A DNA stretch of 64,000 nt from Myxococcales bacterium. GTDB lineage: Bacteria > Myxococcota_A > Polyangia > Polyangiales > Polyangiaceae. The translations under genes and the position numbers were made by a program. Under the pieces are notes generated by a model, which was not told where the DNA came from, made no database searches, and saw only the letters and a list, made by a program, of their open reading frames with translations. The stretch lies in contig CAHJWM010000001.1 in NCBI GenBank assembly GCA_903642325.1, positions 1 to 64,000 of the forward strand, given 5' to 3'. Of the stretch, positions 1 through 64,000 are shown piece after piece (within the stretch, counting starts at the first letter, position 1; every line of letters starts with the position of its first letter).

Positions 1-13
1 GTCGTGGCGCCCG

Positions 14-49
14 CGGGGCGCGAGCGACGCGCGGGGCGCGAGCGACGCG
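14..49. repeat. Two perfect tandem copies of an 18-bp GC-rich unit
   Basis: The unit CGGGGCGCGAGCGACGCG occupies 14-31 and again 32-49 with no mismatch. It lies in the first 176 bases, which hold no gene that I can support. Confidence 0.75.
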
Positions 50-197
50 CGCTGGGTCCGCTCTGAAGAGCGCGCCGTGCCGCCGAAGGCAGGGTGTTCT
101 GGGCTTCGGCGCGTGACCATCAACAAAAGCTCGGGGATTTTGCGGTCCGCGGCTACACTGCTCGGGTGAGCGGCTTTTGTCCGATGCCCGCCTCGTG

Positions 198-608
198 ATG
201 AAGAGCGCTGCGCGTTTGCTTGGGTCGTCGCTTGCTTTCGTAGTGGCGCTTGCGTTGGCGTTGGCGGCCGCGCATTGGTATCGAGTTCCCCAGCTGGCCG
301 GTACACCCGAGCGCAGCGCTTGGGTGGAACCGGATTTACTGTGCAGCTTGGCCTCGAGCGCGGTGGCCTTGAGCGTAGCGGCCTGGTCACGCCGCTCTGC
401 GGTCGGCGTCGGAGCCATCGCGTCGCGGTCGGTATTTTGGCGAGCGCTGATTTGGGTCCTGTTCACGCTGCTGTTCTTGGCGCTCTGGGCGACGCAGCTT
501 GGGTTGCTCACGCTGCTGGTCGCGCCCACTCACGCGCTCGCTTGCGCGCGGCTTGTCACCCTGTGGAGCAAATGGCGGAGTGACGTCCTTTTCGAACGGG
601 CGGGCTGA
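198..608 (+). CDS. Small hypothetical inner-membrane protein
   Basis: About 136 residues, not recognised as a family. Hydrophobic stretches lie near residues 6-26 (Leu/Ala/Val rich), 48-63 and 81-110, so three membrane helices are likely, with a short basic C-terminus. The ATG at 198 starts directly on the first hydrophobic segment; an in-frame TTG at 177 would add seven residues. Neither has a clear Shine-Dalgarno sequence. The gene stands alone: the next gene downstream is on the opposite strand. Function is unknown. Confidence 0.55.
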   Translation: MKSAARLLGSSLAFVVALALALAAAHWYRVPQLAGTPERSAWVEPDLLCSLASSAVALSVAAWSRRSAVGVGAIASRSVFWRALIWVLFTLLFLALWATQLGLLTLLVAPTHALACARLVTLWSKWRSDVLFERAG

Positions 609-756
609 GCTTCGAGACGCGGCCTTCAATCAGCGCGCACCCCTGGCGCGTGCGGAAGCGCGGACCAGCGCGGCTGAGGTGCGCCAATGACCGCGCTGCC
701 AACGGCGGTAAAACTGAAAACTGCCCAGCACGCACAAGGACGTTTTGCCCAACGCC

Positions 757-858
757 TCACTGTCGCCGCAGAGACCGAGCCAGCCAGGCAAAAAAGGGGA
801 GAAGCGCGAACAGCAGACCGCTGACCACGATGCCTGCGGCGAGATTGAAGCCCCGCGA
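757..858 (-). other. In-frame open extension after the GH18 stop, encoding a membrane helix
   Basis: Directly after the TAG stop of the GH18 gene (859-861) the same frame stays open for 33 codons and ends at TGA (757-759). It would encode SRGFNLAAG, then a hydrophobic run (IVVSGLLFALLPFFAWLA) and a basic tail RSLRRQ. That is the layout of a C-terminal membrane anchor. It could be a remnant of a longer gene, a readthrough product, or chance in GC-rich DNA. There is no independent start codon in the segment before the helix. Confidence 0.3.
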
Positions 859-2052
859 CTATTGCTGCGGGTCGTGAATCGCACGTAACAGGGAGGACGT
901 GCCGCTCGCGTCTTGGCCGAGCTCCCAAACCATGATCCCGCCATACTGAGCGGCGAGCTGAGTCTTGGCCAAAATCGTCGCCTTGCTATTCAAATAGATG
1001 GTCATGCCATCTTGGACGATGGTGTCGTTGGCAACGGCCGCGCCGTATTTGCTCAAGAGCTCTGCATAGACGACTGCCTCCCCCGCGGTCGCGCCCGGCT
1101 TCCAACGGTAGCCGTAAAAAGGGACGCCGAAGACGGCCTTGTCCTTACTTAGCCCCCGACCGACCCAGTATTCGATCTCGGCCTTGGCGTCCGTCAGCGA
1201 AGAAGACTGCACCGGCGTGGCGTTGCCGCCCGGGTTGTGCAGGTCATACGCCATCACGTTCACGAAGTCGAAGGCTTGGATCGCGTTGCTGGTGACCTTA
1301 TCACCGAACCAGCTGGCCAACGCCGCCGTCGTCTCTTTGCCTCGATCTTTCAGGGAAGCCGCGAGCGCGCTGACGAAGCCCTCGTAATCCGCATTCACGC
1401 CGTTGCCCTCGAAATCGACGTCGATGCAATCGAGGCCGGTTGTCACGGCATAACTCGTGATCTTCTGCACGAAAGCCGCGCGGTTTGCGGGAGCGATCTG
1501 TGCGGCGAGCGCGCCGAAATCGGTGATGGTCGTGGCGCCGCCGAGCGCCATGCACACCTTGGCTCCCGCCTTGTGCGCGGCCGTCACGAATGTGCCCAAA
1601 GTCGCGTCCGGATACGACACGCCGCCCGCCGCGTCCACCGTGGCAAAGCACACATTCACGTAGCTCACGAGCGAAAAGTCGAGCCCGGTCGCCCATGTGC
1701 TGAGCGCGCCGCGATAGCTCGGCAAGTAGCCGACCGTGCGTAACTTCGGCCCGGCGCCACTGCCCCCTGTTCCGCCGCCGGTCGTCATCATGCCGGCGCC
1801 CCCGCCCGCGGCCGCGCCGCTTGCCGACAACCCCGCGCTCCCGCTCACGTTGCCAGCGCCAGCGCCAGCGCCAGTAAGTGCCGCGCCGCCGGCGCCCGCC
1901 ACCGTTTCTCCTCCGCCGCCCACGCCCGTCGACCCGCTAGCGCCGCCGAGCGCGTCGCCTGCGCCCGCTGCACCGTTCGAAGAACAAGCCGCGCCGCCCA
2001 GCGCAAGCACACAAACCAGGGCTAACCCCAACCGACCGAGCTCGATACGCAT
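859..2052 (-). CDS. Glycoside hydrolase family 18 (chitinase-like) lipoprotein
   Basis: A secreted hydrolase expected to cleave beta-1,4-linked N-acetylglucosamine polymers such as chitin. A signal peptide with lipobox LGGAAC puts the lipidated Cys at residue 23. Residues 24-103 are a Gly/Ala/Ser-rich stalk, and the GH18 barrel runs from about 105 to 397. The family signature DxxDxDxE is present as DCIDVDFE, with the catalytic acid at Glu215. VNVMAYDLH and the late MVWELGQD stretch fit the later barrel strands. The ATG at 2052 directly precedes the signal peptide. No other domain such as a carbohydrate-binding module is seen. Substrate is inferred from the family; some GH18 proteins are endo-beta-N-acetylglucosaminidases instead. 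Confidence 0.88.
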   Translation of the reverse strand: MRIELGRLGLALVCVLALGGAACSSNGAAGAGDALGGASGSTGVGGGGETVAGAGGAALTGAGAGAGNVSGSAGLSASGAAAGGGAGMMTTGGGTGGSGAGPKLRTVGYLPSYRGALSTWATGLDFSLVSYVNVCFATVDAAGGVSYPDATLGTFVTAAHKAGAKVCMALGGATTITDFGALAAQIAPANRAAFVQKITSYAVTTGLDCIDVDFEGNGVNADYEGFVSALAASLKDRGKETTAALASWFGDKVTSNAIQAFDFVNVMAYDLHNPGGNATPVQSSSLTDAKAEIEYWVGRGLSKDKAVFGVPFYGYRWKPGATAGEAVVYAELLSKYGAAVANDTIVQDGMTIYLNSKATILAKTQLAAQYGGIMVWELGQDASGTSSLLRAIHDPQQ

Positions 2053-2541
2053 CGCCTAGGATTAGCATTCGGCGAAATCAGGCTCAGTTGCGGAACTTCT
2101 CTCCATCATGTTCATTTTTTGATGCCTAGGCTCGGGTCGTGGCAGTTTTTCTGGGGGGTGATGGTCACATGCTTCGTCGTATCGCGCTCAGCCTTCGGCG
2201 TCCTAGGGCGGGAGCCGGAGGCGGGCGCGTATTACACACTGAGGCATGACGCACGGCGCATGACGCACTGCATATTGCATATTGCATATTGCATATTGCA
2301 TATTGCGTATTGCGTATTGCGTATTGCGTATTGCGTATTGCGTATTGCGTATTGCGTATTGCGTATTGCGTATTGCTGCGCTTGCGCAGAGCGCGCGTGT
2401 CGCCGTGAGCGCACACGCTAGTGCGAGCGCGAGGCCCGCGCTCGGTTGGCGCCGCCGGCGGAGAACGCGCCAGCGTGTCGTGTTCGCCGACCTGCGCACC
2501 CTGGTTACTTCACAAGCCGAGCTCTGGTAGATTTCGCCGCC
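2053..2541. other. Long intergenic region containing a heptanucleotide array
   Basis: 489 bp between divergent genes (GH18 on minus, large lipoprotein on plus). The middle is filled by the ATTGCAT/ATTGCGT array. Open frames crossing it are artefacts of the period-7 repeat. No convincing promoter hexamers or RNA gene were recognised. A 20-bp string CGCGCTCAGCCTTCGGCGTC (2183-2202) recurs at 10323-10342. Confidence 0.6.
2274..2376. repeat. Heptanucleotide tandem array: 4 x ATTGCAT then 10 x ATTGCGT
   Basis: Four exact ATTGCAT units fill 2274-2301 and ten exact ATTGCGT units fill 2302-2371, followed by a partial ATTGC. The two blocks differ by one base (A to G) and are perfectly homogeneous, which suggests recent expansion by slippage. 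The array ends about 165 bp before the proposed start of the downstream lipoprotein gene. Confidence 0.95.
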
Positions 2542-5133
2542 GTGCTCATCCCTCGTTCGTTTTGGCTGCTGATGATTTCGTTGCTCTTCGCTTGCGGGGG
2601 TGGGGGCGGGAACGAGCTTTCGCACCCCACGTACACGCCACGCCCAATACATGCGAAGAGCAGTCCCCCCGGTCTGCCTCATCTGGAAACGTCCGAGATC
2701 GTGCGGGTGCCAGCCGGCACGTTTGGTCCGTATCTGGGCATGCGTCGCGAAGGCGGCGTGGCGATCTGGGCGAGCTCAGAGGCAAACCGGAGAGCTTGGC
2801 ATGCGCGTCCGCTTTCGGGACGCGGTGAAGTGAACGGCGAGGTGACCGACTTGGGTGAGGCGCCAAGCGAGCTCGGGCTGGTGAGCGTGCGGACGATGGA
2901 CCGCGGGTTTGCCCTGCTCAGCACCCACAAGACCAGTGACGGCGAGGTCGTCGAGCTCGCCGCGCTATCGGCCGCCGGAACGCGCCTGGCAGGCCCGACG
3001 TCCCTCGGGCGGACGGCGCATTCGGTGCTCTGGGTCGAGGCGATCGCGAACGCGAGCGGCGGCGCGAGCGTGCTGTGGGCTGAAAGTGGCAAGGGGCGCG
3101 CCGACATCTGGAGCGCGGAGGTCAATGCGAAGGCGGAGCTTGCCGCTCCCCCACGCCTCCTGGCGCAGGATGCGGGCGCATGGCAAGCGGTCGCGTTCGG
3201 CAAAGGCATGGCGCTCGCCGTCACGCACGTCGGCAAGGGCAGCGGCGCGCATGGGCCGATCGAGCTGCAGCTGCTGAACGGGGCGGAGCCCGCGGCAACG
3301 GTCACGGTCAACGCGGAGGCGAGCGCCGATTTGGACTTGGACATGGCCGCGCTCGGGGAGCACTTACTGCTCGCTTGGTCAGATCATCGCGGCGGCGAAA
3401 ACCGCGTGTTTTCCGCGGCCGTGGACGGTAGCGGCAAAGTCGTGGCCAGCGCGGCGCCGGCCACGCCGCCACTGGGTGAACAGGCCGTGCTCCGCGTGGT
3501 GCCGCCGTTCGAAGGCGGCCAACGCGGCTACTTGGCTTGGGAAGCATTGGATGCACAGGTGGCCACGTACCGCAGCTTCCAGGTGGGCGAAGTTCAAAGC
3601 AACGGCCGCGTAGCGAGCCCGCGCGGCCTCTTCGAATACTGGAAGATGGACGGCTCGATGCCCGAGATTGCCGCCACGAAGCGCGGCGTCGCGGTGCTCA
3701 CACTCGCGCCGATTTGTCCGCGGGCCGCGACGTGCACGAAGGATGCGCCGATCGCGCCGGAATTTTTCGAGCTGGACGCCGACTATAGCGTGCAGACAAA
3801 CGAGCCGTTGTGGCCCGAGCACGGCCCAGAAGCGGCTAATCTGGCCTGGAATCTGGTCTGCCCGAATGATGCCTGCTTCGCGTTGAGCGCCGAGGCGGGC
3901 GTCCCGTCCACGGTATCGTTGGCGCGGCTCGAGCATCGTTCCGACACCTATCGCGCACCCGCCGGTCGCGTCGAATTGCCGGCAAGGCCGCGGATCGTCG
4001 AAGACCAAGCCATCGCCGAGACTGCGCCCTTGTCTCAGATCGCCCTCGCTGAAACTAGCGCCGGCAGCTTGCTCGGCTGGATCACCGACTTCGACCCGAC
4101 CACGCCCTGGGTGAAGCTCAAGAAGCCGACCGCCGACGGACGGTACGAGCCACTGCGCGCGCGGCTTACTCTACAAAGCTTCGCTGACGGCGAGCCGTTC
4201 GAGGCGCGGTCCGGGCCGCAAGATCTGTCGTTGCGAGCCCATTCGTTGGGCGGCGTGTCGATCAGCAGTAACTCTCGGCAAGACGAGGCGTTGGTGGCGT
4301 GGGCCGGGCTCGACGGCGGACAGCCGCAGGTCTTTCTCACCCTCGTGGACAAGCTCGGCAAGAAAACCGCGCAGCGAATGCTGACTCACAAATCGGGCGA
4401 GCTGAACGACGTGGCCACGGTGCAAACGGGAAGCGACTATTTGGTGGCGTGGGTCGACGAACGGAGCTCCGATCCGGAGCTGTACGCGACCAAGATAAAC
4501 CGAGCGCTCAATCGTATCGCACCCGAGCAACGCATTACTCAGGCGCGCGGCGCCGCCACGGATGTGTCGCTCGTGACGACCAAGGGGAACGTGATTGCGG
4601 TCTGGGCCGATTCGCGCGAGAGCGAGCGCGCCGGCAATGCCGATATCTACGCCGCGGCGTTGCGCATTGGCGACGCGGGCCGCGACGCGCCAGAAGTGTG
4701 CCTACAGAAAACGCGCGCGCATTCCTTCGCGCCGGTCGCGCGCGCTCATGACGGCGGAGCGCTCGTGGCCTGGCTCGAGGCCGCCTCGGACGACGCCGCC
4801 GGCAACCCCGCGCACGTGAGCTTTGCGCAATTGGACGAAGCCGGCCGCGTCGTGGGCGCCGTGCAAAGCGCACCGTTTCCGGGCGGTATTCCCGTTACGC
4901 TGGGTCTGGATTGCGATGCCCAGAGTTGCCACGCGATCATTGCGCTGGACGCCAGTGCGCGCGGCGAGCTGTACGCGGTAAGCTTCGACGGTAAGGCGTC
5001 TACGCCGGTACGAATCCGGACCAGTATGAACGCGCCATCGAGCGTCGCGCCTGTAGTGCACGGTCGAGAGGTCTACGTCGCCGACATTCAGCAAGGCGTT
5101 GCCCACGTGCGCCGCTTGCTCGTGGACTGGTGA
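2542..5133 (+). CDS. Large lipoprotein with beta-propeller-like repeats
   Basis: About 863 residues starting at GTG 2542, chosen because it opens a signal peptide ending in a lipobox-like LLFAC followed by a Gly run. The reading frame extends further upstream to a TTG at 2446, but that would bury the signal peptide. The body carries recurring blocks such as LLAWSDHRGGENRVFSA, LVAWVDERSSDPELYA and a later VWADSRE block, spaced along the C-terminal two thirds. This Trp-[SVA]-Asp-x-Arg pattern is typical of beta-propeller blades. No catalytic motif was recognised. It is probably a surface or periplasmic-facing binding protein; partner and function are unknown. Confidence 0.7.
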   Translation: MLIPRSFWLLMISLLFACGGGGGNELSHPTYTPRPIHAKSSPPGLPHLETSEIVRVPAGTFGPYLGMRREGGVAIWASSEANRRAWHARPLSGRGEVNGEVTDLGEAPSELGLVSVRTMDRGFALLSTHKTSDGEVVELAALSAAGTRLAGPTSLGRTAHSVLWVEAIANASGGASVLWAESGKGRADIWSAEVNAKAELAAPPRLLAQDAGAWQAVAFGKGMALAVTHVGKGSGAHGPIELQLLNGAEPAATVTVNAEASADLDLDMAALGEHLLLAWSDHRGGENRVFSAAVDGSGKVVASAAPATPPLGEQAVLRVVPPFEGGQRGYLAWEALDAQVATYRSFQVGEVQSNGRVASPRGLFEYWKMDGSMPEIAATKRGVAVLTLAPICPRAATCTKDAPIAPEFFELDADYSVQTNEPLWPEHGPEAANLAWNLVCPNDACFALSAEAGVPSTVSLARLEHRSDTYRAPAGRVELPARPRIVEDQAIAETAPLSQIALAETSAGSLLGWITDFDPTTPWVKLKKPTADGRYEPLRARLTLQSFADGEPFEARSGPQDLSLRAHSLGGVSISSNSRQDEALVAWAGLDGGQPQVFLTLVDKLGKKTAQRMLTHKSGELNDVATVQTGSDYLVAWVDERSSDPELYATKINRALNRIAPEQRITQARGAATDVSLVTTKGNVIAVWADSRESERAGNADIYAAALRIGDAGRDAPEVCLQKTRAHSFAPVARAHDGGALVAWLEAASDDAAGNPAHVSFAQLDEAGRVVGAVQSAPFPGGIPVTLGLDCDAQSCHAIIALDASARGELYAVSFDGKASTPVRIRTSMNAPSSVAPVVHGREVYVADIQQGVAHVRRLLVDW

Positions 5134-5153
5134 GCGCCGGGGAGCGCCGGCTT

Positions 5154-5828
5154 TCAGCGCTCGAGCACGAAGTCCGCGTAGTCCGCCGAGCTATCGCTGC
5201 GCGTTTGGTCCCCGTCACTCATCAGAGCTACGCCCATGAAGTCGGGAACGGAGGCGGTTGGGTCTCCGTGTTCGAAGTGCTTGCGGTACTCCGCCCTCAA
5301 GTCGAGGTGCTCGGTCCGCCACTCATTGAGTGGAGCGCCGGACTCGAGCACCACCGTCTCTTGAGCGGCAAACGGATTGCTTTTCTTGTCGCACGTGGCG
5401 CCCTTGGGGCCAACCGCGCTCCACACGTACTTGAGCACGTACCAGCGCAAGGTTCGCTTCCACGACACGTAAATGACCGCGGCCGAATCGCCCTTGCCCG
5501 CTTCGCACTCGTTGCCGCCCTGCGGCAGCTTCACCGCGCGCCAGCTCCAACTCAGGGCATGCGCCGTCTCGCGATCCGAATCTGGCACCTTCACGCCGAT
5601 GACGGTGGTCTCGAAGGGCGGGTGGTACTCGGCGCGAATGAACGGCGGATCAGCGTCCTTGTACAGCTTGTAGTAATTGGTGGGGCCAGACTCACGCTCC
5701 ACCACGCGGAAGTTCGCGACCGGAAAACGATGCGCGGACTGGTCCGCGGCGGAGCTGTACCCCGCGCCGAGCCCGGCGAACACGGCCAGTGTTACCAAGC
5801 CGGCGAAGAGAAAGCGATTGGGCGACAC
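5154..5828 (-). CDS. DUF3047 family secreted protein
   Basis: 224 residues with an N-terminal signal peptide (hydrophobic FAGLVTLAVFAGLGAG, then SSAADQ). The sequence matches my knowledge of DUF3047: FPVANFRVVERE near the N-terminus, an ALSWSWRAVKLP core strand, IYVSWKRTLRWYVLKYVWS, and a terminal SADYADFVLER. Proteins of this family are exported and of unknown function. The start is a GTG at 5828. The gene converges with the large lipoprotein gene (20 bp between stops) and is divergent from the thioredoxin-like gene across a 110-bp AT-richer gap that probably carries both promoters. Confidence 0.75.
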   Translation of the reverse strand: MSPNRFLFAGLVTLAVFAGLGAGYSSAADQSAHRFPVANFRVVERESGPTNYYKLYKDADPPFIRAEYHPPFETTVIGVKVPDSDRETAHALSWSWRAVKLPQGGNECEAGKGDSAAVIYVSWKRTLRWYVLKYVWSAVGPKGATCDKKSNPFAAQETVVLESGAPLNEWRTEHLDLRAEYRKHFEHGDPTASVPDFMGVALMSDGDQTRSDSSADYADFVLER

Positions 5829-5938
5829 GCTGTCTATTTAGATTCAACGCGACCGGCGACAAGTGGTCGAGCGTCCAAAATATTAGTTCTAAATTCAGGT
5901 TTTCAAGCGGCGCGCAAGCCCGTGCTCCCCACTGCGAA

Positions 5939-6523
5939 ATGGCTTACGCTTGTGACGTGTCGCCGACAAACCTGCAACGCTACTCACGATTCGGCCTGAT
6001 ATTGGCCCTCTGCGCAAACTCATTAGCTTGCAGCCACCCTACTGAGCCGTTGGACCGGCGGGCGCCGGTACCGAAGCGTGGTGTTCCGGATACTATGCAG
6101 AGTGGCAGTGTAGCCAGCCTGCAACCGCCTAGCTTCATTCGCTATCCCGGAGGACCCGGTGCCATTGAACCCTGGGTGCAGGAACAGGTGGAGTTGGCGG
6201 AAGCGGCGCATCTGAGGGTGCTCGTGTACGTCGGCGCAGGTTGGTGCGAACCCTGCCGCCACTTTCACGAGGCAGTCGAGCGCGGTGAGCTCAATGGCAC
6301 TCTCAATGGCCTTCGCTTCTTGGAGTTCGACCAGGACCGCGATGCTGGGGCGCTCAAAGTCGCGGGCTACGTCTATCAGTATATCCCAGTCTTGGCGTTA
6401 CCGGATCCGGACGGCCGCAACCACGGTCAGATGATCTCTGGCTCGATCAAGGGGCCTGACGCGGTGAAGCAAAATCTAGTGCCGCGCCTGCAGGCGCTGC
6501 TCGCGGGCAGTGCGGTCGATTGA
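5939..6523 (+). CDS. Exported thioredoxin-like protein (WCEPC)
   Basis: About 194 residues. An N-terminal hydrophobic segment ending LCANSLAC suggests a signal peptide or lipoprotein signal, although the lipobox is imperfect. The thioredoxin fold is indicated by VYVGAGWCEPCRHFHEAV, with redox Cys103 and Cys106, and by a later strand IPVLALPDPDGR containing the conserved cis-Pro region. The Glu-Pro pair between the cysteines resembles TlpA/thioredoxin-like reductases more than DsbA. It probably acts in envelope disulfide reduction or cytochrome maturation, which is inference. Start ATG 5939 was preferred; GTG 5957 gives a shorter signal peptide and is possible. Confidence 0.7.
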   Translation: MAYACDVSPTNLQRYSRFGLILALCANSLACSHPTEPLDRRAPVPKRGVPDTMQSGSVASLQPPSFIRYPGGPGAIEPWVQEQVELAEAAHLRVLVYVGAGWCEPCRHFHEAVERGELNGTLNGLRFLEFDQDRDAGALKVAGYVYQYIPVLALPDPDGRNHGQMISGSIKGPDAVKQNLVPRLQALLAGSAVD

Positions 6524-6786
6524 CGGCTGAAAACCAGCGCGACGAAGGTGAGTCGGGAGGTCGTGTCGCGGGTCGCCCGCTATTTCACCTGCGGCGCGGA
6601 ACGAAAATCAACGCGCGGCGGTAAAATTGCCGCGCCGCGGGAGCCACCACGTCGCCGCCTATGTAGGCAGCTGTCTGCGCGGGCACGCGCTTCACACCGA
6701 ATCAGAGCCGAGGCGCCGAATTACCTACCGCGCGATCGACCGGCACTGCATGCTTAGCCGCGGTGGGCACGGTTAGGAGCTGCTCA

Positions 6787-8964
6787 GTGCGCAATTCGTT
6801 CTATGTTCATGGCTCGCCGCGAGGCGGGCGAAGCCGACGGCTGGCATTGCTCGCCTGGGGCGTAGCGTTGGCGTGCTCGGGCACGAACCAACACGACGGG
6901 AGCGCGGCCGCGGGCGGCCGCTCGAGCGACGGCGACGGCGGCGCGGCCCCGATCAACGCGGCCGCCGGCGCGGACGATTCTGCTGCGGGCGCTTGCGCGG
7001 ACGCCGGCAGTTGCGGGCAAGTGCCGGCCCCGCCGCCGTTTCATGCGGTCTCGCCGGCAACGTACGTGAGCAAGGTCAAAAACCTGCTCGTCGGTCTGCC
7101 CGCGACGGATGCAGAGATTGCCGCTGCCGGCGCGGCCCCGAAGGCCCTCGCAGACCTGATCGTTGGCTGGCAGAAGCTGCCCGAGTATCAGCGCAAAATG
7201 GAACGCTTCTTCGAGCTCGCGTTTCAGCAGACGCAAATCTCGATGACGGACTTGGCCGACCAGTCTTACCCAAAACAGCTCGTGACCAACGGCCTGACCT
7301 CGCCGCTGCTCTTACAGAACGTGGAGCAAAGCTTCGCGCGCACCATGCTGCAGCTGGTGGCGCAAGATCGACCGTTCACCGACAGCGTTACCAGCCCGAA
7401 GCTGATGATGACCACGGCTTTGAAGGAGCTTTACGCCTTCCTCGACCAATACGAGGTGAACGACGAGGGCAAAGTGAGCGACGGCTTCCACACCCTGCAC
7501 CCAAAGGTCTCGGTCGTAGCCGAAGCGGCGCAGGGCCCCATTCCGATCGCCGACACTTTGAATCCCGCGAGCCCCAATTACATGCACTGGTACGACCCCG
7601 ACCTGCTGCTGCCGGCAAAGGTGGCGGCGTGCGCCAGCGATCCGATCGAGTTCCCCAGCAGCTCGTTTGCGATCCATCGCCTGCTTTACGGTTCGCTCGA
7701 CGGTTACAAGGGCCCGGGCGGCATCGCCTGTCCGCCCAGTGGCGGTAGTGTCAACGCTCCGCAGTTGACCCTCGGCGATTTCAGCGACTGGCAAATGGTC
7801 GAGCTGCGTGCGCCGGCGGCCGCGGAAGCGGTGAGCACCTTTTACGACCTGCCGGCGTTACGCACGGCGACGGAGCTCGTCGTATCCGTGCCGCGGCTCG
7901 GCTTTTTCAGCACGCCTGCTTTCTTTGCCAATTGGCAAACGAACACCAGTAATCAGATGCGCGTCACCTTGAACCAGACTTTGATCGTGGCTCTAGGCGC
8001 GCAGGTAGACGGGCTGGACCGCACCATGCCGGGAGCGTCCGCACCGGGATTGGACGCCGACCACGCGGGCAGCGGCGCGTGCCTCGTGTGTCACCAGACG
8101 CTCGACCCACTGCGCTCGATCTTCTCGGCCACCTATTCCTGGAACTATCATCATCAGGTCGACCCGGCGTGGAGCACGCAAAAAGGCGTGTTCGCTTTTC
8201 AAGGCGTGACAGAGGCGGTGTCCAGCATGGGCGAATTCGGAGGCGTGGTCGCCGCGCATCCGTCGTTCGCCAAAGCCTGGGTGCAGAAGCTTTGTTACTA
8301 CGCCAATTCGGCGCCTTGCATCGAAACAGACCCGGAATTTTTGCGCATCGTGAAGGACTTTCAGAGCTCGGGCTTCGCTTGGAACAGCTTGGTATCGGAG
8401 CTTTTTTCGTCACCGCTCCTGACCAATGCCTCGCAGACGGCCACGTATGACGTAAATGGCGAGGTCGTGGCGGTGGCGCGGCGCGATCATTTGTGTGCCG
8501 CGCTCGACAATCGGCTCGGCTTTGCCGACGTGTGCGGCCTGCATGCGGTGACGGCCGCGCAGTCGCGCGCCACCATTGCTTCGATCGCCGCTGGCCTGCC
8601 CTCCGATGGCTACGGGCGTGGCTCCGTGGCGCCGGTGCTGCCCAACCAACCCACGCTCTTCTATCGAGCTGGCTTGGAGAATATCTGCGAGGCGGTGGCC
8701 GCACAGACCATCGACGTGGCGGCGGCCAAGCAACAAGCCAACGTCAAACAGTGGTCGAGCAAGACTCCGGACGCCGCGATTTCCGACTTCGTGGGCATCG
8801 TGATGGCGCTTGCGCCGAGCGATCCACGCCAAAAGCCGGCTACGGGACTCTTGAAAGCACACTTTACGAAAGCCACGCAAACCGGCGCGAGCGCCTCGAA
8901 TGCGCTCAAGTCCACGTTCGTGGCGGCGTGCCTCGCACCGTCGTCCGTTTCGGTCGGGCTCTGA
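6787..8964 (+). CDS. DUF1592/DUF1588-like cytochrome-type lipoprotein
   Basis: About 725 residues. GTG 6787 was chosen because AGGAG (6775-6779) lies seven bases upstream and a lipoprotein signal follows (WGVALACSG). A low-complexity Gly/Ala/Asp linker comes next, then a region resembling the planctomycete/myxobacterial DUF1592-DUF1588 proteins. There is one haem-binding CxxCH, GACLVCHQTLDP, with Cys432, Cys435 and His436. Its position just before a conserved DP is as expected for DUF1588. The downstream DUF1501 gene begins 12 bp after the stop, so the two form an operon. The family is thought to act in surface electron transfer or polymer breakdown, but the role is not established. The exact DUF assignment needs a profile search. 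Confidence 0.72.
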   Translation: MRNSFYVHGSPRGGRSRRLALLAWGVALACSGTNQHDGSAAAGGRSSDGDGGAAPINAAAGADDSAAGACADAGSCGQVPAPPPFHAVSPATYVSKVKNLLVGLPATDAEIAAAGAAPKALADLIVGWQKLPEYQRKMERFFELAFQQTQISMTDLADQSYPKQLVTNGLTSPLLLQNVEQSFARTMLQLVAQDRPFTDSVTSPKLMMTTALKELYAFLDQYEVNDEGKVSDGFHTLHPKVSVVAEAAQGPIPIADTLNPASPNYMHWYDPDLLLPAKVAACASDPIEFPSSSFAIHRLLYGSLDGYKGPGGIACPPSGGSVNAPQLTLGDFSDWQMVELRAPAAAEAVSTFYDLPALRTATELVVSVPRLGFFSTPAFFANWQTNTSNQMRVTLNQTLIVALGAQVDGLDRTMPGASAPGLDADHAGSGACLVCHQTLDPLRSIFSATYSWNYHHQVDPAWSTQKGVFAFQGVTEAVSSMGEFGGVVAAHPSFAKAWVQKLCYYANSAPCIETDPEFLRIVKDFQSSGFAWNSLVSELFSSPLLTNASQTATYDVNGEVVAVARRDHLCAALDNRLGFADVCGLHAVTAAQSRATIASIAAGLPSDGYGRGSVAPVLPNQPTLFYRAGLENICEAVAAQTIDVAAAKQQANVKQWSSKTPDAAISDFVGIVMALAPSDPRQKPATGLLKAHFTKATQTGASASNALKSTFVAACLAPSSVSVGL

Positions 8965-8976
8965 AAGGAACACCCA

Positions 8977-10290
8977 ATGATCTCACGTCGCCAAGCGTTA
9001 CTTTCGACCCTGTTTGGTACTGGAATGATCGGCCTGCGTGCCCTCGCGACCGGGCTGCCCGCCTCCTTTCTGCTGAACCCGCGCCGCGCGCTGGCTAGCG
9101 TGCCCGCTTCGGGCTGCCCAGACGCGAGCAAAGCTCAATTCGTCATCTTCAACACCTCGGGCCAGGGCGATCCTATCAACGCCAACGTGCCGGGCACGTA
9201 CGACGACGCAAAGGTAGTGCACAGCGCCGACCCGAGCATGGCGCCCACGCAACTGAAGATCCTGGGCAAAACGTTGACCGCGGCCGCGCCCTGGGCCGCG
9301 CTGCCACAGGCCGTGCTCGACCGTACGTGCTTCTGGCATTTGAAGACCGACACCCCCGTGCATCCCAAGGAGCCCGACGTATTGCAGCTGATGGGCGCGA
9401 CGGCTGCGGGCGAAATGCTGCCGTCACTGTTGGCTAAACAATTGTCGTCGTGCTTGGGCACGATTCAGACGCAGCCGCTGTGCTTGGGCGCAACTACCCC
9501 CGCCGAAAGTTTGAGCTTTGGCGGCTCGGCTCTGCCAATCATCCCCGCTCTGGCGCTAAAGTCGACGCTGACCAGCGCGGCCGGGCCTCTTACCGACCTC
9601 CAGCCGCTGCGAGACGAGACGCTGAATCAGCTGTACGACCTGTACAAGAATGAGGCGACGCCCTCCCAGCAGGCTTATATCGACTCGCTCGTCACTTCGC
9701 AGCGCGAAATTCGGAATCTCGACCAGAAGTTGTTGAGCTCACTGTCGAGCATTACCGACAATAGCCCGGCCTCGCAAATGCTCGCCGCGGTCACCCTGAT
9801 CCAAATGAAGGTCACGCCGGTGATCTCGGTTCACATTCCGTTCGGGGGTGACAATCACCGCGACGCTGGCCTAGCCGACGAATCGTCACAGACCGTTGCC
9901 GGTGTGCAGACCATCGCCGCCCTCATGGCCCTGCTCGAAAGCGCCGGTCTCAGCGATCGCGTCCTGTTCGCCTCCCTGAATGTCTTTGGCCGGACATTGG
10001 GTCCGGGCAATGCAGACGGTCGACAGCACAACGAGAACCATCAAGTCTCGGTCACCATCGGCAAGCCCATCCGCGGCGGCGTGGTCGGCGGCCTCGCGCC
10101 GGTCGCCAAGGACTACGGCGCCACCAGCGTGGACTCCAAAACTGGCTCGAGCAGTGACCAAGGCGACGTTTCCGCGGGCGAGACCCTGGCGTCCTACGGT
10201 CAAACGCTGCTCGCCGCGCTCGGGGTCGACCGAGCGATCATCGCCGGCCAAATCAAAAGTGGCAAAGTCATTTCCGGAGTGCTGACTTGA
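8977..10290 (+). CDS. DUF1501-like Tat-exported protein
   Basis: 437 residues starting at ATG 8977, with AGGA seven bases upstream. The N-terminus SRRQALLSTLFG followed by a hydrophobic stretch and ASVPAS looks like a Tat signal, consistent with export of a folded protein. The body contains features of the DUF1501/DUF1552 group, including IPFGGDNHRDAGLADE and a late VFGRTLGPG strand, which recall the alkaline-phosphatase/sulfatase fold from which DUF1501 derives. It is the second gene of an operon with the cytochrome-like lipoprotein. This pairing is common in planctomycetes and myxobacteria. Substrate and partner are unknown. Confidence 0.72.
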   Translation: MISRRQALLSTLFGTGMIGLRALATGLPASFLLNPRRALASVPASGCPDASKAQFVIFNTSGQGDPINANVPGTYDDAKVVHSADPSMAPTQLKILGKTLTAAAPWAALPQAVLDRTCFWHLKTDTPVHPKEPDVLQLMGATAAGEMLPSLLAKQLSSCLGTIQTQPLCLGATTPAESLSFGGSALPIIPALALKSTLTSAAGPLTDLQPLRDETLNQLYDLYKNEATPSQQAYIDSLVTSQREIRNLDQKLLSSLSSITDNSPASQMLAAVTLIQMKVTPVISVHIPFGGDNHRDAGLADESSQTVAGVQTIAALMALLESAGLSDRVLFASLNVFGRTLGPGNADGRQHNENHQVSVTIGKPIRGGVVGGLAPVAKDYGATSVDSKTGSSSDQGDVSAGETLASYGQTLLAALGVDRAIIAGQIKSGKVISGVLT

Positions 10291-10405
10291 ATTTGACTTG
10301 ATGGTCGCGTGGCGCGCCGCAGCGCGCTCAGCCTTCGGCGTCTCAGACGTCTCCAGCGCCTGCAGCGTGGGCGTGGGCGCGGGCCGGCGCAGGGCTCAGC
10401 GCAGC

Positions 10406-11752
10406 TCAGCTTCGGTTGTTGTCGCGCACGAGCGAGGTCGCCGGATGGAGCTTGGCCGGCGCCGGCAGTTGGCGCGGGATCCTCGGTAGCACATGGGCGA
10501 AAAACTTCTTCCAACCGCGGCATAGGTAACTCAGGTTGCCCTCGCCCTCGCGCGTCTTCAAAATGCGTGTACGCGGGCATTCACCCCAGCACAGCTTCAA
10601 ATAAGGGCACGTCTTGCATTCGCTCGGCAGCGAGTTGTGCTTGTCGAGACCGAACTCGAGCTGCTTCAGCGAGAACACCATCTCCGCCAGTGTTTGATCA
10701 CCGACGCGGCCGAGCTCGTATTCCGGATACACGAAGTGATCGCACGAGTACACGCGGCCGTCATGCTCGAGCGCCACGTTCTTGCCGCAAAACGGGCTGC
10801 TCGTACACATCAACGAGGGCCGCCCGGCGAGCTGCGCGAACATGCTTTCGAACAGGTTGATCTTCACCTTGCCTTGGTCGTGCGCTTGCCACTCGTCGAA
10901 AACCTCGGCCAAGAACGTGCCCCAAGCTTCGGACTCGACGCTCCAATCGGTCACTACCGACATCGGATGGTCCGGGTGCGCGCGGGCACTGCCCGTGCTG
11001 GCCAACTGATTCGACGGCAGGTACGCGGGCGCGTGGCGTTCGAACTGCTTCGGTTCCACACACGGAATGAATTGCATGTAGCTCGTGCCCACTTCGTCAC
11101 GCAGGAAACGATAAACTTCCAGCGCCGAGCCCGCGTTATGCCGATTGACCGTGGTCAGGGTGCTGAACTGAATGCCGTATTTTCTCAACTGCTGCGTGGC
11201 CGCGAAGACCTTGTCGAAAGTTGGCTTGCCTTTCTTGGTCGGTCGATAAAAATCGTGCAAAGCGCGCGGGCCGTCGATGCTGAGCCCGACTAGGAAGGCA
11301 TTTTCGCTGAGGAAGCGGTACCAAGTGTCGTCGAGCAACGTGCCGTTGGTCTGCAGGTCGTTGGAGATGCTCCGCCCCGCGGGCAGATGTTTTTTCTGCA
11401 GCTCCACCACACGCTCGAAGAACTTCAAACCCATCAGTGTCGGCTCGCCCCCGTGCCACGTGAAAGCGATCTCCGAGGCATCCTGGCTCGCGATGTAATC
11501 GACGATGAAACGCTCGAGCGCTTCCTCCTTCATGCGCCGACTTTTCTGGCTCAGAAGCTGTTCTTTGCTCAGGTAGTAACAATACGTGCAATCCAAGTTG
11601 CAGGCCGAGCCAACCGGCTTGATGGTGGCATGCAGCGAACGCTCCACGCCCGCCGCACGCTCACCGGTGCCGGCGGCCAGGTAGGTGTGAACCGCTTCCG
11701 GGCTGATGTTCAGCCGCTTCGAGGTATCCAGGATTATTTGCGAATAGGTCAT
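10406..11752 (-). CDS. Radical SAM anaerobic-type sulfatase maturase (anSME)
   Basis: 448 residues. It is predicted to oxidise the active-site Ser or Cys of a sulfatase to formylglycine. The radical-SAM cluster motif is CNLDCTYC (Cys51, Cys55, Cys58), followed by AFTWHGGEPTLMG, which is typical of this family. The C-terminal SPASM domain is rich in Cys: FCGKN, YSCDHFVYP and SECKTCPYLKLCWGECPR, which would bind two auxiliary Fe-S clusters. ATG 11752 overlaps the stop of the preceding YkgJ-like gene by four bases (ATGA), so translation is coupled. The sulfatase gene two positions upstream is the obvious substrate. Unlike FGE, this enzyme needs no oxygen and accepts Ser-type sulfatases. Confidence 0.93.
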   Translation of the reverse strand: MTYSQIILDTSKRLNISPEAVHTYLAAGTGERAAGVERSLHATIKPVGSACNLDCTYCYYLSKEQLLSQKSRRMKEEALERFIVDYIASQDASEIAFTWHGGEPTLMGLKFFERVVELQKKHLPAGRSISNDLQTNGTLLDDTWYRFLSENAFLVGLSIDGPRALHDFYRPTKKGKPTFDKVFAATQQLRKYGIQFSTLTTVNRHNAGSALEVYRFLRDEVGTSYMQFIPCVEPKQFERHAPAYLPSNQLASTGSARAHPDHPMSVVTDWSVESEAWGTFLAEVFDEWQAHDQGKVKINLFESMFAQLAGRPSLMCTSSPFCGKNVALEHDGRVYSCDHFVYPEYELGRVGDQTLAEMVFSLKQLEFGLDKHNSLPSECKTCPYLKLCWGECPRTRILKTREGEGNLSYLCRGWKKFFAHVLPRIPRQLPAPAKLHPATSLVRDNNRS

Positions 11753-12681
11753 ATGGGTTCGGTTTCGCGCTGATGAGTAAGCCCGAGCCAACGTTCGAGC
11801 GCGGCGGACTCGCCCGCGGGCATGGAGCTGAACGGCAGACGATCCGCGGCCAGCGCGCTCTGCAATTGGGCATTGCTGCGGGCCAAGACCGCCAATTGCG
11901 ACGTTTCATGGGGGCGCCCGAAGAGCGAAGCTTGCGCGTCCAGATACGCAATGCAGCGCTCTCGGCACGCGCGCGAGGCCTTGGCCAGCACCATGAGCAC
12001 GGGCGTGATCGATAATGTCATAAAGCCGCCCGGGGGAAGCCCGGAGAAGCGCGAGGGCCGGTCGAGCAGTGTGGCCCGCAGCTCCGCGCACAGCGCGCTA
12101 CCCCAAAACCGCCATTCATCGGCCAGGTCTCGACGGCGCTCGGCGAGCGCCGCGCGCACGTCCGCATTCACCACGCGCAAGCCCTGCGTCACCACGGGCA
12201 GGCCGGCGCGCGTACCGGCGGCCAGGCAGTCGCTACCCAAGTAATGAGCCTCCGCGGCACGGCTTGCCAATACCAGATGCTGCATGCTGTCGGGCAACCA
12301 CGCGTCGAACGGCACCACCCGGCAGGTAGCCGGCTTCCTATCTTCGTGAATCGAACAGCGGCCGTCGGGACTCAGCGCGGGACAGCGCATGGACTCGCCG
12401 TGGTCGATCGCTTGCGTGGAAAGAGCGAGGTCCGTCGCGGTCGCGCCGGCCAGCGCGTGCGTGACGGGGCGCACGGTCAAGCTGCCCAGAAATCGGCGTT
12501 GATGATGGAACAGCTCCGGCACCGACATCTGCGGCGGCGAATTACAGCACTTTCCGCAAGCCGAGCAGTGATGAGACCACTCGGCTTGCGGTGCCGGCGG
12601 GCGTGCGCGAGCAACGCTCAGTAGAAACCCTGAGGACGCAGCGGCTCGACGCCGCCGACCGTCGTCATGTAAGTCTGCCAT
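11749..12681 (-). CDS. YkgJ-type cysteine-cluster protein
   Basis: About 310 residues. It carries a Cys cluster CSACGKCC near residues 39-46, followed by MRCPALSPDGRCSIHEDR and PATCRVVPF. This is the pattern of the YkgJ/UPF0153 family, thought to bind zinc or an Fe-S cluster. The C-terminal two thirds are helical and not recognised. It sits between the sulfatase and its maturase. The proposed ATG 12681 lies inside the 3' end of the sulfatase gene (64-bp overlap), because no good in-frame start exists after the sulfatase stop; the true start is uncertain. The stop overlaps the maturase ATG. A role in sulfatase maturation is inferred from position only. Confidence 0.75.
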   Translation of the reverse strand: MADLHDDGRRRRAAASSGFLLSVARARPPAPQAEWSHHCSACGKCCNSPPQMSVPELFHHQRRFLGSLTVRPVTHALAGATATDLALSTQAIDHGESMRCPALSPDGRCSIHEDRKPATCRVVPFDAWLPDSMQHLVLASRAAEAHYLGSDCLAAGTRAGLPVVTQGLRVVNADVRAALAERRRDLADEWRFWGSALCAELRATLLDRPSRFSGLPPGGFMTLSITPVLMVLAKASRACRERCIAYLDAQASLFGRPHETSQLAVLARSNAQLQSALAADRLPFSSMPAGESAALERWLGLTHQRETEPI

Positions 12682-14933
12682 TGCCCCAAAAGCGCGCTCA
12701 CGACATCGGGGTGATTGGCCGAGACGTCGTTCGTCTCGCCTCGATCTTGCCGGATATCGAAGAGCTCCCAGTGCCCGTCGATTGGGCCGCCCGCGGCGGG
12801 CTCCGTCCAACGGGCTTTCCAGACGCCGTCCGCACTGTAGATGTACGCGCGCCCATAGGATTCGTCGCCAAAAGGGGCACTGTGGGGGGGCGTAGCCGAG
12901 CCCTTCAACGCCGGAAGCAGCGATTGCCCAGTGACCGGGAACACGTTGCGCGATTTGTACACGACCTTGCCGAGGTTCTTGTCCACGTTGCTGATCGGAT
13001 CGAGCGCGGCAGGCGCCGGCGTGGTCGGCGCGGTCACTCCCGCAAGCGCCAAGAAGGTTGCCGTGTCATCGGCAACGTGGGTGAAGCTTCGGATCGGTAG
13101 CGCGCTGCCGACCTGACCCGGCAGATGGGCGAAGGCGGGCACGCCGACCCCGCCCTCCCCGAGGGAGCCCTTCACCTGCGCGAATGGCGTCGCGCTGACC
13201 TCCGCCCAACGCAGGCCGTACTGCAACCTTTTCGCGTTGGCGAGCCCGTTATCGCTGCCGAGGGTTGCGAACACGGCCGGGGCTGCGTTGGCCTCGTCCG
13301 TCGGCTTGGGATCAGCGCCCGAATCGATGGGCCAACCCTCGGCGCCGTTGTCCGACTGGAACATGATGAAGGTATCGTCGTACGCGCCAATGTCTTTCAG
13401 GTGCTGGATCAAAAGCCCGATGTTGTTATCGAGATTCGAGACCATGCCTGCGTAGATCTCCATGTAACGTGCCTGCGACTTCTTTTCCAAGTCGGACAAG
13501 CTGGCCCAGCTCTTATTCACGTAGCCTTGGCCATAATCCACGTAACCATCGACTGACGAGTGCACGGCGCTGATGTACTTGGCGGCGGCGGTCCCATTGT
13601 CGGGGCTTGCCGGAGGCCGCGTGAGCGCCTCTGGCGCGGACGGATGGGGCGTCCAGGAGTAGGGAATGATCCCGAGATTCTGCAGACGCGCGATGCGAGC
13701 GCTGCGGATGGCGTCATAACCTTGGTCGTAGCGGCCGCGATACTTGCTGAGCCACGGTTCCGGAACCTGCAGCGGCCAGTGCGGCGAGGTGTACGCGGCG
13801 TAGGCAAAGAACGGCTTGCCATCGTCCTTGTTGCCGTCGATGTAAGAAATCAGCTGCTGAGTGTAGAAGTCGGTCGAGTAAAATGTGGGCGGCGTGCCGC
13901 CGGCCCCTCCGGGCTGACCGGGCTGGCCGGGTTGCACGTAAGCGCCGTCGGAGGTGTAGTTCTTCGAGCCCGCTGGCTCGTGGGCGAAGTGATTGCTGGC
14001 AGCCCCGCCGAGCAGTGCATAGCTGTGCTCGAAGCCCCATTGGTCGGGGGTCTTGCCCGCACCGGCCGCGCTACCCACGATGCCGGACCCGAGGTGCCAC
14101 TTGCCGGCCATATAGGTGTGATAGCCCGCGTCTTTCAGCAATTCGGCTAGCGATAGCGCGCTGTCGTTCAGGTAGCCCTCGTAGCCGGGTAAGCCTTTGC
14201 GCTCGTCGTTTGGTACGCCCATGGTGCCTTCGCCGATCAGGTGATGATCGGTGCCGGAGATCAACATCGAGCGCGTGATCGCACTGACCGTGCCCGCGTG
14301 GTGGTTGGTCAAAATGCGGCCGTCGGCGATCAGGGCATCCAAGCTCGGCGTATCAATCTCGCCGCCCAGCGCGTGCACGTCCGAGTAGCCGAGGTCGTCG
14401 GCCATGATGTACAGAATATTGGGCTGTCGCACCTTCCAATCGACGCTGGTAATCGGACCCGGGGCTTGGCCCGGCAAGTTGGCTTTGACCGCGAAGTGGT
14501 GCGGCCCCAGCCCTAGCTCGGCGACGGTCACGGGACTGGCGCAGGTCGCGTAAGCGGCATTGTCGAGCGCGCATTGATAACTGCAATTGCCCTCGGAGCA
14601 GCCGAAGCTGAAGCTGGCGCTCGTGGCGCTGGTGACGCTCCGCGGCGTGCTCACGAAGAGTGCTGCCGGCCCCGGGCTTGGGGCGTCCTTGCCGTTGGCG
14701 CCGTCTTTGCCGTTGGCGCCGTCTTTGCCGTTGGCGCCGTCTTTGCCCTTCCGGCCGTCTTTGCCGTCGGCGCCGTCTTTGCCGTCGGCGCCGGGCTCGC
14801 CGGTCGCTTCGCTCGCTCCCGCCGCTCCCGCCGCGGCGCCATTCGCGTCGGAATCGCTGCAGCCGGCCAGCGTGACGCCGGTCAGTACCGTACAAGCGAC
14901 CGCAGACAGAGAAACCATCGAATATTTGAACAC
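12618..14933 (-). CDS. Ser-type arylsulfatase lipoprotein with collagen-like stalk
   Basis: About 771 residues. A lipoprotein signal ending TGVTLAGC is followed by about 13 Gly-X-Y triplets (GEPGADGKDGADGKDG and onward), a collagen-like stalk. A small domain with two close Cys pairs comes next, then the sulfatase fold. Metal-binding NILYIMADDLGYSD and the active-site segment TRSMLISGTDHH align with Pseudomonas-type arylsulfatase (TRSMLLTGTDHH). The residue converted to formylglycine would be Ser217 (codon 14283-14285), in a motif reading SAITR where P or A is usual at position three. The following YkgJ-like and maturase genes form an operon. GTG 14933 was chosen; ATG 14918 is also possible. 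Natural substrate is unknown. Confidence 0.88.
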   Translation of the reverse strand: MFKYSMVSLSAVACTVLTGVTLAGCSDSDANGAAAGAAGASEATGEPGADGKDGADGKDGRKGKDGANGKDGANGKDGANGKDAPSPGPAALFVSTPRSVTSATSASFSFGCSEGNCSYQCALDNAAYATCASPVTVAELGLGPHHFAVKANLPGQAPGPITSVDWKVRQPNILYIMADDLGYSDVHALGGEIDTPSLDALIADGRILTNHHAGTVSAITRSMLISGTDHHLIGEGTMGVPNDERKGLPGYEGYLNDSALSLAELLKDAGYHTYMAGKWHLGSGIVGSAAGAGKTPDQWGFEHSYALLGGAASNHFAHEPAGSKNYTSDGAYVQPGQPGQPGGAGGTPPTFYSTDFYTQQLISYIDGNKDDGKPFFAYAAYTSPHWPLQVPEPWLSKYRGRYDQGYDAIRSARIARLQNLGIIPYSWTPHPSAPEALTRPPASPDNGTAAAKYISAVHSSVDGYVDYGQGYVNKSWASLSDLEKKSQARYMEIYAGMVSNLDNNIGLLIQHLKDIGAYDDTFIMFQSDNGAEGWPIDSGADPKPTDEANAAPAVFATLGSDNGLANAKRLQYGLRWAEVSATPFAQVKGSLGEGGVGVPAFAHLPGQVGSALPIRSFTHVADDTATFLALAGVTAPTTPAPAALDPISNVDKNLGKVVYKSRNVFPVTGQSLLPALKGSATPPHSAPFGDESYGRAYIYSADGVWKARWTEPAAGGPIDGHWELFDIRQDRGETNDVSANHPDVVSALLGQWQTYMTTVGGVEPLRPQGFY
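14688..14795. repeat. 18-bp tandem repeat encoding the collagen-like stalk
   Basis: Six consecutive 18-bp units related to TTTGCCGTTGGCGCCGTC run from 14688 to 14795. Three are identical or nearly so and the others differ at a few positions. On the minus strand each unit encodes two Gly-X-Y triplets (GANGKD or GADGKD), so copy-number change would lengthen or shorten the stalk in steps of six residues without shifting the frame. Confidence 0.9.
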
Positions 14934-15267
14934 TGGGTCAGGTCCTCGGTGTGGCGTCGATGATTCCGATCGCTCGAGCGTTCGGGGTCGGCGCCGATCT
15001 GCTCGATGCGTACCCGGCGTCAGTCTTTGATGCAAGACTTTTGTCTGCTTAAAACCTCGGCGACGAGGGCGCCTGCCTTATAATTTTTTTGCGGCTTCTC
15101 TCCCGCGAAGAGGCAGTCATGAAACTGCCTTTAGAGTCGTTCGCACCGCTTGCCGCCACCGCTCGCCGAAGCGTTCGCTGACCGTTAGCAGCGCACTGGT
15201 TGGGCGAGCGATCGTCGATGCATGCGGGTCGCATTAAGGGATCGACGCTCTGCCGGTCGTGACGCCC
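14934..15267. other. Intergenic region upstream of the sulfatase operon
   Basis: 334 bp without a supported gene, between the stop of the phosphatase-fold gene and the start of the sulfatase, both on the minus strand. A perfect 7-bp inverted repeat AGGCAGT/ACTGCCT with a six-base loop lies at 15111-15130. An AT-rich patch containing TTATAATTTTTTT lies at 15077-15090. These may separate the two transcription units and hold the operon promoter, but I cannot assign hexamers. Confidence 0.45.
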
Positions 15268-16149
15268 TTAGGCAGGGCTCGCCGTGGACCAGTCCAACTC
15301 GACCGAGACGGCCAAATGGTCGGAAAGCGGCGCGCCTCGAGCGTCGATGAAGTGGGGGTCGATGCTCCACTTGCGGGGGTGCCACTTGAGCGTCGCGGAG
15401 CTGCGGATGAAGACCCGGTCGATGCGTTGAGGGTCCGCGCAATGCACGGCACTGCACACGTCGATCAAGCCGGTCTCCTGTTCGAGGCGATCGAGCAGCT
15501 CGCGTTGAGCGAAGCGGATGTTGGTGTCGCCCGCGAGCAGCACGGCGTGGTCTCGCGAGCGTTCGGCAATGGCGGCAATCAGCTGCAGGACTTGCGCTTC
15601 GCGGGCGGCCGCGTCGGCAACGCCCCCGCCCGCGTCGAGGTGGACATTGTACACGTCGGCTCGAACTCCGTCGGCCAACTCCTGCCGACTGAAGCTGAAG
15701 CCCTTTGGCGTCAAACAGTCCAGATACGAGTCGACGATGCCGTGGCAGGCGCGCCAAGGCTCTCGGACGAGCGAAGTGAAGGGCAGCGCGGCGAATTGGC
15801 TCAAGCCATCGCCGAAGTTCCAACGCTCGCCGCGCTCGAACGGTGGAGACTGGTAGTGTAGCGTAATCCCTGCACGGAGCCCCGCGCCGTAGGCGAAGTC
15901 TTCCTGTATCAGCACGAGATCGTAGGCGGCCAGCCGCTTGCCGATCAGCATCATGTTGGCGCTCGGGTGAGCCGTCGAAAAGCCGTCGGGCAAACCGGCG
16001 ATGTTATAGGTGAGCACCTTCGAACGGCCCATGCGCGCCTCGGCTGGTGAAGACCACGCGACGAGCGCAAGACTTGAGAGGGCCGCCAAAGCCGCGCACC
16101 GCATGCACAGGTGTAGCACGCGCCGCGTGGCGTTCCGGGCCTGGCGCAT
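15268..16149 (-). CDS. Secreted endonuclease/exonuclease/phosphatase-fold hydrolase
   Basis: About 293 residues with a signal peptide (LAALSSLALVAWSSPAEA). The EEP superfamily motifs appear in order: LTYNIAGLP, LIQED with the metal-binding Glu, YNVHLDAG, LLAGDTNI, RIDRVFIR and LSDHLAVSVEL with the catalytic His. The family includes sphingomyelinase C, inositol phosphatases and secreted nucleases. The signal peptide and the DAGGG stretch after YNVHL fit sphingomyelinase-like phosphodiesterases. Which substrate it uses cannot be told from sequence. ATG 16149 was preferred over GTG 16164. It is transcribed away from the hemerythrin gene. Confidence 0.82.
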   Translation of the reverse strand: MRQARNATRRVLHLCMRCAALAALSSLALVAWSSPAEARMGRSKVLTYNIAGLPDGFSTAHPSANMMLIGKRLAAYDLVLIQEDFAYGAGLRAGITLHYQSPPFERGERWNFGDGLSQFAALPFTSLVREPWRACHGIVDSYLDCLTPKGFSFSRQELADGVRADVYNVHLDAGGGVADAAAREAQVLQLIAAIAERSRDHAVLLAGDTNIRFAQRELLDRLEQETGLIDVCSAVHCADPQRIDRVFIRSSATLKWHPRKWSIDPHFIDARGAPLSDHLAVSVELDWSTASPA

Positions 16150-16306
16150 GCGCGCTCGCCACACGGGCGGCGCGCCGCCCCATGCAACGGCAACGTGGGC
16201 CTTGTGTTTGGAGCCAAATGATCACGCTCGGTCGCCGCTTTCGCGTGCGCGCAAGCACCGCGTCGCCGGCACAGTCGTTGCTGCATGGCCAGTAAGGAGA
16301 TGACAG

Positions 16307-16828
16307 ATGCCCAATACACTGGAGAAGGTAGCGTCCAAAGCAATGGGGACGGTGAAAGCCGCGAAAGCGGGCCTGCAAGGGTTGACCGGCGTGTTCATGC
16401 ACTTGATGCAGGAGCACGGAGAAGTTTCGGCTTTGATCAAACGCGTGGCGCTGAGTGACGACGTGGACGTGCGGCGCGAGCTCTACCCGACTATTCGCCA
16501 CGAGCTGCTCGCTCATGAAAAAGGCGAGACAGACGCACTGTACCCGGTGCTGGCGGAGTACCCGGAGACACGCGCGATCGCCGCCAAGCACGCCCAGGAA
16601 GCGAGCGCGCTCGAAGCGGCCATCCGGAGCGTAGACGCCGTTGATTTCGGCGCCGCCGCGTGGGCACCGGCCTTCAAGCGGCTGGCAGACCTAGTCACGA
16701 GTCACGTGGCAGAGGAAGAGAAAGACTTTTTCCCTATCGCTCAGGAAACGATGGGCGAGGAGCGCGCCCGCGGGCTCACCGGCCGTTTCGAAGCGGCAAA
16801 ACGGTCGGCCAACGACGGCAGCTACTGA
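16307..16828 (+). CDS. Hemerythrin HHE-domain protein
   Basis: 173 residues. A strong TAAGGAGA Shine-Dalgarno lies just before ATG 16307. The HHE cation-binding domain is marked by LMQEHGEVSALI, HELLAHEKGETDALYP, a His in KHAQEASALE and VTSHVAEEEKDFFP. Together these give the His/Glu ligands of a four-helix di-iron site. Such proteins bind oxygen or nitric oxide or take part in iron-linked stress responses. The N-terminal 35 residues (Lys/Ala rich) look like a flexible extension. The gene is convergent with the MscS gene. Confidence 0.85.
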   Translation: MPNTLEKVASKAMGTVKAAKAGLQGLTGVFMHLMQEHGEVSALIKRVALSDDVDVRRELYPTIRHELLAHEKGETDALYPVLAEYPETRAIAAKHAQEASALEAAIRSVDAVDFGAAAWAPAFKRLADLVTSHVAEEEKDFFPIAQETMGEERARGLTGRFEAAKRSANDGSY

Positions 16829-16873
16829 TTTCTAATTCGCCGACGGCAAGCGCCCGAGAGCGCAGGCGGCGGA

Positions 16874-16896
16874 GCCCGTACTCGGACTGTACGGGC
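16874..16896. terminator. Inverted repeat between convergent genes
   Basis: GCCCGTAC and GTACGGGC form a perfect 8-bp stem around a seven-base loop (TCGGACT). It sits between the stops of the hemerythrin gene and the convergent MscS gene, one base from the latter. There is no T-run on either side, so it may be a weak bidirectional terminator. Confidence 0.5.
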
Positions 16897-16897
16897 G

Positions 16898-18592
16898 CTA
16901 CGGCACGCCTTCGGTTTGCACACGCTTGCCACTTTCCGGCACTTGCGGCTCGCTCGGCTTGGTAAGCTCTTTTTTGAGGCCGGCGCTGAGCTCGAGCGAG
17001 CGGACCGGATGAGCCAGCGTGCAGCCGGCCTGCTCGATGACCTCGACGATGCCGAGCAGCAACGTTTGACGAGCCGCTGCGAACGCGTTGCCGTCCATCG
17101 TATTCAGCATGGCCCCGACCTCGATGTTCATCGCAGAATCGCTGAGCCCGACGAAGTGCACCCCAACGCTGGCTTTGTCGACCAAAGGTTCCGCGCGCAG
17201 CAGTCCGTCGATCGCGCTGAGAATATTCGTGACTTGCGCGCGGGCCGCGTGCGCGACCGCGACCACGCAGTAAAAGCGTAACCGATCTTGACGGTTGATG
17301 GTCTCGATGCGCAAGTCGGCGAGCTTGCCGTTCGGGATACTGATAATGGTGCGGTCTGCCGTGCGAATGCGCGTGGAACGGAGCCCGATCGTTTCCACAG
17401 TTCCGTTTACGGTATCGAACTGGATGGTATCGCCCTCGCGAAATGGCTGATCAATGGCCAGGGAAAAAGCGCCAAACAGATTCTCGACCGTTTTTTGCGC
17501 GGCCAAGGCCAGCGCGATGCCCCCGATGCCGAGGCCAGTGATGATCGTCGTCGCGTGATAACCGAGCTCGGCCAAGACGACGATCGCCGCGATGGCGACC
17601 ACACCGAACTTTGCCAAGCGGGCGCCAAGTAAGAGGAGCGAATGTGCGGTCAGCGAGTCCTTGGCCCAATGCGCACCGACGTGTCGTTGGGAAAGCTCGA
17701 CCGTTTGCCAGAGCGCCCAGAACACCGCGATGAGCAGCGCCGCGTCGAACCACTGGTTTACTTGGAGCTCGGCGGGCTCGTACAAACCAAGGTACGGTAA
17801 CAGCAAATAACAGGCGCCCACCGCTACGCCCAGCGAGGCAGGCCCGCGCAGCTTGTGCGCTATCTCTGCGAGCGGCTTATGCAGCACGACGTTGAAGCCG
17901 AGCCGCGCCAAGCGCGTTACCGCAAAGCCCACGAACCAGCCGGCAGCGACGAGCGGCAAGAGTGCCAGCCACTGCCAACGCCGGAGGTGGTGCGGCCCCA
18001 TGCGCAACAAGGTCTTTGGCAGGTGCTCGACTACCCAGAGATTGCCCAAGTGGTCGTACCAAGTCTCGATGTTCGCGACCGTACCGGCCGAGAACAGCCA
18101 ATGAGTATCGGCTTGATAGGAGTTTCGAACCAGCACCACCGGCTCGGGCGCGCCGCTCGCGCCCGGCACCTGACCAAGGAGCTGCTTGTCTGCGCCGAGT
18201 GGGTCGAGCGGGTTGCCGCGCGAGCTGGCTGAAAGTGTCTTCGGATCGATCCACAGGTGCCGGTTTAGGACTTGGCGCAGTTTCCTGGCCAACTCGGGGC
18301 CGTCGGTCTGATCCACCGTCGATAGATCCAGGTATTCGGCCGCCGCGGCGAAGTCGCCCGTGCGTGTGAGATGACGAAAGTTAGACAAGGCGGCGCGCGG
18401 CGAGTCGCTGGCGACCGCTTCATCGGCCGCCGCCGATGGCTTGCCCGGTGCGTTGCCGGTCGCGCTTGCCGCGGGTGCGGTCACCGCCGCGCTGGGCAGC
18501 GGTGCGGTGCTCGGTGCAGACCACGCCGACCCACTCACGGTCATGAGCGCGAGCGATGCAAGGAGCGTCGAGAAGCGTCGGACACCCATCAT
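16898..18592 (-). CDS. MscS-family mechanosensitive channel with periplasmic N-domain
   Basis: 564 residues. Signal peptide (LASLALMTVSGSAWSAP), then a soluble periplasmic domain to about residue 205 with an Ala/Pro-rich start. Several membrane helices follow from about 210 to 370. The pore-lining helix and beta domain are clear: GLGIGGIALALAAQKTVENL, then FREGDTIQFDTVNGTVE, RSTRIRTADRTIISIPNG and later HFVGLSD. This is the MscS core, which releases solutes on hypo-osmotic shock. The extra N-terminal domain makes it closer to the larger MscS-like proteins (YbdG/MscK type) than to E. coli MscS. The start has tandem ATG codons at 18592 and 18589. Confidence 0.9.
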   Translation of the reverse strand: MMGVRRFSTLLASLALMTVSGSAWSAPSTAPLPSAAVTAPAASATGNAPGKPSAAADEAVASDSPRAALSNFRHLTRTGDFAAAAEYLDLSTVDQTDGPELARKLRQVLNRHLWIDPKTLSASSRGNPLDPLGADKQLLGQVPGASGAPEPVVLVRNSYQADTHWLFSAGTVANIETWYDHLGNLWVVEHLPKTLLRMGPHHLRRWQWLALLPLVAAGWFVGFAVTRLARLGFNVVLHKPLAEIAHKLRGPASLGVAVGACYLLLPYLGLYEPAELQVNQWFDAALLIAVFWALWQTVELSQRHVGAHWAKDSLTAHSLLLLGARLAKFGVVAIAAIVVLAELGYHATTIITGLGIGGIALALAAQKTVENLFGAFSLAIDQPFREGDTIQFDTVNGTVETIGLRSTRIRTADRTIISIPNGKLADLRIETINRQDRLRFYCVVAVAHAARAQVTNILSAIDGLLRAEPLVDKASVGVHFVGLSDSAMNIEVGAMLNTMDGNAFAAARQTLLLGIVEVIEQAGCTLAHPVRSLELSAGLKKELTKPSEPQVPESGKRVQTEGVP

Positions 18593-18709
18593 GGCAGTTG
18601 AATCTCAGCTTTTAGTGCAACGCTCAAGCGACGCAATTTGCTTTAATGCCACACCTACCAGGAAAACCGCGCAGCGGCCGGCAAGCTGCTGCCATGTTAT
18701 AAGCGGCGG

Positions 18710-21700
18710 GTGACGGACGCCAAAAATGGCCACATCTTGACGCGTGTGACTGACTCGGGTCCCAACGGAGCAACGGCGGCCAGCAATGGCAGCAACGGTT
18801 CGCCCAACGCCTACGACACGCCGCCTTTCCTAGTTGCCGCAGTGGGCGCCTCGGCCGGTGGTCTGGACGCGTTCTCTCGCTTGCTCCAGGTCATGCCCGA
18901 GCGCGCGCCCCTGGCCTTGGTGCTCGTGCAGCACCTGGCGCGCGATCAACAGAGCTTGCTGACCGAGATCCTGGCCAAGCGCACCGCGCTCAGCGTGGTC
19001 GAGGCAACGGACGAGATGCGCATTCAGTCCGGCCACGCCTACGTCATTCCGGCGGGCAAGCACATGACCGTCATCGACGGTCATCTGCGCGTTCGCCCGC
19101 GACCGGAGGGCTCGAGCGGCGTGCAAGTGGATCTGCTGTTTCGCTCGCTAGCCGAGTTTTACCGAGAAAAGGCGGTGGGAGTCGTGCTTTCCGGTGGCGC
19201 GAATGACGGCGCCGCGGGCCTGCGCGAGATCAAAGCCATGGGCGGCATCACCATCGCTCAGCGGCCCGACGACGCTCAGATGGACAGTATGCCGCGCGCC
19301 GCGATCGCCGCCGGCGCGGCCGACGTCGTTCTCCCCGTCAACGAAATCGGCGCGGAGCTCCTGCGCCTCGCGGCGCTACCCATCTTTGCCAAGGGCGACG
19401 CTGACGAGACGCCCGAGCTAGCGCGTGAAGCCAAGTCCGAAACGGACGACGACGAAGCGCAATATGCAGCCATCTTCCGCTTGCTCAGACGGGGTACGGG
19501 CGTCGACTTCAGCCACTACAAGCGCCCAACGATCGCGCGCCGGATCGCCCGGCGTATGGCCCTCCGCCGAGCCCCGACGCTGACCGAATACCTGACTATC
19601 CTTCAGCAAGACGCGAGCGAAGTTCACAACCTGCAAGAGGACGTGCTGATCGACGTCACCAGTTTTTTTCGCGAGCCTGACTCTTACTTGGCGTTGCGAG
19701 AGCACACCTTCCCCGCCTTGCTGCATGACCGACAAGACGCGCCCATTCGCATCTGGGTCCCCGGCTGCTCGAGCGGGGAGGAGGTGTACTCGCTTGCGAT
19801 CACGTTGTTCGAAGCCAGCGAAGACCAAGGGGGGCCGGTCCCGATCCAATTCTTCGGCACCGACGTCAGCAGGTCATGCGTCGAGTATGCGCGCGCCGGG
19901 GTGTATCCGGACTCGGTGGTCTCCGATATTTCTCCGGAGCGGCTACGCCGCTTTTTCTCGAAGGTCGACGGTGGCTATCAGATCGGCAAAGCCGTGCGTG
20001 AGCGCTGCGTGTTCGCACGTCAGGATATCACGCGCGATCCGCCCTTTTCCAGGCTGGATTTGATCGTGTGCCGCAACACGCTGATCTACTTGGGTCAGCC
20101 CATTCAGCGGCGCGTGCTGGCGATGATGCATTACGCGCTGAAGGCTGACGGCTTCCTGATGCTGGGCCGCGCCGAGACCACCGGCGCGAGCGCGGACCTC
20201 TTCTCGATCTACGACAAGCGCTCCAAGATTTACCGGAAGAAGGCCAATGGGGCGCGGCCCGATTTCGACTTCCGCACAGCGCCTTTCGAGGCGCGGCCAC
20301 TGGGCACGGTAGATCCGCCGAGTGCGCCGGTTGCCGTGCGCGCGGCTCGGCCGTGGGATTTGCAGAGCGAAGCCAACCGGCTATTGCTCGACCGATTCGT
20401 ACCCGCGGGCCTGGTGGTCGACGGCGCGGCCCGCATCTTGAGCGTGCGCGGCGCGACCGGCCCCTTCTTAGAGCTGCCGGTCGGCGAGGCAAGCCTGGAC
20501 GCGCTAAAAATGGTCCGACCAGGGCTAATGCAGGGGTTGCGGAGCGCGCTGCAAGAAGCAAAAGTCACGCGGGGCACGGTGCGCAAGGAAGGGCTGCGCG
20601 GTCTGTCGGAAAGCGATGGCTACCTGGTCGATATCGAGGTCATGCCCCTGCCTGGCGCCGATACCCCTCACTTCTCGGTGACCTTCGAGCGCGTGGCCGC
20701 TCCCCGGCTCGACCCGCGGCTGATGCCCGCGCACACCGAAGCAGGAAGCAGCGCCGCTCAAGAAACCGTCAGCGAGCTGCGACGTGAGCTCGGCGCCACG
20801 CGTGACGAGCTGAACGCCAACATCCACGACCTGGCCGCGGCCAACGAAGAGCTGCAGTCGGCCAACGAAGAAATCCTTTCCAGCAACGAGGAGCTGCAAT
20901 CCACGAACGAGGAGCTCGACACGGCGAAGGAGGAGCTTCAGTCGACCAACGAGGAGCTCAGTACGCTGAATGAAGAGCTGCACGGCCGAAATGAAGAGCT
21001 CAGCCAGGCCAACAGCGACCTTGCCAACCTCTTGGCCAGCGTGCAAATCCCGATCGTGATGATCGCGCGGGATCTGACGATCCGGCGCTTCACGCCAGCG
21101 GCGCAGCGCCTCTTGAATCTGATCCCTTCCGATGTCGGCCGGCCAATCCGGCACATCAAGCCCAACATCACCGCCCTCGATTTAGACAAGCCCGTCGCCG
21201 AGGTGATCGAGACGATGAATGTCTTTGAACGCGAGGTGGAGGACGACGAGGGCCGTGCCTATCAATTGCGCGTTCGCCCATACCAGAGCGTCGACAACCG
21301 CGTCGACGGTGCGGTGCTGGCGCTGTTCGACATCTCGACCGCGAAGGACGCGCTCTCGGTGGCTCGTCGCACCGGGGATGCGATAGCGGCCAGCGTGCGC
21401 GAGCCGATTCTATTGCTCGATTCGGAGCTGCGGGTCACGCGCGCTAACCCGGCCTTTTGCAAAGAATTTGCGCTCAGGGCCGAGGACGCAGAGGGCCGCT
21501 TCGTTTATGAGCTCGGCGATTCGCAATGGAACATCCCCGCCCTCCGCCGCCTGCTGGAGGAAGTGCTGCCGGAGCGTAAGAATTTCGAGGCCTTTCCGGT
21601 GGAGCACGACTTCGCCGGCCTCGGTCGGCGCAAGTTGCTCTTGGATGGGCGGCGTATCGAGTCGGGCCGCTCGGGGGTGGGGGTGATCTTGCTGGTGATC

Positions 21701-21727
21701 CGCACGGAGGGTCGAGGTGCCGCTTGA
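18710..21727 (+). CDS. CheB-CheR-coiled-coil-PAS hybrid chemotaxis protein
   Basis: 1005 residues from GTG 18710. The N-terminal CheB methylesterase has its triad at Ser48 (GASAGG), His75 (VQHLARD) and Asp166 (GGANDGAAG); the receiver domain of classical CheB is absent. A CheR methyltransferase follows: FSHYKRPTIARRIARRM, DVTSFFREP, VPGCSSGEEVYSLA and DLIVCRNTLIYL. A long coiled coil of NEELQS-type heptads (about residues 700-775) leads into two PAS-like segments. The stop overlaps the downstream histidine kinase by 11 bp. CheB-CheR hybrids of this kind work outside classical chemotaxis, often feeding a kinase; here the partner is encoded next door. Methylation targets are unknown; an MCP is encoded at 35.7 kb. 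Confidence 0.93.
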   Translation: MTDAKNGHILTRVTDSGPNGATAASNGSNGSPNAYDTPPFLVAAVGASAGGLDAFSRLLQVMPERAPLALVLVQHLARDQQSLLTEILAKRTALSVVEATDEMRIQSGHAYVIPAGKHMTVIDGHLRVRPRPEGSSGVQVDLLFRSLAEFYREKAVGVVLSGGANDGAAGLREIKAMGGITIAQRPDDAQMDSMPRAAIAAGAADVVLPVNEIGAELLRLAALPIFAKGDADETPELAREAKSETDDDEAQYAAIFRLLRRGTGVDFSHYKRPTIARRIARRMALRRAPTLTEYLTILQQDASEVHNLQEDVLIDVTSFFREPDSYLALREHTFPALLHDRQDAPIRIWVPGCSSGEEVYSLAITLFEASEDQGGPVPIQFFGTDVSRSCVEYARAGVYPDSVVSDISPERLRRFFSKVDGGYQIGKAVRERCVFARQDITRDPPFSRLDLIVCRNTLIYLGQPIQRRVLAMMHYALKADGFLMLGRAETTGASADLFSIYDKRSKIYRKKANGARPDFDFRTAPFEARPLGTVDPPSAPVAVRAARPWDLQSEANRLLLDRFVPAGLVVDGAARILSVRGATGPFLELPVGEASLDALKMVRPGLMQGLRSALQEAKVTRGTVRKEGLRGLSESDGYLVDIEVMPLPGADTPHFSVTFERVAAPRLDPRLMPAHTEAGSSAAQETVSELRRELGATRDELNANIHDLAAANEELQSANEEILSSNEELQSTNEELDTAKEELQSTNEELSTLNEELHGRNEELSQANSDLANLLASVQIPIVMIARDLTIRRFTPAAQRLLNLIPSDVGRPIRHIKPNITALDLDKPVAEVIETMNVFEREVEDDEGRAYQLRVRPYQSVDNRVDGAVLALFDISTAKDALSVARRTGDAIAASVREPILLLDSELRVTRANPAFCKEFALRAEDAEGRFVYELGDSQWNIPALRRLLEEVLPERKNFEAFPVEHDFAGLGRRKLLLDGRRIESGRSGVGVILLVIRTEGRGAA

Positions 21728-23345
21728 TGATGCCGTAGGCGGCGCACTGGGCACTTTGATGGCGGAGGTCGAGCGGCTGAAGAGAGTCGAAGAACAACTG
21801 CGCGCAGAGAACGACCATTTGCTCGACGCCCAGCGCTTACTCGAGGAAAACCGGGATCAATACAGCGACTTGTTCGACCTAGCTCCAATCGCGTGGTTGA
21901 CGCTCGACGAGCAGGGGATCATCAAAAACCTCAACTTGGCCGCCATGACGCTGCTCGGTTTTGGGCGCGGATACTTGATCGGCACGCCGCTCGCTGCGCT
22001 TTTGCGCTCCGATGATCGCCGACGCTTTCTCGACCACCTGCTGGCGAGCCAGCAGAACGAGCTCTTGAGCTGCGAAGCGCGCTTATTGCCGCGCGAGGGC
22101 GCGCCGATCCCGGTCCGGCTCTCCACCCGCCGCACGAAGGGTACGAACGAGGGGCACGCCATTACCCTACTCGATCTGCGCGAGCGAGAGGCAGCGACCG
22201 CCGAGCGTAAGCGGCTGACGGCCGCGGAGCGCGAGGCCCGCACCGCCAATGAGGCGAAGGATCAATTCATCGCCATGTTGAGCCACGAGTTGCGTACGCC
22301 GCTCACGCCGGTTCTGGCCGCGGCATCCGCGCTCGCTGAGCTGGAGGATCTGCCCGAGGAGATTCGCCACACGCTCGCGATCGTGCAGCGCAACGTGACG
22401 ACCGAAGCGCAGTTGATCGATGATTTATTGGACATCACACGCATCGCCCACGGCAAACTACGCGTGGCCAAGGTACCGGTCGACGCCCATCGCGCGCTCG
22501 GCGAAGCGCTCGAGCTCTTGAGCCCGGAGCTTGCCAGCCGCAAACACGAGCTGTCGCTCGATCTGACGGCCGAGCACTTTTGGGTGGAGGGTGACGCCAC
22601 GCGCTTGCAGCAGGTATTTTGGAATTTGCTCCGCAACTCGATCAAATTCACCCCGCCCGGCGGTCAGATCGCGGTTCGAACTTGGAATAGCGGAGAACGG
22701 CTCTTGGCCGAGGTCAGTGATAACGGTCGCGGCATCGACGTCGAGACCATGACCCGGCTCTTCCGACCGTTCGAGCAGGCGTTCGACGACGATGCGCCGT
22801 CGTCCGTCCGCGGCCTCGGGTTAGGCCTGCCCATTTGCCGAGGCATCCTGAACGAGCACGGAGCGACCATCGTCGCCAGCAGCCAGGGCCGCGGCAGGGG
22901 CTCGCGCTTCGTGATCGAGATTGGCACTATCGATCGGCCAACGCTGGTGCCGTCGGCTCCGCCCTCAACGCCGCCCGCGCCCGGACGATCGGTGCGCATA
23001 TTGCTCGTCGAAGACCACGAGGACACCGCCGATATTTTCGAGCGGCTACTGCGCCGCGGCGGCTATGAAGTTCAGGTCGCCAACTCCGTTCAGTCCGCTC
23101 TGGCGGTGAGCCATGAAGCCTTCGACGTGCTCTTGAGTGACGTGGGCCTCGCCGACGGCAGTGGACACGATTTGATGCGCTCATTGCGTAAGACACGCCC
23201 CGTGAAGGGCATCGCCCTCAGCGGCTACGGCACCGAGGAAGACGTTCGCGCCAGCAAGGAGGCGGGCTTTTCCGCGCACATCACCAAGCCCGTCAACTTC
23301 GGCGCGCTGTTGGAAGCGATTGCCTCACTCAGCCATCGTCACTGA
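21717..23345 (+). CDS. PAS hybrid histidine kinase with C-terminal receiver
   Basis: 542 residues. GTG 21717 overlaps the end of the CheB-CheR gene by 11 bp. A short coiled coil comes first, then a PAS domain (about 40-155; YSDLFDLAPIAWLTLDEQG). The HisKA domain has SHELRTPL with phospho-acceptor His190. The HATPase has NSIKF (N box), DNGRGID (G1) and GLGLGLPICRG (G2). A C-terminal receiver runs from about 425 to 540: LLVEDHEDT, phospho-acceptor Asp475 in LLSDVGLADG, and Lys in ITKPVN. No membrane helix is present, so it is cytosolic. The receiver lacks an output domain and is probably a phosphate sink or relay. Co-translation suggests a complex with the CheB-CheR protein. Confidence 0.93.
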   Translation: MPLDDAVGGALGTLMAEVERLKRVEEQLRAENDHLLDAQRLLEENRDQYSDLFDLAPIAWLTLDEQGIIKNLNLAAMTLLGFGRGYLIGTPLAALLRSDDRRRFLDHLLASQQNELLSCEARLLPREGAPIPVRLSTRRTKGTNEGHAITLLDLREREAATAERKRLTAAEREARTANEAKDQFIAMLSHELRTPLTPVLAAASALAELEDLPEEIRHTLAIVQRNVTTEAQLIDDLLDITRIAHGKLRVAKVPVDAHRALGEALELLSPELASRKHELSLDLTAEHFWVEGDATRLQQVFWNLLRNSIKFTPPGGQIAVRTWNSGERLLAEVSDNGRGIDVETMTRLFRPFEQAFDDDAPSSVRGLGLGLPICRGILNEHGATIVASSQGRGRGSRFVIEIGTIDRPTLVPSAPPSTPPAPGRSVRILLVEDHEDTADIFERLLRRGGYEVQVANSVQSALAVSHEAFDVLLSDVGLADGSGHDLMRSLRKTRPVKGIALSGYGTEEDVRASKEAGFSAHITKPVNFGALLEAIASLSHRH

Positions 23346-23350
23346 CCAAC

Positions 23351-24523
23351 TCAGCCGCGCATGGCCTCGATGGGCGAGGTGCGGGCAGCTTTGAGCGCGG
23401 GCAAAAAGCCGCCCAGAATGCCCATCAGGGCGCCTGCGACGAGCGACCCGATCAGAAGCCGTGGGGTCGGCGAAAAGGAGAAGGACACTTCCTGCCAGGT
23501 GGCGAAGTTCATCATCGAGACCCGCGCAAAGCTGAGCAAGAGTGATGCGCCCAAGCCGATGAGACCGCCCACCACGGCCAAGACCGTTGATTCGAGCACG
23601 AACGACGACAAGATCGAAAATTTCGAGAAACCCAGCGCGCGCAACGTGCCGACCTCGCGCTTGCGCTGCGCAACGGCGGCGAACATCGTGTTCATTGCGC
23701 CCAGCATGGCGCCGAAAGCGCAGAACACCGAGACCACCCAGCCCATGCCAGCAATGAACAGCGCGGTGCCTTGTGATTGCTCTTCGTAGTAGGTCGTCTC
23801 GCGTTTGGCTTCCAGCTGCAGCTGCTTGTCGGTGCTGACGTTGGCCTTGAAGGCATCCAGCTTGGCCGGCGATTCGAGCCTCACGGTGACGGATGACACC
23901 AGGCCCTCCCGACCGAAGGACGTGCGGGCCGTCTCCACATTGACCCAAACTTCCGACTCGAAGGACGAGCCACCGGCTTCGAACACGCCGACCACCTCCA
24001 CTGGGCGGTTCTTCTTCAGCTCGAACTTCTCGCCCAAGCTCATGCCTCGGAAATTGCCGGCGATCCCTTTACCGATCAGGCATTCGTCAGTGCCAGGTTT
24101 GGGTGAGCGGCCAGCGACCAGGCGCGCCTCCGGTCGCAGCTTGAGCACGTTCTCGGCCACCCCGCGAACCAGAATGTTCGAGACCTGACCGGGCTTGGCC
24201 CCGAGCTTTTCTTGCGCGATCACCACGATCACTTCGCCCGAACCGAGGGGCGCTCCCGTGTCGTCCTTTTTCACCCCCGGCGCGGCCAAGATCAAGCTGA
24301 CCGTGTTGCTTTCGATGCTGCTCGAAAGCTCGTTACCGCTGCCTTTGCGGAGCACGATCGCGTTGTCGTCGCGGCCGCCCGCGACGAGCGTCTTTTTCAC
24401 ACCGGAAGAGAGCATGAGCGCGGCGGCGAGCACGAACACGACCAACGCGATGCCCCCCGCCGTCGCTAGCGTGGTCGTCTTGCGCACCAAGAGACTGCGC
24501 ACGTTGTAAGAGATGGGGATCAT
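23351..24523 (-). CDS. FtsX-type ABC transporter permease (second of two)
   Basis: 390 residues. One N-terminal helix (TLATAGGIALVVFVLAAAL), a periplasmic domain of about 230 residues and three C-terminal helices give the MacB/FtsX permease topology. The loop QRKREVGTLRALGFS and the terminal LPALKAARTSPIEAMRG are signatures of this family. ATG 24523 has a good AGGAGCTGAAGG leader and lies 11 bp after the stop of the first permease. It is the last gene of the adaptor-ATPase-permease-permease operon, so the transporter is probably a heterodimer. It ends only 5 bp from the convergent hybrid kinase stop. Confidence 0.88.
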   Translation of the reverse strand: MIPISYNVRSLLVRKTTTLATAGGIALVVFVLAAALMLSSGVKKTLVAGGRDDNAIVLRKGSGNELSSSIESNTVSLILAAPGVKKDDTGAPLGSGEVIVVIAQEKLGAKPGQVSNILVRGVAENVLKLRPEARLVAGRSPKPGTDECLIGKGIAGNFRGMSLGEKFELKKNRPVEVVGVFEAGGSSFESEVWVNVETARTSFGREGLVSSVTVRLESPAKLDAFKANVSTDKQLQLEAKRETTYYEEQSQGTALFIAGMGWVVSVFCAFGAMLGAMNTMFAAVAQRKREVGTLRALGFSKFSILSSFVLESTVLAVVGGLIGLGASLLLSFARVSMMNFATWQEVSFSFSPTPRLLIGSLVAGALMGILGGFLPALKAARTSPIEAMRG

Positions 24524-24534
24524 CCTTCAGCTCC

Positions 24535-25701
24535 TCAACCGACCCGCCGCAGCGCGTCGACGACCTTCAACGATGCCGCTTGCCGCGCGGGCAGCACGGC
24601 CGAGAACACGGCCAGCACCACCGCCAGTCCAAGGCCGAGCACCGCAATCCCCGGTTGCACTCGGAATTGCGGAAACATGTTGCCCATATTTTCTTCCAAG
24701 GCGCGGCCGACCAGCGCGTTCACGAACGGGTAGCCGAGCACGACCCCGATCAAGCCGCCGAACAAGCCGATGGCCGCGGCCTCACCCAGCACGAACTGCG
24801 CGATGTGCTTGGGCAGAAAGCCGATCGCGCGGAGCACGCCATATTCGTTGGTTCGCTCGCGCACGCCCATGGCGATAGTGTTGCCGACGATCAAGCCCAT
24901 GATCAGAATCATCACGATCGAGACGAGATCTACCGCCTTCAAAATCGCCGAAAACATGCCCAAGAAGGACTGATTCAAGGCCGCCTCGCTCATGGTCACG
25001 GTCTGCAAATCGCGTTCCCCGAACTTGGCGTCGATCTCCTTGGAGATGCGGCCAGAAGCGCCCGCGTCGCTGATGTTGGCCAAAATCCAGCCCACTTGGT
25101 CCTTCTGCCGCGCGGACAGCGACTCGTTCATGTAGTCCCAATTGAAGTAAAGGGTAGAGCGATCCACATTGGTCGTGGTCGTGGTGTAAATCCCGGAGAT
25201 GAAGAACTCCCAATCGCCCGGGTAGATGCTGCCGGTGAGCGTAATTTTGTCGCCGACCTTCCAGCCTTCCTTCTTGGCCAAGGCGTCGCCGACGAGCGCG
25301 CCGCGCCGATTCTCGAACCAAGCCTGCTTCTGCTCCGGCGTGGTCTGGATCTCGTGATAAACTTCGAGCAGCGCGCGCGGATCGGTGGCAATGGTGGCGA
25401 AGAAGTCGCTCTCGTCCTTGGGATTCTTCGCGCCGAACCAATTGGCGTACGCCACCGCCTTTACCCCGGGTATTTGCGCGATTTCCTGGGCATAACGCTT
25501 GGGCAACATCATGACGAAGCTCACCTTGTGCCGGGTGGCGATGCGGTCTTTGGCGGAGAACTCGGAGGCCGAGGTCCAGGACCAAACCACCGTGCGCAGC
25601 AGAATGAAAAATAGCGTGGCGATCGCCACCACGGCTAACGTCAAGCTCGTGCGCAGCTTACTGCGTTTGATGTTGCGCACCGCCACCCCAAGTAGCGTCA
25701 T
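24535..25701 (-). CDS. FtsX-type ABC transporter permease (first of two)
   Basis: About 388 residues from ATG 25701, which overlaps the ATPase stop by four bases (ATGA); a start further upstream at 25734 is less likely. An N-terminal helix follows the basic NIKRSKLRTSLTLAVVAIAT. A large periplasmic domain comes next, then three helices including ILIMGLIVGNTIAMGVRERT, with NEYGVLRAIGFLPKHI, the coupling loop seen in MacB/LolE-type permeases. The C-terminal VLPARQAASLKVVDALR is characteristic. With the other permease it should form the membrane part of a tripartite export or lipoprotein-handling system. Substrate is not predictable. Confidence 0.88.
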   Translation of the reverse strand: MTLLGVAVRNIKRSKLRTSLTLAVVAIATLFFILLRTVVWSWTSASEFSAKDRIATRHKVSFVMMLPKRYAQEIAQIPGVKAVAYANWFGAKNPKDESDFFATIATDPRALLEVYHEIQTTPEQKQAWFENRRGALVGDALAKKEGWKVGDKITLTGSIYPGDWEFFISGIYTTTTTNVDRSTLYFNWDYMNESLSARQKDQVGWILANISDAGASGRISKEIDAKFGERDLQTVTMSEAALNQSFLGMFSAILKAVDLVSIVMILIMGLIVGNTIAMGVRERTNEYGVLRAIGFLPKHIAQFVLGEAAAIGLFGGLIGVVLGYPFVNALVGRALEENMGNMFPQFRVQPGIAVLGLGLAVVLAVFSAVLPARQAASLKVVDALRRVG

Positions 25702-26393
25702 AGCGCGAGCGCTCCCTTGTCCAAACGGTGACAAATCGATGCGCGCTCCGCGGCCGCCGGATCGTGCGTCACCATGACGATGGTTTTGTTGAACTCCGTG
25801 TTGAGCTTGCCGAGCAGGTTGAGAATTTCGTTGGCAGCGTGCCGATCCAAATCGCCGGTGGGCTCGTCTGCGACGATGATCTTGGGATCACTGACGATGG
25901 CACGCGCGATCGTCACGCGCTGCTCTTGACCGCCGGAGAGCTGCCTTGGGTAGTGGCTCATGCGGTCTTCGAGACCCACCACCTTGAGCGCCGTCTGCGC
26001 TCGTTTGCGCCGCTCGGCGGCCGGCAGCTTGGCCAAAAGCAGCGGTAATTCTACATTTTCTAACGCGGTGAGCACCGGCAGCAAATTGTAAGTTTGGAAC
26101 ACGAAGCCGATGTTCGCGGCCCGGAAACCGGCGCGGTCGCCCTCGGACATTTGGCTCAGCTCCACCCCCGCAACCCGGAGCGAGCCGGAGCTCGGCACGT
26201 CCAAGCCGGCGATCAGGTTCAAGAGCGTCGACTTGCCCGAGCCGGACGGGCCCATCAGCGCCTCGAAGGAGCCTTCCTTCATCGTCAGGTCGAGCTCCTG
26301 CAGCACATCCAGCCGCTCTTTGCCGCGCCAGAACGTCTTGCCGACTTTGTTCAAGGCAATGATATCGCTCTTGCCGTTCGTGGTCTCGCTCAT
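25698..26393 (-). CDS. ABC transporter ATP-binding protein (MacB/LolD-like)
   Basis: 231 residues, a normal length for a stand-alone ATPase of this class. Walker A is GPSGSGKST, the Q-loop is in [20 protein letters not shown], the ABC signature is [14 protein letters not shown], Walker B is [12 protein letters not shown], and the switch His is in VMVTHDP. These are the hallmarks of the LolD/MacB/FtsE group. ATG 26393 overlaps the stop of the adaptor gene by four bases, and the stop overlaps the next permease start. It powers the two FtsX-type permeases encoded downstream. Confidence 0.95.
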
Positions 26394-27631
26394 GGCGCGT
26401 TCCTTTCCTTGATCCTCTGCCCGTCGGCAAGCCCCGCGGGCGGGCTGCTCACGATCTTGGTGCCGGAGCTCACGCCGCTCAGCACCTCGAAGCCCGTGCC
26501 GACCGCCGGCCCGAGCGTCACCGTCGTGCGACGCACGACCCCGCCTTCGATGCGGTACACGACTTTGCTGCCCTGCACATCGGCGACCGCGTTCCCGGGT
26601 ACGACGGTCTTGGGCGGCATCTTCATCGCGTCTTTGTCGAGCTCGCCCGTGAGGAAGCTGACGCGCGCGGCCATGTCTGGCAGAACGCCCTCGTTGTCGT
26701 CCACGAACGCGACTTTCACCGTGACCGTCGCCTTGACGCGGTTGACCTTCGGCGTCACTTCCGTGGCCTTGCCTCGGTAGCGCTGGCTCGGAAACGCATC
26801 GAGCACGATTTCACATGGGCTGCCCATTTTCACCTGGGCCAAGCGCTGCTCGGGTACGTCGGTCTCGACCATCAGGGTCGTGAAATCAGCGATCTGCACG
26901 CCGCCCATGTCGATGGCAATGCCCGCCGGCTGTGGCCCGACGAACTCGCCTACCTGCGGTGGCTTGTTGAGCACCGTGCCCGAGATGGGCGCGATCACCG
27001 AGTAGCTGGTCAGGTTCACGCGCAACGCCGCCGACAGCGCCTCTTCCGCCTTGGCCTCGGCCTCCGCCGCTTGGACTTCCGCTTTCAATGAAGCGCTCTT
27101 TGCCAGCAGGTCCTCTGTTGCGCCTTTGGGACCGATGCCGACCTCGGACAGTGACTGGGCGCGGCGCGTCTGCTGCTCGGCGTCCAGCAGGTTGGCCTTG
27201 GCCGTCATCACGCGCGCTCGCGCCGCGGCGGCCTGACTATCGGCCGAAGCGATGGCCGCCTTTTGGTCGGCGGTGTCGATCTCGAGCAATAAATCCCCCG
27301 CCTTGACCTTCGAGCCCTGCTTCACGTGCTGAGCCTTGACCTTGCCCGCTACCTTGGTTGCCACCGAAGACAGCGCCTGCGCGACCACGTACCCGGTCGA
27401 CGTGAGCTCGACTGAAGCTTGCGCGGGCGAAATGGTGATCACCTCCGTCACCTCCACCTCCGTTTTGAAAACCGCCGCCTCCAAGTACGGGACGCCAAAC
27501 CGATACGCCGCCCCCGCCGCCCCCAGCGCAAGCAGCACGGTCGCGACCACGGCGATGGGGCTCTTTCCCTTCGGCCGCACACTGCGGTCGATCTTCAGGG
27601 AAGCCAAATCCGAAGACAACTGATCCGGCAT
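26390..27631 (-). CDS. HlyD/MacA-type periplasmic adaptor protein
   Basis: About 413 residues starting at ATG 27631. One N-terminal membrane helix (IAVVATVLLALGAAGAAY) anchors it. The biotinyl-lipoyl half-motif is VATKVAGKVKAQHVKQGSKVKAGDLLLEID, an Ala-rich coiled-coil hairpin follows at about 135-200, and the second half is YSVIAPISGTVL. Barrel and membrane-proximal domains complete the RND/MacA membrane-fusion fold. It is the first gene of the four-gene operon. It would link the inner-membrane ABC transporter to the outer membrane; no TolC-like gene is in the window, so a distant one would be used. Confidence 0.92.
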   Translation of the reverse strand: MPDQLSSDLASLKIDRSVRPKGKSPIAVVATVLLALGAAGAAYRFGVPYLEAAVFKTEVEVTEVITISPAQASVELTSTGYVVAQALSSVATKVAGKVKAQHVKQGSKVKAGDLLLEIDTADQKAAIASADSQAAAARARVMTAKANLLDAEQQTRRAQSLSEVGIGPKGATEDLLAKSASLKAEVQAAEAEAKAEEALSAALRVNLTSYSVIAPISGTVLNKPPQVGEFVGPQPAGIAIDMGGVQIADFTTLMVETDVPEQRLAQVKMGSPCEIVLDAFPSQRYRGKATEVTPKVNRVKATVTVKVAFVDDNEGVLPDMAARVSFLTGELDKDAMKMPPKTVVPGNAVADVQGSKVVYRIEGGVVRRTTVTLGPAVGTGFEVLSGVSSGTKIVSSPPAGLADGQRIKERNAP

Positions 27632-28219
27632 GAGGTGGGCGCCGAGATAGCACACCTTGGCCTGCGCGTCGCTCGGTCGTCGACGCACACACTAAAGCGC
27701 GCGGCGCGTCTTCTCTGTGCCAAATTGTTCGCGCGCTCGTACGAGATCACGTGGGACTTCCGCTTCGTCTCCGTTTGCGTGTGGCGGCCCCGCCGCGCGC
27801 GGTTGCTCTGACGTTGAACGCGAGTAGACGAGAGCTGTGCGGGGCGCCCGGGTAACGGAGCTGTCGGAATCGCGGTACGAGTCGATCGACCCGCCTGTGC
27901 GCGAGTCCTAATTAGACTACGCACCGCACGCACGGCACGCACACTACGCACCGCACGCACCGCACGCACCGCACGCACGAGGGGGAACTTGCGCGGACGC
28001 GCCTCGGCCCATCGTGAGCCGCGGCGCGTCCACGTAGGAACCGATGCGCGACGAATCTGGGGTGGACGCGCGACGGAGGCCGAGTGGATGCACGAGTTCG
28101 GCGGCTTAGCCGCCCGATCGAGTTGCCCCAGCTGGCTCGATCTGTGCCACGTTGCCTGGTTCGATTCGCAAAAAGACGGCTGCTTGTGCTCGGCACGAGA
28201 CTTGCGATGGAGGCAACCC
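27632..28219. other. 588-bp intergenic region with a 9-bp tandem array
   Basis: Lies between the divergent adaptor gene (minus) and a lipoprotein gene (plus). The 9-bp array sits in the middle. Open frames crossing the region have no family features and are biased by the repeat, so I call none. A GGAGG ribosome-binding site at the right end (28209-28213) belongs to the lipoprotein gene. No RNA structure was recognised. Confidence 0.5.
27919..27981. repeat. 9-bp tandem repeat, about seven units (ACGCACCGC)
   Basis: Units begin at 27919, 27928, 27937, 27946, 27955, 27964 and 27973. Four are exactly ACGCACCGC; the others keep ACGCAC and vary in the last three bases (GGC, ACT, GAG). The array ends about 240 bp upstream of the lipoprotein start. 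Confidence 0.9.
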
Positions 28220-29107
28220 ATGTTGTCTCCATCGCGCTTCATTCCAGCGTGCCTTCTCACCGCACTGCTCGCCTTCGGGTCGACGGCCTGCGGCGGCAGC
28301 GCACTCCGCGACGAGGACGATCTTTCGGCGGCCGGTTCACGCGCTAGCCCGGCTGTAAGCGCGGGGCCGGGCAGCGAACACACCCCCACCGGCGCCGACA
28401 AAAACGGTGAACGCGTTGGCGCGGCCGCTGCGTTCGGCTCGGGCGGGGCCTCGAATGTGCTCTGTCCACCCGGCTTGCCGAGCGCTGCTGAAATTGCTGC
28501 GACGCCCCGCGCGGACGAGAACCTAGAGCTATTGGCGCTGCGACTTTCCGGAGGTATCGTCGCTGACCAGGCTACGTACGACCGTATCGTACGAGACGTG
28601 AGCGCGGTCCGCGCGCAGGACGAACGCGTTGCCACTATCGCTTACTTCCCGCAAAGCGACGGCAAAAGCATCGGCCTTAGCCCAGATCAGCAAACAGACG
28701 AGGCCATGCGGTCTGGCCAATACCAAGGTTGGAATTGTCTGAATCAAGCTTATGTCGTAACAGACACACACTTCGATGACGCAAACCCGCCCTTCGACGC
28801 GAATGTGTACCTCGAGCTGAAGGGCATCTACGACATCTCAAAGGTCGTGATGCAGTACGGCCAGCTGCCGGGGGTCAAAGCCTTCAATAGCGGGCCCGGC
28901 GGGGGTGACGGACCGACCATCTGCGTCACGCGCGAAAGCGACATCTGGCACTACGTCTTCGACCAAGCCGGCGGTGATTGCCCGGCAGGCTGCACCGAGC
29001 ACACTTATTATCACTTCAGCACGAACGTGGCAGGCTCCGTAACGACCCTCGGCCAAATTCCGGCAGACACCGACTCGAAGTACACGTCACCGGAGGCTTG
29101 CCGCTGA
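28220..29107 (+). CDS. Hypothetical lipoprotein
   Basis: 295 residues. ATG 28220 follows GGAGGCAACCC and opens a signal peptide with lipobox GSTAC (FIPACLLTALLAFGSTACGG). A low-complexity Ala/Gly/Ser/Asp-rich stretch runs to about residue 75. The remainder is compact and Cys-containing (NVLCPPG, GWNCLNQAY, TICVTRES, GGDCPAGCTEHTYYHFS), suggesting a disulfide-stabilised extracellular domain. I do not recognise the family and see no catalytic motif. A hairpin with a T-run follows the stop. Confidence 0.7.
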   Translation: MLSPSRFIPACLLTALLAFGSTACGGSALRDEDDLSAAGSRASPAVSAGPGSEHTPTGADKNGERVGAAAAFGSGGASNVLCPPGLPSAAEIAATPRADENLELLALRLSGGIVADQATYDRIVRDVSAVRAQDERVATIAYFPQSDGKSIGLSPDQQTDEAMRSGQYQGWNCLNQAYVVTDTHFDDANPPFDANVYLELKGIYDISKVVMQYGQLPGVKAFNSGPGGGDGPTICVTRESDIWHYVFDQAGGDCPAGCTEHTYYHFSTNVAGSVTTLGQIPADTDSKYTSPEACR

Positions 29108-29132
29108 AAGCGCCCAGGCACGGTCGGCAGCG

Positions 29133-29160
29133 GGGGCGCTCGGCAGCGCCCCATGCTTTT
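29133..29160 (+). terminator. Rho-independent-like terminator after the lipoprotein gene
   Basis: An 8-bp perfect stem GGGGCGCT/AGCGCCCC with a CGGC loop at 29133-29152 is followed by ATGCTTTT. It lies 25 bp after the stop of the plus-strand lipoprotein and before the convergent esterase gene stop. Confidence 0.65.
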
Positions 29161-29170
29161 CCCGAGCCGC

Positions 29171-30307
29171 CTAGAGGCTCGACCAGAAGCGCCAAAACCC
29201 GACCGTGCTAATTGGCACTTGGGGGTTGTGCGTTGGCTTACCCGCGGCCGCGGAGGTGGGGCACCACACGACGGGGAAGCCTGGCATGCAATTCCTGTAT
29301 TTCATGCAAGTCGACGGGGTCGTCGGGTCGCCGTCGTAGTCGTACGGATCGGTCTCCGTCATGCTGCAGCCGTTTTGCTTGAGGATTCGGTCGCGCGCGA
29401 CTTCGCCGCCTGCGTACGAGTTGGTGTCGTCCTTGAGGTCGTGCGCAAACATCGCGGCAATGGGGCCCTTGCAGTTGTTCAAGGTGACCTCATTGCCCGA
29501 TGCGTTGCCCTGGCCGCGGATAACCCCCGCGCGCACGCAGCCGAGCGTGTTCGATAGCCACGAACCGCTACTGAAGCCGGCAACGAAGACACGGCCCGTG
29601 TCCACGCAGCGGGCGGCCGAGACCTCGGCGAGCACCTGGTCGAAGTAAGTCACGTCGGGCCCCGTCGGTGAGTACTCGAAGCAGCTTGCCGCCGACTTCA
29701 TCGCGATGACGATGGCATCGGTCTTGGATGCTGTCTCCAGGGGGAACGGCGTATTCCCGTTGCCGCCACACCCGTGACCGAGCAAGACCAAGGGGTACGC
29801 GCGCATGGGATCGTAGCCGGTCGGGAGAAACGTTTTGTACGTGCGCGTGGTACCGGCCAAGGTCTTCTGAACGTAGGTCGCGAGCGCTTGGTCGGCTGGC
29901 TTTCCGCATCCCATGCTGGGCTTGGGGGGCGCCTTCGTGGGGTCAGAGGTCGAGCCAGTTCCCGCAGAGCCGCCGCCGGTGGCCGGGCTGCCCCCACCGC
30001 CGCCGTTGCTCGTCGCGCCGCCGTTGCTCGTAGAGCCCGCGAAGCTCGTTGCGCCGCCGGAGCCGGCGGAGCTCGTCGAGCCGGCGGAGCTCGTCGAGCC
30101 GGCGGAGCTCGTAGAGCCCGCGGAGCCGGCGGAGCTCGTCTCCCCGGCTGAGCCGGCGATGCTCGTCGATCCTGCGATGCTCGTCGCGCCCGCGGTGTTG
30201 GCCGTACCGGCAGAGCCGGCCGTGGGCGAGGGCGTGTCCGTCGAATCAGAGGAGCAGGACGAAACCGTTGCCACGAAGAGGACGGAGCACGTGAGCCGGT
30301 ACTTCAT
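29171..30307 (-). CDS. Stalked lipoprotein esterase (LpqC/PHB-depolymerase-like)
   Basis: 378 residues. Short lipoprotein signal (SVLFVATVSSC) followed by about 100 residues of (S/T)AGS(T/S)-type repeats, then an alpha/beta-hydrolase domain from about 130. The oxyanion region is YPLVLLGHGCGGNGN and the nucleophile elbow is GFSSGSW, with a nearby Cys-rich set suggesting disulfides. The layout matches the LpqC/feruloyl-esterase/polyhydroxybutyrate-depolymerase group (CE1-like). The catalytic His is probably in the C-terminal part, but I cannot place it with confidence. Likely substrates are ester-linked polymers or plant-derived feruloyl esters, by family only. ATG 30307. Confidence 0.75.
   Translation of the reverse strand: MKYRLTCSVLFVATVSSCSSDSTDTPSPTAGSAGTANTAGATSIAGSTSIAGSAGETSSAGSAGSTSSAGSTSSAGSTSSAGSGGATSFAGSTSNGGATSNGGGGGSPATGGGSAGTGSTSDPTKAPPKPSMGCGKPADQALATYVQKTLAGTTRTYKTFLPTGYDPMRAYPLVLLGHGCGGNGNTPFPLETASKTDAIVIAMKSAASCFEYSPTGPDVTYFDQVLAEVSAARCVDTGRVFVAGFSSGSWLSNTLGCVRAGVIRGQGNASGNEVTLNNCKGPIAAMFAHDLKDDTNSYAGGEVARDRILKQNGCSMTETDPYDYDGDPTTPSTCMKYRNCMPGFPVVWCPTSAAAGKPTHNPQVPISTVGFWRFWSSL
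30060..30113. repeat. Three tandem 18-bp units in the esterase stalk coding region
   Basis: GAGCCGGCGGAGCTCGTC occurs at 30060-30077 and 30078-30095, and once more with a final A at 30096-30113. Partial copies flank it. On the minus strand it encodes the Ser/Ala/Gly/Thr stalk, six residues per unit, in frame. Confidence 0.85.
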
Positions 30308-30545
30308 GCGTACATTGTCGACGTTGAGGGCATCGGGGTCAATCGCGATGGCCCTGGATTCGAAGCTGAAAACGCTTTCAAATCCAGCAAATGTTCAAAC
30401 CGACAGTGAGGGCTCAATAGCATTGCCCTTCAGAGTGGTTCGGCGAGTGTAGGTGGGTCGGCGCTGCAGCTATAAGCGAAGACGCGCAAGCGTCATCCGC
30501 GTGCAACGGCGAGCTCGCGAGAGCGTGATTGGTTTGGAGGTCAGC

Positions 30546-31096
30546 ATGGCTCGTCCAGGAAAGCTCATGTTCATTCGTCACGCGGAAAAACCTGACGCGG
30601 CGAACGAGGGCGTCGATGAAAGGGCAACCGCGATCAAGAGTCGTTGTCGCCGCGCGGCTGGCAACGCGCAGGTGCACTCGCGGTGTGGTTCCAGATCGAA
30701 GCGCGGCTTCCTCGGCCGGCAGTGATCTTTGCTCCGGCGCCGACCCCTTCCGCGCCGAGCCGGCGCGCGCTACAAACGATCACACCCCTCGCCAGGGTAC
30801 TCGGGTTAGAGCCGCGGAGCGCGTACACGAAAGACGACTTCGCGCGCATGCTGGCCGACGCAATGAGCACGGCGGGAGTCGTTCTCGTATCGTGGGAGCA
30901 CAAGGTACTTGCAGCGTCGCTGATGGCAGGCCTCGGGCCTGGCATCTCAGTCGAGGGCAACGTCCCGAGCGCCTGGCCAACCGACCGCTTCGATGTCGTC
31001 TGGGTCTTCGACCACGTCACTGACGACCACTATCGATTCAGGCAGGTTCCCCAGCTCGTGTTGGATGGTGACAGCAGCGAGCCTCTCGGTTGTTAG
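30546..31096 (+). pseudogene. Histidine phosphatase family gene with a one-base frameshift
   Basis: The N-terminal half begins at ATG 30546 (MARPGKLMFIRHAEKPDAAN) with the RHAE phospho-His motif. The C-terminal half lies in another frame: ESLSPRGWQRAGALAVWF to the end, with a second catalytic His in VLVSWEHK. Adding one A to GAAAGGG (30618-30624) gives GAT GAA AAG GGC AAC CGC GAT CAA GAG and joins the halves into one protein of about 183 residues, the usual length for this bacterial family. So either a base was lost in a short homopolymer, the assembly has an error, or the ribosome shifts frame here. If the frameshift is real the product is truncated and lacks the second His. Confidence 0.75.
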
Positions 31097-31160
31097 AGAG
31101 CAAACCGAGCGCACCACCCCGGGAGGACGAGCTCGTATGAGCCCGCGAAGGCGATTCTAG

Positions 31161-31233
31161 TGGGTCATTCAGGACTTGAACCTGAAGCCAATGGATTAAG
31201 AATCCACTGCTCTACCAATTGAGCTAATGACCC
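31161..31233 (-). tRNA. tRNA-Lys(CUU)
   Basis: Reverse complement begins GGGTCAT and ends ATGACCC plus an A discriminator, giving a 7-bp acceptor stem. D arm GCTC...GAGC contains TTGGTA. The anticodon stem GTGGA/TCCAT encloses TTCTTAA with anticodon CTT. The T arm contains GGTTCAAGTCC. Total 73 bases; CCA is not encoded. The next gene downstream is the frameshifted phosphatase on the other strand. Confidence 0.96.
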
Positions 31234-31383
31234 GTGTTTACGAAGAAAACGCGGAAAGGAGCGGCGTATCTCCCATGGAACGTCGCTATGGTCAACCTGG
31301 ATTCTCGAGGCGACGCGCCCAGAAATTCGGGCCCGTTTTTTGGGGCGCTTGCGGGTCGAGCAGGGGCCGGGTAGTGCGCGGAG

Positions 31384-31941
31384 ATGCAGCTCGAGGCAGT
31401 GCGTGCGCGATTGACTTGCTACGCTGCGGCGGACGCGACCGAAGCTCGTTATGTCGCTCGGATGATCGAGCTCGTGAGCGCCCGTGCAGATGCGCCGTTC
31501 GAGCGTGGGCATTTTTCGCCAGGTCACTTTACGGCCAGCGCGTTCGTGCTGAGTCCCGATCGCCGCGATCTGATCTTGATCCACCACGCGAAGCTCGGCA
31601 TCTGGGTGCAGCCGGGCGGCCATGTGGAAGCGGCGGACGATGACTTGCTGAGCGCAGCCAAGCGGGAGGTCGCGGAAGAGGTCGGGCTGAGTGAGCTTGA
31701 TTCGCTGGTCCAAAGCGACGCGCTGTTCGACGTAGACATCCACACGATTCCTGCACGCAACGCGGAGCCCGCGCACGAGCACTTCGACGTGCGCTTCGCA
31801 TTCGTCGCGCGCACGCGAAACTTTACGCTCAGCGATGAGGTGCGCGACGCGCGTTGGGTACCACTGGCCGAGGTCGACGCGCTCGGGACCGACGAATCCG
31901 TGCGGCGCGCCGTGAACAAACTTAGGCGATCGCCTGGTTGA
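31384..31941 (+). CDS. Nudix hydrolase
   Basis: 185 residues from ATG 31384 (GCGGAG just upstream). The Nudix box reads GHVEAADDDLLSAAKREVAEEVGL in two segments, matching Gx5Ex7REUxEExGU except that Asp replaces the first Glu; the catalytic REVAEEVG core is intact. Before it, LILIHHAKLGIWVQPGG is the usual strand-loop. After it, HFDVRFAFVART is a typical Nudix strand. It should hydrolyse a nucleoside diphosphate linked to another group; substrate is not predictable. A short gap separates it from the APH-like gene on the same strand. Confidence 0.88.
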   Translation: MQLEAVRARLTCYAAADATEARYVARMIELVSARADAPFERGHFSPGHFTASAFVLSPDRRDLILIHHAKLGIWVQPGGHVEAADDDLLSAAKREVAEEVGLSELDSLVQSDALFDVDIHTIPARNAEPAHEHFDVRFAFVARTRNFTLSDEVRDARWVPLAEVDALGTDESVRRAVNKLRRSPG

Positions 31942-32079
31942 GGCGCGGCCCCGGCGGTCCGGGTTTTCCACGCCCGCGCCGTCGGGGTGCGCCCCCGCAG
32001 CGCCCACAGCGCCCGTTTCTTCAGCCCTTCGGCGGTGCAGTTGACGCCGCTGCTCCGCGTTCGGGACACTGACCCGGAT

Positions 32080-33108
32080 ATGGATTCAGTCGTGCGCGGT
32101 TACCGCGTCCAGCCCCTGGCCGCGGTCCTTGCCGCAGAGTTTCGCGATCGCCGCTACCGGGCGGACTTGGCCAGCCTGGTGGGTGACCGAAGCCACGAGG
32201 AGACCGAACGTTGGATAGACGAGCTCACGCTGGCAGAGCTCGGGGTGACCTGCGCAGGCGGGCTGTTCGCCAAGAAGAGCGTAGGGGCCGTCTTCGGACT
32301 CGTACTGGAAAGCGGTGAGCCGGCGGTGCTCAAGCTGTTCAATCGGAGCTACTCGCTGGCCGAGCTCCGCGCGATGCACCGCTGCCTCGCGACCGCCGCC
32401 GAGCAGGGCTACCCGGTACCGCGCGCGCGCAGCCCAGTGTTCGATGCCGGCGACGGAGTGTCGGGCGCTTTTTATGCCTACATGGACGGCGAGCAGCGGG
32501 ACGCGCACGAGCCTAGCGTGCGCCGTGAACTCGCGCGACGCTTGGCGGAGCTGAACGAGCTCCTCGCGCCGCTCGATGCCGACGAGCTGCCGCCCTCGCC
32601 CGCCGCCCTTGAAACACTTTGGCCGGCCCCGCAGCATGTTTGGGAGCGACACGATCTGGACAACGAGGAAACGCGCTTCATCGACGCGCACGGCAAGGCC
32701 GCACAGCTCGTGCTCAAAAAGAGCAAGCTGAAGCTCGTGGTCACACACTTGGACTGGGGGGTGAAGAACATCCGCTTTCGCGACGACAGCGTGTGCGCGG
32801 TTTATGACTCGGACTCGCTGCACGCGGCTTCTGAAGCGGAGTGTGTGGGCCGCGCGGCAGCACAATTTACCGCCCAGTGGGAACACCCGGTGATGCTCAC
32901 GCCTTCGCCGGAGGAAGCTCAAGCCTTCCTGGAGGAGTATCAGCTAGCCACTGGGCGCCGCTTTTCGCGCGCCGAACGCGGGGTCGGCGCGGCCGCCGCG
33001 CGTTACGTCGTGGCGCAAGTGGCGCGCCAAGAGCTCCTCTCGGGCGTACCGGAGGCCGACAACTATCGCGGGTTGCTGCGCAATTACGATTCCAATCCGT
33101 TGCTCTGA
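32080..33108 (+). CDS. Aminoglycoside-phosphotransferase-like small-molecule kinase
   Basis: About 342 residues. ATG 32080 was chosen, since the upstream in-frame sequence is low-quality basic sequence. Kinase-like features are VLKLFNRSYSL (nucleotide-binding Lys), VVTHLDWGVKN (Brenner motif HxDxxxxN) and CAVYDSDSLH (metal-binding Asp after the catalytic loop). This is the APH/choline-kinase fold. Such enzymes phosphorylate small hydroxyl metabolites or antibiotics, or act as protein/sugar kinases; the substrate is unknown. No resistance role should be assumed from the fold. Confidence 0.75.
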   Translation: MDSVVRGYRVQPLAAVLAAEFRDRRYRADLASLVGDRSHEETERWIDELTLAELGVTCAGGLFAKKSVGAVFGLVLESGEPAVLKLFNRSYSLAELRAMHRCLATAAEQGYPVPRARSPVFDAGDGVSGAFYAYMDGEQRDAHEPSVRRELARRLAELNELLAPLDADELPPSPAALETLWPAPQHVWERHDLDNEETRFIDAHGKAAQLVLKKSKLKLVVTHLDWGVKNIRFRDDSVCAVYDSDSLHAASEAECVGRAAAQFTAQWEHPVMLTPSPEEAQAFLEEYQLATGRRFSRAERGVGAAAARYVVAQVARQELLSGVPEADNYRGLLRNYDSNPLL

Positions 33109-33167
33109 TCTGCGCTCTGCCCCTGACTCGAAGTAACCGGTGTTCAGTGCTAGCCTGTTCGGCCTCA

Positions 33168-33377
33168 ATGACGACGACGAGCGAAGTGGACGCTAGTGTC
33201 TGTCCGGTGTGCGGCGAATCAAACGCCTGCGGCATGAGCCAGGGCAAGAGTGACTGCTGGTGCTTTGGCCGCGTGATTGCAGAAGCCGCGCTCGCGCGCG
33301 TTCCCGTCGCCAAGCAGAATCTGGCCTGCATTTGCGGGCGTTGCGCGGGCACGGCCGCTGGCGCCAAGACGCCCTGA
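33168..33377 (+). CDS. Cysteine-rich CWC-type small protein
   Basis: 69 residues from ATG 33168, too short to be found by length alone. The cysteines sit as CPVCG, NACGMSQGKSDCWCFG and NLACICGRCAG. This is the pattern of the Cys_rich_CWC family, a small metal-binding (probably zinc) protein of unknown role. It ends eight bases before the GTG chosen for the sensor kinase, so the two are probably co-transcribed. Confidence 0.75.
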   Translation: MTTTSEVDASVCPVCGESNACGMSQGKSDCWCFGRVIAEAALARVPVAKQNLACICGRCAGTAAGAKTP

Positions 33378-33384
33378 CGGGTTC

Positions 33385-35031
33385 GTGACTCTCGCGCAGC
33401 GCCTCCTGCTCGCCATTGGCGCACTGAGCCTGGCCACCATCGTGGCGCTCGGTTTCGGGGTTAGGCAAGCGTGGCATCGCAGTGAAGAGCAGCGCTTCCG
33501 TGAGCAATTTGCCGAAGCCATGGCACCGCTCGGGCGCGAGCTGGCGGGCGAGCTCGAGAGCTTGCCTTTGCTCACGGAGCCCTTATGTCGTCACGATCCG
33601 TTGATCGACAGCGCGCTCGTGGGTCTGGAAGTGGGGGACCTCGACCAGCGCCGCCTCGCGATCAGCGTGCGAGTTCCCGAGCTCGCGCAAGCGTTGCGCT
33701 TGGACGAGCTGTATATCGTAAGCGGAGCGGGCGAAGTGCTGGGCGCGCAGACGCCCGGGGCTCGCATGTCGGGCGCGCTGCTGGCCGAGTACTTGGAGCA
33801 GGCGCGGAAGGCAAGAGTGCGCAGCGCGCCGCCGCTCGCCATCGAATACGGTTGCGTGCACCGCGCGCCGGAACATCACGGGCTTTGGGTGGGGGTTTAT
33901 GCGGCCCGGCACTTGCAGCCATTGCTGACGAAAATTGGCGGCGCGTACAACGTGAGCCTGAGCTTCGACCCGTTATCGGCAAGCGACCAGCGCATGGTGG
34001 AGGTGCTCGACCTCCCGGAGCTTGGCCAACGCAAGATCAGCGCTTCTCGCTCGCGCGTGCCCCTCTTGTCCGCGCTCCAAGACTTGGACGTGACGATCGC
34101 GTTGATCGGCGTCGGCACGCTCGGCGCAGCGCTCGCGCTTTCGCTGCTGCTTTCGAAAAGCTTGAGCCGCCCGCTCGTCGAGCTGGCGCGCGAGGCGGGC
34201 GCGGTTGCCCATGGCGAGCCGAAGCCGGTAGCGGTGCGCGGCGCAAGCGAGATTCGCGCCTTTGCCGATGCATTCAATCGCGCCATCGCCGATCTGACTT
34301 CGCTACGCAAACGCTTGGCCACCACCGAGCGGATTGCCGCGCGGCGCGAGATCGCCCGGCGCGTCGCTCACGAGATCAAAAACCCCCTCGCGCCGATCCG
34401 CGCCGCAGTCGAGACCTTGCGCCGCTTGCACGCCCGTCGGGACCCCGCGTTCGAGGAGTACTTCGACGAGGCCACGCGCACCGTCCTCGCCGAAGTGCAG
34501 CGGATAGCGCACATCGTCGGCGAATTCACGCGTTTTGCGCGGCTACCCGCGCCGAACCCGGCGCCGTTCGAAATCGTGGAGGCGGTGCGGGCCGTCGCCA
34601 AGCTTCACGACGCAAGTGGTACGTCCGTATCGTTCACGAGCGCGCCATGCCCAGTGGTGAATGCTGATCGGGACCAAGTCGTGCAGCTGATGACCAATCT
34701 CATTCAAAACGCCCAATACGCAGCCGAGTCGCAGCCCATGCCGCTCGTGACCGTGGATGTGCGGCCGCTGGACACGGCGACCGTGCGGATCGTGGTCAGT
34801 GACAACGGCGCCGGGGTTGCGCTCGGCATGCGCGCTCGCCTGTTCGAGCCATACGCTACGAATAAACCAGGAGGCACCGGGCTGGGCTTGGCCATCGCCC
34901 AACGTATTGCCGTCGAGCATGCCGGCGACATTCGCTATTCGGATCGCGCCGCCGGTGGCGCAACATTCACCGTCGAGCTGCCCGTGGCCGGGCCGACTTT
35001 TTTGCAAGACGCGCCGGAGAGCATGGAATGA
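33385..35031 (+). CDS. Membrane sensor histidine kinase (NtrY/AtoS-like)
   Basis: About 548 residues from GTG 33385. Helix one is about 5-25 (LLLAIGALSLATIVALGFGV). A periplasmic sensor domain follows, then helix two about 232-255 (VTIALIGVGTLGAALALSLLLS) and a HAMP domain (SRPLVELAREAGAVAHGEP). HisKA has RRVAHEIKNPLAP with phospho-acceptor His329. HATPase has NLIQNAQYA, SDNGAGVA and GTGLGLAIAQRI. HEIKNPL is typical of NtrB/NtrY/AtoS kinases, which pair with sigma-54 regulators; no response regulator follows. The frame extends upstream inside the CWC gene, but that would place basic sequence before helix one. Confidence 0.9.
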   Translation: MTLAQRLLLAIGALSLATIVALGFGVRQAWHRSEEQRFREQFAEAMAPLGRELAGELESLPLLTEPLCRHDPLIDSALVGLEVGDLDQRRLAISVRVPELAQALRLDELYIVSGAGEVLGAQTPGARMSGALLAEYLEQARKARVRSAPPLAIEYGCVHRAPEHHGLWVGVYAARHLQPLLTKIGGAYNVSLSFDPLSASDQRMVEVLDLPELGQRKISASRSRVPLLSALQDLDVTIALIGVGTLGAALALSLLLSKSLSRPLVELAREAGAVAHGEPKPVAVRGASEIRAFADAFNRAIADLTSLRKRLATTERIAARREIARRVAHEIKNPLAPIRAAVETLRRLHARRDPAFEEYFDEATRTVLAEVQRIAHIVGEFTRFARLPAPNPAPFEIVEAVRAVAKLHDASGTSVSFTSAPCPVVNADRDQVVQLMTNLIQNAQYAAESQPMPLVTVDVRPLDTATVRIVVSDNGAGVALGMRARLFEPYATNKPGGTGLGLAIAQRIAVEHAGDIRYSDRAAGGATFTVELPVAGPTFLQDAPESME

Positions 35032-35068
35032 GTCACGTGCCGGCGCTGAACTATGGGAAGAAACGGCG

Positions 35069-35629
35069 GTGAGCCGTGTATACTCGGGCGTGGTTTATCG
35101 TATTGTCCGTTTTGCGTTGGGGCCGGTAACGCTGCTCACCGCTCTTTCGGCGTGCAGCCTCACGATCCAAACTGGCTCGGCCGCGCCGGCGAATGGCTAT
35201 GGTCCACCCGCGGTCCCCCCGGTCGCCGCCGCGCCCGCGCCCGCCTATCAGCCTCCGGCCTCGCGCCCGGTGGTCCACCTTCCCGCTTCACCCACCGTGG
35301 CCCCGGCGGCGGTAGCGAGCCAGCCTGCAACAGCGCCGGCTGCGCCCGCCACGCCGGCGCCTGCGGTCTCCGTCGTCAGTCCTGCCCAGCGACCGCCCAT
35401 CATTCGCCAGCCCACGGCCGTGCCAGTGGGCGGCGTCGTGAACGTTCCGGCCATGAATGCGCCCGCGCCGGTCATCAACGAGCCGCCCGCGCTGCGGCCG
35501 GTCGTTACCGCGCCGCTCGCGCCTCCCGCCGCCGCGATACCGCCCGCCGCAACGGCCAAGCCAGCGCCGCGGAAGCCCGGCAATCCGCGCGCCGTCAAGC
35601 AGCCGGAAAGCGGGCCTTCACTCAAGTAG
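35069..35629 (+). CDS. Pro/Ala-rich lipoprotein
   Basis: About 186 residues from GTG 35069. Signal peptide ends in TLLTALSAC (lipobox ALSAC). The rest is almost entirely Pro, Ala, Val and Thr (PPAVPPVAAAPAPAYQPP onward), with short periodic PP-x-V segments and no globular signature. It probably forms an extended rod between membranes or through the cell wall. It starts 37 bp after the kinase stop. Function unknown. Confidence 0.6.
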   Translation: MSRVYSGVVYRIVRFALGPVTLLTALSACSLTIQTGSAAPANGYGPPAVPPVAAAPAPAYQPPASRPVVHLPASPTVAPAAVASQPATAPAAPATPAPAVSVVSPAQRPPIIRQPTAVPVGGVVNVPAMNAPAPVINEPPALRPVVTAPLAPPAAAIPPAATAKPAPRKPGNPRAVKQPESGPSLK

Positions 35630-35731
35630 GGCCCCTCGCCGGCCTCGGGCCGGGCCCGCCCGTCCGTGCGAGCCGTTGGCGACTAGTGTTAGGGTCGCAA
35701 GTCTCCGCTCATCCGGGACCGAGCAGTAGGC

Positions 35732-37354
35732 ATGATCCGCATATCGCCGCGTCAGCTGATTACCATCGTGTTGTTGGGAGCGGTCGCCCTTTTGGCCGCC
35801 GTGATCAGCCACTTCAATGTCGTCGGCCCCAATGGCGGGACGGTGATCGTATTTCTGGCCGCTGCCCTCGCCCTGCTCGCAGCGCCCGAAGACGGCGCGT
35901 CGCCCGTGGTGTTGGAGTCGCTCCGGCACGCGGTGCGCCGTGTGCTCGACGGTAAGAAGCCGGAAGCGCCGAGCGGCGCGGCTCCGGAGTTGGCGCTCGT
36001 TTACCAGGAGCTCGTCGAGGCCCACGAGACGTTCGAAGCGCTCAGCGCGCGCAGCAACCGCAACGAAACCGAGCTACAAGAGGCGGCTCAGTCGTTGTCT
36101 GCGGCCGTGCGCACGTTGACGGAAGGCGTGGCCGCGCAGCTGAACGCGAGTGACGAGACCGCGCGCTACGTGAAAGAAGTCACCAACGCGCTGCGCGAGA
36201 TTGCTCAGCACGTGGAGGTGCTGGCGGCCAGCGCAGAGGAATCGAGCTCTTCCGTGCTGCAGATGACCGCGACCAACGAGCAGGTGGGCGGCAACATTTT
36301 GGAGCTGGCGGCGAGCGTGCGCGAGACGGTCGCCTCGATCGAGGAGATGGCCTACTCGATCAAAGAGGTGGCCAAGAACGTGGACGCGCTTTCGCTCACG
36401 GCCGAGGAGACCTCCTCGAGCATGAACGAGATGGACGTGTCCATCGATCAAGTGCAGTCGAACGCCAACGAGACCGCGCGCCTGTCGGAGGAGGTAGCGC
36501 AAGACGCCGAGCGCGGCGCCGAGGCGATCCTGAAAACGATCGGTGAGATTTACCGCATCAAAGAGAGCAGCCAGGAGGCGGTGGCGGTGATCTCGAACCT
36601 GGGCTCGCGGATCGACGCCATCGGCCAGATTTTGAACGTGATCGACGACGTGGCGGAGCAAACGAACCTGCTGGCGCTGAACGCCGCGATCATCGCCGCC
36701 CAGGCCGGTGAGCACGGCAAGGGCTTCGCGGTCGTGGCCGACGAGATCAAGGACTTGGCAGAGCGCGCCGGCGCGAGCACCAAGGAAATTGCCGACCTGA
36801 TCAAGACGATTCAAGCCGAAAGTAAAAACGCGATCCAGGCGGTGGAACGCGGCGCGCAGAACGTGGACCGCGGCGTGGAGGTCTCGAACGAAGCCGAACG
36901 CGCGTTGAAGAAGATCCTGGAGAGCTCACAAAAGAGCACGAACATGGTGCGCGCGATCGCGCGGGCCACGGTCGAACAAGCGAAGGGCAGTAAGCAGGTC
37001 ACCGACGCCATTGGGCGAATCGCCGCCACCGTGCAGCAGATCGCCGCCGCCACCGCCCAACAAGCGCGCGGGTCCGAGCTGATCATGAAGAGCGGCGAAA
37101 AGATGCGCACCATCTCGCAGCAGGTCGAGCGCTCGAGCCAAGAGCAATCGCGCGGCAGCCGTCAAATCACGCAATCGATCGAGACCATCAACAACCTGGT
37201 CAATCAGCTGAATTCGGCCCACCGCTCACAAGCGCGCGGCTCCGAGCGCGCCCTCACCGCCGCCACGCAAATCGAAGAAGCCGCGCGCCGCCAGGACAAC
37301 GCGCTCCGCGAGCTGATCAGCAGCACCGAGCGGATGAAGAAGTCCGTGGTTTGA
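35732..37354 (+). CDS. Methyl-accepting chemotaxis protein without periplasmic sensor
   Basis: 540 residues from ATG 35732. Two close N-terminal helices ([18 protein letters not shown] and a second about 38-53) leave almost no periplasmic loop. Long coiled-coil cytoplasmic region follows. The signalling hairpin is unmistakable: [23 protein letters not shown], then [17 protein letters not shown]; it is broken here only to keep it short. The start of the coiled coil has [12 protein letters not shown]. With no ligand domain it must sense through the membrane, through a partner, or cytoplasmically. CheA and CheW are not in the window; the CheB-CheR hybrid at 18.7 kb could modify it. Confidence 0.9.
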
Positions 37355-37470
37355 GCGGGCAACTCAGCGCCTGTGTGCCGGGTTGTGCGCCCGTCTAAGC
37401 CGCATCCACCTCGCGGCGGTGAACGACGTAGTGCGGCCCTGCTAGCGACGCTGTTCGACACGCCCGGCAC

Positions 37471-39060
37471 TCAGCGCTCGTGGCAGCGCGCGGAGCTCGG
37501 TGTGGATGCCGTCACGGCGTAATCACCCACCTCGAGGTCGAAGGGTAAGGCGACGCGGCCATCGTATTTACCGTTTTGATCGGTGGCTAGGGCGCCCAGC
37601 CAATGGTTGGCCCCGGCCTTATCGCGCAGTACGATGTCCACGCGGGAGAAGGCGCACACGTCCCGCTCCGTGCGCGCGATACCGGCCACATGAAAGCGGG
37701 CACCGCGGCGCAGCTCGTGCTCCTCGCTGCTCACGGTGACGTCGTTGGATGAGCGTGAGTCGTCGCCCGGCAACGGCGGCAGAGCGAGGGAAGAAGCGGA
37801 GGGCGCCGGTGCTTGCGCAGGGTGGCTGGCGGGTGCTCCGCTGGGCGCGAGGGCAGGCGCGGTCGCAGTGGAGCGCGCGCGTGGACCGCGGCCCGAGGCT
37901 TGCGCCGTCAACGCCTCGCCGCTTTCGGCGCCGGGCGGCCATTGGTACGGATCCGCGGGAGGCCGATGTTGATGCTCGCTCGAGTGCTGCTCGTAGTCGA
38001 TGTGGCTCGCCGCGCCGCCCAAGTCGACTCGGTGCCATTGCAAACCGTCGGACACCTCCACCCAAGCATGAGCCTCGTTCCGCACCAGGCGCGCGGGCAC
38101 GCCGAGCGACAGCGCGCTCACCACGAACGCGTACGCGCGGTGCCGGCACACACCCTTTTTGGACAAGGCAAGCTCCGCATAGAGCGCGCTACCGGACGAC
38201 GCATGCGGCGCATCGTCCGAGGGCGCAAAAGTCCGAAAGTAATTGACCAGGGCGCGAACCGCTTCACGCGGCGGCTGTTGCTGCGAGATACCGATTGCGC
38301 TGAGGACGTCAGTTGCCGCCGCGCGCGCCGCCGGCGGGAGCGGCGGCACGGCGCGGGCAAGCTCAGCCCACGAAGCCGAGCCGAATTCCGAGCCAAATGC
38401 GCGGCGCGGGATGGCTAATTCCAGCACTAGGCGCACGCGCTTTCGGGTATCTCCGACGATGAACCAATTGTCCGCGCCGTCACGTTGGAGCTCGAAGCGC
38501 AGAGCCGGCTCCGCCCGCGCGACAAGAACGCGCGCGCCGGGACCCACGCTTGGAATGCGCACCGGCACTCCGGGCACGATGTCGACGTACAAGTCACCGT
38601 AAAACTGATCATCATCGGGCCGCGCTTCGCCCCCGACCTCGAGCAAGCGCAGCTGCTTGTCGTGCACTACGAGCTCGAAGCCTTCATCCAGCCCGTCGTA
38701 CGCATAGAGGCGTTTGAACGGCGTCACCGCGGGGATGAAGGGGTCGTCGTAGCGCACCGAGTCGGGCCGCGAGGTATCCCGATCGATTCGGTAGCTTGCA
38801 TCGATACTATCCGGCGTCGCACTGCCACCGTAGGCGACTTGTCCGGCCGCGGAACTGCCGCGCGGCTCGCTCGGCGCCGGCAGCACACCGCTCCGCGTAT
38901 CGATCGCGGCCGGCATCGTGCCGTCCTCGGTAGTCGCCCCCATACGCAGATCATCCGCCGCATCCGGCGGGATATACTCGTGCAGAACCGGCCCGTCAGC
39001 GTACGCCGGGACGGCGAATGCGAGGGCCGTGAGCACGTAGCGAAGTGAATGAAAGCGCAT
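37471..39060 (-). CDS. Secreted transglutaminase-like (cysteine protease fold) protein
   Basis: 529 residues with a signal peptide (YVLTALAFAVPAYADG). Residues up to about 210 form a beta-rich domain of unknown type. The transglutaminase-like core has Cys305 in KKGVCRHRAYAF, His331 in NEAHAWVEV and Asp346 in HRVDLGG, a complete Cys-His-Asp triad with normal spacing. A Pro/Ala/Ser-rich segment (about 360-440) leads to a C-terminal beta domain. The fold includes peptidases, and crosslinking enzymes. Substrate unknown; an envelope peptidase is as likely as a crosslinker. Its start region is divergent from the WXXGXW lipoprotein gene. Confidence 0.78.
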   Translation of the reverse strand: MRFHSLRYVLTALAFAVPAYADGPVLHEYIPPDAADDLRMGATTEDGTMPAAIDTRSGVLPAPSEPRGSSAAGQVAYGGSATPDSIDASYRIDRDTSRPDSVRYDDPFIPAVTPFKRLYAYDGLDEGFELVVHDKQLRLLEVGGEARPDDDQFYGDLYVDIVPGVPVRIPSVGPGARVLVARAEPALRFELQRDGADNWFIVGDTRKRVRLVLELAIPRRAFGSEFGSASWAELARAVPPLPPAARAAATDVLSAIGISQQQPPREAVRALVNYFRTFAPSDDAPHASSGSALYAELALSKKGVCRHRAYAFVVSALSLGVPARLVRNEAHAWVEVSDGLQWHRVDLGGAASHIDYEQHSSEHQHRPPADPYQWPPGAESGEALTAQASGRGPRARSTATAPALAPSGAPASHPAQAPAPSASSLALPPLPGDDSRSSNDVTVSSEEHELRRGARFHVAGIARTERDVCAFSRVDIVLRDKAGANHWLGALATDQNGKYDGRVALPFDLEVGDYAVTASTPSSARCHER

Positions 39061-39129
39061 TTAACCGGTCGGTCGAGCGTACCACCAGTTGGCGTTGGCT
39101 TCGAACGAACCCGGCGCACAGCGCAGCTC

Positions 39130-39420
39130 GTGATAGGCTCGACCGCGTGCTTTCGAACCGTCTTTCTCGGGTCGCTGTCCATCTCATTGTCGGCGTGCAC
39201 CATTGGCCGGTCAGAGCGTCTTTCGCAGCTGGAAGCGGCGCAAGGGCCATCGAATGCCGCGGTCGCGGGTGGTCCGATCGTGCCGCAAATTTCCCCCGAC
39301 AATAGCGAAGCACCCAAGCCCGCCGAGCCGCCCACTTCGAACAGCGTGTGGGTCCGCGGCTACTGGCATTGGGACGGCGTCCGTTACGTTTGGCAGGGCG
39401 GCCACTGGCGACACGATTGA
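39130..39420 (+). CDS. Small WXXGXW-type lipoprotein
   Basis: 96 residues from GTG 39130, which begins a signal peptide ending SISLSAC; an ATG at 39049 in the same frame would overlap the divergent gene and add an unlikely basic leader. After a Pro-rich linker the C-terminus reads SVWVRGYWHWDGVRYVW and ends QGGHWRHD, a YXWXXGXW/WXXGXW repeat like that of small periplasmic proteins in proteobacteria. Function unknown. Confidence 0.65.
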   Translation: MIGSTACFRTVFLGSLSISLSACTIGRSERLSQLEAAQGPSNAAVAGGPIVPQISPDNSEAPKPAEPPTSNSVWVRGYWHWDGVRYVWQGGHWRHD

Positions 39421-39491
39421 CGCGCTGGTGCTGCGAGCGGACGCGCTAGCCGCGATGCGGGCCGCACATTTTCCTGATAGAAGTGGCGCGC

Positions 39492-41915
39492 ATGTTGGGA
39501 GGCCTGTGGAGCAGAGCTTGGGATCGGATGGGCGGATTGCCAATCGCTAGCTGGATTCGACCGCACGTTTCGAAATTACGCCAAGCCGTCGTCTGCTTGG
39601 CGTTACTCGGGGGAGCGGCCTACTTCGCGTCGGTCGTCGATCCTCGGTACGCCATCAAAGACTGGTTGTTTTGGCGCTATGCGCGGTATTGGGCGTACGC
39701 CGCGCTATTCGCCGTTAGCTGCACGTGCGCTGGTCACCGCGCCCTCTCGCTGATCGCCGCGAGAAGAAGGCCGCTGCTCGAGCACTTGCTTTTTTGCTTC
39801 GCGGTCGGTCTGTTCATTTTTTATCTTGGCGTCGTCGGCTTCGGCTTGATCGGCGCGCTGGGAACGGCATTCGCGTTCATGTGGCCACTCGCGTTGAGCG
39901 GGTCCGGTGGCTGGAGTCTAGTTCACCACGTCCGAAAGCGCGTGCGTCGCGCGGCCTACTTGCGGGCACGAATTCCGGCACTGCAGCCGAGCCTCGTGTC
40001 ACGGCTGGTCACCGCCTTCGGCATTGCGAACTTGGTCATCCTGTACATGACCATCCTGCTCCCGGACAACGTTGGATACGACTCGCGTTGGTACCACTTG
40101 ACGATCGCGGAGCACTACGCGGCGGGCGGGCGGGTCGCAGCCTTCGCGGAAGGCTGGTATCAGGGGACGCTGCCGCACCTCGCGAGCTTCGTCTATACCT
40201 GGGCTTTTCTGGTCCCGGGCCGGCTTTTCGATCGCATCGAGTTGAGTGCGCACCTCGAGATGGTGGCGCTACTCGCCACGCTTGCGGGCGTCAGCGTGCT
40301 CATCCGCAGGCTGCTACCGCGCGTCCGGTCGCGGGGCGGGTGGGTCGCGTTTTTTCTGTTTCATCAGCTCTTGATGCAGTCGAACTTCGCCACCGGTAAC
40401 GACACATTCGGTGCGCTTTGGGCCGCGCCGGTGTTCATCGCTTTGCTCGACGCGTGGCCATTGTTGGCGCCGCGGGCCTGCGCATTACTGGGCGCGATGA
40501 TCGCGGGGGCGCTGAGCACGAAATATCAAACTATTTCGGCGCTGGTTTTTCCGGTACTGGCCGTCTCCGTCCGGGCACTGTGGGGAGCGGTTCGTCGACT
40601 TCAGCGCCCGGAACTACCCAAGATCGCGTGGCTTAGCGGACCACTGGCGGCCGGCGTCAGCTGCATCTTGCTCATGGGGCCACTGTGGCTCAGCAACTGG
40701 GTCTGGCATGGCGATCCGCTGTATCCGTTCTTGTATAAGCACCTGCATTTACGGCCGTGGACCGCGGATTCTGCTCATCTCGTCGAAACCGTTCTGGAGC
40801 CGGCGCTCTGGAAGCCGCGCGGTCCGTTGCTTGCGCGTATCAACGAGACTCTCCCGGTCTTGCTGAACTTCTCGTTCAAGCCCAATGACTTCGGCAATTG
40901 GAATGATCTCCTGCCGATGTTCGGTTCGCTGTTCACGTTGATCCTGCCCGCGCTCCCGTTTATCCGCTTGCCCCGCCGTGCCTGGGCCCTCGTGGTCGCG
41001 ACGCACGTCGGCGTGGGAGCATGGTATTGGACGCACCATCAAGACCGTTACCTGATTATGATCGTGCCTTGGATGGCGGCGGTCGTGGCTTCCGCCTGCG
41101 TGCTGGTCTGGCGGCTTGGGCTTTTGCCGCGGCTGGCGCTCCTTTGCATGATTGGTTTGGAGACAGTATGGGGCGGAATCGCCTCCTTCCTGCCCATTCA
41201 CCCGATGGTCGGCGACACGATCCTCAAGCGGGCGATCGATTTCATTCACTCCGGCTTCCGTTGGAACGGTGCTGACCGCTTTCGAATTTACGAGCCATGG
41301 TCGCTGGTCGGGCCCGCGTTGCCGAAAAACTCCAAGGTGTTGATACACGACGCCCGGCTGCACTTGGGCATCGGCACGATGTCCGTGTCTGACTTCGGCG
41401 GCACGTTTCAGGGCGGAATCAGCTATGGCCGCTGGGCTTCACCGGCGCAGATGTACAGCCACCTCCTCGGCATGGGCGTGACGCACGTCCTTTGGATACC
41501 GGGCTCGAGCGAGAGCAGTGACAGCCTAGCGGGGGAGCTGATGTTTTACGATTTCGTCAATCGTCAATTGGAGGAGCCGCTCGACATCGGCGGCCTGCAC
41601 GTCGCGCGCATGCCTCGACTCCCGGTGAAAGACGACGGCTGGCGCGACACGGTTGCGGTATTGGCGTGCGGCGGGGGTTACGACACCGGCGTCTACCACG
41701 TGGGGCAGCTCACCATTTCGTCGGTCGGCTCGACGCCTCTCGCCGAGTTTCCACGTCCTTTGTCAAGCCAGGAGCCGGGGGATTTTTCGAGCTTGGGCTT
41801 CGTTTTGAACGACCGCGGTTGTCACCCACCCTTGTCACCGACGACCAGCAAAGACTTCGTGCTCGCCGTGTCCCACGGCAATCTCGAATTCTGGGTCCGG
41901 CGGCGCGGCACTTAG
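39492..41915 (+). CDS. Large integral-membrane protein, glycosyltransferase GT-C-like
   Basis: About 807 residues with roughly a dozen hydrophobic helices in the first 530 residues and a soluble C-terminal part. The first extracytoplasmic loop after about helix five reads VGYDSRWYHLTIAEHYAAGG; an acidic residue (Asp) in this loop is typical of GT-C enzymes (PMT/ArnT type). The C-terminal domain from about 620 is mixed and not recognised. It opens the glycan island on the plus strand. Start ATG 39492 was preferred to GTG 39483. Sugar donor would be a polyprenyl-phosphate sugar; this is inference from fold and neighbours. Confidence 0.65.
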   Translation: MLGGLWSRAWDRMGGLPIASWIRPHVSKLRQAVVCLALLGGAAYFASVVDPRYAIKDWLFWRYARYWAYAALFAVSCTCAGHRALSLIAARRRPLLEHLLFCFAVGLFIFYLGVVGFGLIGALGTAFAFMWPLALSGSGGWSLVHHVRKRVRRAAYLRARIPALQPSLVSRLVTAFGIANLVILYMTILLPDNVGYDSRWYHLTIAEHYAAGGRVAAFAEGWYQGTLPHLASFVYTWAFLVPGRLFDRIELSAHLEMVALLATLAGVSVLIRRLLPRVRSRGGWVAFFLFHQLLMQSNFATGNDTFGALWAAPVFIALLDAWPLLAPRACALLGAMIAGALSTKYQTISALVFPVLAVSVRALWGAVRRLQRPELPKIAWLSGPLAAGVSCILLMGPLWLSNWVWHGDPLYPFLYKHLHLRPWTADSAHLVETVLEPALWKPRGPLLARINETLPVLLNFSFKPNDFGNWNDLLPMFGSLFTLILPALPFIRLPRRAWALVVATHVGVGAWYWTHHQDRYLIMIVPWMAAVVASACVLVWRLGLLPRLALLCMIGLETVWGGIASFLPIHPMVGDTILKRAIDFIHSGFRWNGADRFRIYEPWSLVGPALPKNSKVLIHDARLHLGIGTMSVSDFGGTFQGGISYGRWASPAQMYSHLLGMGVTHVLWIPGSSESSDSLAGELMFYDFVNRQLEEPLDIGGLHVARMPRLPVKDDGWRDTVAVLACGGGYDTGVYHVGQLTISSVGSTPLAEFPRPLSSQEPGDFSSLGFVLNDRGCHPPLSPTTSKDFVLAVSHGNLEFWVRRRGT

Positions 41916-42048
41916 CTCGCGGGGGTTCCGTCGGGCGTCTCGGCCATGCGGAGGCCCGGCGCCCAGTCTAAGAAAGAGCAGGGCAAGCTCGGCTTCCCTA
42001 TGCCCGGGTCCATTGACCCGCCGCCGGCATTCTGCTTGCTTCCAAGTC

Positions 42049-43065
42049 GTGACCGACGACACGGTATTAACTCAAGCAAAGGGCCCCGCCAAGCGCGGTT
42101 CGTCGCGCGCTAAAGCCATCATTGAGTGGTTCTGGCTCGGCGACGTGCTCGCCGAAAGGCGTCGCGCTCTACCCGAGCCCGGAGGGCGCGCGCTTTTACT
42201 CGCGCGCCGCGCTCAACAAAGCGCCGATCTGGCGCGCGAGCTGGCCACATCGGCAGAGTCTACCGACGCGCCGCCGCAAGCCAACGCCAGTGAGCTCTAC
42301 AGGCAATCGGCATACTGGGCCGCCTGCGCCATCGCGGCGCGTGACGGAGGCGCGCTGCATGCCGACTACGTCGAGTCTATCTGGGACGGCATCGGCGAAC
42401 CATTTTTACGCAAGGCCGTCGAAAGACCCGAGCGGGTCGAAGCGTTGCGAGCCGCATTACGCCTCGGTTCATTCGTTTACTTTGCCGAGCTCCCAGATGA
42501 CGAACACTTTTCGACTTTCGATGAGCTCCGAAAGCTGAGCGAATCGTTGATCAACGAGTTTTACGTGCGGGCTCATGCGCTGCAAGATGTCCAGCTCCGG
42601 CGAGCTTGGCGCCTGGGATTGCCCGTCCTGGCGATCGTCGCTTTGGCGTTCGGGCTCTCCGCGCTTGGCGACACTCGCGACCTTGCGCGGGGCAAGGAGT
42701 GGCGCGCAAGCTCGCGTTGGGGGAACGTAGGGTGCGAATCACCTGCACAGCAATGCGCAGAGAGCCCAGGCTTCTTCTTTCATACCAATGAAGAGAAGGA
42801 CCCTTGGATCGAATTCGACCTTGGCTCGTTACACCCGGTGTCGGTCGTGAAGGTCGACAACCGTCAGGACTGTTGTGTAGAGCGCGCATTTCCAATGTCG
42901 GTCGAGCTCAGCGTCGATCACAAGCATTGGAAAGAGGTAGCTCGTCGCGAGCAGGAATTTTCACACTGGACCGCTTCGTTCGACTCGAGCAAAGCTCGCT
43001 GGGTCAGGCTACGCGTGCACAAGGTGACCCATTTGCACCTCGATCGAGTGAAGATTTTGCCGTGA
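42049..43065 (+). CDS. Membrane protein with C-terminal F5/8-type (discoidin) domain
   Basis: About 338 residues from GTG 42049. The N-terminal 180 residues are soluble and helical, with a core of ELYRQSAYWAACAIAARDGG. One membrane helix follows at about 190-210 (LGLPVLAIVALAFGLSAL). The outer part (about 215-338) is an F5/8 type C-like beta sandwich: RGKEWRASSRWG, PWIEFDLGSLHPVSVVKV, FPMSVELSVDHKHWKEV and ARWVRLRVHKVTHLHLDRVK. Such domains bind glycans. So the predicted protein has its sugar-binding face outside and a helical domain inside. Its position between two membrane glycosyltransferase genes supports a link to the surface polymer. Confidence 0.72.
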   Translation: MTDDTVLTQAKGPAKRGSSRAKAIIEWFWLGDVLAERRRALPEPGGRALLLARRAQQSADLARELATSAESTDAPPQANASELYRQSAYWAACAIAARDGGALHADYVESIWDGIGEPFLRKAVERPERVEALRAALRLGSFVYFAELPDDEHFSTFDELRKLSESLINEFYVRAHALQDVQLRRAWRLGLPVLAIVALAFGLSALGDTRDLARGKEWRASSRWGNVGCESPAQQCAESPGFFFHTNEEKDPWIEFDLGSLHPVSVVKVDNRQDCCVERAFPMSVELSVDHKHWKEVARREQEFSHWTASFDSSKARWVRLRVHKVTHLHLDRVKILP

Positions 43066-43107
43066 AAGCAGCTCTCGGCTAGTCACCGGCGATCAACCTG
43101 CAGGCCG

Positions 43108-44694
43108 ATGCAGACCTCACGACGGCAGAAGCGCTTCACGCCCTTCATGCGCGCTATCGCGCCGCGAGGACCGACCGCGCAGCGTGTGCTCGGTGGCCTG
43201 CTCTCGCTGGTCATCGTGATCGTTTCCGTGGCCCCCATCGCCCGCTTCATCGGTATCGCGCTAGCGCGCATCAATTACCCGTACGAGCTCGAGTGGCTCG
43301 AGGGCGGCGCTATCGGCCACATTCAAGTCGTGCTGTCGGGTGAGCCTATTTATCGCCCGCCATCGTTCGAGTTCACGCCATTTCTGTATCCACCGCTGTA
43401 CTATTACGTCTCTGCGCTGCCATCACTGCTGCTCGGGGCCGGCCATTTGGCGCCGCGTCTGGTGTCGTTCGTCTCGGTGCTCGGCTCGTTCGTTCTGGTC
43501 GCCCGCTGGGTACGCGAGGAGACGGGCGATGCGGTGGCGGGCGTCGCGGCCGCCGGTCTCCTGAGCTCGGTGTACGAGATCACTTGCTGTTGGTTCGACT
43601 TAGCCCGCGTCGATTCTTTGTTTTTGTTGCTCACCCTGAGTGCAAACTTTGCCGGCCGGACCACCCGTACGGCGGCGGGGGCGGCCCTGACCGGGGCACT
43701 GATCGCCTGCGCTTGTTTCACCAAGCAGCTCGGGATCCCCCTTGCTCTGCCGGGACTGATCTTCGTGGGCCTGCGTTCCATCCGTTTGGGCTTGATCGCG
43801 ACGGGCGTTGCCAGCGCGTTGCTCGCGATAGCGGGCCTCGGCTTTTACGTCAGCTCTTCCGGCTGGATTTTTTATTATCTCTTCACGTTGCCCGCTCGCC
43901 ATCGAATTCAATGGTCGCGCTTCCCGCACGACGCGCAGACTTACTTTCTCAGCAGCACATTTCTGCTCACTGCAAGCGGTGTCGCACTCCTGTGCGGTTG
44001 CGGCTTTGCGCGCTCGGCCCGCAAAGAATGGTTGTTCAATGCTCTCTTCGTGGGGCTGGCCTGTATTACGTCGTTTCTGCCGCTTCTCAAGGCTGGCGGC
44101 TATCCCAACGGGCTGATCCCCGCCTACGCCGGGCTGGCCCTAGCGGCGGGTATTCAGCTCGGGCTGCTGCGGCGTGGCAGCTCGCCTGGCTCGGGTAATC
44201 TGGGGCCTCGTTTGCTTGCCTGTCTGCTGGTCACATTTCAATGTCTGGCTTTGACCTATGACCCGGCCATCGCGCTCCCAACGCGCGCAGATCGGGCTGC
44301 TAACGATGCCGCCGTAGCGCGGATGCAGAGGCTACCGGCGCCGGTCTGGGTCACGGCGTCTTGCAACTACAATCGGCTGGCGCAGCCCCACCACGGCATT
44401 CACCTGGATACGGGGGCGCTGTCCGACGTGCTGGCGGGTGGCGGTCGCGAAGCCGAGCAGCTCCGGGATGAAATGAGAAAGGTGATCGGCGAGCACCATT
44501 TCCGCACCATTGTCTTAGACCGTGCGGATGGGTTCTTGCCAATCGACATCGTGAAGCTGATCGGACGAGAATACGTCGAACGCGGCTCGGTGATGCGGGG
44601 TGTCCCCGACGACGTCGCCTGGCCAAAGACCGGTGCCGCGGTTCGACCCGACACCATTTGGATGCCCCGCACACGCGCGGCACATGCTCATTGA
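43108..44694 (+). CDS. PMT/GT83-like membrane glycosyltransferase
   Basis: 528 residues, with about ten hydrophobic helices up to residue 390 and a soluble C-terminus. N-terminal loop INYPYELEWLEGGAIGH carries the acidic pair (Glu-x-Glu) seen in bacterial dolichyl-phosphate-mannose-like mannosyltransferases, and FTPFLYPPLYYYVSALP is characteristic of the PMT_2-like group. Loop CCWFDLARVDSLFLL follows. It probably transfers a sugar from a lipid-phosphate carrier outside the membrane. Converges with the next membrane glycosyltransferase gene at 44720. Confidence 0.75.
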   Translation: MQTSRRQKRFTPFMRAIAPRGPTAQRVLGGLLSLVIVIVSVAPIARFIGIALARINYPYELEWLEGGAIGHIQVVLSGEPIYRPPSFEFTPFLYPPLYYYVSALPSLLLGAGHLAPRLVSFVSVLGSFVLVARWVREETGDAVAGVAAAGLLSSVYEITCCWFDLARVDSLFLLLTLSANFAGRTTRTAAGAALTGALIACACFTKQLGIPLALPGLIFVGLRSIRLGLIATGVASALLAIAGLGFYVSSSGWIFYYLFTLPARHRIQWSRFPHDAQTYFLSSTFLLTASGVALLCGCGFARSARKEWLFNALFVGLACITSFLPLLKAGGYPNGLIPAYAGLALAAGIQLGLLRRGSSPGSGNLGPRLLACLLVTFQCLALTYDPAIALPTRADRAANDAAVARMQRLPAPVWVTASCNYNRLAQPHHGIHLDTGALSDVLAGGGREAEQLRDEMRKVIGEHHFRTIVLDRADGFLPIDIVKLIGREYVERGSVMRGVPDDVAWPKTGAAVRPDTIWMPRTRAAHAH

Positions 44695-44719
44695 ACGCGC
44701 CTAGGCGCCGCGGCGGGGG

Positions 44720-46369
44720 TCAGCTATGGCCAGCGCACTCCGGTCGCTCTTTGCGTAGATAAAGCTGCACGGTGCGGCCGCCTCGGCCCGTGACGGCGCC
44801 CAGCAAGCAATAGTCTTGAGCGAGAATCTCCGCTAATTCAGGGACCTGTTTCATCCCGAAATTGGAAAGCGCCGCGGGATCATCGAGGATCAACGGCGGT
44901 CGAGCAAAGCGAATCTCCGCCGCAACGGTCGCCCGCGAGTCACGAGCTACGTACGCGGCGTTCGGCTGACCCCAGAAGGGCGGCACCACCCCGGCCACGA
45001 AATGCGAGGTCACGTAGCGTGTGATTGGCCGGCGCTGACATGAAATATAGAGATCGGCGTCGAACCCCCATGCGAACAGGCCGTCGCTCGGCTTCGTGTA
45101 GCGATCGACTTCGTCACAAATGGCATCTGGCCGTGCGGGCGCCCACGAGCCGCTCCGTTGCTCGGTGGCCATGTTCGATATTCGCCTCGTCGCGCCGAAC
45201 CAAGTGATGGCTGTCATCACCGCGCCCAATCCTGCGTACCCGAGCTTTCGTCCGAGCGCTGGGCGCGCGCGCAAAGCCTGCTCCGCTCGCAGGCCGACGA
45301 CCATCCCGACCCACGGGGCCACGATCAGAAAGTAATGCGGCCAAAAACGCATGGTCGAGAGCGCAGAGGCCATCATCGAGATGCCAATGATGGCGCTCGT
45401 CGTCTCGAAGCCGACGCGGGCGTATGCGGCAAGCAGACGACGCGGACTGAACGAGTCGATCTCGAACAGGGGGCTGACGAGCGCGGCGGCCAATGGCAGT
45501 CCGATCGCAAGCGCGGTGATCGGCTGATCCTGCGCCCACGCGAGCACGGCCTTGAGCTTCTCGGCGTCGCGATAGGGCGCCATGTAGACGTCCATGTTGT
45601 AAGTAAAGAACCAGTACACGAACGTGCCCAGTGCGTGATTGAACGCGTACAGCGCGAGCACGGCGGCGGCGGTGGCGCCCCAGCCCAGAGCGAACTTTGC
45701 CAGCCGCACCCATGCGGCTCTGTTCGGTGTGCCCTGAGCGCCGAAAGCCCAAGCGAACACCCATAAAAAAAGCGGAAACACCAATAACGCCGAGGTCTGC
45801 TTGGCCAGCATCGCCAAGCACGCGAATGCGCCCGCGAGCATCAAATAGGCCCCACGTCGCCGCTCGTTCATGCCGAAGTTTACGGCGAGCGCCACCCAGC
45901 CCACGGCGCACAGCGCGAGAGGTACCGCCACATGCTCGCCCCCCAATGACAGTCCCGCGCCTGGCGGCATGCCATACTCGCACACATAGCCGAAGATCCC
46001 GCCCGAGAACACGCCCGCCAGCGGACGCCGGGCCGCCGCTCCCGCAAAGAAACTGCTGGCGGTCGCGAGCAATGCGGCCACCAACGTACAGACGCGGATG
46101 CCCACCCAGCTGTACGGGCCGAAAATCTTCTGGATCAACGCGGCGTACCAATAAAGCAGAGGCCCGCGATGACATATGGCGTCCACGTACGGTAGCCAGT
46201 GATTTTGAATCAGGCGTGTTGCAAACGCGACGATGTGCCCATCATCGAAGCCCACTCCCTCGGTGTAATGCTGCAGGAACCAGCCGTGTACGAAGACATT
46301 CGCAGCTGCAATCGTGAGTGCCGCGATGGCCGTGATTATCCACTCGGTGGAGGGCCGGGTCCGCTTCAT
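44720..46369 (-). CDS. PMT-like membrane glycosyltransferase
   Basis: 549 residues on the minus strand. One helix at 10-30, then the loop YTEGVGFDDGHIVAFATRLI with Asp-Asp in the first external loop, and HRGPLLYWYAALIQKIFG after it, as in PMT_2/GT39-like enzymes. About ten further helices follow, and then a soluble C-terminus with ITRYVTSHFVAG. Start ATG 46369. A DPM-like glycosyltransferase gene lies divergently upstream, so the 190-bp gap between them may hold a shared promoter. Donor and acceptor sugars cannot be predicted. Confidence 0.75.
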   Translation of the reverse strand: MKRTRPSTEWIITAIAALTIAAANVFVHGWFLQHYTEGVGFDDGHIVAFATRLIQNHWLPYVDAICHRGPLLYWYAALIQKIFGPYSWVGIRVCTLVAALLATASSFFAGAAARRPLAGVFSGGIFGYVCEYGMPPGAGLSLGGEHVAVPLALCAVGWVALAVNFGMNERRRGAYLMLAGAFACLAMLAKQTSALLVFPLFLWVFAWAFGAQGTPNRAAWVRLAKFALGWGATAAAVLALYAFNHALGTFVYWFFTYNMDVYMAPYRDAEKLKAVLAWAQDQPITALAIGLPLAAALVSPLFEIDSFSPRRLLAAYARVGFETTSAIIGISMMASALSTMRFWPHYFLIVAPWVGMVVGLRAEQALRARPALGRKLGYAGLGAVMTAITWFGATRRISNMATEQRSGSWAPARPDAICDEVDRYTKPSDGLFAWGFDADLYISCQRRPITRYVTSHFVAGVVPPFWGQPNAAYVARDSRATVAAEIRFARPPLILDDPAALSNFGMKQVPELAEILAQDYCLLGAVTGRGGRTVQLYLRKERPECAGHS

Positions 46370-46559
46370 GACCGCGAGAGGAAAACATGCCTAACGCCCG
46401 GTTGCATTGGCCTAAAGGCACGGCTTGGGTGCTTTTATCGACCAAGCGCCACGCGCGCTCCGCGAAGAAAGGTCCAATGCCCCCGCTGAGCTGAGATTCG
46501 CGGTCGTCGGTGGTAATGCACTGGTAGAATTCGAGGGACGCGCTATAAGCGGCCGCACT

Positions 46560-47258
46560 ATGCTTCGAAGCATCGTTTTGCCCGCGTTCAACGAATCCGG
46601 CTACATCGCAGAAATGGTGGCTCAGGCCGTTCGAGCGGGCGAAATGCGCTCGGATCCGTTCGAGGTGATCGTCGTCGACAATGCGTCGACCGACGACACC
46701 ACGACCATCGTCGAACGCCTGGCCCAGGCGGATTCCCGCATCAGCCTCATTCGCCACCCCGAAAATCGTCTGTACGCAATGAGTTGCTTGAGCGGCACCA
46801 AAGCGGCCAAGGGCGAACGCGTGTTCATTCTCGACTCCGACGGGCAGCACCCCGCCGCGGACATCTGGAAGTTCGACGCCAAGCTGGACGAAGGCGCGGA
46901 CTTCGTTTTTGGCTGGCGTGTCAAACGCGCCGAGCCGGCGCAACGCCTCGCGATGTCGAAGTTCCTGCTTGGCCTGACCAAGTTCTACATCGGCTTCGAC
47001 CTGCATGACGTAAATTGCGGGATCCGGGGCTTCAATCGCCGTTTTGCCGACGTGCTCGAGATCAAGCACCGAGTGAATTTCGTAAACCCAGAGTTCTTCG
47101 TCCGCGCGAAGCTCGCCGGGCTACGGGTGACCGAGGTCCAAATCGCGCAGGAGAAACGCAAAGCCGGTATCTCGAGCCATGAATTCGGGAGGCTATGGCG
47201 CATCTTTCAGAGCGTGCGCGGCACGTTGAAAAGCCTGTCGGAGGAGCTGCCTCGTTGA
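46560..47258 (+). CDS. DPM-like family 2 glycosyltransferase
   Basis: About 232 residues. ATG 46560 begins the usual N-terminal strand SIVLPAFNESGYI; earlier in-frame codons would add unrelated sequence. The GT-A nucleotide-sugar site is VIVVDNASTDDTT, and the metal-binding DxD is DSDGQHP (residues 92-98). GFDLHDVNCGIRGFNR and the following loop match dolichol-phosphate-mannose synthase relatives. No C-terminal membrane helix is seen, so it would act at the cytoplasmic face as a soluble or peripheral enzyme. It likely makes a polyprenyl-phosphate sugar used by the membrane glycosyltransferases nearby. Confidence 0.88.
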   Translation: MLRSIVLPAFNESGYIAEMVAQAVRAGEMRSDPFEVIVVDNASTDDTTTIVERLAQADSRISLIRHPENRLYAMSCLSGTKAAKGERVFILDSDGQHPAADIWKFDAKLDEGADFVFGWRVKRAEPAQRLAMSKFLLGLTKFYIGFDLHDVNCGIRGFNRRFADVLEIKHRVNFVNPEFFVRAKLAGLRVTEVQIAQEKRKAGISSHEFGRLWRIFQSVRGTLKSLSEELPR

Positions 47259-47288
47259 ACCTGCGGGGCCGCCGCATGGTCGACGCGT

Positions 47289-48983
47289 CTATTCGCCCGC
47301 CCGGCGGTGCTCGAAGGGATAATCAACGGAGAAGCCCTGCGCTGGGCTACGTCGTTCGAGAGGCAACTCGGCGCGCCGCCGCTCCAAGAACCACAGCGTC
47401 CGACCAGAGCTCTCTTCGATAACGCGGCCCGCCGCAAAGTTGCGACGGAAATCGATGACGCGGTCAATGGCCCGCCCCTGGAATACATTCGCGAGCACAT
47501 CGGAGAAGCGGTGAAACGATTCACGGTCGCGCACGATGGGTACGCCGATGTGAAAGTAATCCGGCTCCAAACGCGCGTAGCATTCGGCGCACTCCTTGCC
47601 GTAAATCGGGTTGATGCCGCGCGTGCCCCCATGCAATGCAATGTCTGCATTGCACAAGCCCCACATGTCGATGACCGCCGCGTCGGTAAACACCGAAAAC
47701 ACGCCAGCGTAGTCGGTCACCAGGCGATCTCCGGGGCGGCGGACTACGTAGGCCATCATTTCCTTGACGGCCAAGAGGTTGTGCCGCGTGTGCGCGCCAA
47801 CGGAGCTCGCCGTGCGCAGCTTCTTGCGCTCTTGCGGGCTGTCGATTGAAGCTGCGTGCATATGCACGCAACTAAAGAGCAACGCCGCAATTATTGCCGT
47901 TGCCACCGCAAAACGGACGAAGGCGTGGCTCCGACGCGCCATCTGCCACGCGGCTTGACCGCCCCAACCGAAGAGCACGGCCGCCAAGGGCACAATTGGC
48001 AAAAAGAAGCGGTTGAATGGCATCCAGTCGCCCCCCACGGTGATTGCGTAAGCGACCTGTAATGTAACGGCACAGCCCAAGGCCATGGCCGCGCGCCGTG
48101 GCCCCCGCGCGACGGCAAAACATGCCAGTGGCAAGACGGACAGCGCGCCATAGTCCCGAACGAAGTCGTAGGCTTGGCGAAAGCCGCGGTGAGGATTGCC
48201 CGTCGTCACCATCGTTTTTGCATAGTACGTGGTCGGCAGAGGCAGGCCGTAATACGCGTATCGCCACAGGAAGTACGCAGCCCAAAGGGCAAACGGCGGC
48301 GCGGCCCAGCGCGCTAAAGCCTGCGCCGACCCTCGACGGTCCTTCAGTGACGTCAGCATTTGCACACCGAACACCGCGAGCATTGGCACGAAGCCATCGA
48401 TACGCAGGAGGGCCGCAGGTAGGAACGCGAGCAGTGACCAACGCTTGCGCCGAGCTGCTTCGCTCAGGTAGGCACACCATCCCAGCAGAATCGCGGCGGC
48501 AAACGGCACTGTTTCGAGACCAGACGCAGCCGCCCGAAAGAGATCGGAGCAGGAAACCAGTGCCGCGACGCTGGCCAGCGCTGCAACCGGCCCAGCCGCA
48601 CGACGCGTCAGACGATAAACCCCGACGAAGCACAGCGCGAGGCATGCGAACGTGACGACACGAGCGAAGCCGAGCGCATCTTCCACGCCCGAAAAGACGT
48701 AATGAATCGCAATGACGACCATCCACAGGAAGTTGGAGTAGCCCTCCACCCGCAGTCCATGGCTGAAGACAGGACCGTGACCGCTGGCCAAGTTCTTCGA
48801 AAAGGAAAAGGTGATGTAGGCGTCGTCGACTCGGAAATCGAGCGCGCGCGACACTTGATCTGCGGCGACGTAGCTGAGCAACAAGACCCCTGTCGCCCAC
48901 AGCAGACCGACAGGGGCCAGGGCGCGGCGCCATCGGCGCGCGCCGATGGCGCGAGAGCTCGGCTCGCCGAGCGGATCAGGCAC
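47289..48983 (-). CDS. Multi-spanning glycosyltransferase with AftB-like N-terminal loop
   Basis: 564 residues from GTG 48983. After the first helix the loop reads FRVDDAYITFSFSKNLASGH, then GLRVEGYSNFLWM. DDAYIT...N...GHG...VEGYSNFLW is the pattern I associate with GT89-like/AftB-type arabinofuranosyltransferases and related GT-C enzymes, where the Asp-Asp is catalytic. About nine helices follow and the C-terminal 200 residues are soluble. Family assignment is tentative. It is convergent with the DPM-like gene and divergent from the methyltransferase. Confidence 0.68.
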   Translation of the reverse strand: MPDPLGEPSSRAIGARRWRRALAPVGLLWATGVLLLSYVAADQVSRALDFRVDDAYITFSFSKNLASGHGPVFSHGLRVEGYSNFLWMVVIAIHYVFSGVEDALGFARVVTFACLALCFVGVYRLTRRAAGPVAALASVAALVSCSDLFRAAASGLETVPFAAAILLGWCAYLSEAARRKRWSLLAFLPAALLRIDGFVPMLAVFGVQMLTSLKDRRGSAQALARWAAPPFALWAAYFLWRYAYYGLPLPTTYYAKTMVTTGNPHRGFRQAYDFVRDYGALSVLPLACFAVARGPRRAAMALGCAVTLQVAYAITVGGDWMPFNRFFLPIVPLAAVLFGWGGQAAWQMARRSHAFVRFAVATAIIAALLFSCVHMHAASIDSPQERKKLRTASSVGAHTRHNLLAVKEMMAYVVRRPGDRLVTDYAGVFSVFTDAAVIDMWGLCNADIALHGGTRGINPIYGKECAECYARLEPDYFHIGVPIVRDRESFHRFSDVLANVFQGRAIDRVIDFRRNFAAGRVIEESSGRTLWFLERRRAELPLERRSPAQGFSVDYPFEHRRAGE

Positions 48984-49132
48984 GGAGCTCCATGGTCGTA
49001 GGATCAGCGCGTTATAGGAGGGAACCCGCGGCCGGCTGTCAATTGCTCGAGCTGCGCGCTCGCTCGAACTGCCCTGGGCGCCGCACCGTTGACCTTGACT
49101 CAGCGGTCAAACGCGGGGAAATCAAGCGGCGA

Positions 49133-49741
49133 ATGAACCTCTATCAACGCGTCTTGGGCACGCCGTTCGTCTACAACCGCATTCGACCGCTGGCGGTGGG
49201 TGGTATCGACATGACGCCATTTTACGATCGCGTGGGGGCAAGCGCGGAGGACGTGATTCTGGACGTTGGTTGCGGCACGGGCGACGCTTTGCGTTACTTG
49301 AGCGGCTTTTCACGCTACGAAGGTATCGATACGGATGACGTCGCGCTCGGGTTCGCGCGAAAAGCGTACGGCGCGCGGCCCAACGTGTCTTTTGCCTGTC
49401 AGATATGTACCGCGGAGGACGTGGAGAGGATCGCGCCGTCGCGGGTGTTGTTGTGCGGCCTCTTGCACCACCTGTCGGACGATCAGGTGCTTGCGCTACT
49501 CGGCGCGCTCAAGTCGTCGCCGCGGCTTCGGCGTATCGTGACCTCCGACATCGTGTACCTCGACCGAAGCCTGATCAGCAATTTTCTAGCGAGCATGGAC
49601 CGCGGCAAGTTCTGCCGTCGCCGCGAGCAATTCGAAGCGTTGGTTGCCCGAGCCGAGATGAAAGTCGTCGAATCCGCAATCGTTCCGTGTCGGCCCCGGA
49701 CGGGCTTGGCCAAGTATCTGATGATGACGATTGAACCGTGA
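49133..49741 (+). CDS. Class I SAM-dependent methyltransferase
   Basis: About 202 residues from ATG 49133. Motif I is ILDVGCGTG (residues 42-50), with the acidic motif II region in YEGIDTDDVALG. LLCGLLHHLSDDQVLALL resembles the post-I segment of Methyltransf_11/25 proteins. No other domain. It is probably a glycan, lipid or O-methyl decorating enzyme, judged by the surrounding glycosyltransferases. It stands on the plus strand, convergent with the DUF2079 gene with 12 bp between stops. Confidence 0.82.
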   Translation: MNLYQRVLGTPFVYNRIRPLAVGGIDMTPFYDRVGASAEDVILDVGCGTGDALRYLSGFSRYEGIDTDDVALGFARKAYGARPNVSFACQICTAEDVERIAPSRVLLCGLLHHLSDDQVLALLGALKSSPRLRRIVTSDIVYLDRSLISNFLASMDRGKFCRRREQFEALVARAEMKVVESAIVPCRPRTGLAKYLMMTIEP

Positions 49742-49753
49742 TTGGAGGCCCAC

Positions 49754-51673
49754 TCAAGGAGCTGCGAAGCCGAGCCGCGTCAGCGCGAGTCGCGTTTCGG
49801 GATTCTCCGCCCCGCGCGCGAACAGATAGAATTCGTCGAACGCGCTGGTGACGAGCCGGTATTGATGGTCGGCGAATGTATTGGTCAACGGCGTCCGGAG
49901 CGAGCTTACTTCACGTGTGCTGAGTAATATGTAGTCGGGCTCGCCGTACGGCCGAGATAGGTCGTAGGCCGCAACTCGATTGGAGACATGCGATAAGAGA
50001 TAGGCGGTTACGCCGATGCTCGCGTTGGCGGGCAACCTCTTCAACACGGAACGCAGGCTGTCGTATCTCGACTGCCCCCACGGCGTCATCTGCACCACGC
50101 TTGCAGTGGCACCGCCAAACCCCTCCGGACGTAAAAACGTACCGTAGTCATAGCTATGGCTGAGCTGAGTGATCGTCAGGGTAACGAGCAGCGCCACGTA
50201 GCGCGTGCGCCCCGGGCCCTGGCGCCGGTGCTTTTCGAGGATGTAGACGAGCGCGATGAAACAGCCCGGCAGCCACACCACACTATCCATGTAGTTGGGC
50301 GAGCCGTTGGGCCAGAATTGAGTCCCTGCGGAGGTAAACAAAATACCCGGGATGAGCAGCGGCCAGCAGCTAGGCTCCAGCACGGGCAGCACAGCGAGGG
50401 GTGCCAAGGCATGGAGAACCGCGGCGATTTTGACCGCTCGCACCAAATCCCACGCAAAAAATACCGGGTTTCTCCAGCACGCGCTCAATGCGAGGACCAG
50501 TGAAGAATTCTCGAAGGCCGCGCCCCCGCGTTGCGCAAGAACCACGTTCAGGGCAATCACGGGCAAGGCCAACGCGACCAGCCTCACGCCGACGCCCCGT
50601 CGGGAACGCGATACGATGAGCATCGAGCCCAAACCTAGCGCATTGAGCGGGCCCGCTTCCGAGATCGAAAGCAGTGCGATCAAAGAAACCACCAGTAGCA
50701 CGCGCCGCTCGCTTTCGATGGCGTAGTACAAAGTGAAAGAGAACAGCGTCACCGCGGGCAACCAGCCAAACCCGGCGAAGAGCGCGCCGTGTTGTGGCGC
50801 CGAGAGCAGGTAGCCAAGCCCGATCCAAAGCGCAGTCGCTCGACCGAGCTTGCGCGACGCGGCCAGATACAGGGGAAAAACGGCGCTGCCGGCAAGCACA
50901 GCTTGCAGCCAGAGCAGGGTCTCTGCGCCAGGCCGAAGCGCGTAGAGTGGGATGAATCCTATCGCTCCGTATTCCGCGTGCACGGTCAGCCAGTTACCTC
51001 CCGCCTTGCCAAAATACGCGGGAGCGGCGAAGTAATGACCGTGCAGCAAGTTGGCCATCACGTTGTCGCGAATGCCGATGTCTGCCGGCAACTCTTGAAT
51101 TAGCCGATGATGCACGACCGCGTAATGACCGAGTAACGAGACGAACCCAACCGTGCCAGCTAGCAGCAGCACCGAGCTGGCAAAAGGCGGGAGTCGGAGC
51201 CGCTCGATTCGCGACCAGAGCACGGACGGCGGACCGCTTCTGCGCTCCGCCAGCGCTCGCGCTAGCAATGTCCTGAAAATTACGCCGAAGGCCGCCAACA
51301 CCACCAGGTAATAGAGCGGCTTATCCTGGGCAATCTGGCTTTCGAACAGGCCGGGCACGATGAACAGCAGGGCCAGCGGCGCGGTCAGCGTAGCCGCTCG
51401 CTCCAGAAACTGGAGCTCACGCCTCCGCCAAAGCATCAATAGGCCAACCACCGCCGGGAATGTGAGCCCCAGTGCGAGGGAAAGCAGCAGCAGGGCACGG
51501 CCGTGCTCTCCCAGGGTGTTGCGCTCGGCGAACACGGTTCGAAGTGGCGAGGTCAGCGAAAGCGTCTGACAGGTGAGGACCAGCGAAAACCCCACGCAGC
51601 CCAGCGTTGCCAGGGCCAGAGCCAATTGGCGAAACCGACTCGGTGCATCGCGCAATCGATCGTTGGATATCAC
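49754..51673 (-). CDS. DUF2079 membrane protein
   Basis: About 639 residues with roughly 12 helices. The DUF2079 signature region is present: ELPADIGIRDNVMANLLHGH, NWLTVHAEYGAIGFIPLYAL and ETLLWLQAVLAGSAVFPLYL. A soluble C-terminal domain ends in DEFYLFARG. DUF2079 proteins are often encoded with glycosyltransferases and are suspected GT-C-type enzymes. GTG 51673 was chosen: it lies 10 bp after the stop of the GtrB-like gene (51684); a TTG at 51706 would overlap that gene by 23 bp. It is paralogous to the DUF2079 gene at 52756-54771. Confidence 0.85.
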   Translation of the reverse strand: MISNDRLRDAPSRFRQLALALATLGCVGFSLVLTCQTLSLTSPLRTVFAERNTLGEHGRALLLLSLALGLTFPAVVGLLMLWRRRELQFLERAATLTAPLALLFIVPGLFESQIAQDKPLYYLVVLAAFGVIFRTLLARALAERRSGPPSVLWSRIERLRLPPFASSVLLLAGTVGFVSLLGHYAVVHHRLIQELPADIGIRDNVMANLLHGHYFAAPAYFGKAGGNWLTVHAEYGAIGFIPLYALRPGAETLLWLQAVLAGSAVFPLYLAASRKLGRATALWIGLGYLLSAPQHGALFAGFGWLPAVTLFSFTLYYAIESERRVLLVVSLIALLSISEAGPLNALGLGSMLIVSRSRRGVGVRLVALALPVIALNVVLAQRGGAAFENSSLVLALSACWRNPVFFAWDLVRAVKIAAVLHALAPLAVLPVLEPSCWPLLIPGILFTSAGTQFWPNGSPNYMDSVVWLPGCFIALVYILEKHRRQGPGRTRYVALLVTLTITQLSHSYDYGTFLRPEGFGGATASVVQMTPWGQSRYDSLRSVLKRLPANASIGVTAYLLSHVSNRVAAYDLSRPYGEPDYILLSTREVSSLRTPLTNTFADHQYRLVTSAFDEFYLFARGAENPETRLALTRLGFAAP

Positions 51674-51683
51674 TTGCAAAGAC

Positions 51684-52658
51684 TCAGTCCGCAGGCGGCG
51701 TTGCAACCGAAGAGTTCACGTTGATTTCTTCGGCGGTGATGTAAAGCGGGCGACGCTTAATCTCTTCGTAAATGCGGCCCACGTATTCGCCGAGCACTCC
51801 CGTCATGAGTAATTGCGCAGAGGCGCCCAAGGCGACCGCAATCATGATCGTGGGCCAGCCCTGTACGACGCCACTACCGAAAAAGCGCTCGTAAATCGCC
51901 CAAGCGGCCGTGAGCATGGCGACCAAGCCCGAAGCAACCCCGAGCCATGTCGCAAAGCGCAGAGGCACGACCGAAAAGGATGCGATGCCGTCGACCGCGA
52001 ACCGCACCATCTTCTTCAAGGGGTATTTCGTTTCACCGGCAAAGCGCGCCGGACGAGCATAGTAGACGGCGGTTTGGCGGAAACCGACCCACGCCACCAT
52101 GCCGCGAACGAATCGATGCCGCTCGCGCAGCGCACGCATGGCGAGCACCACCGGGCGCCCGATCAATCGAAAGTCCCCGGCGTCGGCAGGAATGGTTACA
52201 CCGCCCAACATCGCCCGTAACAGCCGATAGAAGACCGTGGCCGTGAGTTTCTTGAACAACGTCTCCCCGTGGCGCTTGGTGCGGACCCCGTAGACCACGT
52301 CATAGCCTTCACGCCAGCGATCGATCATCTCGCTGACTACCTCCGGAGGGTCTTGCAGATCTGCATCCATGATGACGACGGCCTCGCCTTCAGCCCGGTC
52401 GATGCCAGCAGTGATCGCCATCTGGTGGCCGAAGTTTCGAGAAAACGAGATCACTTTGAAGCGTGTCTCTTCCGAAGCCAGCTTTTTCAGTTGCGCGAGC
52501 GACTGATCGTTCGAGCCGTCGTTCACGAACACGACCTCCCACGAGTCGATGCGCAGCTCCCAAACCTTTATCACCTCGCGCAGGCGACGCGAGAGCTCCG
52601 GAATGACCTCTTCTTCGTTGAAGATGGGGATTACGACAGTCAGGGTCGGCCGCGGCAT
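51684..52658 (-). CDS. GtrB-like polyprenyl-phosphate glycosyltransferase
   Basis: 324 residues. GT-A domain: LTVVIPIFNEEEVIPELS, FVNDGSNDQSL, FSRNFGHQMA and DADLQDPPEV (residues 98-107) with the metal-binding DxD-like pair. SRNFGHQ is a hallmark of GtrB/ArnC-type enzymes. Two C-terminal helices (about 231-258 and 264-290) anchor it. It should transfer a hexose or related sugar from a nucleotide donor to undecaprenyl phosphate. It is encoded between two DUF2079 genes on the same strand, and only 97 bp separate its start from the upstream DUF2079 stop, so the three are probably one operon. Confidence 0.9.
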   Translation of the reverse strand: MPRPTLTVVIPIFNEEEVIPELSRRLREVIKVWELRIDSWEVVFVNDGSNDQSLAQLKKLASEETRFKVISFSRNFGHQMAITAGIDRAEGEAVVIMDADLQDPPEVVSEMIDRWREGYDVVYGVRTKRHGETLFKKLTATVFYRLLRAMLGGVTIPADAGDFRLIGRPVVLAMRALRERHRFVRGMVAWVGFRQTAVYYARPARFAGETKYPLKKMVRFAVDGIASFSVVPLRFATWLGVASGLVAMLTAAWAIYERFFGSGVVQGWPTIMIAVALGASAQLLMTGVLGEYVGRIYEEIKRRPLYITAEEINVNSSVATPPAD

Positions 52659-52755
52659 ATTGAGGAACTCTATACAGGGAAGCTTTGCGGCTGCGAAGGC
52701 TCACGGTGCGAAGGAGAAAAGCGACGTTGCCCGCCATCCCCCGCCCTAGCCGAGC

Positions 52756-54771
52756 TCAGGGGGCCTCAGGCGTGACGCGGAGATGAATGCCCAGATGCTG
52801 CAGCGCAGCTTCTGTCTCGGGAGATTCGTAGCCGCGCTTGAACAGGAAAAACTCACGCTCACCCTTGGCGAAAAGCCCATACTTCTCCCTGCTGAATTTG
52901 TCACGGAGAGTGTTCCTCAGGTCACCACTGACCTCACCGTCGCTGAGGAAGACGAAGTCGACCGGACCGACGTCGTAGCGGAAAACGTATGCTTCCTTGC
53001 GAGCCGAGATGTGGGGATTCAATGTCTCGGTCGAGACCACGCTGGCTTCGCGAGGGATCTTGCCCACGACGGAGAGCATGTCCGCGTAACGCTTGCGTGC
53101 GGCGTCTGGTAGCTCGAACGAGACGCGCCCGAACCCGCCTACGAAGCTATCGCGCTGCAGGACCGCGCCAAAATTGAAGCTGTGACTCAGCAAAGTCACG
53201 CTGAGCGCTCCGAGCACAGCGAGCAGCCTCACCCGGCCCTGGTGGCCTTCTCGAATCACGAACAGGCTCATCGCGGTCGTCGCGAATAGAAACGGAACCC
53301 AGTGCGTCGTGTATTGAAAAGCGATCGACAGCGTCGGCCAATAGCCCGTCGTCATCAGCGTAAACACCGAGCCAGGAACGAGCAGTAGCAGAAACGGCAG
53401 ACGCCTGATGGGCAACAACACGAGCGGTGCCAGCATGTGCAACGCGTACGTCAGTTTGGGACCGCGGACGAAGGTAGACAACGCGTAAAACGGATTTGAC
53501 AAAAGTGTCTTGACCACGTTGCCGTAGCCAGTCTTTCCGTCCGCAAAGAGCTCGTTATACATGCTGTCGAACCACCAAGGTCCAGCCCAAGGCATGATCA
53601 CGAACTTGTCGATGACGAACCATACCGCTGCCGCCAGAGCGAGCGTGACTCCGAAGCGGACGCGCAGGCCCGTGACGAACAAAAATACGCCTAAAAAGGC
53701 CAGGCCCACCGCGATGTCTTCACGCAACGCGAACAGCAGCACGATCATCAGCACGCTGAGCCAAGTCTTCCGTGACGCGATGCCGTAGAAGAGCCAGAAG
53801 TAAAAAAAGACACCGAGCGGCAGCCAGTGAAAGTCGTAAAAGTTCGCGCCATGCAGAGGCGCGAACAGCACGTAGGCAAGCACCAAAACGACCGCGGGCC
53901 AGCGCGAGAGCATGGTCCGCGCGAAGAGATACAGCGGGATCACGGCGCCACCAAGAAACACGGACTGGAGCAAAAGTAGCGTCTCGGCCCGTGGCGCGAG
54001 TGCGTAGAGGGGCGCGAACAGGACCATCGCATACTCGGCATGCGTGGACAGCGAGTTGTGGTGCCCAGGCCCGAACATCACGGGTGACTGAAAGAATCGC
54101 CCCTTGATGGTGTTGTACATCAGGTTGTCGAAGATCCCGAGATCGAACGCGCTGGTCAGGATCTGACGATGGTGGCGGATCGTGAAAAACCCGGTGTAAG
54201 TGGCGTAGCCGACTCCCGCCAGCACGACGACCAGCGGCGCGAGAATCGGCGTGACTCGCGCGCCCACGTCGTACGCGAACGCAAGCGGACGGCGCACGCT
54301 CTTTCCACCTGCGATGACGATTAGCTCGGCAATGCAAATCCGCAGCAGCCGTTCGAGACAAAACCCGAATAGCGTCAAGCAGATCAGGTACGCAATCGGG
54401 CGCTGCTGGCCGAGCTGCCAGGTGAAAAGCGCTGGCAGCGCGAAGGCAAGGCCCGCCGGTGCGGCCACGCGAGCTGCCGACGCGATGAACGGGGCTGTGC
54501 GCTGCCGCAGGCCCAGGAGGGACAGCGCAGAAAAGAGCGCAGGCAGGAACCCGAGCGTGCTCGCTAGAGCGAACGAAGAGCTCGAGACGGGCAGCGCATT
54601 CTGCGTGAAATGAACGACGCGCTCGTCCGCGGGCAGGCGAGCATAGTAAACGAACTGTGCCAGCGATTGGCCGATGAGCGCTAACGCAAAGAGCGATGCA
54701 ATCGTGTGCTGCGTCCGATCCGCGGGCGGCAAGACCCGAACCGTCGAACCGGCTGACTCGCTGGCGACCAT
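52756..54771 (-). CDS. DUF2079 membrane protein (second paralogue)
   Basis: 671 residues from ATG 54771, with about 12 helices. The family blocks are clear: AFDLGIFDNLMYNTIKGRFF, NSLSTHAEYAMVLFAPLYAL and ETLLLLQSVFLGGAVIPLYL, and the C-terminal domain ends EFFLFKRGYES. DLGIFDN is the classical DUF2079 string; the other paralogue has IGIRDN at the same place. Both likely share the GtrB lipid-linked product. Transcribed divergently from the LPG-synthase-TM gene. Confidence 0.88.
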   Translation of the reverse strand: MVASESAGSTVRVLPPADRTQHTIASLFALALIGQSLAQFVYYARLPADERVVHFTQNALPVSSSSFALASTLGFLPALFSALSLLGLRQRTAPFIASAARVAAPAGLAFALPALFTWQLGQQRPIAYLICLTLFGFCLERLLRICIAELIVIAGGKSVRRPLAFAYDVGARVTPILAPLVVVLAGVGYATYTGFFTIRHHRQILTSAFDLGIFDNLMYNTIKGRFFQSPVMFGPGHHNSLSTHAEYAMVLFAPLYALAPRAETLLLLQSVFLGGAVIPLYLFARTMLSRWPAVVLVLAYVLFAPLHGANFYDFHWLPLGVFFYFWLFYGIASRKTWLSVLMIVLLFALREDIAVGLAFLGVFLFVTGLRVRFGVTLALAAAVWFVIDKFVIMPWAGPWWFDSMYNELFADGKTGYGNVVKTLLSNPFYALSTFVRGPKLTYALHMLAPLVLLPIRRLPFLLLLVPGSVFTLMTTGYWPTLSIAFQYTTHWVPFLFATTAMSLFVIREGHQGRVRLLAVLGALSVTLLSHSFNFGAVLQRDSFVGGFGRVSFELPDAARKRYADMLSVVGKIPREASVVSTETLNPHISARKEAYVFRYDVGPVDFVFLSDGEVSGDLRNTLRDKFSREKYGLFAKGEREFFLFKRGYESPETEAALQHLGIHLRVTPEAP

Positions 54772-54877
54772 GGGGCGCTGTTTTATGTTGGCGCCGCGGG
54801 CTCTGCAATCTCGCCCGGCTTTTTTGGAGTGGGCCGGCGCTTGACCGAAGCCGACGCCCCTGCTTCTGTCGCTGCCC

Positions 54878-55984
54878 TTGACTCACGAATCTTCGACGCC
54901 GGCCGCGAATACCGCGCCCCCGGTCCGGACCCGGGGCGCCCTTCGCAGGTACGCGCCGCGCGTGGTCGTGTCGCTATTGATCGCTGGTGCGTTCGTTTGG
55001 TTGTTCCACCGGGGTGGCCTGCCGCTGCTGCCGCCGGCCGGCACGATGGCCATGCTGCAACCCTGGGCTATCCCGGCCTACGCACTGTTGACGCTGCTAG
55101 CCGTGTTCTTCCGCGTGCATCGCTGGCTAGCGCTGCTTCGCCCAATTGCCCCGGATGTCTCCGGACGGCGCGTGATCGGCATCGGTTTGGTCGGCATCGC
55201 GGCGATCATGTTCGCGCCGCTGCGGATGGGCGAGGCGGCGCGGCCCTACCTGTTTGGCCGAGACGGCAAGGTGAGTTTTTTCCAGGCCCTCGGTGCGGCG
55301 GGCGCGGAACGCGTCGTTGACGGCTTGCTGCTGACGTCGGTGAGCGCCGTCGCCATGGCGCTGTCGACACCTATCGCACCCTTACCGAATCACTTGGGGA
55401 CGATGCCGTTGCCCGTCTCGATCATCCCACGCGCCATTTACCTGGCGTGCGCCGTGTTCGCGTGCGCATTTTTAGCGCTCGCGGTGTTTTATGGCGCCCG
55501 TGGCTTTGCTCGCCGCGTTACGGACGGGCTGCTCCGTCCCATATCGCCCGGGCTCGCCTCATTCGTCACCGCGACTCTCGAGCGCCTAGCCGACGGCTTG
55601 ATGGTACTAGGCTCGCCGGGAAACCGTTGGCGCTTCTTCAGCGAGACGTTGTCGTGTTGGGCCTGCCAGTTCTTGTCGCAATGGGTGTTGATGCGTGGCT
55701 GCGGCATCCAGGGCTCGTTCGCCGAGGCGTGCGTCTCGCTGGGCGTGCTCGGGTTGGGCGTGATTGTCCCGGCCGGCCCGGGCCTGTTCGGCGCGTTTCA
55801 GATCGGCACGTACTCGGGCCTCGCGCTCTTCTTTCCACTGCCTATTCTCGTCTCTTCGGGCGCCGCCATGGTCTTCGTCAGCTACGCCGTTCAGCTCGTT
55901 TCGATGGCCCTTTCACTCGCGCTCGGCCTGTGGCTCCTCGCTCGTCCCAGTCCCGCGGGCGGCCGCCCCCGCGGCCTGAGTTAG
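54878..55984 (+). CDS. LPG-synthase transmembrane (UPF0104) family protein
   Basis: About 368 residues from TTG 54878. Eight or so helices. Conserved segments: FFRVHRWLALLRPI, MFAPLRMGEAARPYLFGRDG, GAERVVDGLLLTSVS, LGVLGLGVIVPAGPGLFGAFQIG and SYAVQL. The RxGE and GPG(L)FG motifs are typical of the UPF0104/YbhN/AglD-like family, which includes lipid flippase and glycosyltransferase-associated proteins. A GTG at 54962 would start just before the first helix; the longer N-terminus is low-complexity. It may be the flippase for a lipid-linked intermediate of the island; inference only. Confidence 0.8.
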   Translation: MTHESSTPAANTAPPVRTRGALRRYAPRVVVSLLIAGAFVWLFHRGGLPLLPPAGTMAMLQPWAIPAYALLTLLAVFFRVHRWLALLRPIAPDVSGRRVIGIGLVGIAAIMFAPLRMGEAARPYLFGRDGKVSFFQALGAAGAERVVDGLLLTSVSAVAMALSTPIAPLPNHLGTMPLPVSIIPRAIYLACAVFACAFLALAVFYGARGFARRVTDGLLRPISPGLASFVTATLERLADGLMVLGSPGNRWRFFSETLSCWACQFLSQWVLMRGCGIQGSFAEACVSLGVLGLGVIVPAGPGLFGAFQIGTYSGLALFFPLPILVSSGAAMVFVSYAVQLVSMALSLALGLWLLARPSPAGGRPRGLS

Positions 55985-56083
55985 CAACGCGCACGATACC
56001 AGCGCAAAAATTATGGGCGGTTGAGCAACGGAGTCGCGCCAAGCATTGTTACTTTGCGAACGGACCGCTAGCCTTCCCTGCAC

Positions 56084-57217
56084 ATGGCACTCTCTCTCGA
56101 CGAGCAACTGGCGGCGCTTCCCTCTGATGTTCAGGCTTTGCTGAAGCAGCATCGGTTCGACGCCGAACACTTCAAGCGGCTGGCGGCGCGGCTAGGGACC
56201 GAGAGCGCGGAGGACAACTTCGTCAAAGGCCAAATCAGCCCGCCTCACCCTGAGGATCTGGAGGAGCTACCCACCGTCGGCAGTCCGGAACATGCGCAGC
56301 TCGTCGCGCTCGGGGAGAGCGCGCTCCGGGAAGGCAAGGTCGCGCTGCTCGTGCTTGCGGGTGGGATGGCCACTCGCATGGGCGGCGTGATCAAGGCGCT
56401 GGTCGACGCTATTCCGGGCAAAAGCTTTCTGGATCTGCGCCGGGCCGAGATGCGCGCCTTGGAGCGCAGGTACGGCGTCGCGCCCCCACTCTGGCTGATG
56501 ACCAGCCATGCCACGGACGCCGGGATTCGCGCCGCCCTCGGCGCCGACCTCGAGGGCAAGTCCGTCGCCACTTTCACGCAGCACCTGTCGTTGCGCCTCA
56601 CCCCGACCGGGGACGTGTTTCTCGACGAACATGGCCGGCCGAGCGAGCACGCACCGGGTCACGGCGATCTACCGGACGCGTTGCGCGAGAGCGGTCTTTT
56701 GGCCTCGTTCGTCGAGCGCGGCGGCAAGGTGATCATGATCAGCAACATCGACAACCTGGGCGGGACGCTCGACCCCGCCACGATCGGCTTTCACTTGCGG
56801 CACGGCAAGCCGCTCACGGCGGAGGTCGTAGACAAGCTGCCAACCGACCGCGGCGGCATTCCCGCCTACGTAGACGGCCGGCTCTGCATTTTGGAGGAAT
56901 TCCGTATTCCCCCGAGCTTCGATCCGAAGACGGTGCGAGTGTTTGCGACGAACGTATTCTATGTCGATGCCGCCACGCTGCTCAGTTTGGACATGAAGTG
57001 GAGTTACTTCACCGTTCATAAAAAGGTGGACGATCAGCCCGTCGTGCAATTCGAACGATTGGTGAACGAGCTTTCGAGCTCCTTGGCTACGGCCTACGTG
57101 CACATGCCGCGCGACGGCGCTGAATCCCGCTTTTTGCCTGTAAAGGACAATGCGGAGCTCGCGCTACGTGAGCCGGAGATCCTGGCCGTGGCGCGCGCCA
57201 GAGGCATCGTTTCGTGA
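56084..57217 (+). CDS. UDP-sugar pyrophosphorylase (UDPGP family)
   Basis: 377 residues from ATG 56084. The nucleotide-binding loop is LVLAGGMATRMGG (residues about 89-101), then KSFLDLRRAE, LWLMTSHATD, SLRLTPTGDVF, APGHGDLPDAL, MISNIDNLGGTLDP and FFVTN-like FATNVFYVD. The GHGDL and NIDNLG strings are signatures of eukaryote-type UDPGP/UAP enzymes, which join UTP with glucose-1-phosphate or GlcNAc-1-phosphate. Which sugar is used cannot be decided by eye. It probably supplies the nucleotide sugars for the island. The last codons overlap the start of the SppA-like gene by four bases (GTGA). Confidence 0.88.
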   Translation: MALSLDEQLAALPSDVQALLKQHRFDAEHFKRLAARLGTESAEDNFVKGQISPPHPEDLEELPTVGSPEHAQLVALGESALREGKVALLVLAGGMATRMGGVIKALVDAIPGKSFLDLRRAEMRALERRYGVAPPLWLMTSHATDAGIRAALGADLEGKSVATFTQHLSLRLTPTGDVFLDEHGRPSEHAPGHGDLPDALRESGLLASFVERGGKVIMISNIDNLGGTLDPATIGFHLRHGKPLTAEVVDKLPTDRGGIPAYVDGRLCILEEFRIPPSFDPKTVRVFATNVFYVDAATLLSLDMKWSYFTVHKKVDDQPVVQFERLVNELSSSLATAYVHMPRDGAESRFLPVKDNAELALREPEILAVARARGIVS

Positions 57218-59796
57218 GTGACGCCCGGCGCGCGAGTGGCGTCGGCGGACGTCGCTCGCTGCGCGCGGTCCAGTGTACCGGCGGGGTGCTTGCAGCCGGC
57301 GCCTTGCTGGCTCTGCCCGCCCGCGCTCAATTCCCGAGTGACCAAGCCACGCGCTTGCCCGCGCTCGGACGGAGCGCGGTGAGCGACGACGACTCCACCG
57401 CATTGGTCGTGAACCCCGCGAATCTCGCTTTTCTACCGCGCGAGGAGCTGCGCTGGACGGGCATGTTCTTGGACGAACGCTCGACCGCGAGCTATCAGGG
57501 TCATGCCTTAGCGTTGGCCTTTCCGATCCCGTTTCTGAGCTTAGCCACCGGGCTCCGGCTCGACCTCGTCTCGCCGCCACGCGGCTTCACCAGCCAGCAT
57601 TTCGGCAGCGATAGCGGCCGTTACGAGTGGCTGACATGGGGCCTGGCCCTGAAAGCATCGCCAGCGTTTGCCGTTGGTTTCTCGCTCCAGCGCTCGTATT
57701 CGAATCGAGCTGCCGCGCACGACCTGAGCGCTTGGTCGCTCGCGGTCACATCGCGCCCGAATGATTATTTCGGGTTGGCCGTCGTGGGCCAAAACTTGAA
57801 CGCGCCGACCAACGATCAAGGCGGCTCGATCGACCGCTCGTACAACTTCGCGGTCGCCATTCGCCCGGCTCGCAGCCGCGCCGTGGAGATCGGGCTGGAG
57901 GGCCAGTACATCACGCGCGGCGACGATTACTGGGTACCGCGGGCCACGCTCGGTGTGGACGTGCCTCAGCTCGGTCGGCTGCGCGGCGATTTCGCGTACT
58001 CCGATCCCAGCAACAAGCTCGGTGAGCGGAAGTGGCTCGCGTCGGCCTCGTTTGCGTTCAACTTCAACGGTAGCTCGGGGTCGGCAGAGGTCGCTGGCGG
58101 GACCCTATTCGGCAGCGGGCTCGGCTCGGACGCGCAGGACCGCGCTCAAGACAACCTCGGCCTAGAGATCGCGGCGCGCGGCTTTCGCGACAGCGCGGCG
58201 GCAGAGGCGCCTTCTTACGCGCTCCGCTTACGGGTCGAGGACACGCCCAACGCGCGCGGTCATACCGCGCTCTTGCGCAAACTATGGGATATCGCCGACA
58301 GCGAGCCCACGATCTCGGCCGTGGTGCTGGAGTTGCGCACGGCGCCCGCCGACTCCATGGCGCATATTCAAGAGCTGCGGGACGCGCTCTACCACTTGCG
58401 CCAGGCCGGCAAGCGCGTGCTCTGCCATCTGGAGGACGGCGACGGCTCGTCCTTGTACCTGTGCTCGGCGGCGGATCGGATTTTGCTCAATCCCGCCGGC
58501 GGGATCCGCTTCGCCGGCTTGAAATCGCGCTACATGTATTTTGGCGGGCTGCTCGAAAAGCTCGGCATCAAGGCTGATTTCGTGCGCATTGGCGCGCACA
58601 AGAGCGCGCCCGAGTCGTTCATGCGTGATGGCTCGACCGAAGTGTCGCGGGCGGACAAAATCGATCTTTTGCAACAGGTCGAAAAGAACTTCACCATCGG
58701 TGTCGCGACTGGCCGCCACATCGACGCAACCGAGCTGCGCGCACGTATTGCGCGCGGTCCGTTCGTGGCGTCCGAAGCCAAGATTGCGGGGCTGGTCGAC
58801 GGCTTCGCCTTTGACGACCAGCTGGAAGCCGAAGCCGGCAAGCTCGTCGGCAACCCGATACGGCTGCTGGACGACCGCCGAGCGCCGCGCACGCCCGATT
58901 ACTTCGCGGAGAGCTCGGGCATCGCAATCGTGTACGTCGACGGCGACATGGTCGATGGCCGAAGTCAGACGATTCCGCTGCTCGGCACGCACCTAGTTGG
59001 GTCGTACACGATCGCCGACAGCCTGCGCACTGCTCGCGAAAACCCGAAAGTCGGCGCGGTCGTGCTACGGGTCGAGACCGGCGGTGGTTCGGCCATGGCC
59101 GCTGACGTGATCTACCGCGAGGTGCAGCTCACGGCCGCGGTCAAGCCGGTGATCGTGAGCATGGGCAGCGCCGCCGCTAGCGGTGGCTATTACATTGCGG
59201 CACCCGGCACGCACGTGTTCGCGAATCCTCTCACTATCACGGGCAGCATTGGCATCTTTTACGGCAAAGCGGACGTGGCCGAGCTGATGCGGCGGATCGG
59301 CGTCAGCGTCGAAGTGTACAAGACCGCGCCGCGCGCCGACGCCGAGTCGATCTTCCGCCCCTTCTCCCCTGAAGAGCGCGTGGAGCTCGAGCGCAAGGTC
59401 GCGCAGTTCTACGACGTGTTTCTGACGCGCGTCGCCAGCGGTCGCAAGCTCAGCAAGGCCGACGTGGACGCGGTAGGTCAAGGCCGCGTTTGGACGGGCG
59501 AGCAGGCGCTCGAGCGCAAGTTGGTCGACGAGATAGGAGGCTTACGTCAAGCCATCGCGCTCGCGCGGCAGCTCGGGCATGTCTCCGACCACGGGCCGAT
59601 CGTCGAGCTGCCGCCTCCCGATCAAACCTTGCTCGGTCGCATCTTGGGCATCGATGGCGTCAAGGACGACACGCCGGCGAGCGCCTCGCTGCTGCCGTCG
59701 CAGTTCTTGGACTTGGTGCGAGCGCTGGCACCGTTCGTCGCTTACAGCGGCGACATGCCTCTCGCACTCCTGGACATGGCGCCGGTCGCGCCCTGA
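57214..59796 (+). CDS. Outer-membrane-like domain fused to SppA (S49) peptidase
   Basis: 860 residues from GTG 57214. Signal peptide (LAAGALLALPARAQ). Residues about 35-300 are a beta-rich domain of outer-membrane type: NPANLAFLPREELRWTG, GLALKASPAFAVGFSLQRS and AVEIGLEGQYITRGDDYW. A tandem S49 (SppA) unit follows. The catalytic Lys463 is in GAHKSAPESFMRDG and Ser656 is in SAAASGGYYIAAPG; the 193-residue spacing is close to the 200 of E. coli SppA. SppA normally is an inner-membrane signal-peptide peptidase without a barrel-like domain. The fusion is unusual and implies peptidase activity at the outer membrane or in the periplasm. Confidence 0.88.
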   Translation: MSDARRASGVGGRRSLRAVQCTGGVLAAGALLALPARAQFPSDQATRLPALGRSAVSDDDSTALVVNPANLAFLPREELRWTGMFLDERSTASYQGHALALAFPIPFLSLATGLRLDLVSPPRGFTSQHFGSDSGRYEWLTWGLALKASPAFAVGFSLQRSYSNRAAAHDLSAWSLAVTSRPNDYFGLAVVGQNLNAPTNDQGGSIDRSYNFAVAIRPARSRAVEIGLEGQYITRGDDYWVPRATLGVDVPQLGRLRGDFAYSDPSNKLGERKWLASASFAFNFNGSSGSAEVAGGTLFGSGLGSDAQDRAQDNLGLEIAARGFRDSAAAEAPSYALRLRVEDTPNARGHTALLRKLWDIADSEPTISAVVLELRTAPADSMAHIQELRDALYHLRQAGKRVLCHLEDGDGSSLYLCSAADRILLNPAGGIRFAGLKSRYMYFGGLLEKLGIKADFVRIGAHKSAPESFMRDGSTEVSRADKIDLLQQVEKNFTIGVATGRHIDATELRARIARGPFVASEAKIAGLVDGFAFDDQLEAEAGKLVGNPIRLLDDRRAPRTPDYFAESSGIAIVYVDGDMVDGRSQTIPLLGTHLVGSYTIADSLRTARENPKVGAVVLRVETGGGSAMAADVIYREVQLTAAVKPVIVSMGSAAASGGYYIAAPGTHVFANPLTITGSIGIFYGKADVAELMRRIGVSVEVYKTAPRADAESIFRPFSPEERVELERKVAQFYDVFLTRVASGRKLSKADVDAVGQGRVWTGEQALERKLVDEIGGLRQAIALARQLGHVSDHGPIVELPPPDQTLLGRILGIDGVKDDTPASASLLPSQFLDLVRALAPFVAYSGDMPLALLDMAPVAP

Positions 59797-59830
59797 AGGA
59801 GCCGGCACCGTCCCGGCGTGAGCGTAGCGG

Positions 59831-60739
59831 TCAGTCCGCCTTGTCGCCCTTGTCGTCTTTTCGCTTGGGGATTGGGTCCAAAGACATCGGGGCCGCCGGC
59901 TTGGCCTTCGGCTCGCTGTCATCCGTGCCCTTGCCGCGAGCCGCGAGCTTCTCCATCCCTTTGCGCACGGCCAAGATCGAGAGCCGGCGATTTTCGGGAG
60001 CGAACGGCTCGTCGTTATTCATCAACGCCGTGGCGCCGTGGGCGAACACACCCGAAACCTGGCCCGAGCGGAGCCCGCTCTTTTCGAGCACGGCTCGCGC
60101 GCGGTCGGCGCGCTCGAAAGAGAGTGTCCAGTTGGAGCGGCCCGCGCCCGGCGCGAACGGGCGCGCGTCGGTATGACCGTGCACCTGAATTTGATTGTCC
60201 AATCGACCCAAAATGGGGGCAATTAGCTCGAGAATCTCAATCAATTTCGGCTTTAGCTCGGCCGAGGAAAGATCGAAGAGGAGGTTCTGCCCGCCGTCCA
60301 AGATCTGGATGAGGAGGCCTTCTTCGGTGACGCTAACCTTGATTGAGTCTTTGAGCTGCTTGATCTGAGCGTCTTGGCCTGCAAGCTCGGTCAGCTGGGC
60401 CCGCACGGCCAGCGAGACGCGCTCGAACGAGACCTGCTCGGGCTGGGTGTGGGCGGCGCCGATCACGTCGAAGAAGCCTTTGTTTTGGATACCGCTGCCG
60501 CCGTTGAGCACTGACGGTGCGCCCGTGAACACGCCGGTCCGAAAATAGTCAGACAGCTCGGTGCGTGTTTCCTGATCGGTCTGGGACAGTAACCAGAGCA
60601 CCATGAACAGAGCCATCATGGCCGTGACGAAGTCGGCGTAGGCGACCTTCCAGGCGCCACCGTGGTGAGCAGCGTGGCCTTTGACCTTTTTTTTTATGAT
60701 GATGACTCGTGGCCCACCACCGCTGCTGGCGCCGGCCAT
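59831..60739 (-). CDS. motB: MotB-type stator protein
   Basis: 302 residues from ATG 60739. One N-terminal helix AYADFVTAMMALFMVLWLL contains the proton-binding Asp36. A plug/linker region follows (FRTGVFTGAPSVLNGGSG), then an OmpA/MotB peptidoglycan-binding domain with IQVHGHTDARPF, SFERADRARAVLE and APENRRLSILAV. A Lys/Asp-rich tail ends the protein. It forms the anchored half of a proton-driven stator with MotA, whose gene ends four bases upstream. No flagellar genes are in the window, so its motor cannot be named. Confidence 0.92.
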   Translation of the reverse strand: MAGASSGGGPRVIIIKKKVKGHAAHHGGAWKVAYADFVTAMMALFMVLWLLSQTDQETRTELSDYFRTGVFTGAPSVLNGGSGIQNKGFFDVIGAAHTQPEQVSFERVSLAVRAQLTELAGQDAQIKQLKDSIKVSVTEEGLLIQILDGGQNLLFDLSSAELKPKLIEILELIAPILGRLDNQIQVHGHTDARPFAPGAGRSNWTLSFERADRARAVLEKSGLRSGQVSGVFAHGATALMNNDEPFAPENRRLSILAVRKGMEKLAARGKGTDDSEPKAKPAAPMSLDPIPKRKDDKGDKAD

Positions 60740-60743
60740 GGCT

Positions 60744-61601
60744 TTACTTGCCCTTCAACTCGGCGAATGCCTTGTCGAGCTCACTGCTCGTGGGCCGTTC
60801 GTCCGAGAAGATCGCGCGCCGTGCGAACTCGATGGCGATTGCGGGGTTCACGCCGCGCGCGGCCGCCACGACGGCTTCTTTGATGCAGGCCATGTAGCGC
60901 CCTTCGGCGGCGCCCTGGATCTCGACGCTGGTCGCCATCGGGCCGACCATGCCGTAACACAGCAAAATGCCTAGAAACGTGCCGACCAGGGCCGCGGCCA
61001 CGTGATGGCCGATCTCCTCGGGGCCGCCGTCCAAGTGGGCCATCGTGATCACGATACCGAGCACGGCGGCCACGATGCCCAGGCCCGGCAAGGCGTCACC
61101 GGCAGTGCGGATCAAGCCGATGGGCTGCGCGTCCTCCGCGTGATGAGTGTCGAGCTCGGCGTCGAACAACATGCTGAGCTCTTCTGCGGAGCAGCCGTCG
61201 ACCAGCTGCTTCAGGCCGTCGACCAAAAAGTCCATCGCATGGTGGCGCTTGGTGATGCTCGGATAAGCACCAAACAAGCTACTCGATGCCCTATCGCTGA
61301 CGTGCGGCTCGAGCGCGAGCACGCCCTCGCGCCGAATCAAAGCCAGGATCTGGTACAGCAACTTCAACAAGTCGAGGTAGTCGACTTTCGTGGGCGAATG
61401 ATTCTGAAATGCCTTCTTCAACGAAGCCAGAACGCGCGACATCACCTTGCCTGGCGCCGAAATGATGACCGTGCCGACCGTCGCTCCGCCAATCACGACC
61501 AATTCTGCCGGCTGAAGCAAAACGGGAAACGGCCCACCACCCATGGCGAAGCCACCGAGCACGCAGCCAAACATCACGATCAGCCCGATGAGAGTCGACA
61601 C
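60744..61601 (-). CDS. motA: MotA-type stator protein
   Basis: 285 residues from GTG 61601. Four helices: about 1-22, 30-50, then 170-190 and 200-222. IGGATVGTVIISAP and the cytoplasmic loop with LIRREGVLALEP are typical of MotA. The motif GDALPGLGIVAAVLGIVITM carries the conserved Pro that couples proton flow, and AALVGTFLGILLCYGMVGP is the fourth helix. First gene of a two-gene operon with MotB, four bases apart. The pair could drive a flagellum, or a MotAB-like envelope motor, since the window holds no flagellar genes. Confidence 0.92.
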   Translation of the reverse strand: MSTLIGLIVMFGCVLGGFAMGGGPFPVLLQPAELVVIGGATVGTVIISAPGKVMSRVLASLKKAFQNHSPTKVDYLDLLKLLYQILALIRREGVLALEPHVSDRASSSLFGAYPSITKRHHAMDFLVDGLKQLVDGCSAEELSMLFDAELDTHHAEDAQPIGLIRTAGDALPGLGIVAAVLGIVITMAHLDGGPEEIGHHVAAALVGTFLGILLCYGMVGPMATSVEIQGAAEGRYMACIKEAVVAAARGVNPAIAIEFARRAIFSDERPTSSELDKAFAELKGK

Positions 61602-61755
61602 ATCGGCACAATTCGGCCGTGCCCGCGCAAAGCTTAAGGCTCAAGCCGGGACGGCTGAGGCAAGGGCGTCGCGACCGGGTCGCCGCGATGTGAGTGAAAG
61701 TGCGCGGCTCTCGCCTCTACCAGTCGCATTCAACACCGCTGCCAGCGGGAGCAGA

Positions 61756-61786
61756 CCCTCTCTCCCTCTCTCCCTCTCTCCCTCTC
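61756..61786. repeat. 8-bp CCCTCTCT repeat, almost four units, at a stop codon
   Basis: CCCTCTCT occupies 61756-61763, 61764-61771 and 61772-61779, with a seven-base remainder to 61786. The stop codon of the DUF4139 gene (61785-61787) overlaps its last bases, so length change could only alter the untranslated region or the stop context. Confidence 0.85.
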
Positions 61787-63245
61787 AGCACCACTTGCTG
61801 CGGATTTTGTACGTCACCTTCGTCACCCCCCGCGCCGCCACCTTGATAGTGAACAGAAAAGTGTTCGCATCTTTTTTTTCCACCGCCTGGCTCGAGCTCA
61901 GCACCGTCCAATCGCCGCCCACTGGTTCGCTATCTTCGACCTCCACGGGCGTATCCTTATGGTTACGGATTTCTACCTCCCACGTGCTCTCGGAGGCGCA
62001 CGTGCCTAGCTCGTGCCACTCGGTCTGCTTGCGATCGCCGACGACGTCGAATGCGTCGCCCATTTTTACGCGCAGCTTTTCGTCGCGCGGCGTGTGATCG
62101 ATGGCGTCTTCGCCCACGAATTGCTTGGCCCCGCTTTTGTCCGCTTTGTACACTCGCAACGTGCCTTTCGGCAGCGGCATGCCCAAATGGTTCTGCTGAG
62201 TGTTTTGAATGTCCAGGTAGACCCCGACTTTTTGGTTTGATTGCACCTGGCCGTAGTTGCCGCGAAACCAATACTGCTCGCCAAAAAACATCAGCTTCTT
62301 GGTCACGCCGATGCCCGACGCTTGCAGCAAGTTCACCTGCTTTTGCTCGTTCTGAAGCACGGTCGTGGGGCGCTCGAGCGTGTACAGGTGGTACTCGAAC
62401 AAACCTTGCTCCTGAAATTGCGTCTCCGAGCGCGCCGATTTCGCCATCCCCGCCACCGCCATCTCGTTCATTTGCGGCTGCACGCGGTTTACGTCCCCCG
62501 CCACCAGCTTGAGCTCGGCATTCTTGTAGCTGGCGCCAGATTGGTTCACGAGCGTGACCCAGCCGTTCAGCTCGCCCTTGGTGTCGCTATCGTCCACCAC
62601 GAGCACGTAGTCCGCCGACCAGTTCAAATTCTGGGTGAGGTAGGTGACCTCTACCGTTTGCTTGGCGGCCTGGCTGTCCACCAGCCAAACCAGGGTGGGC
62701 TTCGCGATCAAGTTGTCTGGAACCTGCGGAAAGGCGAGGCGCCCGGGATAACCAAACGTGATCTCGCCGTTGATCCTGAGCACTTGGCCCTCCGCAACGG
62801 ACAAAAGGTCGGCGTCCACTACGTCCTCTTTCCCGGTCTGCTCGTGATAGCGATAGGCGCGCACCCGCTTGCCCACGTATTTTTCGAGCAAGGTCTGGGG
62901 CGTCAGCAGGTCGAAGCGGTAGTTCTGCTCCAACACCGAGATGCCGTTGGCGGCCCCCAAGGCTTTGATGTGCACGGTCTCGGGCTGAATGTTCGCCGCC
63001 ACATCCCGGAATTCGAGCTCCACCTTGCCGGCTCCGAGCTCTGGCAGCTCGCGCACCTCGCGCACCAAGCCGAAGTTCTGATTGTAGACGGTGATGCTCG
63101 TCTGCCGCCGGTCTTCTTCGGTCGACACGCTGTGCCCGATAGGCACCGCCAGCGCGGGTTTGGTATCGGCTGCCGCCCGCTTCACGAACGCTCCGCCAAA
63201 CGCCGAACAGAACGCGACACCTGCCAGTACCGATCTCGTCTTCAT
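61785..63245 (-). CDS. DUF4139 (MuiA-like) protein, complete copy
   Basis: About 486 residues from ATG 63245, with a signal peptide (VLAGVAFCSAFGGAFVK). An N-terminal beta domain ends near 150, and the DUF4139 domain contains VEVTYLTQNLNWSADYVLVV, GWVTLVNQSGASYKNAEL, EYHLYTLERPTTVLQNEQ, GVYLDIQNTQQNHLGMPLP and WEVEIRNHKDTPVEVED. The family is named for mucoidy-inhibitor-like proteins; function is unknown. The start is 16 bp after the stop of a second copy on the same strand. Confidence 0.85.
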   Translation of the reverse strand: MKTRSVLAGVAFCSAFGGAFVKRAAADTKPALAVPIGHSVSTEEDRRQTSITVYNQNFGLVREVRELPELGAGKVELEFRDVAANIQPETVHIKALGAANGISVLEQNYRFDLLTPQTLLEKYVGKRVRAYRYHEQTGKEDVVDADLLSVAEGQVLRINGEITFGYPGRLAFPQVPDNLIAKPTLVWLVDSQAAKQTVEVTYLTQNLNWSADYVLVVDDSDTKGELNGWVTLVNQSGASYKNAELKLVAGDVNRVQPQMNEMAVAGMAKSARSETQFQEQGLFEYHLYTLERPTTVLQNEQKQVNLLQASGIGVTKKLMFFGEQYWFRGNYGQVQSNQKVGVYLDIQNTQQNHLGMPLPKGTLRVYKADKSGAKQFVGEDAIDHTPRDEKLRVKMGDAFDVVGDRKQTEWHELGTCASESTWEVEIRNHKDTPVEVEDSEPVGGDWTVLSSSQAVEKKDANTFLFTIKVAARGVTKVTYKIRSKWC

Positions 63246-63261
63246 CTTGATTCGCCCTTGC

Positions 63262-64000
63262 TCAACACCAACGTACACGAACGCGATAGGTCAACTTGGT
63301 TTCCGAGCGTGGCCCGAGTGGCACGTCGAACGTAAACGTCCGCGCGTCTTTCTTGGTGACGGGCAGGCTGGAAGACACGATCTCCCAATCGCCGCCCGCC
63401 GGCTCGTCGACCAGCACCGTCTCGGCCACATCCTTGTGATTGCGAAGCTTGATTTCCCACGCGCTCTCATTCACGCACGCGCTGATCGCCTGCCACGCCG
63501 TTTCGGTTCGGTCCGCCACCACATCGAACGCGTCACCAAGCTTGATGCGGATGCGTTCGTCGCGCGGCGTGTGCTCGATCGCGTCCTCGCCAATGAATTG
63601 CTGTAGCCCGCTTACATCAGACTTGTAGACGCGCACCGTGCCCTTCGGCAGCGGCATGCCCAGGTGGTTGTTTGATTTGTTCTGGAAGTCCAAGTAAACC
63701 CCGACCTTTTGATTCGAGACAACGCGCCCGTAATTGCCTCGAAAATACGATTCGGCGCCGAAGAAGATCAGCTTCTTCGAGAGGGTGATGCCCGACGCCT
63801 CGAGCAAGCTCACTTGCTTTTGCTCCTTGTCGAGCAGGTTGGTCGGGCGCTGTAACTCATACAAATGGTACTCGAATAAGCCCTGCTCCTTGAACTGCGG
63901 CGCTGGCGCGGAGAGCGGAATCGCGATGCTGGATTCCATCGGCGGCGATGGTGGTGGCGGCGTCAAGCGCTGCACGTCGCCTGCGACCAACTTGAGCTCT
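63262..64000 (-). CDS. DUF4139 protein, second copy, cut by window edge
   Basis: The C-terminal 246 residues or so of a paralogue; its 5' part lies beyond 64000 and the frame is open to the edge. It matches the complete copy block by block: EYHLYELQRPTNLLDKEQ, GVYLDFQNKSNNHLGMPLP, RVYKSDVSGLQQFIGEDAI and WEIKLRNHKDVAETVLVD. A Pro-rich insertion (LTPPPPSPP) replaces the equivalent loop. The two genes are tandem, 16 bp apart, and form a probable operon arisen by duplication. Confidence 0.85.
   Translation of the reverse strand, partial: ELKLVAGDVQRLTPPPPSPPMESSIAIPLSAPAPQFKEQGLFEYHLYELQRPTNLLDKEQKQVSLLEASGITLSKKLIFFGAESYFRGNYGRVVSNQKVGVYLDFQNKSNNHLGMPLPKGTVRVYKSDVSGLQQFIGEDAIEHTPRDERIRIKLGDAFDVVADRTETAWQAISACVNESAWEIKLRNHKDVAETVLVDEPAGGDWEIVSSSLPVTKKDARTFTFDVPLGPRSETKLTYRVRVRWC

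Follow-up and report, generated by a model that had tools for sequence, protein, structure and literature searches.

Gene content of the locus

In the genome of a Polyangiaceae bacterium, a relative of the soil myxobacteria, we analyzed a stretch of 64 000 nucleotides (the window), in which a block of about 17 kb devoted to sugar transfer on the periplasmic side lies between two ordinary genes. The block and its flanks contain the following features (window coordinates, strand in parentheses).

37471–39060 (−): T0, transglutaminase-core protein (Pfam PF01841), left-flank core gene
39049–39420 (+): small WXXGXW-type putative lipoprotein, left flank
39420–56083: inserted island, from the conserved T0/WXXGXW side up to UDPGP
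39483–41915 (+): G1, GT-C-like membrane glycosyltransferase of 810 aa, ∼10 TM and a C-terminal soluble domain (fold search)
42013–43065 (+): G2, cytoplasmic helical domain, one TM and a periplasmic F-type-lectin-like domain (motif, profile, model)
43108–44694 (+): G3, GT-C-like, PMT_2 (PF13231, 26.2 bits, cut-off 26.1)
44720–46369 (−): G4, GT-C-like, PMT_2 below cut-off (PF13231, 24.5 bits, cut-off 26.1)
46425–47258 (+): G5, DPM-like GT2 without C-terminal TM (PF00535, E 1.2e-26; best NCBIfam match PgfS/ArnC-type)
47289–48983 (−): G6, AftB-like GT-C (profile to AftB 9dlf, E 1.1e-18)
48992–49741 (+): G7, class I SAM methyltransferase (PF13649, E 2.6e-9)
49754–51706 (−): G8, DUF2079 membrane protein (PF09852, E 3.3e-29)
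51684–52658 (−): G9, GtrB-like polyisoprenyl-phosphate glycosyltransferase, GT2 and 2 TM (GtrB sll0501 5ekp, E 1.7e-86; PF00535)
52756–54771 (−): G10, DUF2079 membrane protein (PF09852, E 6.5e-57)
54878–55984 (+): G11, LPG_synthase_TM (UPF0104) protein, candidate flippase (PF03706, E 1e-21)
56084–57217 (+): G12, UDPGP-family UDP-sugar pyrophosphorylase (PF01704, E 2.2e-40), right-flank core gene, not cargo
57214–59796 (+): S49 peptidase (PF01343, E 4.3e-65), right-flank core gene

An earlier note on this DNA had listed GT-C-like, DPM-like and GtrB-like enzymes, two DUF2079 proteins, an LPG-TM protein, a methyltransferase, a 'discoidin' protein and a UDPGP gene. All of these were recovered, and the same gene set came from a gene caller that had been trained on codon use. 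Six products in the island are GT-C or GT-C-like membrane enzymes (G1, G3, G4, G6 and, as candidates, the DUF2079 proteins G8 and G10). The listed start of G5 is a TTG codon while the gene caller starts it at 46560, and the true start is probably downstream of the listed one. Domain searches among the genes of 39.4–57.2 kb found no Wzx, Wzy or ABC-2 gene, and the block is thus not a Wzx/Wzy locus. The earlier statement that classical polymerase genes are missing therefore holds for the island but not for the genome, whose Wzx, Wzy_C and Wza genes form a cluster on another contig (C13).

Insertion at a conserved gene junction

The UDPGP gene was found in 55 of 59 relatives, nearly all of them with one strong copy per genome, and is usually followed by the S49 peptidase gene, which overlaps it by 4 bp in the window. 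T0 and UDPGP shared a contig in 24 relatives and were divergent in 23, and the gap between them was less than 1.3 kb (0.12–1.2 kb) in 19 relatives as compared with 17.0 kb in the window. The region of 39.42–56.08 kb is therefore an insertion at the conserved T0/UDPGP junction. At the empty site of two relative genomes (G006 and G005), the WXXGXW gene was found on the opposite strand.

The single-copy core status of UDPGP, its S49 neighbor and the T0 junction in relatives rule it out as island cargo. Since it is a flanking core gene, the right end of the island, at 57217 in the earlier note (39492–57217), was moved to ∼56.08 kb. No GalU scored above the cut-off in this genome, which together with the single copy and the usual S49 neighbor makes UDPGP look like a housekeeping gene.

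The junction is not a hotspot specific to glycosyltransferases, as unrelated cargo was found there in other relatives (genomes G001, G003 and G022: an HNH protein; a PutA-like protein and a K+ channel; protein kinases). A tRNA-associated mobile island was rejected, the only tRNA gene being a tRNA-Lys at 31160 and none lying near the island, and so was a repeat-bounded one, with a single 13-bp inverted match between the flanks.

Membrane glycosyltransferases and lipid-linked sugar enzymes

G1 had no Pfam or NCBIfam match. In a fold search its first 13 PDB matches were all GT-C enzymes (STT3, AftA, ArnT and EmbA), as judged from a low-confidence model (pLDDT 57), and the G1–G4 similarity by hhalign was weak. 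Alignments revealed invariant residues in several of the enzymes: D200, W203 and H205 of G1 in 19 homologues, D42-D43 of G4, D53-D54 of G6 and D210 of G10 in 26 homologues. The likeness of G6 to the arabinosyltransferase AftB is partial, covering the N-terminal half of the latter (E 1e-18). For DUF2079 there was no PDB sequence match, and the similarity between G10 and the AftB-like G6 was weak at the profile level (hhalign 42%, taken from the local mode), so that the tentative grouping of DUF2079 with GT-C enzymes draws on this similarity and on the invariant Asp. We found no paper in the open-access literature describing DUF2079 as a glycosyltransferase.

We then compared the island with Gtr-type systems. 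G9 is a polyisoprenyl-phosphate GT2 with C-terminal TM helices, and GT-C-fold transferases are present as G6 (AftB), G1 (fold) and G3 (PMT_2 above the cut-off). No GtrA-family flippase (PF04138) was detected in the island, the family occurring in this genome just on contigs C67, C13 and C60. A flippase role has been proposed for the LPG_synthase_TM family at the family level (PMC5898192), and by its family membership G11 is a candidate flippase in place of GtrA. Because GtrA is missing, we describe the island as working like a Gtr-type system and not as a member of that class.

A membrane-anchored F-type-lectin-like protein

The gene for the 'discoidin' protein of the earlier note is present as G2, whose product is better read as a helical cytoplasmic domain (residues ∼30–195), a TM helix (∼200–219) and a periplasmic F-type-lectin-like domain (∼220–350). 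The helical domain is sizeable and matches no recognized family. Profile matches of the lectin domain in the PDB included FBP32, lectinolysin, fucolectin 2j1r and AAA 1k12. The fucose motif of F-type lectins is HX24RXDX4(R/K) (PMC5712786), and the corresponding residues in G2 are H257-X26-R284-Q-D286-X4-R291, accompanied by a CC pair. The motif was found in 48 of 51 G2 homologues, 38 of which had the spacing of 26 instead of the published 24. The calcium motif h2DGx is missing from G2, with CESPAQQC at its position, and its DG is kept in several homologues.

The AlphaFold model of G2 (pLDDT 85) matched lectinolysin 3le0 with a Foldseek E of 3.9e-10 and a VIA Z of 17.1 (rmsd 2.0 Å, 126 residues), a comparison that bears on the lectin domain and hardly covers the N-terminal domain, and in which CBM32-type modules score about equally. 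The lectin domain is thus predicted to adopt the F-type jelly-roll fold. It shares this fold (Z ∼17), the H..RXDX4R motif and the CC pair with the lectinolysin lectin domain, Anguilla agglutinin and S. pneumoniae fucolectin-related modules, but differs from them in its H-R spacing, its inner-membrane anchor and its linkage to GT-C genes. As the calcium motif is missing, we call G2 F-type-lectin-like and not an F-type lectin. The same motif also occurs in secreted proteins (L138, L141, L144 and L146), which were set aside as ordinary extracellular lectin-domain proteins outside the kit.

Recurrence of the kit and linkage of the lectin to GT-C genes

The earlier note had suggested a gene-order search and had named a lack of co-occurrence as the finding that would refute its proposal. 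Relatives of G1, G2, G7, G9, G10 and G11 were found to co-occur repeatedly in other Polyangiaceae, at other places of the genome, and the same kit was recovered in L118, L119, L130 and L140. Among the regions fetched from relatives, G3 had no homologue and G4 had few. This genome also carries a second G1-type GT-C gene beside Gmd and an LPG_TM gene (C15).

In 19 of 36 places, a DUF2079 or G1-type GT-C gene was found no more than 2 kb from a lectin homologue, where 0.1 was expected under uniform placement, and nearly half of the lectin homologues had no DUF2079 or G1 gene nearby. In two metagenome-assembled genomes the linkage extends to fusion: single open reading frames with no stop and no N (L120:6161–10414 and L122:6311–10555) encode a GT-C module, GT87 and a complete G2-like module including the helical domain. 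A further lectin–GT-C fusion (L151) was discounted because it spans a run of N. In L130, a G7-family methyltransferase gene adjoins DUF2079, lectin and LPG_TM genes, and the lectin reading frame continues into the methyltransferase. We accept this adjacency and treat the fusion as no more than a possibility, since the two parts are separated by a short linker that may hold a GTG start codon and the SAM enzyme would sit outside the membrane. No description of a lectin/GT-C pairing in myxobacteria was found in the open-access literature.

Discussion

Two results go beyond the earlier note: the block was inserted at a gene junction that is conserved among relatives, and the 'discoidin' protein resembles F-type lectins and goes together with GT-C enzymes. 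We consider it fairly probable that 39.42–56.08 kb is an inserted modular kit that builds or decorates a glycan at the periplasmic face of the inner membrane, with the lectin as an acceptor-binding partner in trans. G9, and perhaps G5 as well, would use nucleotide donors to charge polyprenyl phosphate with sugars on the cytoplasmic side, G7 would methylate a sugar or cap before export, and G11 would be the likely flippase replacing GtrA. In the periplasm, the GT-C-type enzymes, of which there may be as many as six (G1, G3, G4, G6, G8 and G10), would pass the sugars to an acceptor, whose fucose-like residue the lectin domain of G2 may keep near them. This agrees with the GtrB-type plan of the earlier note, which fits the gene set, except that its nucleotide-sugar step had been assigned to the UDP-sugar pyrophosphorylase, a core gene with a housekeeping look. 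No fucose gene lies inside the island itself, and the lack of GtrA, the low-confidence G1 model and the weak similarity of DUF2079 to GT-C enzymes weigh against the kit. So do the lectin homologues that have no DUF2079 or G1 neighbor, the L130 reading frame with its SAM enzyme predicted outside the membrane, and the dispensable CBM of the C. youngae system.

Judged from sequence, the island is best read as a multi-enzyme relative of the three-component GtrA/GtrB/GtrC-type systems, such as C. youngae ORF12/14/15 (PMC11127046), with which it shares the polyisoprenyl-phosphate glycosyltransferase, GT-C-type transferases, a candidate flippase and a locus without polymerase. It differs from them in having two GT2 charging enzymes, a methyltransferase, a separate TM-anchored lectin and as many as six GT-C-type proteins where they have one, and LPG_synthase_TM takes the place of GtrA. 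A precedent for the lectin is the CBM fused to the GT-C of C. youngae ORF12, a ribofuranosyltransferase; this CBM was dispensable under the conditions tested (PMC11127046). EmbC, AftD and ORF12 all couple a periplasmic sugar-binding domain to a GT-C enzyme, and G2 would do in trans what their fused CBMs do in cis. The domain of the island is however F-type-lectin-like, and the protein that carries it is a separate one with a single TM and a helical domain in the cytoplasm; fusion occurs just in L120 and L122.

G2 could instead be a sensor whose periplasmic domain detects a fucosylated glycan and whose helical domain signals to biosynthetic enzymes or a regulator, in line with the size and unrecognized family of that domain and with the homologues lacking a neighboring DUF2079 or G1 gene. 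We regard this as unlikely, given that the whole module tightly adjoins or fuses to GT-C domains and that the island has no regulator gene. A similarly low probability attaches to a protein-linked glycan, for which PMT_2-type enzymes would move polyprenyl-phosphate sugars onto secreted or surface proteins. The PMT_2 matches of G3 and G4 and the presence of the oligosaccharyltransferase STT3 among the best fold matches of G1 point that way, but PMT_2 covers a broad range of GT-Cs, many of them polysaccharide enzymes, the similarity to STT3 comes from the common GT-C fold at ∼12% identity, and the island encodes no target protein. Mixed gene orientations, the other cargo at the junction, the missing GtrA and the scarcity of G3 and G4 homologues would also suit a chance assortment of membrane glycosyltransferase genes that are unrelated and have no common product, gathered at a site that tolerates insertions; the repeated co-location of six of the gene families elsewhere makes such an assortment improbable.

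Returning to the kit, we tentatively propose, as a possibility short of an even chance, that the inner-membrane F-type-lectin-like family is a dedicated GT-C subunit acting in trans in Myxococcota, which would capture an acceptor bearing fucose or a methyl sugar on the periplasmic side and thereby set the specificity of glycan assembly outside the cytoplasm or the length of the chains. GT-Cs modify bacterial surface glycans on the outer side of the inner membrane, and their acceptor recognition is known for few cases, those with built-in sugar-binding modules. The island suggests in what setting DUF2079 and the bacterial LPG_synthase_TM family are likely to act, and hints at fucose-like or methylated sugars in the scarcely studied surface glycans of Polyangiaceae. 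If a separate membrane lectin does travel with GT-Cs, acceptor choice would be modular and the lectin gene would serve as a marker for finding such kits.

Gene content of the island

In this 5.83-Mb genome (140 contigs; the window is C1:1–64000), the 39.4–56.1 kb interval of the window contains eleven genes, G1–G11. A codon-based gene caller returned the identical set, so the island gene list of the earlier note was correct.

Genes of the island and its flanks
37471–39060 (-), T0, transglutaminase-core gene
39049–39420 (+), WXXGXW-type putative lipoprotein gene
39483–41915 (+), G1, GT-C-like
42013–43065 (+), G2, lectin protein
G3 and G4, PMT_2-type
G5, GT2
G6, AftB-like
48992–49741 (+), G7, methyltransferase
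G8 and G10, DUF2079
51684–52658 (-), G9, GtrB-like
54878–55984 (+), G11, LPG_synthase_TM
56084–57217, UDPGP
57214–59796 (+), S49, peptidase gene

By sequence, G9 is a clear GtrB relative, and G6 matched AftB across about 260 residues. G1 had no sequence relative in the PDB and its model was poor (pLDDT 57); the first 13 Foldseek matches were all GT-C enzymes, with nothing confident beyond them. Placement of DUF2079 among the GT-C enzymes is weakly supported. A flippase role in archaeal glycosylation has been proposed for LPG_synthase_TM (UPF0104) proteins (PMC5898192), and the family recurs beside GT-C genes, including those of a second cluster on contig C15.

Insertion between T0 and UDPGP

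The relatives recovered by sequence search were Polyangiaceae MAGs. A UDPGP homologue occurred in 55 of 59 relatives, almost invariably as one copy and never adjoining homologues of G1, G2 or G10. S49 directly follows UDPGP in most relatives examined, as in the window, and a divergent T0 homologue precedes it in many. T0 and UDPGP shared a contig in 24 relatives (divergent in 23), with a gap of 0.12–1.23 kb in 19, while the gap in the window is 17.0 kb. In two relatives from the same genus as the window (G005 and G006), the 0.36-kb gap contains only the small WXXGXW-type gene. The island is thus an insertion, and the UDP-sugar pyrophosphorylase, previously counted among its members, is instead its flank. 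GalU gave nothing above the cut-off in this genome, which makes a cell-wide role for UDPGP probable.

The junction also accepts other, unrelated cargo: Ser/Thr protein kinases (4.1 kb, G022), a PutA-like gene with an inward-rectifier K+ channel (7.5 kb, G003), and an HNH protein with unknowns (10.3 kb, G001). GC3 of the island genes was slightly below that of the right flank, and the search for an integrase, a tRNA or long repeats at the flanks of the island gave nothing. The WXXGXW-type gene lies on the minus strand at the empty sites, opposite to the window, a hint that the edge of the island has been inverted locally.

Elsewhere in the window, a CheB-CheR-PAS fusion followed by a hybrid histidine kinase (18710–23345) is typical of complex signalling in myxobacteria; an MCP gene (35732), motA/motB (59.8–61.6 kb) and an 805-aa sulfatase bearing a stretch of collagen-like repeats close to the N terminus (12618–15035) were also present.

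An F-type-lectin-like protein

The discoidin-domain protein described earlier is present as G2, but a profile of its homologues searched against solved structures ranked F-type lectins first (FBP32, the lectinolysin lectin domain, an S. pneumoniae fucolectin-related protein and Anguilla agglutinin), revealing nearer kin than the Pfam label implies. The fucose-binding motif of F-type lectins is HX24RXDX4R/K (PMC5712786); G2 carries H257-X26-R284-Q-D286-X4-R291 and a C287-C288 pair, kept in 48 and 41 of 51 distinct homologues, respectively. Because its calcium motif is lost (retained as DG in several homologues), we named G2 F-type-lectin-like. Its AlphaFold model is a confident jelly roll (pLDDT 85) that superposed on fucose-binding modules with Z of about 17 and rmsd of 2 Å; related CBM32 modules reached comparable scores, and the sugar therefore cannot be read from the fold alone. 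G2 comprises a helical N-terminal domain of ~195 residues and one TM, whose N-terminal side has the more positive net charge in most of 22 homologues, and the lectin domain is therefore predicted to be periplasmic.

Linkage and fusion to GT-C enzymes

A DUF2079 or G1-type GT-C gene lay within 2 kb of 19 of 36 G2-homologous places in relatives, against 0.1 expected under uniform placement, although the genomes are related and the places do not count as 36 independent events. The lectin belongs with GT-C enzymes.

Gene order in related regions
L118: methyltransferase, GtrB-like, DUF2079, lectin, G1-type, GT2-methyltransferase, LPG_synthase_TM
L119: DUF2079, lectin, other genes, G1-type, LPG_synthase_TM
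L130: DUF2079, lectin and G7-type methyltransferase in one ORF, LPG_synthase_TM (ends overlapping)
L112, L126: AftB-like with lectin
L140: DUF2079, G1-type, lectin

In two closely related MAGs, single ORFs of about 1415 codons (L120:6161–10414 and L122:6311–10555) encode a GT-C-like module, a GT87 module and a complete G2-like module (helical-TM-lectin). They contain no stop and no N, with third-position excess in modules and not in linkers. With no stop after the upstream modules, the sequence itself shows the fusion to be real, albeit in two MAGs that are close relatives. Another lectin protein, encoded separately, lies ahead of the fusions (L120:5175–6164).

GT2 and methyltransferase domains are fused in both orders within such kits (L118:13414–14940, L119:4128–5588), suggesting methylated sugars. 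In L130 (9320–11023), a G2-like lectin protein and a G7-like methyltransferase share a single 567-aa ORF, which overlaps DUF2079 at its upstream end and LPG_synthase_TM at its downstream end; a true fusion would put a SAM enzyme on the same side of the membrane as the lectin.

Other glycan loci and a proposed mechanism

The second kit (region L161, C15:3000–22999; genes at L161:7870–18251) encodes a G1-type GT-C, Gmd, LPG_synthase_TM, two GT4, GT2, GNAT and a 600-aa multi-TM protein without a Pfam match. Gmd (544 bits, cut-off 415) establishes a GDP-4-keto-6-deoxymannose branch in this organism, compatible with fucose or rhamnose-type ligands and leaving the lectin's ligand unfixed. A classical cluster on C13 carries Wza at 65.0 kb, Wzy_C at 76.0 kb and Wzx at 77.5 kb, together with genes for GT2, GT4 and acyltransferase enzymes; GtrA is encoded on C67, C13 and C60. 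The island is therefore one of several glycan loci.

Given the observed gene content, its recurrence, the motif and fold of the lectin, and the fusion, the island is best supported as a relative of three-component systems (PMC11127046), from which it differs by its several GT-C-type proteins and a lectin acting in trans. In such a scheme, G9 would charge the lipid carrier, G11 would flip it, the GT-C enzymes would transfer the sugar, G2 would capture the acceptor and G7 would methylate. The CBM of the C. youngae system, although it binds the acceptor, was dispensable under the tested conditions (PMC11127046), and an accessory role for the G2 lectin is therefore as likely as an essential one.
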